NCBI GenBank assembly: GCA_028753945.1
Contig: JAPNXP010000001.1
Span: forward strand, 11,522,501-11,586,500
DNA: 64,000 bases
Direction: 5' to 3'
DNA from: Hexactinellida sp. DTS-2022
Taxonomy: Eukaryota > Porifera > Hexactinellida
Under the pieces are notes generated by a model. That model ran no database searches and was not told where the DNA came from. It saw nothing but the letters and a program-made list of their open reading frames with translations. Below are positions 1 through 64,000 of the stretch, piece after piece (within the stretch, counting starts at the first letter, position 1; each line of letters opens with the position of its first letter). A program made the translations under genes and the position numbers.

Positions 1-1795
1 ATTGACTTATGAAGACAATAAAAGTTACAAAACCCCATTTCTCTGTTAATAGAATCCTGGTTTCGCTCTTTATGAAACAGCCAAAGAGTGTAATACTTTC
101 GTTGGGGGCTGTGCTTAGTTCTCTCAGAGGAGAGCGAGGCTTTTAGCAGACTGAGTTATCTGCTGGCTGAGGTAAAAGCAGATAAATTACTCTGCAATTC
201 AGAAATAGGCCCCTGGAGATCCTGAATCACTTGCGTCAGGGACAGGGGAACCGCTTGGCATTCCCACTCCATGCCCCAAATTGGGCTATGCCTGAGGGTG
301 CGGAAACAACATGCAAGTATGAGCTGAGGCTTCCCTGAGGGTATAATCTGGCTGTGAGTCAGGAGACAGCCGGAGCTACCGCAGCCCTCTGTGAGGCGTA
401 TTGATATATTTAATTAAGCTACACTCTGAATCGTAAGGATATAGTGGGGAGTCTGCATCTGACATCGATTTCGAATTTGAGTATGATTGTTGTGATGCGT
501 TTAGTCAGCGAATTGGAATGTTGGCGAAAATCAATCGGAGATGAGCTGCTAACCGAACTAGGTACCGTATCGGGATTGTCAGGTGACGCCCTAAGCTTAA
601 GCTGGAGTACAATTTGAAGGAGATCAAGCTAGTACACAGCATCAACAAAAAACAGAATTCCAGGAACAAAAGAATCAAAGAAATACTCTATATTCAATAC
701 AGAAGTAACAAAAAGAACGTACAATCCCAATAGCACTATTATAGTAAGAAATTATTTCTCATCTCTATCTCTTCCATCTGGAAATACATATTAATTTTGG
801 TTGATAGATTAGCTTTCTATTTCTTATCAATGTTATTTATCTAAGACTAAGTTTACACCAAAGAAAATCTAACAAACCGGATTTTCAAATTCGCATGCAA
901 CTGGTAAATATATTTCGATAGTTTACTAACTACATTTGTTCTGTTTACTTGAAATTATAGTTGCTTTAACATTTTAATGATTAATTAATCCAACGTATCT
1001 ATTCTTTATTCCTAATGTCATGTATTGAATATTAATTATCTTTGTCACGGAATAATTATCGACTTTATTAATTGCTAATTTAGTTAGGCAAGCAAAAAGT
1101 ATTCGTAAAAGTGAAAGGGTCTTGGCCTGTGTTGGCCTGCGGCACTTATTCATAATTTCATAGCCAGGATATATAGTTAATTAAATAATCCTTTAGGATA
1201 CTAAATACACGCAATATTGGAATTAACAATGTCAATGCGAGTCAAAATCCTTCGCTCGCGCTCTACAGAAATATGATGTAAATTTAGAATTAACAAGAGC
1301 AAAGATTCCAATTGATCTTTTAAGTAAACAAGTATGCTCGATAGTGCATACGAATTTAGTATCAACCAACTTATGAGTATAAGTTGCTGACTTGCTGTTG
1401 TTAGTTAAGTTTGCGTTGTTGGTTGAATGATTGACAAAAAGCGACTGAGACCAAGGGCTCGTTTTGACTGATATTGGATTAAGCACATGAAATATATTGC
1501 ACTATGTACTAATAGTGCAGTATATAAGCTGTAGGGGCACAGGACCAATGGCGAGAGGACTCAGGTTCAGTTATCAAAAGTGCTTTGTAGAGTCAGAAGG
1601 TAGGTCTGGGTAGCTTCTCCCCTGCGACATACGTTATTTATGTGACCTTGAACGGGTTGAACCTCAGATTTGCTGCTCATATTTTGCTCTCATAATCGTA
1701 GATGTCCGCCACCCACCTAGTGTTACTGGATAGCCCTGCTGCAAGCATTAAGTTATCACAAATTTAATATATAATTAATGATAAACAATCAACAA
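1..1795. other. Gene-free left flank
   Basis: I see no supportable gene here. The first 660 bases are of mixed composition and may be a remnant of an old element, but no motif is readable in any frame. The rest is AT-rich with scattered TTAATTAA-type runs. A short open frame on the minus strand (1232-1486) has no recognisable domain and ordinary spacer composition. Confidence 0.5.
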
Positions 1796-3031
1796 TTAGA
1801 ATAACTGAATACAGTATTTAGGATTCTCAGACACTACTATAATTCTACCTTCTCTATCCACAGCTATACCAGCAGGAGAGATAAGGTCTCCTCTTCCCTC
1901 TCCTCTCTTCCCAAACTTATGCAGCAGTTGTCCTCTGTTAGAGAATATCAGAACTCTACCAGCTGATGAGTCAGTCATCAGAATATTGAATTCTCTGTCT
2001 AGACAGAAGTACCAAGGATCAATCACCTGATTACCTTCTCCTCGTGTTTCTATCTGTCTAATCAGCTGATGTGAGTAATCATACAAGTGGATACATGGAC
2101 TCTCTTCTGTCAACACTACAATATCTTGTGGTGTCAGCTTGATATCTCTAGGCAGATTAACTTTAGAAATGAATGAATTGAAAGTAAAATTCAAATTCAG
2201 ACAATGAATCCGATTGTTCCAATAGTCACAAATGTAAATTAGATTATCCACTGGTGATACAGCAACTCCACTAGGCAAATCAAATTCCAGTTCTTTATCG
2301 CCTCTTCTTCCAACTGATTGTATGTATCTGCCTTCGATAGAGTATACAGTGAGAGAATCAGCAAGAAACTGAGTGACATAGACTTTCTTAAGATAGATAC
2401 AGATACCATGTGGTGACTTCATCTCTTCACTGAAAGCGAATAGGAATTCTAGAGATTCGTTAAAGACTTGTACTCGGTTATTCCCTCCATCACAAATATA
2501 AATATTATTCGTTTCAGAGTCTATAGCGATTGAATAAGGATAACAGAACTCTCCAGGTGTTGTAGAGGGCTCCTTTCTATGTTTCCCAGCTACCGTCACA
2601 GGATTTCCTTTCTCCCTGTAGTCAGGTGCTCCTCTCACTCGAATCGATCCTGTCCCTCTCAGTATTCCTTCCAGGTCTCCATCCCACTCCAGCTCCACTC
2701 GTCCCATCCTGTCTCTGGCTGTCTCGAGATCAGCTGCTAGCTCTCTCATCTGGGTGTCCAGTAGAGCTACGTGCTGTGCAAGGAACTCTTTGTTCTTGTT
2801 ATCCGAGAGAGTAGCAATAGTCTGTTCCTTGGTTGTTCTCAGCTGAGCAACTTGCCTGTCTACTCCCTCTCCCCTGTAGACATCCTCTAGCTGCTGCAGC
2901 TCTGACAGCAATGCTGTCTCTCTCTCTCGCAGCACCTGGTGAGCTCTGGCTACTCTCTCCCGTACCTCTGCTCGTGCTCTCTCCACCTCTAACAGGAAGG
3001 AACTCTCTACTGGCACATTTGCACTAGCCAT
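1796..3031 (-). CDS. Coiled-coil/NHL beta-propeller protein, copy A (TRIM-like, no RING or B-box)
   Basis: This is an intronless 411-residue protein. The start was set at the ATG at 3031 because it aligns with the start of the copy at 59491; an in-frame ATG three codons upstream (3040) is also possible. Residues about 10-125 are an acidic/basic coiled coil rich in E, R, Q and L. Residues about 150-411 form an NHL-type propeller with repeated blades ending in patterns such as NNRVQVF, NNRIHCLN and GRVLIFSNRG. This resembles the C-terminal half of TRIM-NHL proteins (TRIM2/3/71 type), but the RING finger and B-box are absent, so ubiquitin-ligase activity is not predicted; a binding or scaffold role is inferred. 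It is about 91% identical to the gene at 59491-60726. The coiled coil is nearly identical, and the differences sit in the propeller, mostly as non-silent changes. Flanking DNA is not similar between the copies. Confidence 0.85.
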   Translation of the reverse strand: MASANVPVESSFLLEVERARAEVRERVARAHQVLRERETALLSELQQLEDVYRGEGVDRQVAQLRTTKEQTIATLSDNKNKEFLAQHVALLDTQMRELAADLETARDRMGRVELEWDGDLEGILRGTGSIRVRGAPDYREKGNPVTVAGKHRKEPSTTPGEFCYPYSIAIDSETNNIYICDGGNNRVQVFNESLEFLFAFSEEMKSPHGICIYLKKVYVTQFLADSLTVYSIEGRYIQSVGRRGDKELEFDLPSGVAVSPVDNLIYICDYWNNRIHCLNLNFTFNSFISKVNLPRDIKLTPQDIVVLTEESPCIHLYDYSHQLIRQIETRGEGNQVIDPWYFCLDREFNILMTDSSAGRVLIFSNRGQLLHKFGKRGEGRGDLISPAGIAVDREGRIIVVSENPKYCIQLF

Positions 3032-3435
3032 CTCATGCACTTCTTATACGTTAGATACGTCGTGAAATGTACGTATAATGTTCTTGGATATTTAAATTAT
3101 TAATTCAATATTAAATTGCCTATTCGTTCAAATGAGCAAAAAACAATTTCAACTCCATAGCAGTAAGATGGGTGTCGTGTTACAATAGGAACATTGGCAT
3201 ATTACTTCCACTCTCATCAGGGTTCTCCCTAGGCCTATATCACAAGGTGCATGCCCTTCTTGATAGCTATTGTTCCCTGTAAATACATGTTATAAGTGGG
3301 CTTGTACCCTTTGAGTCAATGGTATAGTTTAATAATACTCACTGCGGTTAGTTAATTAAGCAACTATCAACTCATTATAGTGTTTATAATTTGTTCCAAT
3401 TACCTATGAATTTCAGTCCCAAGTGGTTTCTATAT

Positions 3436-3968
3436 TTACGAGCCCTTCGGTCTCGGTCGCTTTGCAACAGATCGGTGCTACGCACCTCAAGTTAACGGCC
3501 GCTACGCGGCCTTACTCTTCACTAAACAATTGATTGGGAAAGTTATAACTTCTGGGTTGATTTTGAATTTTCAATAATTTGTTAAACTATTTTGTGCCAA
3601 CAACAACAATAAATATTCATATTAGAAATTTATAAATGCGAAATTTGTGTTCAGCATACTTGTTTACCTATTACAGTGGAGCCTCCCATAACGGACACTC
3701 CAAATAACGGACAACCCTCGTGGCACGGATTTATTTATTTAACATATGTCTAATAGAAAGCAACCTCTAAATAGCGGACAACCTCTAAATAACGGACAAC
3801 GGTTCCGGTCCCAAGGTGTCCGTTGTTCAGAGGCTCTACTGTATATCATTTGGAAGTCTATATCTAAATTATAAATGCGGTTTCTATTCCCCATCAAATT
3901 AATACAATCCGGACAAACAAACAAACAAACACATACACAACAATCGAGATTTAATAATCTAGATATAT
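3436..3968. repeat. Interspersed repeat R1, interrupted by a MITE
   Basis: R1 begins with a motif around CCCTTCGGTCTC, continues with GCTACGCGGCCTTACT, then an ACAACAACA stretch, and ends with CAATCGAG plus an AT tail. Copies or parts of the same unit occur at 13777-14170, 20535-20662 continuing at 21995-22270 and 22795-22935, 37195-37495 and 61010-61090. The copy here is split by the TA-flanked MITE at 3672-3843. It ends about 20 bases before the start codon of the dehydrogenase gene, so it probably forms part of that gene's leader or promoter. Confidence 0.7.
3672..3843. mobile_element. TA-flanked MITE (CAGTGGAGCC termini)
   Basis: The terminal inverted repeats read CAGTGGAGCCTC and GAGGCTCTACTG and are flanked by TA on both sides. 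The interior carries several degenerate copies of AATAACGGACA. The uninterrupted R1 copy near 14070 shows the empty site, which supports a TA target duplication typical of the Tc1/mariner-pogo superfamily. No transposase is present. Confidence 0.75.
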
Positions 3969-3986
3969 CCCAAGTTTGTATTATCT

Positions 3987-5189
3987 ATGTTCAAGATATT
4001 GCTCGCCATCCTATTCAGTTTGATACTCGCCCCGCTGCGCGCTGCTTCCCGGTGGCTCCGCTACTGCAGTATTCCGCCCTCCCGAGACAAACACTTCAGT
4101 CGGGAGGTGGTGCTCGTCACCGGGGGGGCCCAGGGCATCGGACGCTTGATCGCCACTAACTTTGCCCTGACAGGCGCCACTATAGTCCTCTGGGACATCC
4201 AGGAGCAGCGCCTGGGGGAGACCCTGGGGGAGATGCGGACAGCCGGACACACGGTGCACGGGTACAGCGTGGATGTTTCGGACCTGGACCAGCTGCTGAC
4301 CGGGTACGAGCGGGTTAAGCAGGAGGTCGGGGAGGTTACTGTGTTGGTGAACAACGCAGGCATCGTTAGTGCTAAGGACATATTCGAAGTCTCTGTGGAG
4401 CAGTTCGAGATGGTGGTTAGAGTCAATCTAACCTCTATGGTCAGTTGTATTATAGTGCACACTAGTGTATTATACAGCCATTTGTAAATACGCTCCTAAT
4501 AATCCCGGTCTGATCCAATTTTAATACGCCTAAATCACAAATTAATGGTACGGTATAGGAGAGGATTCCAAATTTTCGCCATCCTAAATTCAATTACCAA
4601 AAATCATCCAAAAGGAGCGTCTCGCGGTCCTAAATAATTCCTTGGTGCATATCTATGTATAGTCTTATTTATAACAAGATAGTATAATATAGGCAACAGT
4701 TTCAATGCACTTGTTTAGATTCACCTGACAAAGGCCGTGCTCCCGCACATGCTAGAACATAACCACGGATACATCATTAACATCGCCTCTGTCGCCTCCT
4801 ACTACGGGTTCTTCAGACTAGCGGACTACTGCGCCTCCAAGGCAGGCGCGCGTGCCTTCTCAGAGGCCCTACAGTCCGAGCTGTTCTGTATGGACAAGAC
4901 CGGCGTCTCCGTCACCTGCGTCTGTCCCTACAAAATAGACACGGGCATGTTCTCGGGGGTGGCGCTTAAGCACAACTGGCTTTTCCCGGCCCTGCAGCCG
5001 CAGTACGTGGCTGACCGCGTATACTACGGAGCTAGGAACCGCGAGTTCCGATTGCTGATTCCCTGGTCCATGCATCTACTGGTCGGACTATTGTTTGTGT
5101 TGCCGAAACACTCCCGAAGGATTTTTATGGACTTTTTCGGGATTAATGAGTCTATGGACACTTTTGTTGGTCATAGAAAGAAAGAGTAG
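3987..5189 (+). CDS. Short-chain dehydrogenase/reductase, SDR16C (RDHE2/HSD17B11)-like
   Basis: Two exons, 3987-4439 and 4719-5189, are joined by a GT-AG phase-0 intron and encode about 307 residues. Residues 3-20 form an N-terminal hydrophobic anchor, as in membrane- or lipid-droplet-bound retinol/17-beta-hydroxysteroid dehydrogenases. The Rossmann cofactor motif TGGAQGIG is at about 45-52, NNAG at about 122-125, the catalytic Tyr-x-x-x-Lys (YCASK) at about 188-192, and the catalytic Ser precedes it in SVAS. The length matches the classical SDR16C family (about 300). It should be an NAD(P)-dependent oxidoreductase on a hydrophobic alcohol (retinol, steroid or fatty alcohol); the substrate cannot be read from sequence. 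The intron contains a copy of an interspersed repeat also found at 52398-52590. Confidence 0.88.
4467..4640. repeat. Intronic interspersed repeat R6
   Basis: A block containing GCGCTCCTAAT-like and AAAAGGAGCGTCTC motifs lies inside the dehydrogenase intron. A clear second copy is at 52398-52590, and fragments sit near 44335-44490. It is non-coding, and no target duplication was recognised. Confidence 0.6.
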
Positions 5190-5405
5190 GTTTGTTTTAT
5201 GCCCCCCCTCCCCATCGTGAACGAATATTTATTTTATTAGAAATTTAGTCGCTATTTACTCGCTATCTATTTGTTTTTAATTAACCGCTTAAGTGAAGCA
5301 TTCCTTTGTAATGCAGACTGTTCCCAGCTGTGATACAAGAGCAGCTGATCTCTCTATTCTGATCCGTTGGTTTATAGCTCAGCAGTATTGCATGGTGTCT
5401 AACTA

Positions 5406-6284
5406 ATGTCTCAGGACTGCATTATCCACAATAACGACTTGGTACTCTACGTGAGTGTCCTGCTCGTGTTTGTGTTGGTGCTCCCCCTGCTGGACCTCAT
5501 TATCCTGAGGGTAACCTGGTTCTACAGAGACGACCTCTTCCTCCCGCCTACCCGAGAGCGGGGCGGCTCACACAAGCCCTCTATCCGGAGGGGGGACAGC
5601 TACTTCTCGCGGTCCCTCTCCTCCGCCTCCACCCCCAACCGCTCCGTGCACCCCCTGGCTAGGACGCAGGCCACTATTATTTTCGCGAACGAGGATTCCC
5701 CTGACGAGCAGCGGAGGCGAGAATACGCTATTGTCTACGGGAAGCCTCAGCCCAAGCCGGAGTCTGGGGAGATAGTAGAGACCTCTCAGTCCAGTGAGGG
5801 GCAGAGCTCTCGGTTCAGAATAGCGGAGAGGCGCTTCGAGCGCCACGCCGCGGTGCTTATAGATCCGCTGCCCGCCATAGAGTCGCCCTCCCTCCGCGAG
5901 CTGTCCGCTCGGAGGAGAGCCGAGAGGTCTCTCGCGGCAGACGCGACTGGTGACACCTTTGTGAATATAGCCGCAGAGAGACTACAGCCCGCGCTGACCC
6001 GAGTGGTGCCTGTCTCCCTCAAGCCAGCCCTCCTCCCGCCCCTGCCCACTGCCCGCACCTCGCACCAGAGCAGCGAGTTCCTGGCGAGACTGGCGGACAC
6101 CAGCATCCTGTACCAGGACAACTTCGACGTGGCGTACGTGCACTCCCGCACGGAGCTAATCGAGACCTCCATTCGGGACTCGCTACCGCAGAGAGACAAG
6201 CTGCTCAGCCGACCCGACAATGTTAGGAGGAAATTATCCAAACTTGATTCCCGACAGCCGAACTCCCCCAGTCCCCCCAAGTGA
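5406..6284 (+). CDS. Unknown single-pass membrane protein with a basic, Ser/Pro-rich tail
   Basis: This is an intronless 292-residue reading frame with the high GC of the window's other real genes. It starts at the first ATG after a spacer with stops. Residues about 12-35 form a strong transmembrane segment (runs of V, L and I), preceded by a short polar N-terminus. The remainder is a hydrophilic tail rich in R, S, P and E without a recognisable fold, ending in a PNSPSPPK tail. Coding reality is supported by composition and length only. I do not recognise the family; a type III membrane protein with a cytoplasmic disordered tail is the simplest description. Confidence 0.65.
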   Translation: MSQDCIIHNNDLVLYVSVLLVFVLVLPLLDLIILRVTWFYRDDLFLPPTRERGGSHKPSIRRGDSYFSRSLSSASTPNRSVHPLARTQATIIFANEDSPDEQRRREYAIVYGKPQPKPESGEIVETSQSSEGQSSRFRIAERRFERHAAVLIDPLPAIESPSLRELSARRRAERSLAADATGDTFVNIAAERLQPALTRVVPVSLKPALLPPLPTARTSHQSSEFLARLADTSILYQDNFDVAYVHSRTELIETSIRDSLPQRDKLLSRPDNVRRKLSKLDSRQPNSPSPPK

Positions 6285-7150
6285 TCTCTTATTTTAACGA
6301 TTTACGTATATTTATTATTGTGTTTATGAATGTCAATATGTGTGTGAGTAAAGGCGAGTATCAATCAATTAATTAATATTTTTAAATGTCTATTATTTAT
6401 GCTGTTAGATATTGGGTAAAGTAATAATCCAGTGTTACAATGAACTCTGCCCAAATTGTTACTACAGTAGCACTTCGTTAATACGAATACCAAGGAACCG
6501 TCAACCCCCAGTTATATTTGGAGACTTATACTTCTGAAATGGTGTGCCTCTCGTGGACCTTATCGCGGTTGCATTACAGAATAAGTCGTACTTTGATAGA
6601 CAAAGACAATAACATTATAACGTATCACCAAATTTCACTCTTTATAGTAAGTTTATACCGTCATTCTACCTCTCTTTATAGTGTCTCACTGTTATACATA
6701 CTATGAGTAGTATGTTTGGTTATGTTCTATACTATTGTCGAAGTGTGCCCACATGTACGTTTGTATGGAGAAAGGAAGTGTGAGAGCGGAGTATACTCTG
6801 TATATTATATATTCTGTACCCAGTACCACTTGGTCTGAGTTGTCTCAAACACGTTTTGCTATGCAAATCAGGAAAGTCATTGACACTGATATTTAATTAA
6901 TTACTAATATTATCTAATTAATTAACCGATTCGTTGGGTCCAGTCAAATAGGAGCAGACAGGTGCTCGGATAATCGAGGTTGCACTGTGGTTATTTGCCT
7001 TTTATTAAAAAGTTCTGAAAAAATGTCTACAATCTTGTTTCTTCAAGTAAGCATTGGTTAGCAATTTGGACTTATACTTATCTAAGCTGTTCGTAATTAT
7101 ATCTGAGACTATTCTAAGAGCTGCTAATACTGATACTCAGCTAGTGTATA
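6285..7150. other. Spacer with MITE remnants
   Basis: No gene is seen. A MITE-like end (CAGTAGCACTTCGTTAATACG) begins at about 6465, and a possible partner end lies near 6690. A second remnant at about 6935-6993 ends in ATAATCGAGGTTGCACTG and matches the end of the intact MITE at 56453-56580. Confidence 0.5.
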
Positions 7151-8917
7151 ATGAGTAATAAAGCGAGACACTCGGGCCCCGCCGGCCCCAAGGAGCGCGC
7201 GTACCACCTCCTCAAGATGGAGGTCGTTGTTATAAAACTCATAAGCGAGCCCAACAAGCTGCCTGTGCGGACTCTGAAGTCGCTATTCCGCACCACCCCC
7301 GCCGTCTCTGTATTCACCGGCAACGAGCTGGTCAGCAACATAATCAGCAAGCTGCAGACGGACCGACGGGAGGCGCTACACATCGCATCTCAGCTCTACA
7401 AGTACGGGTACCTCTACGCCGTGGAGCCGGGCGTGGCCGCTCTGAGGGACGACTCCACTCTCTACCGGATGCAGGCCGAGGAGAAGTGGCCCTCCCAGTG
7501 CCCGAGCCCCACCAACCTGGAGTACTCCGTGTTCCTGGAGAAGCGGCTGCTGCTGCGACAGAAGCTGGCCGAGCACGAGCAGGACGCGTACGAGCGGTTC
7601 AGCGTCACCTACGCGCGCGGGTGGGAGGGGCTCCGACTACGGGCACAGGATGAGATCGCCGCCGAGGAGCGGGAGACGCGGGAGGGCCGCTGGGTGATGC
7701 AGGGCGAGGAGCGGGCCTTCTGGAGGCTGCACCGCCCCCCGCCCGGGGAGCCGCTGGTTATGGAGTGCTGCATACAGAAGCGGAACCTGAACAGAAGCCA
7801 GATATCGGACTTTGAGGTTGTGCAGGATTTGGAGACTCGAATCGATGTGTACAGGAGAGCAGCCAAGCGCAACCGAGTGAAGAGCTCCCACTCAGCTGAC
7901 CTCATCATTGGAAACGTAGAGAAGATATCTAATCAGGACCCATTCCTGAAGAAGAACTCCTCCAACCATTGGACCAATGAGCACAAGCTCTCCAACAGCT
8001 CCATTTCTGCCGACAAGATCCGGGCCTGGAGCGTATCGTTTGAGTGTCTGATTAAAGACATGGACGGGAGGGACCTGTTTATGGAGTTTTTGAAGTCCGA
8101 GGTTTCAACTGAGAACCTCACTTTCTGTGAAACGGTTACCGAATACAAAATGCTTCCTACCTCTCAGCTGCAGATTAGCGCGCCGCTGATATTCCAGCAG
8201 TACGTGGGCCCCACGGCTAGAAACGAAATTAACATCGATGGGAAGACGCTACGGCTTACCAAGGAGAGGATGGAGAGGCCTAACAGATACACGTTTGACC
8301 TGGCTCAGAACTACATATACGATCTCATGCGAAAGGACCCCTACCTTCGATTCCTGAAATCTCATTTCTACACGGACGCTGCTAAAAAGCATGGCATTGA
8401 CAAGAAATCCCGACGCATCTCAAAATTGACAAACCAGCCTCTCAACGCGCAATCTCTCAACCCACACAGAGGCTCAGTTTGCGAGGCTCACTCTAACGAG
8501 CAGGTTATGATTGTCAGGTCAAACTCTATGGACGCAGTGGCCGAGGTCACCAGTGCGGTCTCTCCCTCTCGCGGCTGCGTAACCGGAACTAAGGGCTCTC
8601 TTGATGACGACAGCAATCGGCGGAGTGGCAGGCTCTACAGGAACTCAAGTGGTATCCACTTTAGTGATTCGGACACAAACAGTTCCCCGGGGCATCAGAA
8701 GGGACAGGAGTTAGAGCCAGCCACTATGCAGATCTGTCAGAGTCTGAATGCGAACTCGCTAAACAGCCCCTCCCACACGAACAGGGCCAGCAGCAAATCC
8801 TTTGAGGAGAAGTCCTTCTCTTCGCCCCGGGCCCCCGATCTTAAGAACTTTCCTAAACCAAAAACTTCTCTATCACAAGACGATGGATCCAAAATACGAC
8901 AGAATATATCTCCTTAA
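7151..8917 (+). CDS. R7-family regulator of G-protein signalling (RGS6/7/9/11-like)
   Basis: This is an intronless protein of 588 residues. Domain order is that of the R7 subfamily: DEP about 37-108 (SLFRTTPAVSVFTGNELV), the helical linker about 110-200, a G-gamma-like GGL segment about 222-275 ending in the characteristic DPFL and W, and an RGS domain about 296-408 (FLKSEVSTENLTF, RYTFDLAQNYIYDLM, YLRFLKS). The tail of about 180 residues is Ser/Asn-rich and probably disordered. R7 proteins accelerate GTP hydrolysis on Gi/o alpha subunits and bind G-beta-5 through GGL and membrane anchors through DEP; those partners are inferred. In the helix that usually reads ENLxFW, the W is a Cys here. 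Vertebrate homologues have many exons, so the lack of introns is notable. Confidence 0.9.
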   Translation: MSNKARHSGPAGPKERAYHLLKMEVVVIKLISEPNKLPVRTLKSLFRTTPAVSVFTGNELVSNIISKLQTDRREALHIASQLYKYGYLYAVEPGVAALRDDSTLYRMQAEEKWPSQCPSPTNLEYSVFLEKRLLLRQKLAEHEQDAYERFSVTYARGWEGLRLRAQDEIAAEERETREGRWVMQGEERAFWRLHRPPPGEPLVMECCIQKRNLNRSQISDFEVVQDLETRIDVYRRAAKRNRVKSSHSADLIIGNVEKISNQDPFLKKNSSNHWTNEHKLSNSSISADKIRAWSVSFECLIKDMDGRDLFMEFLKSEVSTENLTFCETVTEYKMLPTSQLQISAPLIFQQYVGPTARNEINIDGKTLRLTKERMERPNRYTFDLAQNYIYDLMRKDPYLRFLKSHFYTDAAKKHGIDKKSRRISKLTNQPLNAQSLNPHRGSVCEAHSNEQVMIVRSNSMDAVAEVTSAVSPSRGCVTGTKGSLDDDSNRRSGRLYRNSSGIHFSDSDTNSSPGHQKGQELEPATMQICQSLNANSLNSPSHTNRASSKSFEEKSFSSPRAPDLKNFPKPKTSLSQDDGSKIRQNISP

Positions 8918-9048
8918 TAGCTGGTGTCTCCCGACTGCTCACCCAAAGAGTACGGCATTGGATTCTGCTCTGTTTATTCCTGTATAGATATATATTTCGT
9001 ACCCATAGGCCATTGATGTACTTGTTTTGGTATTTTAATTAATTGTTC

Positions 9049-9054
9049 AATAAA
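9049..9054 (+). promoter_or_regulatory. Polyadenylation signal of the RGS gene
   Basis: A canonical AATAAA lies about 130 bases after the RGS stop codon and before the IMPACT start. It is the only such hexamer in this short spacer. Confidence 0.5.
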
Positions 9055-9151
9055 ATCCTATTCAAACGGTTAACACACTTAACTAAGTCGCAGTGTATTA
9101 CGCATAACTAGGTGCCCTTGCTTATAGAGCGAGACTAGAGAGACAGGGGCT

Positions 9152-9994
9152 ATGAATGAGGCTCAGAGGGAGGAGCTGAGCGCTCTGGAGGCCGTATACC
9201 CGGACGAACTGAAAGCCGTTAACAAGCCCCACCAGACATACTCCATACAGGTGGAGGAGAGCGGGCACTCTCTCACGCTATACTTTGAATTCCATGCTGC
9301 CTACCCCGTAACCATGCCGCCTAGGTTCCAGCTGGAGTCCTTCCTCCTGGACGAGGTGTCTAAGGCGGAGCTCCGCAACGAGCTGCTGGGGGAGTTCGAG
9401 AGGGACTCGGGGGTGCTCTTCCTGTGGGTGGAGCACATCAAGACCTTCCTCTCGCGGCTCCCTCCCATCGCGGCTATTAGCACGGCACCTGTTCAGGAGA
9501 GCACAGCCAGCGTACCACACGAGCCTACTGCCTCTCCAAGTCCTGATCTCGCGAAATGTGACACCAGCTGTGAGCTCAAGATAAGCCACGGAGAGCCCCT
9601 GACCGACAGGAAGAGTGTGTTCCAGTCTCACGTCTGTCGCGTGAGCTCAGTAGGGGAGGTAGAGCATATGCTGACTGCCCTCAGGTCCAACAAGAAGATA
9701 GCCCAGGCTACGCACAACATCCTGGCCTACCGCTTCACAGACAGAGAGAGGGGGGCGGTTATGCAGGACTGCGAGGACGACAAGGAGTACGGGGCCGGGG
9801 CCCGGCTGTCTCACCTGCTGCAGTTCTCTGGCGCACAGGACGTAGCTGTAGTGGTGACCAGATGGTATGGGGGGGTGCACCTCGGGCCTGACAGGTTCAA
9901 GCATATAAATAGCGTAGCCAGGGCGCTGTTGGTGGAATGCGGGTTTATTCAGACAGCTGATAAAGGGAGTGCGAGCAAGAGGAAGAAGAAATGA
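9152..9994 (+). CDS. IMPACT: IMPACT homologue (RWD + UPF0029 domain)
   Basis: This is an intronless 280-residue protein. The N-terminal RWD domain (about 1-108) opens with the typical QREELSALEAVYPDEL and includes YPVTMPPRF. The C-terminal Impact/UPF0029 domain (about 148-262) contains DRKSVFQSHVC, THNILAYR, DCEDDKEYGAG and VVTRWYGGVHLGPDRF, all highly typical. The protein ends in a short Lys-rich tail. IMPACT/YIH1 proteins bind GCN1 through RWD and prevent activation of the eIF2-alpha kinase GCN2, so this is expected to tune the amino-acid starvation response in the cytosol. It lies about 230 bases downstream of the RGS gene on the same strand. A possible AATAAA is at 10091. Confidence 0.95.
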   Translation: MNEAQREELSALEAVYPDELKAVNKPHQTYSIQVEESGHSLTLYFEFHAAYPVTMPPRFQLESFLLDEVSKAELRNELLGEFERDSGVLFLWVEHIKTFLSRLPPIAAISTAPVQESTASVPHEPTASPSPDLAKCDTSCELKISHGEPLTDRKSVFQSHVCRVSSVGEVEHMLTALRSNKKIAQATHNILAYRFTDRERGAVMQDCEDDKEYGAGARLSHLLQFSGAQDVAVVVTRWYGGVHLGPDRFKHINSVARALLVECGFIQTADKGSASKRKKK

Positions 9995-11044
9995 AGTTTT
10001 TATTATTGGCTCATTCCTGTGATATGTAATTATTTAAAATATTATTAATTTATTATCATAAATCATAAATTCATAATAGGTCGACGTTCAAATAAAATTA
10101 GGGCAATTCATGTGTACGGTGTACCCTAGATGCAAACGAATCCAAATTTACGCTCCTGGGTGGAACATGGTCTGAACTGAAATATCTCGGAATTAGGATC
10201 ATATTATCCGAATCAGGATATTAGATGATAATTTCAGCCAGGATCAGGATCCTTTTTTTCACGACTGTCTAATGCCTATCCTTATGCTTATATACTTATA
10301 ACAATTATTAACTTGGCTATACTATTTGAAGAGGAATATAGTTTATAGTGCAATACACACCAGTTAATCCGAAAGTGTATCATTTGAGATGTGTCAAAGT
10401 ATGTTTGTAGTATATTCTTATTTGCTTTCTTATCAACCTAGGTGTCCACTACGTACTAGGTCTAGGATTAGTGAAGATATCCATCCTAAGGTGCGTCCAA
10501 TCGTTACTAATATTTCCAAGGGGATAGGGGGTTAACCAATGTGTGACAGGCCATCTTTTGTATGCATAATGGCCCAAAATGCGTGACATAGGGAGGTTTT
10601 TAATTTTCCTTGGAATTTGCGTTATGTTACATTTTAACGGCCCCTAGTATGTACGTCTAACAATTATATATACAATAATGACAATCATAATACAATTCAA
10701 CCTCGATTCCCGAAGCCGAACTCGTTGCGACCACTCCAACAAGTTCAGATAATTTAATACTGAACTGCAGTTAGGTTCTTATATTATGAACATTCAAGGG
10801 ACCAAAAATTGTTCATAATAAGCGAACTCAACTTAATACAAACCTATGTAAGTTGTTAATTTTGGACCATAGGCCTTGTTCATCTTAATAAGTTCTTCAT
10901 ATTAAGCAGACGAAGCCAACTCGTCATTCCGTCCTATAAATCCTGTGAAATTTTGAACCGATTAAGCAGAGAAATCTATTAACCGGTGGCTCTATTAAGC
11001 TGAGTCGACTGTATATATTTTTAAGTGGTTAGCAGGTTAAAATA
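9995..11044. other. Spacer with MITE fragments
   Basis: This AT-rich spacer has no gene. From about 10925 to 11014 it contains the right half of the CAGTCAACTCCGCTTAAT MITE family (intact copies at 40783 and 42257), ending GTCGACTG. An unrelated block at 10440-10640 contains the ACCAATGTGTGACAGGCC type repeat also seen near 53300 and 62700. Confidence 0.5.
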
Positions 11045-12169
11045 ATGGCTACAGCTGAAGTGCCTATAGAACGAGACGGGAATGCGATACGACAGAGGGA
11101 GATTCTATCTCGCTGCTTCTCAGAGGCTAGAAGGAGACTGGACGAGAGAGAGAGACAGCTGTCTCTGCAGCTGGAGCAGAAGCTGGGAGAGAATCGGATC
11201 CACAAGGAGAAGCTAGACACAGACCGACTGTAGTTAACATCAGTATCAGAACACATACAGTCCAATTCAAGAGACTGGGAGTAAAGCAATTAGTGTAGTA
11301 GAGCAAATAATATACGAACTTAAAGAAAAGGAAAAAAGAGTTCAATTCGAATGGTCTCCTGAAGAGCTGACAGCGAGATTAGCAAGTTTGGAGAAGTCTC
11401 CTTACTTCCTGCCTTTCCACAAGTTGATTCAGATTCTAATAATTGCAAACGTATAAAACTTGAACTTGTTCCCTCTTTCCGAGAGCAAAAGCAAAAAATT
11501 CATTCTCTTCTTAGTCAAGAACTTGTAAAAGGTCAAGAATGGTATCTAGTTCACATTCGCTGGTTCAAACAGTGGAAGCGTTATGTAGGCTATGATAATT
11601 GGGATAAGTCTCAAGAAGGAGATGAAACTATCAAGCCAGGTCCTATTGACACAGCACCTCTGTTGGACAATGGGAAACTGAGGAGATATTTAAGTCATGA
11701 GATTGATTACAAATTAGTTCTGGATTCAGCTTGGTACAAACTCATTTCTTGGTATGGGATTAGTGTAGGCTCTGTTGGAATAAAACGTGAAGTGATAGAG
11801 TTAGGTAAGTTAGTTAAACGACGCAAAGTAGAAGTATACCCTCTCGAGCTGAAGGCATGTGTCTATCCTGAAGAGACCGAATATAAGATAGTCAGATTAT
11901 CAAGAGAGGATACAATACATATACTGGACAGGAGGATTAGACAATCATATCACATTGGCCCTGATAAGCAGACACGTATTTACAACAAATACAAGACATA
12001 CTTATCCTATGAGCTCATTGAAGATGTGAATAAACAAGCTGACGATGTAGGGCTCTTTGATGGACAGTGCGTGTTGCTAGAAGTACAGAGTGTGGATGGA
12101 ACTTGGCCTAGAATGGCTAGAACTAACTTTTTTTATATTTCTATTTTACCTAAATTATTGTTTGGATAA
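11045..12169 (+). pseudogene. Broken TRIM-like coiled coil joined to a USP4/15-like DUSP-Ubl segment
   Basis: The start (MATAEVPIERDG, 11045-11233) resembles the coiled-coil beginning of the NHL genes in this window. It then meets a stop. The continuation reads in another frame (VVEQIIYELKEKEKRVQFEW at about 11291-11350, then an open stretch to about 11405), then shifts back to the original frame for the rest. From about 11540 the frame matches the N-terminus of USP4/USP11/USP15: a DUSP domain (EWYLVHIRWFKQWKRYVGYD, PGPIDTAPLL) followed by a ubiquitin-like domain (KVEVYPLELK, DGTWPR). The deubiquitinase catalytic domain is absent and the frame stops at 12169. With two frame changes and no catalytic core it is best read as a pseudogene, although a spliced adaptor protein cannot be excluded. 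Confidence 0.7.
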
Positions 12170-12532
12170 ATTAGACAGGATACCCATGGAATCGTAATTA
12201 TGGAACCGACGGGAAACCCCTTACTTTATCCTCGTGTTCTAAGTTAGTTCTTAACTCAAACAAATAGTTCCCATGCCTCAACTGGGGAACTCTACCTTTA
12301 GCTATTTCCACAGCTGTGACTTGGATTAGAGTTTCAAAATGAGAAAAAACTTAGCTTTGCTTAGTTTACTGTAAAACTGAGCAAAAGTTAAAATTCCCTA
12401 ATTAATTAATCGGTATTCTAACTATCGGACTTTTCTTATTTATTTCCATGCAAAGAATTGGTTAGAAATCCGGTTTCTACTGTATAACTATTATGATAAC
12501 AAGTTAGATATCTTGCTCTTGATCCGACTCTA

Positions 12533-13463
12533 ATGGCAACAGCTGACTCTGTGCCCAGCTGTTCCCTGGAGTCCCCCTCCCAGCTGGCGGAGGCCACAGA
12601 GCTAGTCGTGGCGGTGCGGGCCGCCGGACTCTCCATCTCGGACAGGTGCTCGGGTCCCTTCGGCTTCCTCGGGTTCGGTAAGCACTCCAACTGCTTCGCC
12701 GCCTCTGAGCTGGTGGACCTGTTGATAGCGATGAAGCGGGCCGCTAGTCGCGAGGAGGCCGCTAGGCTGGGACAGCTGCTGGTGGACACGGACCTGATGC
12801 ACCACGTGACCGACCAGCTGCAGTTCCGGGACGGGAGCAGTCTGTACGCCCTCAGAGAGGAGGGGCAGCGGGAGGGCCCGAGCGCAGCTAGCATTCGACA
12901 GGTTAAGGGGTCACACTGCGGATATGTGTGGAAGAAGGGGCTCCTCTTCTGGTCTAAGTAAGCAAACGTTTATTAGCGCTTCATTAGTATTAATTCTTGC
13001 TTGAGTTAGATTCTTAGTGGTATTCATAGTAGCAAGTCACATTTGCACGAAATTTGCTTGGTAATAGTTGAACTTGCTATTAGGGAAACAAAATTAACAT
13101 TAAATGCTCGCTTGCGGATGAATAGTAACTTGTTAATAGGGCAATATTTGCTATTATAGCAATTGCCATTATGCAAACACCCTGTAGTATCTTATTACGT
13201 CATATTAACGCAGGAACTACATGTCACTGTCCTGTCCCGCCTCGAAACAGCTGATTCTATACAGACAGGAGCTGGACTCAGCGCCGCTGATAAAGTATTC
13301 CTTCTCCGAGGCTGTCTTACAACCGGACACCTCTAAGGAATGTCAGAAGATTACAATCCACCTCACACTGCTCGACGGGACCTTTGTCACACTATTGATT
13401 GGATTCAAGAGTGAAGATGATTTGTTCGGATGGACCAGAGCGTTTGGGGATGCTGGAGCTAAG
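12533..13463 (+). CDS. DEP-PH domain protein, 5' exons (may continue into the GPX exon at 15276)
   Basis: Exons 12533-12957 and 13214-13463 are joined by a GT-AG intron (codon split AA/G) and give 225 codons with no stop. Residues about 20-110 are a DEP domain (ASELVDLLIAMKR, LVDTDLMHHVTDQLQF). Residues about 125-220 are a PH domain (GYVWKKGLLFWSKNYMSL, then DDLFGWTRAF in the C-terminal helix). DEP and PH domains bind membranes, phosphoinositides or receptor tails. The second exon ends at AAG|GTTTGT in phase 0; reading through gives a stop at 13506-13508. I find no terminal exon of its own before the selenoprotein exon at 15276, which also begins in phase 0. Alternatives are read-through termination at 13508 or an unrecognised last exon. 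Intron 1 holds a MITE (13015-13187). Confidence 0.75.
13015..13187. mobile_element. MITE of the CAGTGGTGTTCGCC family
   Basis: It lies in intron 1 of the DEP-PH gene. Degenerate inverted ends (AGTGGTATTCATAGTAGCAAG and the complement near 13170-13187) and the internal TAGCAAGT/TTAATGTTAA motifs match the intact copy at 40420-40598. Confidence 0.6.
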
Positions 13464-13776
13464 GTTTGTTGGAAATCTGTTTATTTACGTATTTATTATT
13501 CGAGGTGAACAGCAAATTTACTTAATTAACTGCCATTGGTATTTATCATAACTTGGGTATTTACACCCGAGATCTCAACGGAATTAAAATATGTCAGAAT
13601 AAAATATGGAATGTTACAACATTCCTCTGTTTCCTTGTAAACGTGATTTCAATGCTTGAGGTCATGGCCGAATCATGGGTCTCTGGGATCATAGGCTGGG
13701 TAAAATTAGGGGCCCCCTCCCCCCTTCAATCAAAATATGGATCACAAAATAACTAGTATATTTAATTGTATGATCA

Positions 13777-14170
13777 CGATCCCTTCGGTCTCAAGTTAAC
13801 TGGCGCTACGCGGCCTTACTCCTGATCAAACAATAAATTACATAGTTTGTTAATAATTGTCTTAGTCATATACATCCCTTCAAGCATTTTGCATACTCAC
13901 AATATGTTACGTAAAACCCAATGAAAGCCTACTTCTGGGTCGATTTTGAATTTTAATTAATTTGTTCACCTATTTGTGTAAACAACAACACTAACAACAA
14001 CAACAACAACAATTATTGAAATTAGAAATTTGTAACTGCGAAATTTGAAATCAGCATACTTGTTTACCTATTATAAAATTTTGAAGTTAGTGTCTATCTC
14101 AATTATAAATGCGGTTTCGATTCCCCCATCACTTTAATACACCCGGCAAACACAAACACACACAAACAAA
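13777..14170. repeat. R1 interspersed repeat, shortened copy
   Basis: It has the same order of motifs as the R1 copy at 3436: CCCTTCGGTCTC, CTACGCGGCCTTACTC, an ACAACAACA run, AAATGCG and CAAACACA. The first segment is internally deleted. It preserves the site that is interrupted by a MITE at 3672. Confidence 0.6.
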
Positions 14171-14344
14171 GAAACAATCGTGCTTTTAATATATAGATTG
14201 TAATTTAATTACTTATTAGTAGGCCAATAATTACGTTTTGATAGATCAACAATGTATTAATTAATGTAAAAACTTACGACGAGCAGATTATATCGGGCCC
14301 CCAGAATCGACGGGCCCCTAGGCTGCAGCCTACTTAGCCTATTG

Positions 14345-15010
14345 GGTGATCCGGCCCTGCTTGAGGTCATATCTCGAGAAGAAATATAGTTACAGCTTAG
14401 TCAATGGACCCAATTGATAGCCCGTCCTCAACTTCCTATTCTATGGTAATACATTTTGATGCTTTATCTCCAAACTATTTTGTGAGAATTGTGATGATTG
14501 TAATATACATTAAAATGGTTATACACTTTTTTCGAATAATGCACAGCATGCCGTGATTAAAGCACAACATGCTGCAAAAAAAACATGCTCTAAAAAAGCA
14601 TGCTGTAAAAAAAGCATGCTGCAAAAAAAGCATGCTGAAAAAAAAGCATGCTGAAAAAAAACATGCTGTAATAAAAGCATGCTGTAAAAAGTATGCTGAA
14701 AAAAAAGCATGCTGCAAAAAAACCATGCTGCAAAAAAACCATGCTGTAAAAAAAGCATGCTGCAAAAAAAGCACCATATTCCTTCTCGAGTTATGACCTC
14801 AAGCATTTAAATCACTTTCTAAGACAAGAGAGGACTGTAGTAACATTCCATATTTGATTCTGAGATATTAGTAGAAGCACCCTAGATTACTTATTTCGAA
14901 AAATAATTACATTGCATAAATTTAGATGAATATACCAACCAATCCCTGATCCCTAAATTTGAGTGAATGACATAAATTATAGAATGCTATGTTTCATTAT
15001 ATTTAGCAAT
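14345..15010. mobile_element. Repeat element R2 with an internal GCATGC minisatellite
   Basis: Inverted segments GCTTGAGGTCATATCTCGAG (about 14362) and CTCGAGTTATGACCTCAAGC (about 14787) enclose a GCATGCTG minisatellite (14565-14775). Outer segments near 14940-15000 match the inverted ends of the related element at 22274-22790. Open frames in several phases through the minisatellite are by-products of its period and are not genes. Confidence 0.6.
14565..14775. repeat. Minisatellite of GCATGCTG + A-run units
   Basis: About a dozen units of roughly 16 bases, each AAAAAAGCATGCTG with a variable dinucleotide. The GCATGC core is self-complementary, so the array can fold unit on unit. A second array in the opposite sense is at 47765-47990, and a two-unit relic is near 22380-22425. 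Confidence 0.85.
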
Positions 15011-15083
15011 TAGTTCTCAAAATTTGTACGTATCATGCCAATAATCCCAAATACCTGAGTGGTTTCAAAGGGGTATTCATTAT

Positions 15084-15256
15084 ACAGTATGTAGTCTAAA
15101 CTCCCGTTATTTCAAAGTCGGATATAATGAAACGAAATGGACATTTTCCACTGGACCACTAAATACATTTTAATTATATCCGCTTTGACCGTATATCCAG
15201 ATATAACGAAGGAATCTACTGGTCCCAAACACTTCGTTATAACGAGAGTCCTTGTA
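15084..15256. mobile_element. MITE of the ACTCCCGTTAT...CGTTATAACGAGAGT family
   Basis: Inverted ends ACTCCCGTTATTTCAAAGTC and CACTTCGTTATAACGAGAGT match the better-preserved copy at 44580-44751. Its right end lies about 20 bases before the splice acceptor of the selenoprotein exon. Confidence 0.65.
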
Positions 15257-15275
15257 GGTACTAGACATTATCCAG

Positions 15276-15782
15276 CCGGAGTGCAAGGCTTGCGGGGCTC
15301 AAAGCATTTACGATTTCACCGTGACGGACATAGAAGGGAACGAGTTCCGCCTGGAACAGGTCCGGGACAAGGTTGCGCTTATAGTTAACGTGGCTAGCGC
15401 CTGAGGGCTGACCGAGAGGAACTACCGACAGCTGGTAGATCTCCACACTCAGTACTCGGAGCGGGGCCTCGCCATCATAGCCTTCCCCTGCAACCAGTTC
15501 GCGGGACAGGAGCCCGGGTCTAGCGAGGAGATCCGCAAGTTCGCGCAGGCCTATGACGTCAAGTTCCATCTGATGGCGAAAGTGTGCGTAAACTTCAGCC
15601 AGACATCCCCGCTATACCAGTACCTGCGGTCTAAGCAGAGCGGGCCCCTCGGGTCCTTTGTAAAGTGGAACTTCACAAAGTTCCTATGCGACAGACAGGG
15701 ACAGCCCGTGATGAGGTACGCGCCTAAGACAGACCCTCTGTCGATAGGGCCAGACATAGAGAAGTTCCTCTCTCTAAGTTAA
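15276..15782 (+). CDS. GPX4: GPX4-like glutathione peroxidase exon with selenocysteine UGA
   Basis: This is a 168-residue glutathione peroxidase reading that a normal translation splits at the in-frame TGA at 15402-15404. The context is VNVASA-TGA-GLTERNY, exactly the catalytic selenocysteine position of GPX4. The rest of the tetrad is present: Gln in FPCNQF, and Trp and Asn in KWNFTKF. The lack of the long loop between strands, as in GPX4, indicates a monomeric phospholipid-hydroperoxide type. A good SECIS lies at 15810-15890. The exon starts after ATCCAG (acceptor) in phase 0 and has no in-frame ATG upstream, so at least one 5' exon is needed. The DEP-PH exons 12533-13463 fit in phase. Known family role: glutathione-dependent reduction of lipid hydroperoxides and protection from ferroptosis. 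The symbol refers to the closest family, not to proven orthology. Confidence 0.85.
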
Positions 15783-15809
15783 ACCTATTTGTATGTTTAT
15801 ATAACAGCC

Positions 15810-15890
15810 ATGAGGGAGAGACCAGTATGACGACCTAGCTCTTAAACCCTCTGGGAGAGTTTGATCTGATCTTAACCTCTCTCTTCCTCG
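15810..15890 (+). promoter_or_regulatory. SECIS element, type II, for the GPX selenoprotein
   Basis: The lower helix is GGGAGAG paired with CTCTCTC. The core quartet ATGA at 15827-15830 opposes TGAT at 15867-15870. Thirteen bases after the quartet comes the unpaired AAA (15844-15846), followed by a mini-stem CCC-TCT-GGG, which makes it type II. The upper helix includes AGCTCT with AGAGTT. Spacing and all core bases fit the eukaryotic SECIS consensus, and it starts about 30 bases after the GPX stop codon. Confidence 0.88.
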
Positions 15891-16298
15891 TTGGCTTATT
15901 TATGTTTTTACTTTTATAACTTTTTACACGTGTAACAGTGCGATCAATTAATGTACAAATGTTGTTTTAAGCCTCAGGGTAAGGAGATATGTATCTCTTT
16001 TGTAGTTGAATTGCTGTGTTACTCTTGGTTGTTCGTATTACGCTATAAGGATATACGTAATACGTATGTAATATCCTAATTATAATATTTACATTAAGTT
16101 TAGGACATTAGACGATCCTGGAAAAGAGATGATCCCAGTTTCTAAAAGGATCTAGGATCCCGATTTAGCCTCTGGAAAATAGACCTCGATCCGTATTGTA
16201 CTATCTTGGATTGTCCTAATTAGATGTGAAGGCTTCAATGTGATTTCTCAGATCAAATCTATTTAGTTCTGATGTAGTCTTGAATACACACAGCATGA

Positions 16299-16563
16299 TT
16301 ACAGGGAATGAAAGTTTCACGAACAAACTGAATAAACTAAATTCAGTTCATCTCAAATCGAGGCACGTTCAGTCCGTTCACATTCACCTCCTAACTTCAA
16401 CACCACCAGCGTTCGTTCAGTTCAAATGAGTGGGTCGAACCATTCCGTTTATGATTGACTGTTCAATGCATCCAACTGCTATTCAAGTTCAGGTTAAAAG
16501 TCCTGCGTTTAGTTGGTTCAGTTCAAGTTCATAAGTTCGTTCATGAACCTTTAATTCCCTACA
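16299..16563. mobile_element. MITE with AGGGAATTAAAG-type ends
   Basis: Inverted ends CAGGGAATGAAAGTTTCACG (left) and TTCATGAACCTTTAATTCCC (right) enclose a stretch rich in GTTCA/TGAAC motifs. The ends resemble hAT-type termini. No clear target duplication was recognised. Confidence 0.55.
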
Positions 16564-16787
16564 TGAATATCTGAATACGATTTAGCAGTGCTAGCATGCA
16601 TAGTATCCAGATTGGTTAGGTCAGTAAAATTAATTTAGCGTAAAGCTTATTTGCTGCTGGCATTTAGCATTGTACACCCTAAACTAACCATTATAATTCA
16701 TTATTCACCAATTTGCACCAAAAATGGTACATAGGAGGAATGTCGAAAACTTGAGAAGATTTAGAAAATTACTTTTTGTGACTTATT

Positions 16788-16893
16788 GTCAGGATGGCCG
16801 AGTGGTTAAGGCGCCAGACTCAAGTTTATACTTGCTTTTAATGAGTTTTCTGGTCCACGTATGTGGACGTGGGTTCGAATCCCACTTCTGACA
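16788..16893 (+). tRNA. tRNA-Leu (anticodon CAA), intron-containing
   Basis: The acceptor stem GTCAGGA pairs with TTCTGAC, followed by discriminator A at 16893. The A box GGCCGAGTGGTTAAGGC and B box GGTTCGAATCC are canonical. The anticodon CAA is at 16821-16823, and an intron of about 23 bases (about 16825-16847) lies one base 3' of the anticodon. The anticodon stem is CCAGA/TCTGG. A long class II variable arm (TCCAC..GTGGA) and T stem GTGGG/CCCAC are present. Mature length is about 83 before CCA addition. A T-run follows as a Pol III terminator. Confidence 0.95.
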
Positions 16894-16906
16894 TATTTTT
16901 TGCACC
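16894..16906 (+). terminator. Pol III terminator of tRNA-Leu
   Basis: A run of six T residues (TATTTTTTG) begins a few bases after the tRNA discriminator base, as expected for RNA polymerase III termination. Confidence 0.7.
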
Positions 16907-16929
16907 ATTTACAAACTACTTATTGGATG

Positions 16930-17382
16930 CTATGTTGTTTTGACGGAAATGGACCCCCTACAGATTTGGACCGGGAGGTCCATTTGCATCAAATATGTAA
17001 AATATAGATAGTGTTTGACGGATTTGGACCCCCTTTAATAACATTGCAAATAACCTATGAATTTACTAAAACTCAATTTTTCTTATTGTAATCTTCATTA
17101 CTTTCCCCAATTTTTGGAATTGCCTGTAATCAAGGGCCCTGAGTTTCACAGATATACACAATTTTTAACTTGAGTGCTCAAGTATATCTTTGTTATTAGT
17201 GTACTTGATAAATGACACAAATTTACAGAAATGTTCAAATAAGAGTAATATCAAGAGAGTTGGGAAGTAAGCATGTATAATAACAAACAGGAAGTAAAGG
17301 CTCAATAATGATGACTTGACTATCAAGTTAAAGGGGGGTCCAAATCTGTAGGGGGGTCCATTTCCGTCAAAACAACGTATTC
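16930..17382. mobile_element. Non-autonomous element with TTTTGACGGAAATGGACC ends
   Basis: It has long, nearly perfect inverted ends: GTTGTTTTGACGGAAATGG at about 16932 and its complement at about 17358-17377. Inside each end are palindromic GGTCC/GGACC motifs. The same architecture, with AAAAATGGTCC instead of GGAAATGGACC, builds the sub-terminal arrays of the integrase element at 26679-31004, so the two are probably related families. Confidence 0.65.
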
Positions 17383-17639
17383 ATTTATTAATAAGGAAAC
17401 GAACGAAAATATAATTTGGCAAATTATCTAAGTTGTGCCGTCATTAGCCTCGTGTATGGAATTATACTGTGTATACAGTATATTATCAAATGAATTAAAT
17501 GTAGCAAGATGCTCCATATCTTGAGAGCTGAAATAAGTAGAGACAATGGATCTATTCGTTCAACCATCGCCCACTAATGGCCCTTCTATCTGACACTTAT
17601 TCAGATGAGTTCGCCTGTAGGCTCTTCTTGCGGTGATGA

Positions 17640-18481
17640 GCTTAACCCGGCTGTGCTCGTGTGCACACGTACGCAGGCACTGGAGATTTGTCAGCAATGA
17701 TGAGTCGCTTGAGAGAGAAGTATCCTCACATGAAGTATATCGCAGTGGGGTTCTCACTGGGTGCTAATATTCTGCTCAAATATTTGGGAGTTCTTATGTG
17801 CCCAGTCCTGGTGCTAGGGGTACACACTAACACCTGTCTCCCTCACATGAACAATAAGATCTGCTCTCACAGACTGGTTAACTACCTTATGACCAACAAG
17901 AAGGCCGAGACACTACTCTGATGGATGTTTTGTATGGAGGATCCCCTAGGGACTCTCTGGACCCAACTTTAATTGGAAATGAATTGGATTCCAAATCCTA
18001 CCAAGAAAATACTGATGGTACACTTGAATACAAATCCAAGCCCCTAATGTGTGGTGCCAGGCTTATAAATAACTACATTGATATTAATTGTTAATAATCT
18101 ATAGTTTAACAGATGTTCCAATTTGATAGCTTTGGACACCACCTTCACTCGGACCTGCTTGGCTTCAAAACTATTTATGAACTCTACCGCTGGTCTGCTT
18201 CACTGCACGTGATGGACCAGATTAGGGACTTTCCAATGCTCCTAGTCAACGCAAGAGATGACCCGATGATACCTGGGCGTGTTGCACAGGATATACTGGA
18301 TAACTACAGTAGGGTGAATAGGAATGCAATAGGAGTAATACCTCAACACGGTGGACATCTGGGATTCTATGAAGGGTCTTGTTTTGCTATAAATCGTGTT
18401 TCTTGGGTGGATAGAGTATCTATTCTCCACGCGAGGAGTATAGTACATATGAGGTCTGGAGATTATACGGATAAAGTGTAA
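17640..18481 (+). pseudogene. ABHD-like hydrolase copy 1, decayed
   Basis: Remnants of exon 3 (17640-17792, with the nucleophile motif GFSLGA) and exon 4 (about 18108-18481, with RDDP and GGHLGF) match copy 2 downstream. Relative to copy 2 one C is lost near 17660 (GTGCTCGTG versus GTGCCTCGTG), which shifts the frame. The middle of exon 3 is degenerate, and the start of exon 4 has another frame break before LGFKTIYELYRW. Exons 1 and 2 are not found. The last 100 residues are almost identical to copy 2, which suggests recent origin or gene conversion. Confidence 0.8.
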
Positions 18482-18733
18482 TATATTTTGTTTTAACAGT
18501 TTTAATATTAGCCAACTTACTTGTATAGGAAGTTTTGTTCCTATTTTATGCACATTTTAGATTCTGTATATAGTACATTGAACACTAATTTTGAAATTAT
18601 TTACTACGAATTATTTAGTCTTATTAATTAATTATTTTAATATTCTAACTTTCAATTGTGTATCTGCATTGATTAATCTGCTTAGGTGACTGCAATATTT
18701 CTATTGTTTAATTGATTTCTTCTATTAATCAGC

Positions 18734-21700
18734 ATGATCCGAGATTCTGCATTCCCCTTTCCATTTCCAGTCTCTCTCTCCTCTCTCCCCATAGCAATAT
18801 TGCTGTTGATATGCCTTGTAGTGTTCCTATTGTTCCTGAACAAGTTGTTTCCCATTTGTAAGAAGCACTCCCTCAACCTCGGACTCTACTATGAGGATAA
18901 CCTGTTTAACCAGGGAGTTATCTCTCTCGTTCCTGAGTTCTCCCGCAGCTACACGCCTCCCTGCTGGCTACGGAACAGGCTACTCTCCACTCTCATATTC
19001 GGGATGCGTGGAAGGTAGCTCTTGTTGCTTATACCAAGGTTGCAACTTGCAACCGAATATTTTAATATTCGGTATTTGGTTGGAAAGCGAATATATTCAT
19101 TGAGCAAGTCGGCAGTTGTACTACGTAATTTGGTTCAACAATGTTATTTTTTTTCTATACTTGGTATTAGAATTCTAGTATGCACTATTTATTTCATACG
19201 AATTCTATGTTCAGAATAGTGCTGTTTGGAAACTATTCAGTTAAGTGATTCAACTTATTAAAATATTGTACCAATTATTTAACTAACTACTTATAAGTAA
19301 GTTGTATTATTTAGGTTTGGCAGTATCCAGACTAATCCCGTGGCAGAGCGACATAGACTGGAGTTAGCAGATGGAACCCGCATATCAATCGATCTGTTCC
19401 TGGAGCCCACACGAGCGGACCCTCTCTGTGACAGCGTTATGCTGGTCATAGTGCCGGGCGTGTCTAACCACAGTAGAACTGATTACATTAGAGCCTACAT
19501 CGAGTATGCTTCCTCGCAAGGATTCAAAATAGCCTGTCTCAATCAACTTGGTGAGCGAACCTCATATCAGAAATTAATTTTGAAATCATTAAAAATATAA
19601 ACAATTGGTTAACGCAGCGATTCCAAATCTTTTTCAACCGTAGACCTCTATAGCAAATATTATACATTCTGTGTACAAATTTTGACATCTTGTGGATCCC
19701 CTATACTGTCATCAGTGGACCCCAGGTTGTGAACCACTTGATTAAAGGGACATAATAAATTATATCTGTTTATATATATTTTCATAGTTTGTTCAGTCAA
19801 TTTACTCGAAACAGCATTGCTTTAATATTACCTGTGTAGGCTCTGCTTGCGGTGATGAGCTTAACCCGGCAGTGCCTCGTGTGCACACGTACGCAGGTAC
19901 TGGCGATTTGTCAGCGATGATGAGTCACTTGAGAGAGAAGTATCCTCACATGAAGTATATAGCAGTGGGGTTCTCATTGGGAGGGAATGTGCTCCTTAAG
20001 TATCTAGGGGAGAGACCTGAAAGACAGGGCTACTTCCTATGCGCCCAGTCCTGGTGCCAGGGGTACGACGTCGGGTTATGTCTCCCTCACATGAACAGGG
20101 TCTGGAGCGGAGGTAGATTCTTCAACTTCCTTATAACCAGGAAGAAGAAAGCAGACGTCAGTAGCATGCTGAGTATTCTGTTTGGCGGGAAACCGAGTGG
20201 GACAGCTCAGCCATCAACCTCAACAGTAGAGATGTCGGAATATGACAAAACCCTTGTGGACGAATCCAAGCCCCTGATATGTGGTGCCCGGCTAGACACG
20301 GGAGAGAGTGTCCAGGTAGCAGAGAGCTCTACCCCGCCCCCGGAGCGGCCCCTCCCCATACAGACCTCAGAGACAGAGGGAGACCTGCCCAGCTGGGTAC
20401 CCACGTACGCATACCGGAAGGCCGGGAGAGAAGTCTCTGTGGAGGATCCGTCTAGAGACGTTAATGGGTACCTGATCGAGGGGTGGGAGCATGTGCCGCC
20501 TTTTGACATTAACGAGGTTTGTGTACAGCTTTATATCCTAACGAGCCCTTCGGTCTCGGTCGCTTTACGACAGATTCGTGCTACGTATTTCAAGTTAACG
20601 GCCGCATGCGGCCTTACTTTTCGCCCTTTTTACCATGGAGGATGTTATATACATCCCTTTAATAGTCAGGTCGCTTAACATCGATTTCGGGAAACGCTGG
20701 ACAAAAAGCACCAAATTTTTTATACGTAATCTTTATGACCCCAGCATCAAATTTTTCCGCGGCCCCACGACGAACGGATACATTTTCGATGTTATCTTGG
20801 ACTTTTAAAATTGCGGCTCTCTACTAAATCGCCGGTATTACCCCGAACGGCAACTTTCCAAAATCAACTCTGGTCTACTTTTAAAGACCAGATTCGTTGT
20901 CCACATGAAATTCCCCGTCGTTGAAGGGGTCACTTGCCCATAGTTTATCCCTAGCAACGCAATAATGTCTCAGGAATGTGACAACATTCCTTTCTCAAAA
21001 TTTGTCCTAAACCTATCGAGTGACCCCTTGTTCGACTCCCAACAGCTATCTGAGTCTAGTTATAAACATAGTGACACTCTAAATCGTTATCTGATGCTGT
21101 TTACGACAATTTCCTTTGTTATCATTACAGTATATTCTCTCTAATAGTCCACCAGTGGGTAAAAGGACCCAGGTGGACTATTAGAGAACATGGACCATAA
21201 AAGAATTTAGCCTTAAACAGAGGCGGAGCCAGGATTTTCAGGTAGGGGAGCTGAGGGGACCAGTTGGGATTTCAGGGGGGGCCACACTGTACAACATTGT
21301 TACTCTAGGGGGGGCCGGCCTCAAAAGAGGGGGGGGGCATGGCCCCCCTGGCCCACCTCTGGCGCCGCCACTGGCCTTAAGTAACATAAAATATAAGTAA
21401 TTACTAACATACGTTTTAGTTAAAGTATAGTAGAACTCGGTTAAGAGCCCTGGGAAACAAGAAAAGGTACGTACTAACTGAGGTACGTATTATCTGTATA
21501 CATAATCCACAAGTCGAAATACTGACTTGTTGATGGTATAAATACGATGTAGGGTATTCAAGTCTTTAATACTTAATACTTAACGATGAGATTAAACTAT
21601 TTAGTTTTGACCTACTGACTTAAACCAATTACTAACTGAGTTCTGTTAATAGTTTTCTAGAGTACGTACTAACCGATTTAAAATACAAGTATATATATTT

Positions 21701-23335
21701 ATTTACTTGGGAATAGAAATTGGTACGTCATATCTGAGTACGTATTAACTGAATCATTTATAGTGGATCAAATAGGAGGAAAAATCGGCTAATAGAGTAT
21801 GTAGTATCCGAAAGTACGTCTTAAGACTCGTAACCCTACTTCATGCAGCTGCAGGAACAGTAAATTTGCTTTCGATGATTTCGTGAGTGTGTAATTTGTA
21901 AAAAAATTTGATGCTGGGGTCATAAAGATTACGTATAAAAAATTTGGTGCTTTTGTCCAGCGTTTCCCGAAATCGATGTTAAGCGACCTGACTACTACCA
22001 TTTCCCATAGTTTTAACTTATTACAAATAATATTATAATACCCGTTGAAAGCTAGCTTCTAGGTTGATTTTGAATTATTATCAATTTGTTTACCTATTTT
22101 TGGTAAACAACAACAAATATTCATATTAGAAATCTGTGAATGCGAAATTCGTGTTCATTCATACTTGTTTACCTATAATACCCGTTGAAAGCTAGCTTCT
22201 AGGTTCATTTTGAATTTTCATCAATTTGTTTACCTATTTTGGTAAACAACAGCAAACAATATTCATATTAAGCATGTATCATAGCATTCTATACATAAGG
22301 CAATGGCACCACACTCAAATTTCTGGACCTGAGATTGGTTAGTATGTTCAAACTAAATATTTGCAATGCAATTATTTGCATGCTTTTTTGCAGCATGCTG
22401 TGCTTTTATCACGGCATACTTGCATTATGCGCTAAATGTGTATAACCATTTGAATGTATATTACATTAATCACATTTGTCGGAAAATTGGTTGGAGATAG
22501 AGCATCGAAATATATTATCAATGAATAGGAAGTTGAGGAACGGCTATCAATTGAATCCATTGACTAAGTTGTAACTATATTCCTTCTCGAGATATGTCCT
22601 CCAGCATTTAAATTACGTTTACAAGGAAACAGAGCAATGTAGTAACATTCCACATTTGATTATGAGATATTTTATGTAAACTGAATAATTGCATCGCATA
22701 TATTTAGTTGAATATACTAACCAACACCTGTCCAGAAAATTGAGTGCCATTGCCTTATGTATGGAATGCTATGGCAGCTATGCATGTATCAAAATCAGCA
22801 TACTTGTTTACCTATTATAACATTTGGAAGTTAATTTATATCTTAATTATAAATGCGCTTTCAATTTCCCCCTTAATAGAATCCGGACAAAAAAAACAGA
22901 CAACGATCGAGTTTAAATAATAAAGATATAGAGAGTGCATTAATTCAGTAATTGTAGTTTAACAGAGTGACGGGCATCGAATCAATGGATGCTAGCTTCA
23001 ACCGAGCATTCCTCGGGTTCCACACAACAGAGGACTTCTACCGCTGGTCTGCCTCACTGCACGTGATGGACCAGATTAGGGACTTTCCAATGCTCCTAGT
23101 CAACGCAAGAGATGACCCGATGATACCTGGGCGTGTTGCACAGGATATACTGGATAACTACAGTAGGGTGAATAGGAATGCAATAGGAGTAATACCTCAA
23201 CACGGTGGACATCTGGGATTCTATGAAGGGTCTTGTTTTGCTATAAATCGTGTTTCTTGGGTGGATAGAGTATCCATTCTCCACGCGCGGAGTGTAGTAC
23301 ATATGAGGTCTGGAGATTATACGGATAAAGTGTAA
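18734..23335 (+). CDS. Alpha/beta hydrolase, ABHD1/3 (EMB8/YheT)-like, copy 2
   Basis: Four exons, 18734-19014, 19315-19550, 19840-20516 and 22958-23335, all with GT-AG borders, join in frame to about 523 residues. Residues about 14-37 are a transmembrane anchor. The nucleophile elbow GFSLGG has its Ser near 218, the acid lies in NARDDP, and the His is in GGHLGF. A Ser/Pro/Glu-rich insertion of about 90 residues follows the core strand region in exon 3 and ends at GYLIEGWEHVPPF. Family members act on phospholipids or other esters at ER or membrane surfaces; the substrate is not readable. Intron 3 is 2.4 kb and made almost wholly of nested repeats (R1 split by R3 and R2). It is the second member of the tandem family. 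Confidence 0.85.
21222..21375. mobile_element. hAT-like MITE (CAGTGGCGGCGCCAG ends)
   Basis: Ends CAGAGGCGGAGCCAGGATTT and TGGCGCCGCCACTGG flank a G/C-run interior (GGGGGGGCC, GGCCCCCC). A second copy is at 61909-62038. Ends of this kind are common in hAT-type elements of many animals; assignment is by the end sequence only. Confidence 0.65.
21428..21762. mobile_element. MITE of the CAGTCGAACTCGGTTAAGA family
   Basis: It shares ACTCGGTTAAGA, GGTACGTACTAACTGAGGTACG, CATAATCCACAAGTCGAAAT and TACGTACTAACCGA blocks with the intact copy at 24502-24832. It is nested inside R3. Confidence 0.7.
22274..22790. mobile_element. R2 element, copy inside R1
   Basis: Inverted ends of about 55 bases (CATAGCATTCTATACATAAG with its complement near 22750) enclose the relic of the GCATGC minisatellite and the CTTCTCGAGATATGTCCTCC block seen in the 14345 copy. 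It is inserted in R1, between ATTCATATTA and AATCAGCATACTTG. Confidence 0.65.
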
Positions 23336-23689
23336 AATATTCATGATTTCACTGCAAATTCACCGTTAGGAACTTAGGATGCTAGATAATTTTCAATTCA
23401 TGTTTTATCATCTTTTCATTATCTCGTTCAGTTGTATACTAGTTTAGTCTAGTTTGAAGTATAGCAAGTTTATTATATCAAGCTTTTAATTACATTTAAT
23501 ATCTATAAACAGTTTATTAAGAAATATACACCTGCTCCAGCTTTTTATACTCGGTTTATAGTTATTTACTAACATCCTAATGTACAACTCTTATTAACTA
23601 TTTTCGTAAGAGTATCAATTCTCTCTCTTCTCTCCCTCAGCTATACTGCTAGCTAGTATTGCAGTATCGCTACTCTTTCTCAGGAACTA

Positions 23690-23909
23690 CCGTATTTCCC
23701 CGAATAAGTGCCGGGTCAATAAAAGTGACTTGGTATGAAAAATTTACACATATTATTTAATCACTGGAGTGTAATTCCATTGATTTTGGCAACTTCAGTG
23801 CGAACCATTTGAACCGACATAAATATTATATTCCGGATTTTTTTTTAATTCAGGACAATTTTGGTCCACGAAAACTATTAGTGCCGGGCGCTTATTCGAA
23901 GCAATACGG
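23690..23909. mobile_element. TA-flanked MITE inserted in ABHD exon 1
   Basis: Ends CCGTATTTCCCCGAATAAG and CTTATTCGAAGCAATACGG are flanked by a TA duplication. Copy 4 of the gene shows the empty site (AACTATTTATTTCC versus AACTA[insert]TATTTGTATTTC). The interior has GTGCCGGG as a second inverted block. Confidence 0.85.
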
Positions 23910-24501
23910 TATTTGTATTTCTAAATTAGTACGTCAATATGACTCTCTACTATGCGGATAATCAACAGAATCGGGAGAGAGTAGCCCTACTTCCTCAACT
24001 CGGACTGTATCACAATCCTCAGTTACTGGTCCGAAGTAGCGTTGTCACTACAATCATTTTTGGGGCGATTGGAAGGTAAAGTTTATTTGTTTCTACTTCA
24101 TGAAATTCCTGGTATCAGTAACAAGTGAAGCCCGCCATGCATATGATGGATGCAACAGTTTTATGCAATTTATTACGTTTTACGTGCACATGTTGTGGAT
24201 ATCTCAACATGTACGCTGCATGAAACATCCAATAGACACGATTCAACAATGTTGCATCGTGTATGGCAGGCTTGGGATTGCATGTCACAATTAATTTTTT
24301 CGTTTGTAGTTGCTTAATACCTTACTAATTTATTTAATTTATTGCCATCAGTTGAAATCTCGAAAAGCTGACTATCACCTGTACTTATAATAACGAGATT
24401 CATAGTAGTTAACGCACAAATGAACATTTAATAGAACATCTGTAATTATATGTAGTAGATTATTAAAAGTATTGTATTCACGAGATTAAATGATATAAAT
24501 A

Positions 24502-24832
24502 CAGTCGAACTCGGTTAAGACGTACCACCTTGGGAGACAAGAAAAAGTACGTACTAACCGAGGTACGTCTTATCCGTATGCATAATCCACAAGTCGAAAT
24601 AATGACTTGTTCAATGATGTGAATCGATGTATGGTATACAAGTATATAACATACTTAACGATATGATTAAAGTATTTTAGTTGTCACCTACTCACTTAAA
24701 CCAAATAATACCTGAGTTCTGCTGATAGTTTTCTAGAGTACGTACTAACCGAATTAAAATACATACATTTTATTTAATTGGGAATATAAATTGGTACGTC
24801 TTATCCGAGTACGTACTAAGCGAGTTCCAGTG
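24502..24832. mobile_element. MITE of the CAGTCGAACTCGGTTAAGA family, intact copy
   Basis: Left end CAGTCGAACTCGGTTAAGAC, right end TACTAAGCGAGTTCCAGTG, TA on both sides. The interior carries repeated GTACGT motifs. A second copy is at 21428-21762. Confidence 0.8.
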
Positions 24833-24889
24833 TAGTTAGTATACTATAGAACGGTATATGTATTGATAGCAGAGAGTGCACAAGAAAAA

Positions 24890-25500
24890 TGACAGCTAAT
24901 GTACATTTGGGTAAAATTGAGCATGGCGATATTGAGAATTTTCTAGAACATGTCGACACATGTGTAATAGCAAACGATTGGGGAGAAGAGAAGAAACAGA
25001 GAAGAGGGAAATAATTTCGAAACTGTGAGGGATACACCATTAAATGCTTTTAGACCTGAGGATATTAGGTTCACATCATTGAGCAAGTCCCATGACAGGG
25101 GTATGCTTCCTTATGAGACTCCCCAACAGTATCTGTACGAGCTAAAGGACTTATTAAGGAAGGGTTTTCCAGACATGGATAATGTAGTGAGGGAATCATT
25201 GTTATTCGAACAATATATTCGAGGTTTACCAAAATCAATATACAAACAAATTAGAGGTACTCCGGAAATCAATACTTTATTAAGTTTATTAGAAGCAATG
25301 AGAGTAGCACAAGTGCTCGTCAGATTAGATTGTGAATTAGCACAGTAGAAGAAAAGGGTCTAGTTCCAGCGTCCGGAACGGAAATTAAATGAATCTTTTG
25401 GATGAAGCAACAATGTTCATAGAAATTGGTCAACTGAGGAAAGGATGTTGATTAAGTTGGGAGCAATTGTAGGAATCCGCATTTAAAGAATTAAAAAATG
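24890..25500 (+). pseudogene. Relic of a Gypsy-type gag gene
   Basis: A translated stretch beginning MTANVHLGKIEHGDIENFL shifts frame after 25010, then continues as ETPQQYLYELKDLLRKGFPD and LLFEQYIRGLPKSIYKQIRG to about 25345. This order is typical of the capsid part of Ty3/Gypsy-like gag proteins. No protease, reverse transcriptase or LTRs are recognised nearby. It is an old, truncated fragment in intron 1 of ABHD copy 3. Confidence 0.6.
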
Positions 25501-26928
25501 AATTATCATCTTCGTCGGCAGGCACGTATCCACCGGGGGGTCTTCATGAGATTGGACTCAGAGACTGTCACATTTCACAGATAGCTAAATTAGACTGATA
25601 ATTACGCTATGATATAAATTTGCCCCCCCCCCCCACCCCCACTCATTCTAGCCTGGATCTGTCCTTGTTCGGTATTTAAAAAATTCGTTATATACGGATG
25701 ATTGTCCAAAGTAGTCAACGAATATCCGTTTCAATCTAATATTCGTCCAAACGAATTTTCGTTCAATCATTTCGAACGAATATTCGGATATTCGGTATAT
25801 TCGTTTCAGCCCTACAAAAAAGGACTCTTGGTACAGAAAAGGGCTCTCACTACAAAAAAGGGCTCTTGGTACATTTACCCAATTACTTTTTCCTTGTATT
25901 CAATTTACTATGTCATTTTCTTCACTCATATTCTGTTTGACTCTGATGTCTATTCACTTTTGTATTTTCCTTTTTCATTTTTTTATTTCATTTACATTAC
26001 AATTCCCCTGTGTCACAAAGCCCATTTTGATTAGGTTTCCTTCACTAATCGGAACAGAAATTTTTGAATTGAAACACCTTTGTTCGGATTAACGAGGATG
26101 TACTGTATTATAAAAACTTTCACGAGATTAAAAGATATAATTGTTAGTAGTACTGTAGAAACGTTATATTATTATTATTGTGTACAGATTTGGGAGAAGA
26201 CAACCTAACCCTGAAGGGAAGAGACAGAGAGTCCCCTTACCAGATGGAACTGAGTGCATATTCGACCTGTTCCTAGACCCAGTAGGGAAGGACCCTATTC
26301 TTGAGAACGTAATTATTGTTGTAGTGCCTGGGATGTTTAACCACAGTAATACTCACTATGTAAGGGCTTACATTGAGTACGCGTCTAGTCAGGGATTCAA
26401 AGTGGCCTGTTACAACGGCCCTGGTAAGCACTAGTAAGCCTTAGAGCATATTATTAGCAGTTTATATGGTTATGTATATAGTTATACTATTTACTGGAAG
26501 TTAGAATCAGGGCTGCTAAGGATGGGGCATAAGCTATTAATAATAGCGGTATGTGCACTTTTATTTGTCGGATTCTTGCTGATCAATAAAAATGTTAAAC
26601 ATAACCATTTATTAAGTTTTGTGTCCATTCTAATTTCTACCTAATAATGGCGTAATAGTGCAGCGGCACAACCATACAATTGTTCATTTTTTTGATAAAA
26701 GCACCAAAATTTGTACACATGTACTTTGATGTAGTGCGAACATTTTTGGATATTGAAGCAATTGAAAGAGTGTCTATATCGGCCATGACAGCTCGTCAAA
26801 GACTTTAACACGTTCGATAGTGTACGCCGGACTTGTTTCCCATAAAAACTTGTTCAAATTAAGTTATATCGTCTTTTTATTGTTGAATTCGGTTTCCAAG
26901 TAAAATTTCCGATAATTTGATATATCAC

Positions 26929-27166
26929 ATGACCATATTTGGAAGGATTTTTTTCCATAGCAACGCTGGCGCTGGAATGTACCAGGAATGTGTAAAAGAT
27001 TCCATTCTCCAAATGTGTCATTACCCAATCGAGTGACCCCTCTTTCGACTCCACTCAACAACCTGAGTATAAATATATACATACCGACCCTGTAAAACGT
27101 GATTTGATAAATTATTCGAGATTTATGGTAAATCACGGTCAAAAAAATCCTTCCAAATATGGTCAT
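26929..27166. mobile_element. MITE nested in the left inverted repeat
   Basis: Perfect inverted ends ATGACCATATTTGGAAGGAT and ATCCTTCCAAATATGGTCAT. The right inverted repeat of the host element runs uninterrupted through the same point (TTTGTCAAAACAGCGTGATATATC), which shows the empty site. The interior shares ATCGAGTGACCCCTC/TTCGACTCC with R3. Confidence 0.75.
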
Positions 27167-27330
27167 GTTGTTTTGACAAAAATGGTCCCCCTACAAAATT
27201 GGTCCCCCCGGACCATTTTTGTCAAATAACGATTCATTTTGACAAAAACAGTCCCCCCTACAAAATTGGTCCGGGGGGACCAATTTTGTCAAATATCCAT
27301 GGTTTGACAAAAATGGTCCCCCCTACGAAA
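27167..27330. repeat. Left sub-terminal GGTCC array
   Basis: Two to three units built from TTTGACAAAAATGGTCCCC and CCGGGGGGACCAATTTTGTC. Each unit is itself an inverted repeat centred on GGTCC/GGACC. It mirrors the array at 30525-30757. Confidence 0.8.
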
Positions 27331-27639
27331 TGGCTTCCTGACAACTATTTCGTTTCGAATTAGTTGTAGTTGCGACTAGACAACATATCAGGCAGTAAAT
27401 TTATTAAATCATTGATTTTTCTCCTTGTTCACATTACGAGTTCCGACTGTACATGTTCAAAAATTGGAGGCCCAGACGAAGTACACCGTCCAAGCTGATA
27501 AGGCCTCCCTCCAGGGATGTGCTAAAAGTAATATGTAGATGGAATTGTTATATATAATCAGTTTAATGTAGTTGATACCTTGCCTGCTCCCTCCAGGAGC
27601 TGCCTAATATCTTGTCCTATTACAGATTACCTATTACAA

Positions 27640-28440
27640 TTACAATTTCGAAATGTTACTTAGGACATAATAAATGCAATTAATCCGGCCTATAATTTTC
27701 ACAACTTTGTCCTTGACTTTGTGTAGTTTCGGCCTTTCCATGCCATCGTAAGAGTACCATCCATCATCGAGTTTTACCCTCATACAAAAATGTATCCCGA
27801 CATGGATAGTGAAGCCGATGAGTGTATAGTGTAACATTTCATCTCTGTGTGATATTGAAATTGAGTCTGTAATATCTATCACTTGAATTAAATCAGCAAG
27901 ATGCCCAACTTCAAAAATCATGATAGGCGATAGTTCAGTGAACCCTAATGACAATCTCTCGATATTGGCGCCAGGATCTCGACATTTTAAGCAGTTGAAA
28001 CTTGAATTAATTTTATTATCGAGAGAGGTTTGACAGTTGGAATTGAATGTTGTCAAGGATGTGAGATTAAGCATCTTCTCAGACTCATAGAAACACGCCC
28101 AGCATTGAAATGTGATCCAGTAATTATCTGAGCATAGAGATAATTTTTTACACAAGAGTTCAACTATACGGCCTTCATAACCTATGAGATTGTAGTTGGA
28201 GTTTGCTAGAGGAATTTCCAGCATTTGAGCTATCCACACCCTTAGTTCATCAAACTGACGTGTCTGTATTAGAGAAAAGGTTTTCTGGAGTTGTAAATTA
28301 GGAGTATAGTGTATTTGGTCAAAACTATTAAAAATTGTTACTTTGTGTAAACTAAGCAAAGTAATGATATTGTCAACTGGACAGGTATTTACCAATTCAA
28401 TTCCATCACAATGTCGATATGTCCACCCCAAGTAACACAA
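27640..28440 (-). CDS. Transposon-borne USP-like cysteine protease
   Basis: 266 residues. The pattern fits a ubiquitin-specific-protease (papain-like) fold: Cys20 in NTCPVDNIITLL, two Cx2C pairs (113/116 and 150/153) as in the zinc-binding fingers of USPs, then HYTLIGFTIHVGIHF with the catalytic His near 217, followed by DGWYSYDG with an Asp near 232. It lies inside the integrase element, downstream of and on the same strand as the integrase, 83 bases apart in another frame. It could be a separate gene or the 3' exon of a spliced transcript. Protease domains are known passengers of several large DNA transposons; the role here (processing or removal of ubiquitin/SUMO) is inference. Confidence 0.65.
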   Translation of the reverse strand: MCYLGWTYRHCDGIELVNTCPVDNIITLLSLHKVTIFNSFDQIHYTPNLQLQKTFSLIQTRQFDELRVWIAQMLEIPLANSNYNLIGYEGRIVELLCKKLSLCSDNYWITFQCWACFYESEKMLNLTSLTTFNSNCQTSLDNKINSSFNCLKCRDPGANIERLSLGFTELSPIMIFEVGHLADLIQVIDITDSISISHRDEMLHYTLIGFTIHVGIHFCMRVKLDDGWYSYDGMERPKLHKVKDKVVKIIGRINCIYYVLSNISKL

Positions 28441-28522
28441 GAGTCCTCCATAGAAACTTCTGAAGCTATAGGATTGTTCAATACAGTTGGATGATTATCT
28501 GGTGAGTGTATCAGTAGCTCGC

Positions 28523-30286
28523 TCAATACTGGATGCAGTACTTTTGTAGAATAATCCACACTTTTTGTTTCCAGTGTTTAGAAAATTCGAAATCGTCGTC
28601 AGTAGAGTGGTAAAAGGGCAATTTGATCCTGTGTGCATCTAAGTACCATTGACATAATATCTCAACCATCTCCTGACTTGTATCTAATTCCATTAATCTC
28701 ATTTCCGGAAATTCAGTTGGTGGAAAATGCTCATGTCGCCAGTCGAATAGTTCACGGAAAGACAGGTCCAATCTTTTATCAAGTTCGTGATGGAATTTTG
28801 ATAGTGGAGTCTTTGTTATTATGGAATCTATTATTTGACATTTCTTTGAGTTAAGAAACTCGAATACTTCTTCGCTTGTCTTTCTTGTGACGTTGGTCTG
28901 AAAAATCGATTCTTCGACACCACTAAAAGGAGACGATGCTATGTTGATATTTTCATCGAAAGAATCATCTTCAGTTAGGGAATTCAAACGCTGGAATTTG
29001 CTAGGTGGAGTTTCTGTAACACTGTTTGATCTCTTCAGAAGTTTTACTTTTGATCGTTTTATACGTTGGATAGATTCATTTCGAAGGATCTGAACCGTAG
29101 CACGATTCACTTTTGTAATTGGATAAGGACCGACCCATTTATCTTGTAGCTTCCCTCCTTTCTTGCGCTTGCTTCGATTAATATTTTCGATCAGAACATC
29201 ATCTCCCTTTTCAAGTTGACTAAAAGCGACCGGGTTTAATCTCTTATCGTATTGCTTTTTAATAAGTGTTTGTGAATGAGTAAGATGTTCTCCGGCTATT
29301 TTGCTATTAGACTCTTGGGCCTCTTGTACGTAATCAATCAATTCTTCAAACTGCTCATCTCCAGACCACTCAGCTAAAGGTGTGTCTTCTGGATACTGAT
29401 GAGTTAAATTTTTCGCTTGGAGAGGAAGCCGAGGTTTTCGTGAACCATGCATGAGCTCAAAAGCCGAAAAAGATGTAGTAGCTCTTGGCCTGATATTGAT
29501 TGAGAATGTTATCTCTTCAAGGAAATTTGACCAGTTTTCGTTTTTTTCGTCCAAAGATTTGACGAGAGATCCTTTAATAGTCTTGTGACTCGCCTCGACT
29601 AACCCGTTTGTTTGAGGATGGTAGGGAGTGGAGAAGATAAGCTTACAATTATAAGCTTCATGCAAAGATTTGGATATTATATTCGTAAATTCACGCCCGT
29701 TATCGCTAATGATTTGGACTGGTGACCCTTGTCTACAATATATCGAGTGTATACCTCTGGCTACTTCAGCAGCTTCTTTCGAGCGTAATGCACGGGTTTC
29801 AATCCATCTTGTAAAGTGATCTATCATTGTCAAGATGTATCTGTAACCATTAGAATCGATGAGTGGTCCAGTTAAGTCCATGCCGACACGATACCAAACT
29901 TTGGTGATTATAGGTAGAGGTTTTAAGGGATTAATTGGCGCTTTCAAACTTGGTTGATTCTTCTGACAGCGTATACATGTATTAATATACGTTTCAATGT
30001 ATCTGTACATGCTTGGCCAATAGTACCGATCTTTTGATATTTTATAAGAATATCTAGGACATTGGGGTCCAGAGTTATCGTGGATTTCTTTGAGGATGTC
30101 TTCCAACTCACTGTCTCTTATTACTAATAAACGATTCCCCTGGGAAGGTCGAATCAATTTACCAGATTCAAGCCCGTAATTAGCAGCCTTTTTACGAATC
30201 ATCCTCTTCTGGTCCTTTGTAGAGGGAACAGGGTATGATTTTAAGCTGATGTAGTTGGAGATAGCTTCATATTCTGGAGAATTCAT
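28523..30286 (-). CDS. DDE integrase/transposase (H2C2 + rve + GPY/F), Ginger/Gypsy type
   Basis: 587 residues, uninterrupted. Residues about 60-110 are the zinc-binding N-terminal domain (EIHDNSG.., YYWPSM, CIRCQ); the second His of the usual HHCC set is not obvious (a Cys at 76 is the nearest). The catalytic core has D137 (GMDLTGPL), D195 (IISDNGREF) and E231 (NGLVEASHKT), a D-x35-E spacing. A GPY/F module follows at about 390-430 (DKWVGPYPITKVN). The C-terminal 160 residues are acidic with no known domain. The intact frame suggests recent activity. It is flanked by long inverted repeats rather than LTRs, which separates it from a retrotransposon. Confidence 0.85.
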   Translation of the reverse strand: MNSPEYEAISNYISLKSYPVPSTKDQKRMIRKKAANYGLESGKLIRPSQGNRLLVIRDSELEDILKEIHDNSGPQCPRYSYKISKDRYYWPSMYRYIETYINTCIRCQKNQPSLKAPINPLKPLPIITKVWYRVGMDLTGPLIDSNGYRYILTMIDHFTRWIETRALRSKEAAEVARGIHSIYCRQGSPVQIISDNGREFTNIISKSLHEAYNCKLIFSTPYHPQTNGLVEASHKTIKGSLVKSLDEKNENWSNFLEEITFSINIRPRATTSFSAFELMHGSRKPRLPLQAKNLTHQYPEDTPLAEWSGDEQFEELIDYVQEAQESNSKIAGEHLTHSQTLIKKQYDKRLNPVAFSQLEKGDDVLIENINRSKRKKGGKLQDKWVGPYPITKVNRATVQILRNESIQRIKRSKVKLLKRSNSVTETPPSKFQRLNSLTEDDSFDENINIASSPFSGVEESIFQTNVTRKTSEEVFEFLNSKKCQIIDSIITKTPLSKFHHELDKRLDLSFRELFDWRHEHFPPTEFPEMRLMELDTSQEMVEILCQWYLDAHRIKLPFYHSTDDDFEFSKHWKQKVWIILQKYCIQY

Positions 30287-30524
30287 TAGGAATGAACGTT
30301 AAAGTAGGAAAGTTCTCTTCGAGCTAACAAATTTTAGTAGAAAATCAATTTTTGTTAATTAAAGTATATCAAATCAATCTTACAAAATTGGACGCATAGA
30401 ACGTTACGTAAGTTACCGCTCACAAGGGAGGGGTGGCTGGAAAACTCCGACAGCTAATGTAAATAGATAGGCAGAAACACAGGAGGTGTTAAAAAAACCG
30501 AAACTTGGCTTTAAATAATGTTTG

Positions 30525-30757
30525 ACAGATCCTGGGGGGGACCATTTTTGTCAAACCATGGATATTTGACAAAATTGGTCCGGGGGGACCAATTTTGTAG
30601 TGGGGACTGTTTTTGTCAAAATAAATGTTTATTTGACAAAATTGATCTGGGGGGACCAATTTTGTAGGGGGGACCATTTTTGTCAAAACAAATTGTTATT
30701 TGACAAAAATGGTCCGGGGGGACCAATTTTGTAGGGGGGACCATTTTTGTCAAAACA
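30525..30757. repeat. Right sub-terminal GGTCC array
   Basis: Four units of roughly 60 bases alternate TTTGACAAAAWTGGTCC, GGGGGGACCAATTTTGTAG and GGGGGACCATTTTTGTCAAA. Each half-unit is palindromic. Likely roles are transposase binding or hairpin formation; this is inferred from position just inside the inverted repeats. Confidence 0.8.
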
Positions 30758-32819
30758 GCGTGATATATCAAATTATCGGAAATTTACTTGGAAACCGAAT
30801 TCGACAATATAAAGACGATATAACTTAATTTGAACAAGTTTTTATGGGAAACAAGTCCGGCGAACACTATCGAACGTGTTAACTTTGACGAGCTGTCATG
30901 GCCGATATAGACACTCTTTCAATTGCTTCAATATCCAAAAATGTTCGCACTACATCAAAGTACATGTGTACAAATTTTGGTGCTTTTATCAAAAAATGAA
31001 CAATCTGTTGAAATTTTATGTCTATGGTGCTGGACTATAATACACTGCGATTGACAGGGTCTCTGAAGGAAGAGAGAGTTAGCTCCGGAGCTCCCCGATT
31101 TTACAGCTACGGAGGCACTGGAGACTTCGCGGCTATGATCGAGTTCCTCGCGAGAGAATTCCCTAGCGCTAGGTTCATCGGAGTCGGACTCTCCCTTGGT
31201 GGCAATCTCTTGCTGAAGTATCTTGGAGAGGAGCCTAGGAGACAGGAGCGCTTTCTGGGCGCCCAATCCTGGTGCCAGGGGTATGACGCGGGGAGGTGTT
31301 TCCGAGATAGACGTCACTTTGGGTTAGCAACTCGACTTATCTATAGAGTTGTTGTAGCTAAAATAAAGTACAGAATACGAAAAAAGAATTACTTAGACAA
31401 GTTATTTGGTCCTAGAACAAATTCCTCCGTGACCTATCCCGTATCCAGGGTGCACACCTACGCAAGAGTGAGGGACAGGAAGCCGGGGCCGATTGATCGT
31501 ACCAGGGACGATAATGGATACCTGCTAGAGGGGTGGGAAGATATTCCTCAATTTAATCGGAGAGAGGTAAGTTACAGCTTTTAAATTCCAATATCAAGGT
31601 TTTTACAAGGATATCATATATAATGTAAAATTTACACAAAAATATTATGTGATTAAACTCTAATTTATGCAATGGCAGACTGATTCACACTTTAATTTAT
31701 ACTCTAATTATCTAAGATTAAACTGTGATAAAATTCTTGAAAATACTGCCAGTGATAAGAGCAGTAGCATTACAACTTATATTATTTCTTTAGTTTAGGA
31801 AGAGTGACTCTATTATTCTCCTGGACGCTGCCTTTATGCTTCCTCTGCTCGGGTTCAAGACGGTAGATGAGTTGCATGATTGGTCTTCTTCACATTCCTA
31901 CATGGGCAAGATTAATAGCCTACCCCTCCTACTGGTTAACTCGAGGGATGACCTCCTCATTCCTTGGTCGATAGCAGAGGAGATCCTGGGAGATTACTGT
32001 CGAGTTGTTAATCATAATGCAGTGGGAATTATGTGTGACACTGGGGGACATTTGGGGTTTTATCAAGAATCTCGTTTCTTGCCTCCTCGCGTTAGTTGGC
32101 TGGACCAGGTTTCCATTCAGCACGCGAAGAGCTTAGTGCAGTTAGAAACTAACCAATCGCCTATTCATAGTGAATAGTAGGCAGCTCTTATTTAGAATTT
32201 TTTTTAAAAATATAGTTAATTCACTTAGAATTTTATTTCATTTTCATCACAATTGATATTTTATTACATTTATACTATTTTATAGAAACATTTTACTTTA
32301 TTCAAAAAATCTAAAATTGCAGCTGTACCTATAGTATGTTCCTTGGAGGCACTATCTGTTGGTGATTGGTTGTTGATAGTGCCTCCAAATTTTAGATTTT
32401 TGTCACGTTATCATCGTTATAATGGTGTTAAACAATGTTAGAAAGGTGTTTCAGAAGCCAACGACCTTTAGAGTGGTGGAAGTTTCGTTTTATCTCACTT
32501 CATTTCAGAGATATTATAGTTTCCGTACTATTATAATCGGTGATGAGTCTGCATTTTTTCCGTGCATGTTGGGTGTTCACCCGTGGCCAACCAACCCATT
32601 CGAAATATCGAATTCACAAAATTGTAAGAGCATTTTTTGACGATGTCATCATCTCCTCAAGGTGTCAAAACCCGTTTGTCGAGGTGTTACGTGACATAAT
32701 GATCAATTGATAAATTGGAAGTTTGTTTCTCTGTGATTAATGATATTTAGCTAATTAGTGTAAAACTTATTAATATTACTAATAATTAACACCAATTTTT
32801 ATTTTTTAAAAATAATAAT

Positions 32820-32858
<39 letters not shown>

Positions 32859-32859
32859 A

Positions 32860-33028
32860 CAGTAGAACCTGCAGAAACGGGGTGCCTGGGACGCAAGGTC
32901 TTAGCCACCCCGATTCCCCATTTCTGCCGATTCCCCGTTTGTGGAGGTTCATTTATGTGGGACTAGGAATTTGCTACATTTTTTTAACCCAATTTTCAGA
33001 GGAACCCCGTTTGTGGAGGTTCCACTAT
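32860..33028. mobile_element. MITE (CAGTAGAACCTGCAGAAACGG end)
   Basis: It starts directly after the (ATC)n tract at TA|CAGTAGAACC and ends GTTTGTGGAGGTTCCACTATA. Inner CCCCGTTTGTGGAGGTTC occurs twice. TA flanks are consistent with the other CAGT-ended families here. Confidence 0.6.
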
Positions 33029-33039
33029 ACTAACAATAA

Positions 33040-33150
33040 TAAAAAATCTAGAATTACAGCTGTGCCGACTGCATATTCATTTGGTGGTTCAATGACTAAT
33101 AGTGCCTCCACCAGAACATGCTGTCTGCACAGCTGTAATTCTAGATTTTT
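33040..33150. mobile_element. R5 hairpin MITE (AATCTAGAATTACAGCTGTGC)
   Basis: Perfect inverted ends of about 27 bases: AAAAATCTAGAATTACAGCT and AGCTGTAATTCTAGATTTTT. Other R5 copies or halves lie at 32305-32402, 33480-33560, 40080-40230 and 61620-61730, marked by CAGCTGTGCC and AGTGCCTCCA. Confidence 0.7.
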
Positions 33151-34069
33151 ACTGTGCCGACTATACTATAGTATAGTGGCCCAGTTCTAATCTTACTGCC
33201 TTTATTTATATTTCTCCGTAGCCGGTGCCCTGGCCACACCTTGATACATTGAGGGCTGAAACTTCGCATGTAGGTGTGGAGTGACCGTCTAATTTGCACC
33301 TGGGGTTACGATTTTTGATCAAATAATTTTAACACCTATTTAAACTAATTATGGCTCATTACATGAAATCATACCTAGTGAATTTGATCAAATTTACATA
33401 TTTGGATAGAGAATTAAACTCTACACCTTTTTGCAAATCACAAATGTTCAATTTGGCCTAGGTTTGCGCCATAATGGGGGTGCCAATGCCAATCTCCTCT
33501 ACCAAAATAGAGTGCCACCAAAGGAACATGCGTCGGCACAGCTGCAATTTTGGATTTTTCTCCCATACGGTGGAATGATTATAAATGTAACGACGCCTTG
33601 TTCTCGTCAGCTTCGCGATGGTTCACTTAATCGATGGTTCACTTAATGGTTCACTTAACGCATTTAGATATAATCGCTAAAACATGTGTATTATTATTTA
33701 TTTTTCAACTTACCACTACACGCAATAATTATTAATCAATTCCCAGTTGACAAAGTCTTCTCGCTAGTGGTTCCATTGGACTCGTAATGGTTGATTACCC
33801 CATATACAATGCAAATTATGCCAATAGGAAGCATAGTTTAGCTTAGAATAAAATTACAAAACTGTACTCTTATTTTTCATACGATTCGGTAGCATGTATA
33901 GCGTATATATAGTAGGCCATGTTTCAATTTATCTTTTAATAAATAACACATACATACGTATACAAAAATCATTTTAGAAAACATTCAGTGCAACCTTCTA
34001 CAGAGCAATGTAACTCATCGAAAAAAAGATAAACCTACCGCAATAAAATGTTGAAAGAAAAATTTTCCT

Positions 34070-37030
34070 TAATCCTCAAGCACTTGCAGCTGAGAATGCC
34101 TCCAATATCAATCATCAAAGAAAGTTCCTTCTGTTAATGAGATGGTGGACTCTGGAGCTATAAATCCACATGAAGTACTAATAGGATTGCATGCCGACCC
34201 TAAACCAGCTAACGAACATCAAGAAAGGTACAATTCATAGACAACTTCAACTCTGAAATCGCTATCATCATGGGGTATGAGATGAAATAGGTAGTCGACT
34301 AGCGATATTGATTCACCAAGATGATCCTACAAATCCGATACAGACTCGACATGGGTTCTTTCAGTTGGGTGAAACCCACCAAAGTTACGACCCTCTTAAA
34401 TACCCTCTCTTTTCCCAACAGGACAAGATGGTTGGCACATTGGAATCCCACACCATGGTTCTGGACGGCGAACAGTTTTCGCAATGGAATTCTCTTGCTA
34501 CAGGTTAATGCAACGATTACTTGCACGCGAGTGGACGACTTCTCAGCTATATATGGTGGGCCAATATGCGAAAGTTGAGTAAGGTGCATTAATTGGGTTA
34601 AGACTTAAGAGAAATCAGGCAACAATCAGATCTGCATCGAAGGATTATCTTATCCTCTTCATTCCAAGGACGCCTGTGGGTGGTCACGCTTCCTTATTGC
34701 CACGGTGTCTCCATCACGACACTCGTGCCTCCTGCCGGGTGTGTCTCCATCACAACACTAACCCGGCCCCGATACTACAAAGATGCGATGGCATTGTACT
34801 AAAATATGGTAGCTTAGGAGTTAAAGCCTAGACAGACTGCACAGGATCGGCCAGATTTGATTTCGAGAGAATTTAACATCAAGAAGATACAGCTCCTTAA
34901 AGATATTATTGATGAATTTAATATTTGGGCATATACAAGCACACGTACATACGATTTAATTTCAAAAGCGTGGCCTCCCTCACTGTCACATGTTGTTCAT
35001 CCTTGACAATCATGATAATATATGACGTGGATAGTATCATTTGTGCAGCGCTTCAAGATCCAGATTCCTCTCCTCGACTATATGAAATAGTGAAGAGGTG
35101 TATGATACACGCATAGGCGTCGTAACCCGTCCGGGCTGCCCGAAGGATTGACCTTTGCATTTACGACGCCTATGGATACACGGCCCTTGCTACAATACAT
35201 CGAGAATGCAAAATGGTGGAAGTAGTGGTGGACAACCGTTTCGTCGTTTCTTGTAACCCTTGGATAACAACAAAGTACGATGCCATATTAATGTTGAATT
35301 TTGCTCTTCCATAAAGGCAGTTAAGTACCTTTACAAGTAGATTTTCAAAGGTCATGCAGGGCAACTGTTAGCTTCAACCAGAACGAATGTGAAAATGTAA
35401 ATGTGGAATCAGAGAGATAATTGAGCCAGCTCAGTATCTAGTCGCAAGGTATGTCTGTCCAATGGATGCTTCTTGATTCCTTAGCCATTTTGAAATGCAT
35501 GGAAGTTCGCCAGCTGTAAAGCTCTTGCCATTCCTCTAAAAGACCAACAAACAGTGAACTTTGAGGAAAGGGAAGCTGACCATGCAGTCCAAGAAGCAAA
35601 TATACCACACTCACCGCATACTTCAAAAAGGTACAAGAAGACTAACTTCCCAGAACATTACACATGAGCCGATGGAAAAGTCGACACCGAGGCTCGAAAC
35701 AAATTGGACAGTATACACTATCCATCCAGGTCAATGTGATGTATACTAATTACGTACTCTTCTGCACCACGTTTAAAGAGCAACTTCTTTTGAAGCAATT
35801 CTGACGGTGGATGGTCATGAATGCGATACTTATAAAGAAGCATGCATGAGAAGAAATATCCTAGCCGATACTCTGAATGGGAACGGTGCATGAGTGATGC
35901 AGATATTGGAATTTCAAGCTAAACTTTGCGACTCTTTGCAACAATTCTACTTTTTGCGAACCTTCAGAACCGTCTGTTCTTTTATAGGCTCATAAGGATG
36001 AGATGGCAGCGGACTATATACATCAAGCAACAGATAACATTACCACCATATAGAGGACATCGCATTAAACTCTGTTTGATTGACATCGAACACATCCTCC
36101 ATGGGCACACAAGAAATTGTCGGATTTCGGAATTCAGTAACCAGATTTGAATCTAGGTGTGTAGTGAAGGTGCAGTTGTAAACAGAAACATTGCATTATT
36201 TATCAAGAAATGGTTGATCCTGTAGTTTCTTCATATAATCCTGATCAACGAATAGTTTTCGAATCCATTAAGCTCAAGATTGATTCTGGAGAAGGACTAT
36301 TGTTTCTTGACGCGGCAGGGGGAATCTCTGTGTCCCGTATCTTAAGGATATCATTTCATTCGAGAAATTTCCAATACCCGTATCATCAGATTTCGTTAGT
36401 AATTTTGGACCATTGGATCCTACATGTAAAATAAATTTTAAAATAAGCAAATCTGCTTAAGTAATTATATGGGATGAAGAGCCAATGAAGAAATCTTAAA
36501 GCTTTCAATCGGACTGCACAAGATATCATGAACAATGCAATGGTCAAATTTTTGGCGGAAAATTGATGTTATTAGGTGTCGACTTCAGACAGATTTTACC
36601 TGTGTTTCGACGAGGACGATGACGTACATTGTTAATGAGTGTCTGTCAAATCTCATTTATGGGCCCATTTACTCAATTCCATTTCACAACAAATATGCGA
36701 TGTCAACAAGCAGTTCGAACTGGTACAATCAAGGAAAGTGAGCGACTGAGAGAATATGCTGCTTGGCTCTTGAATTAGGAGAGGCAATATTGATATTGTC
36801 GAGGAGAAAGGGCCGGATGTTATTCAGTTTCCAGAAAGTATGTTTTTAAGAGAGAACACCTCATAAGCACTTATCCAATATGTCTATGGAGGACTAGAAC
36901 TACTTGAAAATCATACTAACCCAGATTGGTTGGCTACTCGAGGCACTCTCAGTCCCACTAATGCATGCATTCAAAATATTCAAATATTGCCGGGAAATGC
37001 TGAGGTATTGAAAAGCGTGTATAATGTAGC
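34070..37030 (+). pseudogene. Decayed Helitron (Rep/helicase)
   Basis: Fragments in shifting frames follow the order of a Helitron Rep-helicase protein: QSYDPLKYPL (about 34380), REFYSYRLMQRLLAREW (about 34480), DAMAIV..KYGS (about 34785), LYEIVKRCMIHGPC split by a tiny MITE (about 35070-35190), then PIF1-type helicase motifs NPDQRIVFESIKLKIDSGEG with LLFLDAAGG (about 36230-36325), FGGKLMLLGVDFRQILPVF (about 36550-36615), AAWLLELGEGNIDIV (about 36760) and RGTLSPTNACIQNIQ (about 36940). Stops and frameshifts are frequent. The 3' end lies at or near the ABHD exon fragment at 37048. Confidence 0.8.
35112..35174. mobile_element. 63-bp hAT-like micro-MITE with 8-bp target duplication
   Basis: The whole element is 63 bases with inverted ends CATAGGCGTCGTAA and TTACGACGCCTATG, flanked on both sides by GATACACG. 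Removing it and one flank restores the Helitron reading MIHGPC. An 8-bp duplication is diagnostic of the hAT superfamily. Confidence 0.88.
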
Positions 37031-37047
37031 CAGTGAGGATTAGACCT

Positions 37048-37185
37048 CTGGGATTCTATGAAGGGTCCTGTTTTGCCTTAAATCGTGTTTCTTGGGTGGA
37101 TAGAGTATCCATTCTCCATGCGCGGAGTGTAGTACAGATGAGGTCTGGAGATTATACGGATAAAGTGTATGATTTCACTGCAAAT
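37048..37185 (+). pseudogene. Isolated fragment of ABHD exon 4
   Basis: It encodes LGFYEGSCFALNRVSWVDRV and onward to GDYTDKV, nearly identical to the end of copy 2. The stop codon is lost (GTGTAA in copy 2 is GTGTATG here), and it continues into matching 3' UTR (ATGATTTCACTGCAAATTC) before joining R1 at about 37190. It directly follows the Helitron relic. It may be a captured fragment or the last trace of another tandem copy. Confidence 0.75.
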
Positions 37186-37189
37186 TCGA

Positions 37190-37500
37190 AGGGTGTTCTG
37201 TACATCCCTTTCTACCATTTTCGATAGTTTTAACTTGTTTACCTATAATAGTATCCCGTTGAAAGTTAATTTCTAGATTGATCTTGAATTTTCATTAATT
37301 TGTTTACCTATTTTTGTAAACAAGAACAGTAAATATTCATATTATAAAATTGTAAATGCGAAATTCGTGATCAGCATACTCGTTTACCTATTATAATATT
37401 TTGAAGTTGGTTTCTATCTCAATTATAAATGCGGTTTCTATCCCCCATCACTTAATACCATCCGGACAAAAAACAAACACAACAATCGAGTTTACCTATA
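37190..37500. repeat. R1 interspersed repeat, 3' part
   Basis: This uninterrupted R1 stretch, from TACATCCCTTTCTACCATTTT through CAACAATCGAG, serves as the empty-site reference for the insertions in intron 3 of ABHD copy 2. Confidence 0.65.
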
Positions 37501-37587
37501 CCTGCTCCAGGTATTTATACTCGGTTAATAGATTATTTACTAACATCCTAATGTGCAATTCCCATTAACTATTTTGGTCAGATTCCT

Positions 37588-39967
37588 ATGGAGTGTCAAT
37601 TCTTTCTCTCAGCTCTACTGATAGCTTGTATTGCAGTATCGCTACTCTTTCTCAGAAACTATTTATTTCCAAATGAGTCCGTCAATATAACCCTCTACTA
37701 TGCGGATAATCTACAAAATCGGGAGAGAATATCCTTTCTTCCTCAACTCAGACAATATTACAATCCTCAGTTATTGTTCCGAAATGGCATTGTCAGTACA
37801 CTCATTTTTGGGGTGATTGGGAGGTAAGTTTATTTATTTGTACTTCATGAATGATATAGTAGTAAGTAGTAACAAGTTAATCGTGCCATACATGATGCAT
37901 AATGATGGGTGCAACAATTTTATGCAATTTATTGCGTTTACGTGCAACATGTTGTGGATATCTCAACATGTACGGTGCATGAAACATTCCAATAGACACG
38001 ATTCAACAATGTTGCATCGTGTATGGTAGGCTTGGGATTGTATGTCACAAATAATTTTTTCGTTTGTAGTTGCTTGATACTTTACTAATTTATTTACTTT
38101 ATTGCCATCAGTTGAAATCTCAAAAGCTGACTATTCACCTGTTCTTGTTGTTGTTGTTGTTGTATACAGATTTGGAAGAAGACAACCTAACCCTGAAGGG
38201 AGGAGACAGAGAGTCCCCTTACCAGATGGAACTGAGTGCATATTCGACCTGTTCCTAGACCCAGTAGGGAAGGACCCTATTCTTGAGAACGTAATTATTG
38301 TTCTACTGCCTGGGATATTTAACCACAGTAATATAGACTATGTAAGGGCTTACATTGAGTACGCGTCTAGTCAGGGATTCAAAGTGGCCTGTTACAACCA
38401 CCCTGGTAAGCACTACTAAGCCTTAGAGTATCTTATAGCTGTTTCATGAAATTCATTTTCATAAAATTCGATTTCATGAAATTCTTTTTCTTGAAATTCG
38501 ATTTCATGAAATTCACTTTTCATGAAATTCACTTTTCATGAAATTCGATTTATGAAATTCGATTTATGAAATTCGAATTCATGAAATTCATTTTCATGAA
38601 ATTCACTTTTCATGAAATTCGATTTCATGAAATTCGATTTCATGAAATTCACTTTTCATGAAATTCACTTTTCATGAAATTCGATTTCATGAAATTCGAT
38701 TTCATGAAATTCGATTACATGAAATTCGGTTTCATGAAATTCCTTTTCATGAAATTCGATTTCATGAAATTCTTTTTCTTGAAATTCGATTTCATGAAAA
38801 TCATTTTCTTGAAATTCGATTTCATGAAATTCCTTTTCATGAAAATCATTTTCTTGAAATTCTTTTTCTTGAAATTCGAATACATTGAAATTCATTCTGA
38901 ATTTAAGTGTTGTTTATTGTTATTTTAAGTTGGCTAGCACCGCCACTTTGTGTCCATTCTAATTTACACCTAATACTGGCATCACACTGCGTTATTATAC
39001 TATCTACAGGTTGTGTGCCCGGAGAGAGAGTTAGCTGCGGAGCTCCCCGCTTCTTCAGCTACGGGGGCACTGGAGACTTCGCGGCTATGATGGAGTTCCT
39101 CGTGAGAGAATTCCCTAGCGCTAGGTTCGTCGGAGTCGGACTCTCCCTTGGTGCTAATGTCCTGCTGAAGTATCTTGGAGAGGAGCCTAGGAGACAGGAG
39201 CGCTTTCTGGGCGCCCAATCCTGGTGCCAGGGGTATGACGCGGGGAGGTGTTGCCGCGATAGACGTCAATTTGGATTAGCAACTCGACTTATCTATAGAA
39301 TTATTGTTGCTAAAATAAAGTACAGACTACGAAATAATTACTTAGACAAGTTATTTGGTCCTGAAACAAATGGTCTGCATTCCTCCGTGACATATCCCGT
39401 ATCCAGGGTGCACACCTACGCAAGAGTGAGGGACAGGAAGCCGGGGCCGATTGATCGTACCAGGGACGATAACGGATACCTGCTAGAGGGGTGGGAAGAT
39501 ATTCCTCAATTTAATCGGAGAGAGGTAGGCAGACAGATATTATATTCCAATATACAGGGTAACTTATATTCTCTCTTTAGTTTGAGAAGAGTGACTCTAT
39601 GATGCTCCTGGATACTTCTATTATGCTTCCTCTGCTCGGGTTCAAGACGTTAGAGGAGTTGCATGATTGGTCTTCTTCACATTCCTACATGGGCAAGATT
39701 AATAGCCTACCCCTCCTACTGGTTAATGCGAAGGATGATCCCCTGGTTCCTTGGTGGATAGCAGAGGAAATCCTGGGAGATTACTGTCGAGTTGTTAATG
39801 ATAATGCAGTGGGAGTTATGTCTGAATATGGGGGACATTTGGGGTTCTATCAAGAATCTTATTTCTTGCCTCCTCGCGTTAGTTGGCTGGACCAGGTTTC
39901 CATTCAGCACGCGAAGAGCTTAGTGCAGTTAGAAACTAACCAATCGCCTATTCATAGCGAATTGTAG
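37588..39967 (+). CDS. Alpha/beta hydrolase, ABHD1/3 (EMB8/YheT)-like, copy 4
   Basis: Exons 37588-37823, 38170-38405, 39010-39524 and 39581-39967 join in frame (same intron phases as copy 2) to about 457 residues. Residues about 5-22 are a membrane anchor. The nucleophile motif is GLSLGA, the acid is in NAKDDPLVP, and the His is in GGHLGF. The insertion after the nucleophile domain is shorter than in copy 2 and more basic (IIVAKIKYRLRNNYLDKLFG). It is complete, with canonical splice sites. Intron 2 is filled by a 15-base minisatellite. Its closest relative in the window is copy 3. The substrate is unknown; membrane-associated esterase or phospholipase activity is inferred from the family. 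Confidence 0.88.
38450..38890. repeat. 15-bp minisatellite in intron 2 of ABHD copy 4
   Basis: About 29 units of roughly ATGAAATTCGATTTC, with TTTC/CTTTTC/TTTTCTT variants, fill the intron between 38450 and 38890. Period 15 is a multiple of three, so long open frames exist on both strands. They are an artefact of the period. Confidence 0.9.
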
Positions 39968-40419
39968 GCAGGCTCTTATTTAGAAAATTTTTGTTTTATA
40001 ATATATTTTTATTCAATTGCAATTTTTTCTTATTTTTTTGACAATTAATGTATTTTAGTACATTTATAGAAACATTTACTTTGTTCAAAAAATCTAAAAT
40101 TACACCTGTGCCAAAAATCTAAAATTGCACCTGTGCCCTTCCTTGAACTATATTTTGGTGGTTAGTTGATTGATGGTGCTTCCTCCAAAAGAACATGCTG
40201 TCGGCAAAGCTATAATTTCTATTTTTCTGGTCATCATTTTAAATGTGTTTTTGTATTAACCCTTCAGACGCAGAATTTTATATTGAATCCAATGGTGGAA
40301 TAAAATTTGTTGGTTTAATCTAACATTCTTCAGTCATGGACCAGACAAATTTTTTAAAGTTGTTAAAAATGTGTCCAAAAAATTAGTTAATAAAAAAATT
40401 GGGCCACTATAGTATAGTA

Positions 40420-40598
40420 CAGTAGTGTTCGCCTAATTATAGCAATTGCTCTAATAGCAATAATATTGCTCTATTAGCAAGTTACTTTTTGTCCCCAAGC
40501 GAGCATTTAATGTTAAATTTGTTCCTCTAATAGCAAGTTCGCCTATTAGCAAGGAAATTTCGTGCAAAATGCGACTTGCTATTAGGCGAACACCACTG
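40420..40598. mobile_element. TA-flanked MITE (CAGTAGTGTTCGCCTAAT)
   Basis: Ends CAGTAGTGTTCGCCTAAT and ATTAGGCGAACACCACTG with TA on both sides. The interior carries repeated TAGCAAGTT motifs. Other copies are at 13015-13187 and about 41645-41790. Confidence 0.85.
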
Positions 40599-40782
40599 TA
40601 TAATAATAATAATAATAATACGTGTAATAATAATCTTATATATATTAAATCACAATGGTTTTTTTGTTTGTTCAGAAATGATTGAGAAACTGCATAACTG
40701 GTAAGAGCTACAGACTTGAAATTTGGCAGGGAGGTGAGGAAAACTGTATCTAGGAAAAAGTTATAATATCCATAAATCTATA

Positions 40783-40964
40783 CAGTCAACTCCGCTTAAT
40801 AGAGACACTGGTTAATCGGTTTCTCCGCTTAATCGGGTCAAAATTTATCTGGGTTTAGAACAGAATTACAGTTTGGCTTACAATATTTCGGTTAATAGAT
40901 TTCTCCGCTTAATCGGGTAAAAACAACCTGGTCCCGAGGTGGCTCTTTTAAGCGGAATTGACTG
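40783..40964. mobile_element. TA-flanked MITE (CAGTCAACTCCGCTTAAT)
   Basis: Left end CAGTCAACTCCGCTTAATAG, right end CTTTTAAGCGGAATTGACTG, with TA on both sides. A second internal pair, TTTCTCCGCTTAATCGGGT, occurs twice. Relatives are at 42257-42441 and 10925-11014. Confidence 0.88.
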
Positions 40965-41906
40965 TAGTTAGTTAATGTATTTGATATAAGCTGTTTAGAG
41001 TGTATCAATTAATTTTTAATTTTGTGGTATATCATAGAATAACACAGGATCTTGATTGGGGTTGTTTTACTCTTCTTGGGTTGATGTGGTTGGGACGGCA
41101 GGCGACCCGGAACCCTAGCAATGCCGGTTATGTTTAAGGGACACAAGGAAGAGCATTAAGCTCTATATGTATAGCACAACAGTACATCCTACCTACACCC
41201 ACTCACAGCTCTACGTTGTCTCAGATTCTAGCATTATGCCAAATAATCGAATGAAGGGACTCCTTGGCATTCAAGTTTTTTCCGATAGTGAGAGAGCCGC
41301 ACATTATAGCAAATAAAATATCGCAAAATCGCTTTGCACTTTGTGCACAATGACATAGCCGGACAACTTCCTACTGAGGGCACACGTCAACACTCCGGTC
41401 ACTTGTACCCGCGGCGCCACTACTCGCCCTTCTGGGACGCCATTATATTCCGGCTATGAACGCCAGCAGCACTGAGGCCATGCCAGCAGTGGCCAAGAGC
41501 AGACAGGAGATACGAATAATGTCCGACTCACAAATAGCTCGAATGGAACTGACACTAACTTATAGTAATACTTTTTGACAATTTGTGTACTGAGATCGAT
41601 ATGTAGTACCCGCGTTAGTTACACAACCAGGAACATTTGTATACACTGGTGTTTGCCTAATAGCAAGTTGCCATCTACAGTGCGTATGTTGCTATCTACA
41701 AAGCGAACATTTGTGTTAATTCTGTTCCACTAATAGCAAGTTCGCTTATTGTAAGCAAATTCGTGCAAAACACGACTGCTTTGACTGAAAAATTGCTACA
41801 AAATAGTATTGAAAATACTATATTGTATGTACTACTACTTGACTTCAAAATAACTAGCTGAATGCATGCATCAAAAAGTAATATTTCTCCTAATCCCATA
41901 ACTAGC

Positions 41907-44009
41907 ATGATTCGTCTCCGACCTCTCTGGAAGTTAGTCAGCTGTTCACGCACCACCCTACCGAATGTATCCCGTGTCTCCATCTCCACCTCCTCTCCTC
42001 TCTCCCAGCAGACGAGTCCCGTCCCCCCTAGCTCCCCGGCGCCCGCGTTCGACTACAGAGACCCCCTCCTCATAGAGGAGCAGCTGACACAGGAGGAGGT
42101 CATCATCAGGGACCAAGTACGCGCTTATATTAATAGCAGATAAGGTATAGTGCAGTGGTTCCAACCTGGGTCCACAAGATCTCAACAAATTGTATTACAG
42201 TCAATGGAGGGGTCCACAGAATGTATAAAGTTTGTATGGTTGGCAATGCTGATATACAGTCAACTCCGCTTAATAGAGCCACCTCGGGACCAGGTTGTTT
42301 TGACCCGAATAAGCGGAGAAACCGATTAACCGAAAATATTGTAAGCCAAACAGCAATTATGTCCTATCAATCCTGTGAAATTTTGACCCGATTAAGTGGA
42401 GAAACCGATTAACCGGTGGCTCTATTAAGCGGAGTTGACTAGTGTAACTCTACTGTCCCTCAGGTAAGGGAGTTCTGTAGCACCACTCTGATGCCGCGCA
42501 TCCTGCTGGCTAACCGCGACGGGTGGCGCTGCTCCCCTGACGGCGGGAACATCCTCCCGGAGCTGGGCAGTCTGGGGGTCCTGGGCGCCACCATAGAGGG
42601 GTTCGGGTGCGCGGGCACCAGCTCGGTGGCGTACGGACTGGTGGCTCGGGAGGTGGAGCGGGTGGACAGCAGCTACAGGAGCGCCATGAGTGTGCAGTCA
42701 AGTCTAGTCATGCACCCCATACACGCATTCGGGTCAGAGGAGCAGAAGGAAAGGTTAGCTCATTGAAGTAATATTAATTAAGAGTAATAGTAAACACTGG
42801 GTTATTTGTAATGCCACATATCCCTGCTTTATGAAACACACTGAGTAGTGTATTTACTCGAATATTACCTGGGCTATTATTTGAGTTGAGTTACCATTTG
42901 CTATTTGAGGAAATACGTTACATACCATTAATCTATTCACCAACTCCTCTCACGGGTTGTTTGATAATTACCCGGATTTCCTAATTACCTAAGTACGTGT
43001 GGGCATAGGCAGCGCGTGAGATTTCCGTATGGGGAGACTATTATCACCATATATGAGATTTGGGAGGTCTGCCTCACTAAGCCTCCATTACGCTGTGGGT
43101 ATAATTAGCATATAACCGCTATTATTCGAGTGCTACTACTTCCCTAAGCAGGGTGTATACTTAAGGTCTCATGTGTGTAGATGGCTCCCGCGACTGGCCA
43201 GAGGGGAGCTGGTCGGCTGCTTCGGCCTCACGGAGCCGGACCACGGCAGCGACGTGTCCGGCATGCTCACCAGTGCCGAGTACGACCCCGGCAAGAAGTG
43301 CTATCTGCTCAGCGGCTCCAAGTCCTGGATAACCAACTCCCCCATAGCGGACCTGCTGCTGGTGTGGGCGCGGTCGCGGGAGGACGGCCGGGTGCGTGGG
43401 TTCCTGTTGGAGCGGGGCATGTCGGGCCTCAGCACCCCAGAGATAGCGGGCAAGTTCTCTCTGCGGGCATCCGCCACCGGGCAGATACTGATGGACCAGG
43501 TGCAGGTGCCGCGGGAGAACCTCCTCCCCGGGGTCTCGGGACTGAGGGGACCGTTCTCCTGTCTGAACAACGCGCGCTTCGGCATCGCCTGGGGGGCCCT
43601 GGGCGCCGCGGAGTTCTGCATGGAGACTGCGCGCAGCTACACGCTCGAGCGGAGACAGTTCGGACGGCCGCTGGCCAAGAATCAGCTGATACAGAAGAAG
43701 CTAGCCGACATGCTGGTGGAGATAAACCTCGGTCTCCTCGCCTGTCTCAGGCTGGGGAGACTGAAGGACGAGGGGAAGCTGGCTCCGGAGATGGTCTCTA
43801 TGCTGAAGCGGAACTCCTGCGGGAAAGCGCTGGACATAGCGAGAACGGCTAGAGACATGCTAGGAGGGAACGGAGTGTCGGACGAGTATCATGTGATACG
43901 TCACATGATGAACCTAGAAGCTGTCAACACCTACGAAGGGACCCACGATATCCACGCTCTCATACTGGGCAAGGCAATAACCGGCCTGCAGGCATTCACT
44001 GCTGACTAG
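41907..44009 (+). CDS. GCDH: Glutaryl-CoA dehydrogenase, mitochondrial
   Basis: Exons 41907-42116, 42464-42753 and 43181-44009, all GT-AG, give about 442 residues, the usual length. The start at 41907 gives an Arg/Ser-rich, acid-free leader ([19 protein letters not shown]) typical of mitochondrial import; an in-frame ATG 15 codons upstream is less suitable. Acyl-CoA dehydrogenase signatures include [99 protein letters not shown] and [15 protein letters not shown], in which the Glu (about 419) is the catalytic base. It oxidatively decarboxylates glutaryl-CoA to crotonyl-CoA in lysine/tryptophan breakdown, using FAD. Intron 1 contains a MITE whose right end lies 22 bases before the exon 2 acceptor. 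Confidence 0.96.
42257..42441. mobile_element. MITE (CAGTCAACTCCGCTTAAT) in GCDH intron 1
   Basis: Left end CAGTCAACTCCGCTTAATAG and right end CTATTAAGCGGAGTTGACT, near-perfect over about 28 bases including GAGCCACC/GGTGGCTC. It is the best preserved member of its family in the window. Confidence 0.88.
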
Positions 44010-44579
44010 CGATAATTCGATATTATACTTGTACGAGCTAGTTCCTGTTATGTACTAAGTACAGTCATGTTATATTGAATAGCCCAGGCTGCAAAGCGAG
44101 TTGCTACACTTCTTATAGGAACAGTAAATTGAGGGGTTTGTTCATAACTATACAATCGGGCTAACTTCTTTCAATTCCAGGGTTGCCAATTCCTTCGCTT
44201 TTTTGCATTTTTTCTCCCCTCTCCGCAAAACCTTTTTGGAAATTGTTTCTATATTTAGATTTTATGATATACGTATAGCAGGCTTTCATCCAGACAAAAA
44301 TTTCTGCGCGCCTAGATTTAGTTTGAGCTAGTTCATTTTTCATTTTGTACGCCTAGTTTGCACATTTTGTATTAAGTATATGGGAGCATCTCTCGATATT
44401 GTACGCCTAGACACGATTTTTGTACGCCTAGATTAAAATCCATCCAAATTACGCTCCTTTAGGAGCGCTCAATACGCCTGGATAACACCCTGACGTATAG
44501 TATATGTAAAATAACGGGATTTTCTTAAAGTTACTCAAGATACGAGTACTAAGTGTGTTCTACTCATTACTCATTATTT

Positions 44580-44751
44580 CAGAACTCCCGTTATAATGAA
44601 GTTGGATATAACGAAATACCCACTTATAACGAAATGGATATTTTCCCTCAGAGCCTAAATACATTAATTATTATCCACTTATAACGAATATTCGGATATA
44701 ACGAAGGACTTTACAGGTCCCAAAGCACTTCGTTATAACAAGAGTTCACTG
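44580..44751. mobile_element. MITE (CAGAACTCCCGTTATAATG)
   Basis: Ends CAGAACTCCCGTTATAATGA and TCGTTATAACAAGAGTTCACTG, with repeated GGATATAACGAA inside. It is the same family as 15084-15256, and the right flank is TA. Confidence 0.75.
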
Positions 44752-44777
44752 TATATATTATTATAATATTGTTATAT

Positions 44778-47051
44778 GAGTTTACTTATCCACCGATCAT
44801 CGGTAGAAGTGAATAATGTTGCCGATCATCGGTAGATTTCACCGATGATATTGTACTTAATTACATAGTAAAACATAAAATAGACCTGAAGCAATGTGTA
44901 CTTAGTAATACAGCCGAACCTCGTTACATTCGACTATAACAAGACAGTTTAATTTAATTAACACACAAAAACACTATGACTAATTATTATTGAGACTAAG
45001 CAGATGATGAATCTATTTCCTTTTTCTTCGCCGTTTAGGAAACTCATCAGCACTCTTCTTTCGCTGTTGAGACGGACGACCCTTACTAAGAGGTATTTTA
45101 GGATTCTGTATAATAATTTCTTGATTAGATAGCATAATATGAGGAGCTACAATATCCAATTCATTGTATTGCAGAAGTCCTGATATTTTCATTAATTCTA
45201 TTCTCACCTTTTCAGTATTTTCAGAGGTTAGAGAAGCTATTCTAGCGACGTTCTTGAAATCGTTACAAAGAAGTGCAGCATATCTTTTGTCTTTAGTCTG
45301 TGGAAAATGTGAGACGTTATGTTCAGGTACTCGTCGATTAGCAGTTATTAACTCATTTACTAAGTTACCTCTCTGTCTCTCACCTTAACTAACCATAAAC
45401 TGGATACGATATCATCAGGTATTTTGGTTATGTTCCTATACAGATATACACGTAGGATATTCCGACACGCTAGTCCCCAACAAGTGGGGAAAAGGCATGT
45501 ACATGATGAGAGTGCACGCGTCTAAGCGTTTCTTGAACTTGTAGTTATCTCAGAAGGTAAAGAGAGATCACAAGCATTGATGTGATCACTCAAAATAGGT
45601 GTTGCTGAATCTTGAAGATCCAAATCTATAGGGGAGTCAACATATTCTTTAGTTAATGTCCGTTTACAAGAGAAAATCTCGCTGTTGTCTGTATTTCTAT
45701 CATCACCTAAAAGCTCTTCTACAGTATACTGCATACAGAGTGTTATTTGTGATTTAACAATGGACATGGCGAAAGGAGAAACTTCTCTTTGATATATAGT
45801 CTTCGATTGGATGTTGACCAGAACCTCTAGAAAATTGTTTAAGAGCAAGTCGGGTTGCCTTCCCTTCCCCTCTCTCAGAGATATTCTGGCGATATTCTTC
45901 CAATTTCCCTGCAAGATCCGTTAGGAGTGTATGTGAGCTAAGAAAATGCTTAATAGCTGCATGTATTGACTCGGATCGTTGTGTGGAATGCACCCCCAGT
46001 GTTAAATGGTTCCATGTCCACCTTGAAACCCACTGTGTTTTTCGTTCATATAAACTTTCCAACCATTTCTTTGCAGATTCTAATGTATTCACACTAGTAC
46101 TGTGTTCAATCGACTCGAGTATTCCCAATAGATCATGCCATTCTGCATCAAAACTAATACATGATTCAGCATCTTGCTTTTTACAAATCTTCCTTCTCCA
46201 GTCAGTTTTGCCTTTCTGGAACGATGACAATTTAAAATCTTTTGGCGACCTTTTTTACTCGTTCTTACAAGATAAGCACCCCAGTTTAAACTAAAACGTC
46301 CTCCACCTGTTAATAAGCTGTGAGCCCATGAAGAAAGTTCTTGCTTCGCAGAATCTGTTGAGGTCCACGGACCAGTTGGAAAATCCTCCGGTAAATTGAT
46401 AGTTCTAGCACGCACAACTTCTGCTACAGTCCGGAACTTATATGGGCGAATATTTGCATCAATGCAACTAGGAATTGTTATTGTTTGGTTTGTTGCCTCA
46501 GCGATAATTTCTTCTCTTTGAATTGGACCAGGATTAGGCGGGGGATTTGGATACAAACTTTGACTTGAATACTCTTGAACATTTGTTGGTGCTAGTGTAG
46601 CCAAGTTTAGGTCAACGTGTTGATTATCAAAATCGGGAAATTTGGAATAACCAGGAGGTTCTGGTAGGAGTTGATATTCTGAGGAGAGATAATAGCTGCA
46701 GTCATTAATAGCATTCATATAATCGTCATTTTCATATTCAAACATAGGTGTGTTCTTGCATAGATCGAATTTTATAAGAAAATAGATAGAGAAAATGAAT
46801 TGCCTTGGTATTATAACGTGGAGTACGAAAATGATTATACCTAAATTATACTCGTTGAAATATTTATAAACAACACACATTACTATGTTCAGTAATTGAG
46901 TCCAATTACTAGTGATAATTCAAACACGAATAGTTATCACAAGGAATTAGTTATGTTATAATTAGACATTATATTAAGTACAATATCATCGGTGAAATCT
47001 ACCGATGATCGGCAACATTATTCTACCGATGATCGGTGGATAAGTATTCTC
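44778..47051 (-). mobile_element. MULE (Mutator-like) transposon with perfect 9-bp target duplication
   Basis: Inverted ends of about 80 bases start GAGTTTACTTATCCACCG (left) and GAGAATACTTATCCACCG (right, complement) and contain repeated CCGATCATCGGTAGA palindromes. TTGTTATAT is directly repeated at 44769-44777 and 47052-47060, the 9 bases expected for Mutator. A decayed transposase gene lies inside on the minus strand. Confidence 0.88.
45013..46770 (-). pseudogene. MULE transposase, frameshifted
   Basis: Read 5' to 3' on the minus strand: an Asn/Pro-rich N-terminus (MFEYENDDYMNAINDCSYYL), a DNA-binding-like stretch (RTVAEVVRARTINLPEDFPT, WGAYLVRTSKKG), the core end WNHLTLGVHSTQRSESIHAA with KHFLSSHTLLTDLAGKLEEY, then a SWIM-type zinc segment ending GLACRNILRVYLYRNITKIP, and a basic tail GRPSQQRKKSADEFPKRRRK. 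The reading is broken into at least four frames by shifts near 46200, 45800 and 45480. The catalytic middle segment with the DDE residues appears deleted. Confidence 0.75.
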
Positions 47052-47198
47052 TTGTTATATATAGTTTTTAATCTATATGTATTCCCCATTGAGTAATGTG
47101 TATTAAGATATCAATTGATTAGGAATTAACGTATAGACAAAAGGAAATAATTACTTTATTTTGTATTTTTTGGATAACTGAAGAGTAAAAAAACTCTA

Positions 47199-47610
47199 CT
47201 AACTACAATCCTCACAAAAGCATGGTTGTTCACCGAGTGATTTACTGGTTACTCTAACGCATTTACTGTCGAACCAATTCTCACAGCTACTACAGCTCTG
47301 CCAATCGTTACGTTTGCTCATACGTCGCGTCCCCTTGTACAGACACCTAGGTTGCAGATCATACAGTTGTGTCGGATTCTTCACTGCTATCGTCAGGGTC
47401 CATGATTTCAGTGCCAAACTTCTCTCAACGTTAATAGGAAGATTTTCCTGATTTCTCCCTTCGTTTAAGGGAAGATTCCGTAGTATTGGCACGAGCTGTC
47501 AGTTGGCGTCTCCGTCGTTTCTGCGTTTCTAAAATCGCCCTTTCTCTATTACGATTCCTGGCTCGATCTCTCCCTGCTAGAGTAGAGTATGATACGAACA
47601 AGAAATGGTG
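47199..47610 (-). pseudogene. PHD-like finger fragment with basic stretch, probably transposon-derived
   Basis: A basic stretch (RARNRNRERAILETQKRRRR) and a C-terminal Cys-rich motif (WQSCSSCENWFDSKC ... PCFCEDCS) read in two different frames, as in the PHD-finger tails of several invertebrate transposon proteins. No start-to-stop gene can be built. It lies just outside the MULE target duplication and is therefore a separate relic. Confidence 0.45.
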
Positions 47611-47764
47611 TGAGCTTACAAGATAGATGCTAGAACCATTTCGCCTTCATTGAACGTTGTTACAGCGATGTAGGTGCTGGAGTCAATTGATTTTTGGCCG
47701 ATATAATTTGCTTTTGGAGAATTATGCCAAATGATTGAGTGCAATGACTCATTGGCGTTCTGAG

Positions 47765-48010
47765 CTTTTTTTACGGCATGCTTTTTTTACGGCATGCTTT
47801 TTTTGCAGCATGCTTTATTTGCAGCATGCTTTTTTTACAGCATGCTTTTTTTGCAGCATGCTTTTTTTACAGCATGCTTTTTTTGCAGCATGTTTTTTCT
47901 ACAGCATGCTTTTTTTGCAGCATGCTTTTTTTACAACATGATTTTTTTGCAGCATGCTTTTTTATAATGGATTCAATTGTATTGTATCCATTATAAAAAG
48001 CATGCTGCAA
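47765..48010. repeat. GCATGC minisatellite, second array
   Basis: About 13 units of GCATGCTTTTTTT with TGCA or TACA spacers, the reverse complement of the array at 14565-14775. The array closes with an inverted GCATGCTGCAAAAA at 48000. It lies about 100 bases upstream of the TPR-SET start codon. Confidence 0.85.
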
Positions 48011-48109
48011 AAATCATTATTTACATTTGATGGGAAATCTCCAGCACACAATATTTTATGAAAGTATTTAAATTAAGATATGTAATTTGTTTGTTCTCTA
48101 ACTTTTCCA

Positions 48110-49984
48110 ATGGATTGGTTCCAAAATGAAGCTTACAATCGGGAGTTTGATAAATACGTTCAACATTTGCCTGAAGAGGATCAGGGTATTCTCAGGGAAC
48201 ATTTTATTCCAACATTTAGAGCGTACAGGGATAGGAATCAAGTTGAAAATCTTACTCTAGTTATTCAAGAAATAATTAATGCCAGCACCAGAGGTCTCAC
48301 AGAGAAGAGACTTCGTAAAGTTGCTAGAATTATTCAGAAAGCTATAGAATTCAGAGACACGATAATACTACCTTTGGAGCCACCAGAGCCTCCCGTACCA
48401 ATAGCACCCCCTGCACCAGCCCCTGTACCAACTCCTGAGAGTAACAACAGTATTAATATTAACGAAGAAAGGACTGCTGGCGAGTACAAGACAGAGGGGA
48501 ATAACTTCTTCAAAGCAAACAGATTTAAAGAAGCCATCGCATGCTATACACGGGCTATTCTTATGGACCCATTAAATGCTGTATATCTCAGCAACAGGTC
48601 CCTCTGCTACCTGAAGCTTGAGCAGTTTGAAGAGGCGCTGCTCGACGCCGAGAAGGCGGTCTCTCTCGACCCCAGCGCCCCCAAGAGCAGACACAGACTG
48701 GCCATGGCTTGGTCGGGTCTGGGGGACCACGGGAAGTCCTGTGAGCTTCTAGAGGCGCTCTGTAACGCGAGTAACGAGATACAGGCGCTGCTGAATAGGG
48801 AGCAGAGACTGTTGGGGAACACGAGGGGCGTATTTGAGTTTGCGGAGCTGGAGAGACAGGTGAACAGAGGCGAGGAAACGGAGATAGCGGACTTCATAGG
48901 ACCTGTTTCTATAGAGTACTCCGGGGAGCGGGGCTGTGCGCTGTTCGCTAGCAGGACCATAAGGAGAGGAGAGCTCATCTGTGTATCTAAGGCAGCGGCA
49001 TTCGTCAGGCCTGCCAGCAGCCAAGCAGAGACTGTAGCTAACTCCAACACGGACACAAGAGCAGCGAGGCTAATTAAGAGCTTATCGGATAAAGCCAAAC
49101 GCTCCAAGCTAGCATCCCATCGACTGTACCGACTGCACTGTAGAGACAGGACTCCCATTCAGTCTCAGCTGTACTCCTCCTCTGGGCACCAGCTGATCAG
49201 AGGGCTGGCGTACGCTCAGAGCTCAACAGCTGATCTGGAGAGACTCTTCCGCTACAACTCATTCTCTGTCAGCTGTAACCCCGAGTCCACAGATACCGTG
49301 ACAACGGAAGAGCCGAGAGGAATTTGGTACATCCCTTCCTTCATAAACCACTCGTGTCTCCCCTCTGCTAATCAGAGGTGGATTGGCGACATCTCCGTAT
49401 TGACAGCTAACAGAGAGGTGCCTGCGGATAGCGAGATAACGGTCAGCTACGTGTCCGTGTACGGGAGTCTCACGGCCGCGGGGCGGAGGGAGCAGCTGCG
49501 GGAGAGGTGGGGCTTCTGGTGCGAGTGCGAGCTCTGTCAGTTCGAGACGGATCCGCTTAACCGCGAGCCGATAGCGCGCTCGCTCCGCCTGAGAGAGCTC
49601 TCCGCGGGTCTCTCCTCTCTCTCCAACAACCCGCTGCAGATAATAGGCCCCGCTCAGCACCAGCTGTTGGTCGAGGTGGTCGGGTTAGCGGGGGAGCTGA
49701 ACCTGGGCCCCGAGCGGTTCAACGCTGCCGTATGGCATTCCATTGTGTCACTAACGAAGCTACGCGTGGCTCCTAACGATAGCTCCGTGTACTTTGAACT
49801 GATCGATGGAATCAAGCCCTACCTGTGCCAGCTGGAGCTCACACATCAGCTGTTCCTCTGGAGCAACTGTCTCTCCTACTTCCAGTACATCCAGCTCCCG
49901 GAGCGGAGCGAGAGGAGACTAGCCGCGCTGGACAAACACCAACAGGTCAAGTCTACCCTCTTCAGTACGCTATACAGCACTTAG
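48110..49984 (+). CDS. TPR-SET domain protein (SMYD-related, no MYND finger)
   Basis: An intronless protein of 624 residues. After a helical N-terminus and a Pro/Ala linker (residues about 85-115) come TPR repeats at about 125-225 (YKTEGNNFFKANRFKEAIAC, NRSLCYLKLEQFEEALLDAE). A SET domain starts at about 264 (GERGCALFASRTIRRGELI) and includes the NHSC motif at 413-416 (FINHSCLPSAN) and SYVSVYGSLTAAGRR, followed by a cysteine post-SET motif CECELC at 471-476. SET proteins of the SMYD class are lysine methyltransferases; target and activity are inferred. A MYND zinc finger, usually inserted in the SET domain, is not seen. The first 450 bases are AT-rich and the rest strongly GC-rich, an abrupt change within one frame. 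Confidence 0.88.
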   Translation: MDWFQNEAYNREFDKYVQHLPEEDQGILREHFIPTFRAYRDRNQVENLTLVIQEIINASTRGLTEKRLRKVARIIQKAIEFRDTIILPLEPPEPPVPIAPPAPAPVPTPESNNSININEERTAGEYKTEGNNFFKANRFKEAIACYTRAILMDPLNAVYLSNRSLCYLKLEQFEEALLDAEKAVSLDPSAPKSRHRLAMAWSGLGDHGKSCELLEALCNASNEIQALLNREQRLLGNTRGVFEFAELERQVNRGEETEIADFIGPVSIEYSGERGCALFASRTIRRGELICVSKAAAFVRPASSQAETVANSNTDTRAARLIKSLSDKAKRSKLASHRLYRLHCRDRTPIQSQLYSSSGHQLIRGLAYAQSSTADLERLFRYNSFSVSCNPESTDTVTTEEPRGIWYIPSFINHSCLPSANQRWIGDISVLTANREVPADSEITVSYVSVYGSLTAAGRREQLRERWGFWCECELCQFETDPLNREPIARSLRLRELSAGLSSLSNNPLQIIGPAQHQLLVEVVGLAGELNLGPERFNAAVWHSIVSLTKLRVAPNDSSVYFELIDGIKPYLCQLELTHQLFLWSNCLSYFQYIQLPERSERRLAALDKHQQVKSTLFSTLYST

Positions 49985-50211
49985 TGTTTAAGCACTACAA
50001 TATAACTATGTATTGTGGTGATAAGAGACTACCCAGTAGGAAACCTTACTGTCGCTATTGTCTATGGAGCAGCTAGTGTACATATGGCTATATGGCGGGT
50101 TTCTAACTTTACGAGATATTCAAAAGTTATTTTGTTATTGATTCCAAACGTATTTGGTTATTGTAAACAAATTGTATTATATACTATTAGCTACTTCAGT
50201 TAGTTTATAGT

Positions 50212-51606
50212 ATGCTGATTATCCTGGAGGGACTATCTGTCCCTATTCAGTTGGAGCAGGTGCTCCCGCTCTCCTACTCCTCTCTCAGGCGCCAGCTGTT
50301 GCGTCTGCACCAGGTGGATATCAATGCCTTCTCCGTGTACCTGTCCGGGAGGCTCCTGGGCGAGGGGAGCACGCTTCTGCCCTGCCGCGGGCCGCTGGTG
50401 CTGCGTGCGCAGAGCCGGGTCCCGGGGGGCAAGGGCGGGTTCGGGTCGCAGCTGAAGGCGATCGGCGCTCAGATCCAGAAGACGACGAGTCGGGAGGCGT
50501 GTCGGGACCTGAGCGGGAGGAGAGTCCGTGACGTCACCGCGGAGAAGCGCTTCCAGCAGCTGGCGCGCGAGGAGCAGCGGCGCGCCGAGGAGCGGAGACA
50601 GCAGCAGACGCGCAGACGCGAGAAGCGGTGGGCGCAGCGGACCCACCCCCCGAGACTGCAGGACCCCGAGTACTACCGGTCTCTCGAGGCCAACCAGCAG
50701 CGCGTGAGCGCCGCCCTGGAGCACGGGCTGAGGAGACAGGGACAGGGGGTAGAGCCTGTCTCTGCCGAGATGCCCGTATTCCGGGGAATGGGGGAGCTGT
50801 CGGACAGCGGGTCCGAGGGGGACACGGATATGGAGCAGACGGGGCCATACACGGATATGGCAACTGGTGTGGACACTGCCTCTTCAGTCTATTTAGATAC
50901 TCGAGTCGTGCCACATACGGACACCTCACAGAACATAACTACCTCCCTGACCACAGAACTCGCTATCCCTGAGACTACCCCTGATAGTAATACCGGAGAT
51001 GAAGCAGTGCCCATGCTACCTGACCCAGTATCAATACCAGAACTGGAACCAATAATACCTGTACCAGAGTTAATAATACCTGCACCTGACTCAATAATAC
51101 CTGCACCAGAGTCAATAATACCTGCACCTGAGTCAATAATACCTGCACCTGAGTCAATAATACCTGCACCTGAGTCAATAATACCTGCACCAGAGTCAAT
51201 AACACCTGCACCTGAGCCAATAATACCTGCACTTGAGTCAACAATGCCTGCACCAGAGCCAATAATACCTGCACTTGAGTCAATAATACCTGCACTTGAG
51301 TCAATAACACCTGCACCTGAGTCAATAATACCTGCACCAGAGTCAATAACACCTGTACAAGAGCCAATAGTACCTGCACCAGAGCCAATAGAACTTGATG
51401 CTATAACGTGCAAAGAGGATTTGGAGAAGTTCAGTCTGGAAGTTTTAAAAATAACTCTGATGAGTTTCGGACTGAAGTGTGGGGGCACCCTACGGGAGCG
51501 GATAGACAGACTGTACACGTATAAGGTAACTCCTAGGGACCAGCTAATGCCATCTATATTTGCAGCCAAAGGTAAATCAGCTGGTAAGAAGTCGGAGAAG
51601 AGGTAA
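50212..51606 (+). CDS. SDE2: SDE2 homologue (Ubl-processed genome-stability/splicing factor)
   Basis: An intronless protein of 464 residues (human about 451). The N-terminal ubiquitin-like domain (1-70) ends at the processing site GGKGGFGS (72-79), where cleavage after the two Gly exposes Lys74. The conserved SDE2 block follows (LKAIGAQIQKTTSREACRDL, SGRRVRDV) and a coiled, Arg/Gln-rich helix to about 145. Residues about 280-395 contain about 14 IIPAPES-like heptads from a 21-base minisatellite. The C-terminus has a SAP domain (EDLEKFSLEVLKITLMSFGL) at about 402-440. SDE2 acts in spliceosome assembly and replication-stress control. The heptad expansion is peculiar to this copy as far as I know. 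Confidence 0.95.
   Translation: MLIILEGLSVPIQLEQVLPLSYSSLRRQLLRLHQVDINAFSVYLSGRLLGEGSTLLPCRGPLVLRAQSRVPGGKGGFGSQLKAIGAQIQKTTSREACRDLSGRRVRDVTAEKRFQQLAREEQRRAEERRQQQTRRREKRWAQRTHPPRLQDPEYYRSLEANQQRVSAALEHGLRRQGQGVEPVSAEMPVFRGMGELSDSGSEGDTDMEQTGPYTDMATGVDTASSVYLDTRVVPHTDTSQNITTSLTTELAIPETTPDSNTGDEAVPMLPDPVSIPELEPIIPVPELIIPAPDSIIPAPESIIPAPESIIPAPESIIPAPESIIPAPESITPAPEPIIPALESTMPAPEPIIPALESIIPALESITPAPESIIPAPESITPVQEPIVPAPEPIELDAITCKEDLEKFSLEVLKITLMSFGLKCGGTLRERIDRLYTYKVTPRDQLMPSIFAAKGKSAGKKSEKR
51048..51395. repeat. 21-bp coding minisatellite in SDE2
   Basis: About 15 tandem units of ATAATACCTGCACCTGAGTC (+A) encode IIPAPES/ITPAPES/IIPALES variants. Most substitutions between units keep the Pro spacing. 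The period of 21 keeps all frames open, which explains long antisense frames here. Confidence 0.9.
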
Positions 51607-51942
51607 TCGTAAGATTTTGCTAAGAATTTATATAGAGTCTGACATGCACTTTTAACTGTCTCTTTCATTATAATTCCCTCGTTAATACCGTGAATTTTAA
51701 CTCGGTTCTTCATCAGCACAAAATGTAGTTAATATGATAAGAGTCTTAAGTGAATAGTTTATTTAGTTTATTGACAAATAATAGTAAATGTAATGACTTG
51801 ATCCATTACTGACTGGTTTGGTTTATATTAAATGCTTTCCCTCTTGCATTCGACAGTACTACAAGTACCATGCCTTTAAGCTATTCTGCTGTATTTACAC
51901 ATAACTCTCTGTTCCTTGCATTAGCTCATATAACTCAGTGCA

Positions 51943-52251
51943 ATGGGAGCGGGAGACATCTGTGCGAAGGTGCTATTCACCATCTGCGGATTCGGAGGGT
52001 CCATGTGCTGCATGATATTCAGCATCTGGGGGTTCGTGATGCTCGCGCTGCTGGGGCTCTGCTTCTACATAGAGGCCGTAGCTCTCATCGAGGACATCCC
52101 GCCAGTCACAGGCGACACCGCCGCGAACATAACAGCCAGCTACCACACGGCAGGGATCGGCTGTTTCGCGGGAGCTGGGCTCTACGGGGTCACATTCTTC
52201 CTGTCGCTAGGGTTCTTCATTTTTGATAGAGTCAAGCCCAAGACGAATTAA
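51943..52251 (+). CDS. RNASEK: Ribonuclease kappa (RNASEK)
   Basis: A small, intronless protein of 102 residues. Two hydrophobic segments (about 10-42 and 70-92) flank a luminal loop. The signature stretch FVMLALLGLCFYIEAVALIE is characteristic of RNASEK. The C-terminus is basic (RVKPKTN). It is known as a V-ATPase-associated membrane protein required for endocytic acidification, originally described as a ribonuclease. It was placed at the first ATG that gives the family-typical length. Confidence 0.9.
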   Translation: MGAGDICAKVLFTICGFGGSMCCMIFSIWGFVMLALLGLCFYIEAVALIEDIPPVTGDTAANITASYHTAGIGCFAGAGLYGVTFFLSLGFFIFDRVKPKTN

Positions 52252-52397
52252 CTCAACACACCAGAGAGAGTTTATATGTATATTGAGGTGTGACTTAATG
52301 TTATCTTAAGTAAAGAGACACTTGTTGTATTAGTAGATTATAAACTGACATAGATACATTACACTAGTCTATAGCTATAATTAATTAGTGCTAGACA

Positions 52398-52680
52398 TAG
52401 ATGCAGTGTATTATACAGCCATTTATAAATGCGCTCCTAATCCTGGTCTGATCCAATTTCCCTCGCCTAAATCACAAATTAATGTTACGATATAGGAAAT
52501 ATTCAAATTTTCGCGCTCCTAAATTCAAATTTTCCAAAAATAATGCTCCAAAAGAGCGTCTCCCGCTCCTGGATAATTCCTTGCATAAATGCCTGGTATA
52601 ACATTCTACTGGAAAACGGTTACCATAGTATACCCTATAATTTATGCCGGTTGTTCTTATAACCGGCATCCACTGTATTC
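52398..52680. repeat. R6 repeat followed by a CAGTGGATGCCGG-type MITE
   Basis: 52398-52590 matches the intronic repeat at 4467-4640. From about 52596 to 52680 a short MITE end follows (CTTATAACCGGCATCCACTGTA), the same family as the repeats at 63495-63680. Confidence 0.6.
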
Positions 52681-52719
52681 AGTACTGTGCTTACCTGGTT
52701 TCCACTCAGTCCAGTTGGA

Positions 52720-55631
52720 ATGTTAGACTCTAAGCACACGGTCTCGCTAGCGCTCCTGACAGCTGCCCGGGAGGACAAGAAGCGAGAGCTGTCTGTGGAC
52801 TTCGGCAAGAAGGAGTACCCCCCGTCCGAGCTGGATAGTCTCCTGGAGGCGCTATACAGGGTCCGCACGCTTAACGACCTTTCTGTGCTCAGACTGCCCT
52901 CCCCGGAGCTGACAGATGCGTTCTACTCGCTCAGCAGTCTCCTCAGACTCTCGGTAACGGCCGGAGTGCTGGCTGCTCTCTCTCCCAGCATTAGCAACAT
53001 GCAGCATCTGAAGTAAGTATAAGTAGCCATTTTATGTTATATACTGACAGCTGTATTAGCATATTGCACGTTTGCTCTATTTCGTATTAACAATATGGGC
53101 ACGCATATTTTGCAAATCCTTCTTCACAAATAGTCACTACAATAGCAAGTACTAGTATATTGATTTACTTATTAAGCTGATTTGAGTTACAACATAATTC
53201 GCCTGCTATGTTGACCATGTCATATCATCTTATGTGGTGATTCAAACGTAACGCAAAACCTCTGAATATTTGACACCCGGGGCACCTTACTTCACGCATT
53301 TTGGCAATTTTATAATACGAAGGGATGGTCTGTCATATATTGGTTAGCTCTTCCCCCTTGGCCCTTGAAAAAGTTACGTAACGTTTGAAACTTTGAATAA
53401 CAAAATAGCACACATTTAACAAACCCACAACAATACTAACAAGAACTACTATTTAGTTAGACTGTGCTGTGTAGAGGTAAGCAGAGTCACTCTGTGTCTG
53501 CTATGCTAGTTAGCAGATGCTATTTTTAGCTCTGCTACAAGCCCTTATTCACTAATCTTCCCTCTCTGCCATGGCAGCGGGGTCCCCAGCGGTGGAATAT
53601 TTAGTCAAAATTTATTATTTATTATTATTAATACGTGTATCACCTATTCTGTACTCTCACAAGTTCATTATTATGTACAAGTTACTAGCTATAAACTCCG
53701 TCAACTCTCGTTATAACAAGTTATTGGTACGTACTTGTAAATTCCTTCGTTGAAAGCGGTTAATAATAATGCATTTAGTGCTCTGGGGGAAATATCCAAT
53801 TCGGGGAGTTCACTGTAGATTCTACTCCCCCTTACATGCTATTGGATAACGTTTTAATCTTGTTTTAACATTATACTCTAGGTATTTGGATTTATCTCAG
53901 AACCAACTCACCTCCCTGCCCCCAGAGATATACTCCCTTCTAGCCCTCACTTCTCTCAATCTCTGCTCGAACCGACTGACCTCTCTCCCGGAGGCCCCGC
54001 GCTCCCAGCTGCTCCCCGCCCTCACCGCCATTAACCTGGGACACAACCTCATGCAGGAGTTCCCCGTCCCTCTCCTGTACATGTCCTCCGTATCAGAGAT
54101 AGACATTCCCGCCAACTCTCTGCTCGAGATCCCGCCGGCCATTCACTTCCTCCTGCAGCTGAAGAGAATAGACGCCAGGGAGAATAAGCTCACAGGTAGC
54201 GCAGTTCAATATTAATGGGGTTAATTATATTAGAAGTTAACTCGTTAATATGAACACTGGTAAAGCGAAATATGGTTAATTAAGGAGTACAAGGTTAATT
54301 CCCTAGTCTATACAAATGCATGCAAGTGACCTCAGTTAATACGAACAAATTTCGATGGCCCCCTAGTGTTCTTATTGACAAGAGTCTACTGTCTAGGTTT
54401 GCCTAACGAGCTATCCAAGTGCAAGATAAAGAGTATGTCATTCGAATCAAACCCAATAAAGGACCGGAAGTTGAAGAAGCTGATAGAGCAGCATGGGGCT
54501 ACCAAGCCTAAATCAGTTCTCGACTATCTCAAGGCAAACGTACCCGAGTCGCGAGACGAGACTCTACCCAAACCCCAGTCCATGGTCCTTAAGGAGCTCT
54601 CTAAAGCCTCCAAATACTCAGCACTTATTAAGCAGACCACAGACTGGATAATCGAGGTATGTAGTCCTTTATCTAACCTATAGATAGAGATAGACCAATA
54701 GAACTGAATGAAGTTAGTTCTGGACGAATACAGTAAATGTACAAACTGATGTGACAAAGATAAATTCTTTATTGACCGACCACTCTATATCTAAAACCTG
54801 ATTTTCTGCCACGACTTGAACAGACGTTGATCAACGAATTTAATTTCACTAACTGTCCTATCGTATTATGTGCTATTATGAAACTGTCTGTTTGGTTATA
54901 AGAATGAGTGCATTAACCTTATGCTCTAGCTGTCAGATGCCGCTCGTGAGTATCGTCCCTTCTACTACTGCTGCGTTCTGAGGAGAGTAGACCTCTCCCA
55001 GAAGCTAGCTCTCTCCCAGTTCCTCAAGCTGCAGGCTGACATACACGCCGGCGAACAGAGCAAGAACAGACAGCTGTGCACGGTCGGGACACACGACCTC
55101 TCAGCTGTGGCTTTCCCTCTCAAGCTCTCTGTGGACTCCAGTCTGAGTGTCCGACTACAGCCACTGGGCTGCGAGGAGCAGGTGACAGCTTTTGATTTCC
55201 TGAAGCAGGTGGAGAGGGAGAGCCAGGCCAAGCTGGGCGACTACGCCTACCTCAACAGATATATCTCCCTGCTCAAGTCCACTGAGCACATCTGCTACCT
55301 GGGAGACAGCAAGGGCACTGTACTCTCAATGCCGCCCATCACCAACTGCCAGGCCAGCAAGCTGCAGGAGAGACTGAGTGACGTGTTCGTAGAGGTGAGT
55401 TCCGACCGGTCAGCCGACACGTGTCGCCGCGCTATGGAGCTGCTGCTGTCCGGCATGCTGCAGTGCGGCATCAGCTGCTCCGGGGGCGGGCCCGAGGGGG
55501 CCTCCCCCCTCCCGGCCCTGCTCGGGTCTCTCGAGATAGAACAGGTCCGCGCGGTTAATGCCGCGGGGGGGCTCGTGGGGGTGTATCCCAGCAGGAGCGA
55601 TCTGGTGGATTGGAATGTGAAGTGGAGCTAA
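52720..55631 (+). CDS. LRRC47: LRRC47 homologue (leucine-rich repeats + PheRS B3/B4 domain)
   Basis: Exons 52720-53012, 53882-54195, 54397-54656 and 54930-55631, all GT-AG and in frame, give about 522 residues (human 583). Leucine-rich repeats span about 55-230 (YLDLSQNQLTSLPPEIYSLL, SLNLCSNRLTSLPEAP, IDARENKLTGLPNELSKC). A linker follows (SVLDYLKANVPES), and the C-terminal B3/B4 tRNA-synthetase-beta-like domain (about 295-510) has REYRPFYYCCVLRRVDLSQK and TVGTHDLS. LRRC47 has been linked to translation and PheRS-like substrate recognition; its biochemical role is not settled. A MITE occupies most of intron 2 and its end abuts the exon 3 acceptor. Confidence 0.92.
53013..53881. other. LRRC47 intron 1, no other gene
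   Basis: An AT-rich intron with a remnant (about 53265-53380) of the repeat also seen at about 10440-10640 and 62680-62780, and a MITE-like end near 53695-53815 (CTCGTTATAACAAG). No coding signal. Confidence 0.55.
54230..54392. mobile_element. MITE in LRRC47 intron 2, end next to splice acceptor
   Basis: Left part TTAACTCGTTAATATGAACAC, right part GTGTTCTTATTGACAAGAGTCTACTG. The right terminus is followed immediately by the acceptor CTAG of exon 3 at 54397. Confidence 0.65.
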
Positions 55632-57044
55632 CCGTCTCTGTTTAGAGAGCCTTTAATGTTATCGTAGCAGGTAATAGTATAGCTATAGTTTTGTAGAATT
55701 CACATTAATATAATTCATATATTCGCTGTCTAACTTCAACCAATAGCATCCTTTAAGAGTCTGGGGAACTCGATAAGTTTTCAATGTACGCGAGCGATCT
55801 TCAAAAGTATATTTCTATTGATGCGAAACCGTCCGTCAGTGACAGAAGTAAATAACAATTGTAACAATGTACAATTCATTAATTCTCTAAGGCTCCCTAT
55901 TATCAGTGTTTTCTTTGACACGCTTCTAGTATAAGTGAACCAACAAAATGATTTGATGCCTAGTAGTAACATTTCATTTTTATTTTGTACCATTTATCTT
56001 TTCTATTCCTAGATTTAATTAATTAATCAAATTTGTTTAAAACTCGTACATTTCTGTCACTTTATACTGATAATTTCACTGAACTGGCAAGTTTCATTTA
56101 CTAAAGAATCGGGGGGGAATGTAAATTTAATAATACTTATATTTAGTACGGATTAAAGCAACAAATTTATTTGATTGTGCAATCTCGCCTGATTGCAAAT
56201 GAGCTAAATGGAATATAGGTACTGCCTCAGGGGTATGTAGTTTTAAAAGGTTAAGAACCCTTGCTTTGACTTGTTAATATTATTTCCACTGCTAATGAGT
56301 TCGATACAGGAATATTGGCAGTATGGGAATGAAGAATATTCCTTTGACAAAATAATAATTTAGTAAATTTACTATACAATTGTCTAGCTGTTGACAGAAT
56401 ACTACATACTACTTTATAACATTTCAATGATATTATTCATTAATTAAGTATACAGTGCAACTTCGATAATCCGAACTCGTTGGGACCAGTTAAACGTGTT
56501 CGGATAATATAGGGATGAACTAATTTATGTAACAACACTGAGGCCAGCCAAGGTACGCTCAGATAATCGAAGTTGCACTGTATTATACTGTATATTCGAT
56601 ATTATGTAGAAACCATTGTACAGCTACATGCTAAATTATTCATATTAATAGTTTTACATTGATTCGTGTAAATTAATTCACGTAATTGTATTGAATCTTT
56701 GTAGTGTATTATCAGGACAATGCCATGTGGTAAATCATGTCAGGCTAATACGTCTCGCATCGTATAAAGATTCCTTAATAAACACACACAAAGGAAGTTT
56801 ATTCATTTGATATCAACACACTAGATATAAGATAACTGATATAATAAAGTAGACTGATTCTAATTAACCACCCAGGCTGGTTTCTCTTAGATTAGCTCGA
56901 TACAGCTTCACAACTGTCCACTCTTTGTATGATCAGAATAAATACAGTATCGTGTTATATAGCGGCACGATAACTTTATACTGTTCTATTTATGTTCACG
57001 CACATTCCTTACTGCAGCAAACAAGGTTCACGATTCATACATAA
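55632..57044. other. Spacer with one intact MITE
   Basis: A TA-flanked MITE lies at 56453-56580 with perfect ends CAGTGCAACTTCGATAAT and ATCGAAGTTGCACTG. The remainder is AT-rich with no recognisable gene or RNA. Confidence 0.65.
56453..56580. mobile_element. TA-flanked MITE (CAGTGCAACTTCGATAAT)
   Basis: 128 bases, ends CAGTGCAACTTCGATAAT and ATAATCGAAGTTGCACTG, TA duplicated on both sides. The remnant at 6935-6993 is the same family. Confidence 0.88.
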
Positions 57045-59165
57045 ATGATGGATATAATTCGAGCCATAAACACGGGTACTTGCATAGAGGATTTGCTAGA
57101 GGAGGCTACGTACCTTGACGAGCTCTCCCTAGAGCCGCACCCGCCCCTCGGCGACGAGCAGATGCAGCTGTTGCACCAGGTCACCAGCTCTCTCTGCAGA
57201 GAAGCGCTCATTCTGCTCGCGCTGGGGCCCACCGGCAGCGGGAAGACGATAACCCTGAACCGACTCACGGCCGGACTGGTGCATCTGGATGTGGGGAAGC
57301 GCAAGAGCCAGGTGGAGCCCCTCTTCCGACCGGACACGTGCGACCTGTTCGACGGACGGCACCCCACCTGCTACGTGAGGGAGTTCGACTTCTCCTCCAT
57401 CCCGCCCAAACGCATGCTGGGCATAGAGCCTCTGGACACGCCCCTCAAGCTAGCTGTCATCGACACGCCGGGGTTCACAAACAAAATACAACTCAACGAG
57501 GAGATAATAACGAACGGACTCAAGTCTCTGGATTCGTTCCTCGCGACTTGCAAGCAGTCCCTGAACAGTCCCAAGGCGCAGGTGTTCGTGGTGTACTTCC
57601 TCAAGCAGACCTGGACCTGGAGCAAGGTGGACTCTAAGATTATGAAGGCCATCCAGCAGTACTACGGGACTGTCAACATGTTCTGCATAACGCACTCCCT
57701 GGTGGTGCCAGCCTTCATACAGCATCCGCTGCCGGAGGAGCTATCCGAGTTCAAGAGTTTGGATTTGCCGGACATAAACTCTCTGCGGGAAGAAGAAGAC
57801 TCGTACCTGGAGCTGGTTAGCGAGGCGGACAAGCTGGCCGCTCAGCAGGGGTTCGAGAAGAGCTGGATCTCCCTCTACAAGCGTCTCTTCAGCCTCTCCT
57901 CCCACGTCACTACCATAAAGGGGTATGTCAAAGATGCGCGAATCATCTTCTTCGAGAACTCGCCGAATCTCTCCAGCAGCAGCGACCTCGGTCTGGCCAA
58001 CCTAGTCTTCAAGTTCTCCCGCGGGCTCAACTACAACTACGGGAGTTTCTTCACGATCCTTACCAGCGCCGACGTGCTGCACTCCGCCACGCAGTACCTG
58101 CTGCTGCCCACCTCGCTGGACCGGAGTCGCGTGAGCAGACTTCCCGTGGAGCGGGAGGAGGCGCTGCTCTCGCCATTCCAGAAGTACGACATAGACTGCG
58201 TCCGGAAGGGACAGATGGACTTCTTCGAGGAGTGCAGGGGGGTCATAGAGGACATCAGTCGCGACAAGATACACAGGATAAGTCGCAGCTTCTTCAAGTC
58301 CAGTCTCCCCTCCGTGGAGGATGGGAAGCCGCTGCAGAAGTCGGACAGCCCGCACCGGTTCGTCTCTCAGGACAGCTCCCGCTCCTGCAGCTCCACCCTC
58401 TCGGACACGGACATCAGCAGCAGCGCCTCGGACAGCGAGGGCAGTCGCCGCGTCAAGCTGAAGCTGCGCAGCATAAAGGCGCTCTGGTCCGACCTCTTCG
58501 AGAGTCGGGAGGAGGGCTTCCAGTTCCTCACGGAGGAGACCAAGAACATCCCGCAGTCCACGCAGCCCAACCGGAAGTACCCGCGCATCCACCTGCGCGA
58601 CAGGCTGGACAAGCCAGAGCTGTGCGCCACGGCCCGCAGGAAGAGCGCGCCTCTCTTCTCCAGCATCGGACTGTTCAACCCGGAGCTCGCGCTGCTGCTC
58701 TCCAAGAAGAGAGCCTCGGACCCCTCCACGCCCTTCCACCCGGCGGACTCCTCCTCCAACAACATCCGACTGAAGAAGAGCCACTCGGAGTCCCCGATAT
58801 CGGCCCGAGCGCCGCCCCCCTCGAGAGCGCCGCTCTCCAAGTCCCAGCTGAGCAGACCGCGGGCCGGCTCACAGGTGCTCCGGTCTGTCAGCGAGGGCTG
58901 CTTCACTTTGGAAAAGAAAGAAGCCAGGCCACCCAAGGTAGTGAGAGCCCCGCCTCTACAGGTCCTGCCCAATGACCTGGAGGAGACAATAGTTAACTTG
59001 ATAGGAGACGAGCGCAAGAGATGCATGCTTTGTAAGGAAAATGTTATTTATTCGATTTGTCCCAAGTGTAAGAGAGGATATTGCGAAGCGTGTGTCGTCA
59101 CATTCTCTGGGTTCCAGAAAATTTGTAAATTTGATTCATCTATTATGGAAAGTGTCTCTTTATAA
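57045..59165 (+). CDS. P-loop GTPase-like protein with C-terminal cysteine-rich domain
   Basis: An intronless protein of 706 residues (a second ATG follows at codon 2). Walker A GPTGSGKT is at 61-68 and the G3-like DTPG at 140-143 (AVIDTPGFTNKIQ). The G4 NKxD/TKxD motif is not evident, with THS at the expected place (FCITHSLV). The G domain of about 280 residues resembles TRAFAC/septin-AIG1-like GTPases in general layout. A disordered Ser/Arg-rich region follows (about 430-640), and the last 50 residues have eight Cys in CMLC, CPKC, CEAC and later positions, suggesting a RING- or B-box-like zinc domain. I do not recognise the exact family. A GTPase that couples to ubiquitin or protein binding is a guess. 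Confidence 0.75.
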   Translation: MMDIIRAINTGTCIEDLLEEATYLDELSLEPHPPLGDEQMQLLHQVTSSLCREALILLALGPTGSGKTITLNRLTAGLVHLDVGKRKSQVEPLFRPDTCDLFDGRHPTCYVREFDFSSIPPKRMLGIEPLDTPLKLAVIDTPGFTNKIQLNEEIITNGLKSLDSFLATCKQSLNSPKAQVFVVYFLKQTWTWSKVDSKIMKAIQQYYGTVNMFCITHSLVVPAFIQHPLPEELSEFKSLDLPDINSLREEEDSYLELVSEADKLAAQQGFEKSWISLYKRLFSLSSHVTTIKGYVKDARIIFFENSPNLSSSSDLGLANLVFKFSRGLNYNYGSFFTILTSADVLHSATQYLLLPTSLDRSRVSRLPVEREEALLSPFQKYDIDCVRKGQMDFFEECRGVIEDISRDKIHRISRSFFKSSLPSVEDGKPLQKSDSPHRFVSQDSSRSCSSTLSDTDISSSASDSEGSRRVKLKLRSIKALWSDLFESREEGFQFLTEETKNIPQSTQPNRKYPRIHLRDRLDKPELCATARRKSAPLFSSIGLFNPELALLLSKKRASDPSTPFHPADSSSNNIRLKKSHSESPISARAPPPSRAPLSKSQLSRPRAGSQVLRSVSEGCFTLEKKEARPPKVVRAPPLQVLPNDLEETIVNLIGDERKRCMLCKENVIYSICPKCKRGYCEACVVTFSGFQKICKFDSSIMESVSL

Positions 59166-59490
59166 TTTTTATGTATTTGTACACCTCTGTACATACATAC
59201 ATACAACCATTATTCTGATAAATATATTTCATATAGTATATCTTATTATGTCGAGTTAAATTATATTCCTGTTTGCATAGAGTGGTCAAGTTATAAGCCA
59301 GTTATCCTGAGTTATCAAGGTATACTCAATATAACCTCAATATACGCCGAACTTTTTAAAGCGACATATTCAAAAAATTACAGATATAATAAATTAAAAA
59401 ATTAAGCATTTACCAAACTCTTTCACTAAATAGTTAATTACAGTGTTACACTATAGTCTTTAATAGCGAGGCTAATAATTGAGTTGTAGA
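59166..59490. other. Short AT-rich spacer
   Basis: It contains the 3' UTR of the GTPase-like gene and the upstream region of NHL copy B. Nothing else is recognised. The sequence directly upstream of the start has no similarity to that of NHL copy A. Confidence 0.5.
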
Positions 59491-60726
59491 ATGGCTAGTG
59501 CAAATGTGCCAGTAGAGAGTTCCTTCCTGTTAGAGGTGGAGAGAGCACGAGCAGAGGTACGGGAGAGAGTAGCCAGAGCTCACCAGGTGCTGCGAGAGAG
59601 AGAGACAGCACTGCTGTCAGAGCTGCAGCAGCTAGAGGATGTCTACAGGGGAGAGGGAGTAGACAGGCAAGTTGCTCAGCTGAGAACAACCAAGGAACAT
59701 GCTATTGCTACTCTCTCGGATAACAAGAACAAAGAGTTCCTTGCACAGCACGTAGCTCTACTGGACACCCAGATGAGAGAGCTAGCAGCTGATCTCGAGA
59801 CAGCCAGAGACAGGATGGGACGAGTGGAGCTGGAGTGGGATGGAGACCTGGAAGGAATACTGAGAGGGACAGGATCGATTCGAGTGAGAGGAGCACCTGA
59901 CTACAGGGAGAAAGGAAATCCTGTGACGGTAGCTGGGAAACACAGAGAGAAGAAATCTACAACACCTGGAGAGTTCTGTTATCCTAAGTCAATCGCTATA
60001 GACTCTGAGACGAATAATATTTATATTTGTGATGGAATGAATAACCGAGTACAAGTCTTTAACAAATCTCTAGAATTCCTATTCGCTTTCACTGAAGAGA
60101 TGAATTATCCACATGGTATCTGTATCTATCTTAGGAAAGTCTATGTCACACAGTTAGGTGCTGATTCTCTCTCTGTATACTCTATCGAAGGTAAATACAT
60201 ACAATCAGTTGGAAGAAGAGGCAAAAAAGAACTGGAATTTGATTTGCCTAGAGGAGTTGCTGTATCAAATGTGGATAATCTGATTTACATTTGTGACTAT
60301 TGGAACAATCGGATTCATTGTCTGAATTTGAATTTGACTTTCAATTCATTCATTTCTAAAGTTAACCGTCCTAGAGATATCAAGCTGACACCACAAGATA
60401 TTGTAGTGTTGACAGCTGGAAGTCCATGTATCCAATTCTATGATTACTCACATCAGCTGATTAGACAGATAGTAACACAAGGAGAAGGTAATCAGGTGAT
60501 TAATCCTTGTTGCTTCTGTCTAGACAGAGATTTCAATATTCTGATGACTGACAGATCAGCTGATAGAGTTCTGATATTCTCTAACAGAGGACAACTGCTG
60601 CATAAGTTTGGGAAGAGAGGAGAGGGAAGAGGAGACCTTATCTCTCCTGCTGGTATAGCTGTGGATAGAGAAGATAGAATTGTAGTAGTGTCTGAGAATC
60701 CTAAATACTGTATTCAGTTATTCTAA
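59491..60726 (+). CDS. Coiled-coil/NHL beta-propeller protein, copy B
   Basis: An intronless protein of 411 residues, starting at the ATG at 59491 (MASANVPVESSF). It has the same layout as copy A at 1796-3031: coiled coil about 10-125, NHL propeller about 150-411 with NNRVQVFN, NNRIHCLN and DRVLIFSNRGQLLHKF blades. Compared with copy A, the first 150 codons differ at only two adjacent codons (QT to HA). The remaining 260 codons differ at 33 amino acids but only 6 silent positions. Changed residues recur at the start of successive blades and at the turn before the last strand. No RING or B-box is present. Function is unknown; a family of paralogous binding proteins with a varying recognition face is inferred. 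Confidence 0.87.
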   Translation: MASANVPVESSFLLEVERARAEVRERVARAHQVLRERETALLSELQQLEDVYRGEGVDRQVAQLRTTKEHAIATLSDNKNKEFLAQHVALLDTQMRELAADLETARDRMGRVELEWDGDLEGILRGTGSIRVRGAPDYREKGNPVTVAGKHREKKSTTPGEFCYPKSIAIDSETNNIYICDGMNNRVQVFNKSLEFLFAFTEEMNYPHGICIYLRKVYVTQLGADSLSVYSIEGKYIQSVGRRGKKELEFDLPRGVAVSNVDNLIYICDYWNNRIHCLNLNLTFNSFISKVNRPRDIKLTPQDIVVLTAGSPCIQFYDYSHQLIRQIVTQGEGNQVINPCCFCLDRDFNILMTDRSADRVLIFSNRGQLLHKFGKRGEGRGDLISPAGIAVDREDRIVVVSENPKYCIQLF

Positions 60727-61908
60727 TTGTTAACTATTTTATTACGGACATTTATACTCTAGAGTCTAGTCTATATGCCCATTCATTTCTTGTTGAATAC
60801 AGAAGGTTATAGTATTGTGACTACATATGTTTTCATCGCGATGCAATCGAGACCGATGGGTTTGTGTATATAAATACAATTGTTGTTTGTGTGTTGGTTA
60901 GGAATAATTCGGAATTTCCATACGGTTTAGAGAACTGAAATTTGCTTTTGCGACCAAGTATTTTGTATCTAAGCGAGCTAACTGAGGTTAAATTTTATTT
61001 TAGTTTCTAACGAGTATTCTGGGTAAACAAGTATGCTAAACACGAAGTCGGCTTTAACAATCTATACTATTAATATGCATTGTTCTTGTTGTTTATAATA
61101 AATACGTAAACAAATAAATGAATAGTCGAAATGAACATAAAGTCTCTAGTTACAAATTTGATTGACCAAAAATAGTCAACTGAAATTTTCGAGAGTATTT
61201 TGTATCTAAGCAATCATTACTGAGATTAAATTTGAATGTTAACCTTCTGAAATAGAAATACGATTAGTACTGAAATCCTTAATGATCAATCTCACTCAAA
61301 TATATTTGAACAGGGCCAAAATATTTCCATGTTTATTGTGTTAAATAACAGAGCTATTTAATGTCGTGGCTTCAATACGCCTATATACTGCAGTTTGTAA
61401 TACTGCATAGATGTACTTTGGGAGTTGAGGATAGTGCCTCCACTAGAAATGTTTGACTGATTTTGTAAAGTTACAGTAACTAATTCACATAAAATTTTGG
61501 TTCAGTGATGTGCGGCTAAACCATCTAAAAATCGTCTCCCTGAAACGCATTTGCGAAAATGCGTTTCAGGAATTCCCTAGAATCCCAAAAATTTTTATCG
61601 CCAGCTACGCTCACTCATGATTAAAAAATTGCAGCTGTGCCAACTCATTTCCCTTGGTGGCAACTTGTTGGGTATTTGATAGTGCCTCCAAGGAAAATGC
61701 TGTCGGAACAGCTGCAATTTTGGATTTTTCGCCATGTCATCATTACTATGAAGGTGTTAAATTATTTCAGAAAGGTATTTCGGAAGGCAACGACTTAGAG
61801 TGGTGGAGTTTCCATTTAGCTCACTACATTTTAGAGATATTCAAGTTTCATTAGAATATAATAGGTGATGACTCAGCATTTTTTTATGTGCGTGTTGGAT
61901 GATCACAG

Positions 61909-62038
61909 TGGCGGCGCCAGGCGGGGGCCATGGCCCCCCTTTTTGAGGCTACCCCCCCCTAGAATAACAATGTGTGGCCCCCCTCTAACCTCCCTGGCCC
62001 CCCAAAGCTCCCCTACCTGAAAATCCTGGCGCCGCCTT
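61909..62038. mobile_element. hAT-like MITE (CAGTGGCGGCGCCAGG ends), second copy
   Basis: Ends CAGTGGCGGCGCCAGG and CCTGGCGCCGCC enclose GGCCCCCC runs. Flanks read TTGGATGATCAC (left) and TTGGATGATCACCC (right), so TGGATGATCA is duplicated around it. The empty site at the related repeat near 32565 reads TTGGGTGTTCACCC. Confidence 0.75.
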
Positions 62039-63284
62039 GGATGATCACCCAAAACCAACCAACCCATTCGAATTATATAATTAACAAAATTGTAAAAACT
62101 AATTTTTTGACGATATCATCATCACCTCAAGGTGTCAAGACCCATTTGTATAGGTGTCACGTGGCATAAGGATCAATTTGATAAATTGGAAGTTTGTTTT
62201 CTATCTTGTAATATCTCTGAGATTAATGCTATTTATCAAATTAGTATAAATAATTATTTAAAATGATTAATAATTTAACACCTATTTCGATGTCAACTTG
62301 AATTTATTGAGTTTAATTATTTGTCATAAAGAGTAAATTAAATAAATATGGATACCAAATTTTTAATTTTCAACCATAATAAACAAATTGGTCCTATCGG
62401 GATTTATCCCCACAACCACAGAGCCGCCCGCGCCCGCGCCATTGTGTTTTTCTGTGGCGATTTGCTTTCGAATAATAGCATTAAACCGTCCCATTGTCCC
62501 AAACCCGCAGATTTTTTCATCGAAAGCTGGCAGAATTTAAGGGAAGCCAAGAAAAATCAAGAAAGCCAGAAAGCCGTTGTCAAATAATACTGTTTGCTAT
62601 CGGATCGATGGCATGTGCATTGATGTTACTGACCAAGTGGCGGACAAATTAAAAGAGTCGGGTACATTCCCTTAGCAGTTTACGAAATTAGTATTAAACG
62701 TTACACATTGGTTGAGCCTCTCCCCCCTTGGAAGTGTTACGCAACGTTTGTACCTCCCCTTAGCCGGAGGTTTTGCATGCATTTGTATAGAGTAGGGAAA
62801 TTTAACCTTGTACTCCTTAACAAATAGTTCGTATTGTACGTATTTGTATTGTCAGAAAGCTTTGGGTACTCACTGCCGTACTTCCACCACGGCATTCGAC
62901 GGTCCAACCACCACTCAAGGGTTTCAGCTTCACCAGGAGGACGGCCCAGTCCTCAATCTTAAGTACGCTCTCTGCTACCGCTGTGCCTAACCCTGGGCTT
63001 CCTGCCTTGGAGCCTACTTGTCAGCGCACGCCTAGAAACATGCCTACACACTGATCGGTCCAACACGACTCGCTACGCCAGACCTCCTGGAGTGATTGGC
63101 CGATGACCATTCGTGGGAGTGACGCATCAACTTTGTTACTCTATCAACTAGAGACTACTGCACTTATCAACCTATTCACCACGATTAACAATATTCTATT
63201 GAACGGTATAATCCGGAATGGATTAATATGTAGATCAGGTAGTCAATAAAATACGAAAGATTAAATAGATATGTTGCAGGCCAA

Positions 63285-63375
63285 ATGCGTTTACAGGCTA
63301 AACGCGTTTAGCCTAGGCCAAACGCGTTTAGCCTGAAAATATACGCCAAACGCGTTTAGCCTAGGCCAGATGCGT
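63285..63375. repeat. Tandem palindrome cluster around AAACGCGTTT
   Basis: Three units of AAACGCGTTTAGCCT, separated by AGGCC or a short spacer, with mutated outer copies (AAATGCGTTT, GATGCGTTT). Each unit is a perfect palindrome at AAACGCGTTT, and the units are joined by the palindrome CCTAGG. There is no gene within 2.5 kb. Confidence 0.75.
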
Positions 63376-63494
63376 TTCAATTAATTTATAAATAGAATGG
63401 GTGTACTATATTTATCACTATTAATTAAATGCATTTATTTCTCATTCTATCACGCGATTATTGTTATTTATTCACAGAATTGGTGTATTGTATT

Positions 63495-63680
63495 ACAGTA
63501 GATGTCGGATATAAGCACACCGGTTTATAAGAACATATTGGTGTATTGTATTACAGTAGATGCCGGATATAAGAACACCGGTTATAAGAACATATCGGGT
63601 ATAAGAACACTATATTGGAAAACGGTTGCCATATACCCTATATAATTTATGTCGGTTATAAGAACATGCCGGTTATATAA
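63495..63680. mobile_element. MITE of the CAGTAGATGCCGGATATAAG family, partly duplicated
   Basis: The left end with its TA and the preceding GGTGTATTGTAT occurs twice in tandem (63492 and 63552). The interior has repeated CGGTTATAAGAACA units, and the right end near 63665 is incomplete (ACATGCCGGTTATA). It is the same family as 52596-52680. Confidence 0.65.
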
Positions 63681-64000
63681 TGTATTGTATTATATAATTT
63701 GTATTATAATATATGGTATTGTATTGTATTATATTATAATATATGGTATTGTATTGTATTATATTATAATATAATGTCATTAATGTGTTGCCAAGTTAAT
63801 ATACAGTATTGTCGGAGTCATTTTGAGAAGTACTGATTGGATCTACCCAATAATGTCATTTCGTGAGGTGGAAACACAATGAAGACAATAATAGTTAGTT
63901 CAACTAAGAATTTATATGAAATTTAGCATATCTAACTAAGAGTATTACTGCCCAATTCAATATATGTGATTACCACATAATATAGATAGATAATAGAATG

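What the first reader, a model, noticed from the sequence alone, without database searches (positions are those of the whole stretch)
1796..60726. Paired NHL genes: frozen coiled coil, diversified propeller with variation at equivalent blade positions
I compared the two CDS (3031-1796 on minus; 59491-60726 on plus) codon by codon. Codons 1-150 differ at two adjacent codons only. From codon about 152 to the end I count 33 amino-acid changes and 6 silent changes. Several changes need two or three base substitutions in one codon (TAT to AAG, GAT to AAA, ACA-adjacent GAAGAG to GCTGGA). The changes fall at matching places in successive blades: the residue by the Pro before SIAID/HGICI/GVAVS/RDIKL/FCLD, and the turn before NNRV/ADSL/SPCI/SADR. 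This is what selection for a changing ligand face looks like, with the coiled coil kept uniform by constraint or gene conversion. A variable recognition family (innate immunity, allorecognition or transposon/virus restriction) is an inference.
Basis: partly seen in the sequence, partly recalled or inferred. Interest (0 to 1): 0.88.

Follow-up and report, generated by a model that had tools for sequence, protein, structure and literature searches.

The report
Animal repertoire of hypervariable propeller proteins
A genome that is probably an animal's carries hundreds of single-block genes for a coiled-coil plus beta-propeller protein in which selection has diversified mainly the ligand-binding face of the propeller while the rest is kept alike, which looks like an inherited repertoire of recognition proteins.

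Summary
The two genes differ at 3 of the first 150 codons and at 39 of codons 151-411 (33 amino-acid changes, 6 silent). They belong to a coiled-coil-NHL family with about 297 matched places, fragments included, in a 112.4-Mb, 18-contig genome (hand count, lower bound). I fixed 30 propeller positions from the classes of the published RNA contacts of the related LIN41 propeller: residues flanking the inner-strand proline and in the b-c turn of each blade. There dN/dS is 1.87, 1.30, 1.57 and, in a later cluster, 3.40; elsewhere in the propeller 0.61, 0.39, 0.36 and 0.38. Silent changes are not consistently raised there, so a mutation hot spot is unlikely. The coiled coil is homogenised: silent diversity in the window's subfamily is 5.6 times lower than in the propeller, and a long branch separates its copies from relatives in the coiled coil, hardly any in the propeller. 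The same geometry of selected sites is published for WD40 propellers of fungal non-self-recognition genes (PMC1805685). Diversifying selection plus gene conversion is well supported. A non-self recognition role is likely but untested; the ligand is unknown.

The parts
1796..3031 (-). Copy A: single-ORF coiled-coil-NHL gene, 411 aa
   Evidence: the open frame starts only four codons before the ATG; no RING or B-box among the Pfam matches
2582..3031 (-). Copy A codons 1-150: coiled coil, homogenised part
   Evidence: predicted helices 11-52, 55-75, 81-110 (low confidence); dN 0.014, dS 0.018 among 17 copies
1799..2554 (-). Copy A codons 160-411: six-bladed NHL propeller with variable top face
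   Evidence: AF2 pLDDT mostly above 90; best PDB folds are TRIM71/LIN41 NHL, two of the top three with RNA bound
59491..60726 (+). Copy B: single-ORF coiled-coil-NHL gene, 411 aa, 91% identical to copy A
59491..59940 (+). Copy B codons 1-150: coiled coil
   Evidence: 3 codon differences from copy A
59968..60723 (+). Copy B codons 160-411: NHL propeller. Tested top-face codons in both copies: 163,164,166,182,183,205,206,208,222,223,251,252,254,270,271,292,293,295,309,310,337,338,340,355,356,384,385,387,403,404
3032..3041 (-). About 10 bases upstream of the ATG: near the upstream limit of the conserved unit; against 12 of the 16 other copies of the cluster the alignment starts within 42 bases of the ATG
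   Evidence: blastn with 2.5-kb flanks

Best explanation
The two genes are members of a very large germline-encoded family of coiled-coil plus NHL-propeller proteins. Shown: (1) a set of positions on the top rim of the six-bladed propeller is diversified by positive selection on amino acids, while the rest of the propeller is under purifying selection on average; (2) in the window's subfamily the 5' coiled-coil half is homogenised between copies, best explained by gene conversion, and copies appear to recombine. Inferred: the constant coiled coil pairs the protein with itself or a shared partner (it has no RING or B-box of its own), and each propeller presents a different ligand face, so that the family acts as a repertoire of intracellular recognition proteins, most likely against non-self (viruses, mobile elements, microbes, or other individuals).
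For: dN/dS at the 30 positions above 1 in S1-S3 and in the later S4 cluster against 0.36-0.61 in the rest. dN there exceeds dS of the rest of the propeller with codon-bootstrap intervals above zero in S1, S2, S3. M8 against M8a: 2dlnL 303, 108, 84; of propeller sites with posterior above 0.95, 15 of 24, 14 of 18 and 7 of 11 lie in the set, and all 9 segments of codons 151-411 with their own trees keep M8a-M8 p of 0.017 or less. Synonymous differences among amino-acid-identical pairs are much alike at these and other codons (0.115/0.088, 0.165/0.188, 0.214/0.187). The set comprises the classes of the 14 LIN41 RNA contacts; those 14 positions alone have diversity 0.59, 0.63, 0.59 against 0.14, 0.20, 0.18. 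Trp is 5.5, 1.6 and 2.2% at the set and 0.0% elsewhere in the propeller; Tyr, Ser, Asn and Gly are raised (the likeness to antibody loops is recalled). Coiled coil: identity 0.968 within S1 and 0.835 to ten ENA relatives, branch separating S1 0.157 with support 1.000; propeller 0.838 and 0.808, branch 0.008 with support 0.712, and no such split once the 30 positions are left out. Four-gamete pairs 32-36% below 50 bases, 42-49% beyond. Same geometry of selected sites as the fungal NWD non-self-recognition propellers.
Against: No ligand, expression or polymorphism data. Whole-propeller dN/dS is below 1. dN(T) minus dS(T) at the same codons excludes zero only in S1; S2 and S3 intervals include zero. 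The coiled coil is not wholly frozen: its own segment also rejects M8a in S1 (p 2e-5; sites 7, 85, 134), weakly in S2 (p 0.045) and in S3 (p 2e-7; sites 79, 90, 96, 105), and homogenisation is not significant in S3. Net charge of the face ranges from -3 to +5, so a shared nucleic-acid ligand is not indicated. I had seen the variable sites of S1-S3 and the consensus of the ENA set before fixing the positions; only S4 (9 copies) is a clean later test.
Confidence: 0.62

Rival explanations
1. Sequence-specific RNA readers: a diversified set of Brat/LIN41-like RNA-binding propellers, each reading a different RNA (host, viral or transposon).
For: The diversified positions are the classes of positions that contact RNA in LIN41; best folds include TRIM71 and LIN41 bound to RNA; Arg is somewhat raised at the face in S1-S3.
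Against: Face charge is only slightly positive on average (1.2, 1.3, 2.2) and varies from -3 to +5, unlike the basic LIN41 pocket; the top face of propellers is also a protein-binding platform.
Confidence: 0.22
2. Allorecognition: the polymorphic faces mark individuals of a sessile or colonial animal and act in fusion or rejection.
For: The closest published geometry, fungal NWD WD40 propellers, is an allorecognition system (PMC1805685).
Against: Hundreds of dispersed genes fit a broad repertoire better than one compatibility locus (inference); signal peptides and membrane segments were not sought; no allele data.
Confidence: 0.12
3. Relaxed constraint: the top-face codons are simply neutral after duplication.
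For: Whole-propeller dN/dS is moderate (0.49-0.84); intervals for dN(T) minus dS(T) include zero in S2 and S3.
Against: omega=1 is rejected against omega>1 (and the nine segments); dN at these codons is 3.6, 2.0, 1.7 and 4.7 times dS of the surrounding propeller.
Confidence: 0.05
4. Targeted hypermutation of these codons without selection.
For: Codon pairs that differ in amino acid there need two or three base changes more often (42-53% against 20-26%).
Against: Silent differences among amino-acid-identical pairs are not consistently raised at these codons.
Confidence: 0.03
5. Selfish or neutral gene-family growth: the genes ride on mobile elements and have no host role.
For: NHL matches lie on all 18 contigs, mostly in single ORFs; some copies have stop codons.
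Against: By my hand count 80 of the 102 rows run full length without a stop, and purifying selection acts outside the face; where flanks are alike they are alike over up to kilobases, as in segmental duplication. I did not search for terminal repeats or target-site duplications.
Confidence: 0.08

Closest known systems
Podospora anserina NWD (het-d/het-e/hnwd) WD40 non-self-recognition genes (PMC1805685)
   Same: Beta-propeller; positively selected residues in pairs, one pair on either side of a conserved residue in the d-a loop and one pair in the b-c turn, on the top interaction platform; concerted evolution in the family (passages)
   Different: WD40 on NACHT proteins of a fungus, 10 genes with near-identical repeats; here NHL blades are diverged, variation is between hundreds of paralogues of what is probably an animal, and homogenisation acts on the coiled coil
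Fish finTRIM/btr/trim35 and primate TRIM5alpha B30.2 repertoires (PMC3137616)
   Same: TRIM-type coiled coil followed by a C-terminal recognition domain with hypervariable, positively selected loops; multigene families (abstract and passages)
   Different: B30.2/SPRY instead of NHL; RING and B-box belong to that family, not found here
TRIM-NHL proteins LIN41/TRIM71, Brat, TRIM2/3/32, Mei-P26
   Same: Six-bladed NHL propeller (best sequence and fold matches); coiled coil before it (recalled for the family)
   Different: LIN41 RNA-contact residues are mostly identical between species (PMC5908797); here the matching positions are hypervariable, and RING, B-box and filamin were not found

Membership tests
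TRIM (RBCC) family, NHL class | RING finger | tested here: not met
   No RING among Pfam matches of both window proteins or of one member of each of two other subfamilies; open frame starts 4 codons before the ATG. An upstream spliced exon is not strictly excluded.
TRIM (RBCC) family, NHL class | B-box zinc finger | tested here: not met
   20 B-box matches listed in the whole genome, 43 candidates scored
TRIM (RBCC) family, NHL class | Coiled coil | tested here: inconclusive
   Long helices within 11-110 predicted, block pLDDT 52-70; no coiled-coil program was run
TRIM (RBCC) family, NHL class | C-terminal NHL propeller | tested here: met
   PF01436 E 8e-21; Foldseek TRIM71 E 8e-21, TM by target length 0.85
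Podospora NWD non-self-recognition family | NACHT domain and WD40 repeats | tested here: not met
   Neither is among the Pfam families listed
Podospora NWD non-self-recognition family | Positively selected residues in the d-a loop flanking a conserved residue and in the b-c turn (geometry, not ancestry) | tested here: met
   against PMC1805685 passages
LIN41/Brat RNA-binding NHL group | RNA binding by the top face | not testable with these tools
   Positions correspond but residues vary between copies and no binding assay exists
Variable non-self-recognition repertoire (functional class) | Demonstrated binding of diverse non-self ligands | not testable with these tools
   No ligand or expression data

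The most novel reading that the evidence does not exclude
An animal has evolved an anticipatory, germline-encoded recognition repertoire of some 300 or more intracellular NHL propellers, converging on the same variable platform (residues flanking a fixed one in the d-a loop, plus the b-c turn) as fungal WD40 non-self-recognition propellers, with a separately homogenised coiled-coil half. This would make the NHL propeller a variable-recognition scaffold.
Probability: 0.5. Interest if true: 0.88.

Novelty: new variant of a known kind. Interest (0 to 1): 0.76.

Why it matters
TRIM genes without a SPRY/B30.2 domain (group 1, to which the NHL class belongs by exclusion) are described as highly conserved among vertebrates, with human-mouse Ka/Ks ratios suggesting purifying selection, and the species-specific, fast-evolving sets are SPRY genes (PMC2533329, abstract and passages). 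A family of hundreds of NHL genes with a hypervariable ligand face would add a new scaffold to the few known inherited recognition repertoires, and it shows the same geometrical solution as fungal WD40 recognition genes. It also gives a ready set of natural propeller variants for binding studies. My ten literature searches showed no report of such a family, but many listings were cut to the first 10-20 papers, a shrimp NHL-1 gene-family paper (PMC11200715, title and start of abstract only) was not read, and subscription papers and preprints are not covered.

Tried and rejected
Retroposition as the origin of the CDS-limited homology: for copy A the alignable unit starts within 42 bases of the ATG against 12 of 16 other cluster copies and no poly-A tract is seen in the 110 bases after the last codon; several copies share kilobases of flank, so conversion or duplication fits better. 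RING/B-box fusion by an upstream exon: no support. Organism: size and contig number resemble Xenoturbella bocki (111 Mb, 18 scaffolds, PMC11521371, passages), but its longest scaffold is 8.76 Mb against 17.64 Mb here; some demosponge assemblies also have 18 chromosomes (starts of abstracts in the listing). An innexin search found nothing, but no control rang. Left open; that it is an animal is inferred from the TRIM-NHL likeness and neighbouring genes. Location near contig ends: outside C1, 84 of 104 NHL match positions lie within 1 Mb of a contig end against 36% expected (144 distinct kb positions typed from the 150 listed rows, some genes counted twice, clusters not independent); the first 60 bases of 11 of 18 contigs showed no telomere repeat. 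Only suggestive. Failed scripts: temporary file shared between processes; result discarded; time-out; wrong interpreter.

Rows dropped: from S1 two partial copies (C1:11473065, C1:11616519); S1 is 15 copies of the cluster plus two at C1:10.56 Mb. Of 18 sequences, 15 form S2; L043 and L044 (partial) and L045 (60% identical, C3) were left out. Of 20 sequences, 12 form S3; the other 8 were left out of the subfamily tests. S2 keeps L046, which has one internal stop, treated as missing data. Of 120 listed ENA proteins the variability test used 92 (395-425 aa), the trees 41 and the identity comparison ten. S4 is 9 copies (8 fetched propellers plus L078).
Full report
Observation. Pfam finds NHL repeats and related propeller models, no RING and no B-box; sequence and fold matches are best to TRIM71/LIN41 NHL domains. 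AlphaFold2 gives a well-defined propeller (block means of pLDDT mostly above 90) and uncertain long helices before it.

Family size. A search with copy A gives 102 matches in the genome, 17 of them within the 226-kb cluster around the window (two of these partial) and two more at C1:10.56 Mb. By hand count 80 of the 102 run full length without a stop. Queries from two other clusters give 103 and 102 matches. By my hand comparison 10 places are shared between and none with 64, so about 297 matched places, including fragments and loci split over two rows; the tool calls such counts lower bounds. The NHL profile matches lie on all 18 contigs (best 150 of 2268 candidates; tally).

What varies. I defined the test positions from the published contacts of zebrafish LIN41 with RNA (Cys563, Arg564, Arg581, Ser582, Arg611, Lys628, Asp629, Tyr658, Trp660, Arg676, Arg707, Phe722, Arg752, Arg770; PMC5908797, passages read). 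Placed by hand on the chain sequence printed (offset 415) all 14 fall into five classes: P-2, P-1, P+1 of the inner strand and D+1, D+2 of the b-c turn. Five classes in six blades give 30 positions (T). The anchors in my protein were set by eye; in blade 6 the variable residue 402 is taken as D and so lies outside T. I had seen the variable sites of S1-S3 and the ENA consensus before fixing T. Pairwise counting: S1, 17 copies of the window's subfamily: T dN 0.350, dS 0.188; rest of propeller 0.059, 0.097; coiled coil 0.014, 0.018. S2, 15 copies: T 0.457/0.350, rest 0.089/0.225, coiled coil 0.062/0.119. S3, 12 copies: T 0.380/0.242, rest 0.081/0.225, coiled coil 0.095/0.184. The whole propeller is below 1 (0.84, 0.52, 0.49). 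Later cluster S4 (C1:13.67-13.80 Mb, 9 copies): T 0.411/0.121 = 3.40, rest 0.033/0.087 = 0.38, whole 0.80. Ninety-two ENA proteins show the same at the protein level (18 of the 30 most variable propeller positions in T).

Controls. Shifting the register by -12 to +12 lowers the mean at every shift. Bottom loops are less variable than top loops (0.147/0.279, 0.197/0.330, 0.202/0.291; p 0.003, 0.004, 0.04); of positively selected propeller sites 18 of 24, 14 of 18 and 7 of 11 are in top loops, 2, 1 and 1 in bottom loops, and of the 4, 3 and 3 in strands 3, 3 and 2 are first residues of the inner strand. Silent differences among amino-acid-identical pairs are 0.115 in T and 0.088 elsewhere in S1, 0.165 and 0.188 in S2, 0.214 and 0.187 in S3. 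M8 against M8a, own implementation with the optimiser capped: 2dlnL 302.6, 107.9, 84.4; with separate trees for three segments of codons 151-411, all nine tests keep p of 0.017 or less. The coiled-coil segment rejects M8a too in S1 (p 2e-5) and S3 (p 2e-7) and weakly in S2 (p 0.045), on few sites, which is against a wholly frozen coil. dN(T) minus dS(T) at the same codons is clearly positive only in S1.

Homogenised coiled coil. Silent diversity is 5.6 times lower in codons 1-150 than in the propeller in S1 (p 0.0002), 1.85 times in S2 (p 0.0002), 1.2 times in S3 (p 0.12). Against ten ENA relatives, S1 coiled coils are 0.968 alike within and 0.835 between; propellers 0.838 and 0.808; at T alone 0.502 and 0.411, elsewhere in the propeller 0.884 and 0.862. 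In trees with 41 ENA and 4 S2 proteins one branch separates S1 from all others in the coiled coil (length 0.157, support 1.000); in the propeller that branch is 0.008 long with support 0.712, and without T there is no such split. A recent common origin of whole genes would give like branches in both halves; homogenisation of the 5' half explains the contrast. Flanks fall into classes that do not align with each other although the coding sequences are 91-96% identical to copy A, and site pairs with all four combinations are common and less so below 50 bases. Gene conversion explains this; recurrent mutation can add to the four-gamete count.

Reading. A constant coiled coil with a diversified C-terminal domain is the layout of TRIM5alpha and the fish finTRIMs, where the variable domain is B30.2 (PMC3137616, passages). 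The geometry of the selected sites, two flanking a conserved residue in the d-a loop and two in the b-c turn, is the one reported for fungal NWD propellers (PMC1805685, passages). I infer convergent use of the propeller platform for recognition. The face is rich in Trp, Tyr, Ser, Asn and Gly and not consistently basic, so protein or mixed ligands are at least as likely as RNA. What the coiled coil does without RING or B-box is unknown; pairing with RING-bearing partners or scaffolding is a guess.

Limits. One reference genome without a name, no expression, no polymorphism, no ligand; structure faces rest on a predicted model and on LIN41. Papers were seen as listings, abstracts and passages, none whole.

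Noticed in passing
S2 and S3 coiled coils, codons 61-90: A short stretch of the coiled coil has high silent and amino-acid diversity (pS 0.36 and 0.48; pN 0.12 and 0.22), as if alternative segments circulate by conversion.
   Followed up: no
Contigs other than C1, e.g. C7, C17, C14, C6, C13, C5 ends: NHL match positions concentrate within 1 Mb of contig ends outside C1 (84 of 104, expected 36%).
   Followed up: partly
window 18110-18481, 22958-23335, 31012-32177, 38907-39967: Repeated ORFs alike each other (several hold the motif GHLGFY), looking like tandem copies of one enzyme family (alpha/beta-hydrolase by recall; the two tested gave no Pfam match at 1e-5).
   Followed up: partly
window 28523-30298 (-): Retroelement-type integrase ORF (Integrase_H2C2 and rve) between the two NHL genes.
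   Followed up: no
window 7151-8917 (+): DEP-DHEX-GGL-RGS protein in one long ORF (R7-type RGS by recall).
   Followed up: no
L046, C6 and C17 clusters: Several family members carry one stop codon in otherwise open frames, as expected of birth-and-death evolution.
   Followed up: no
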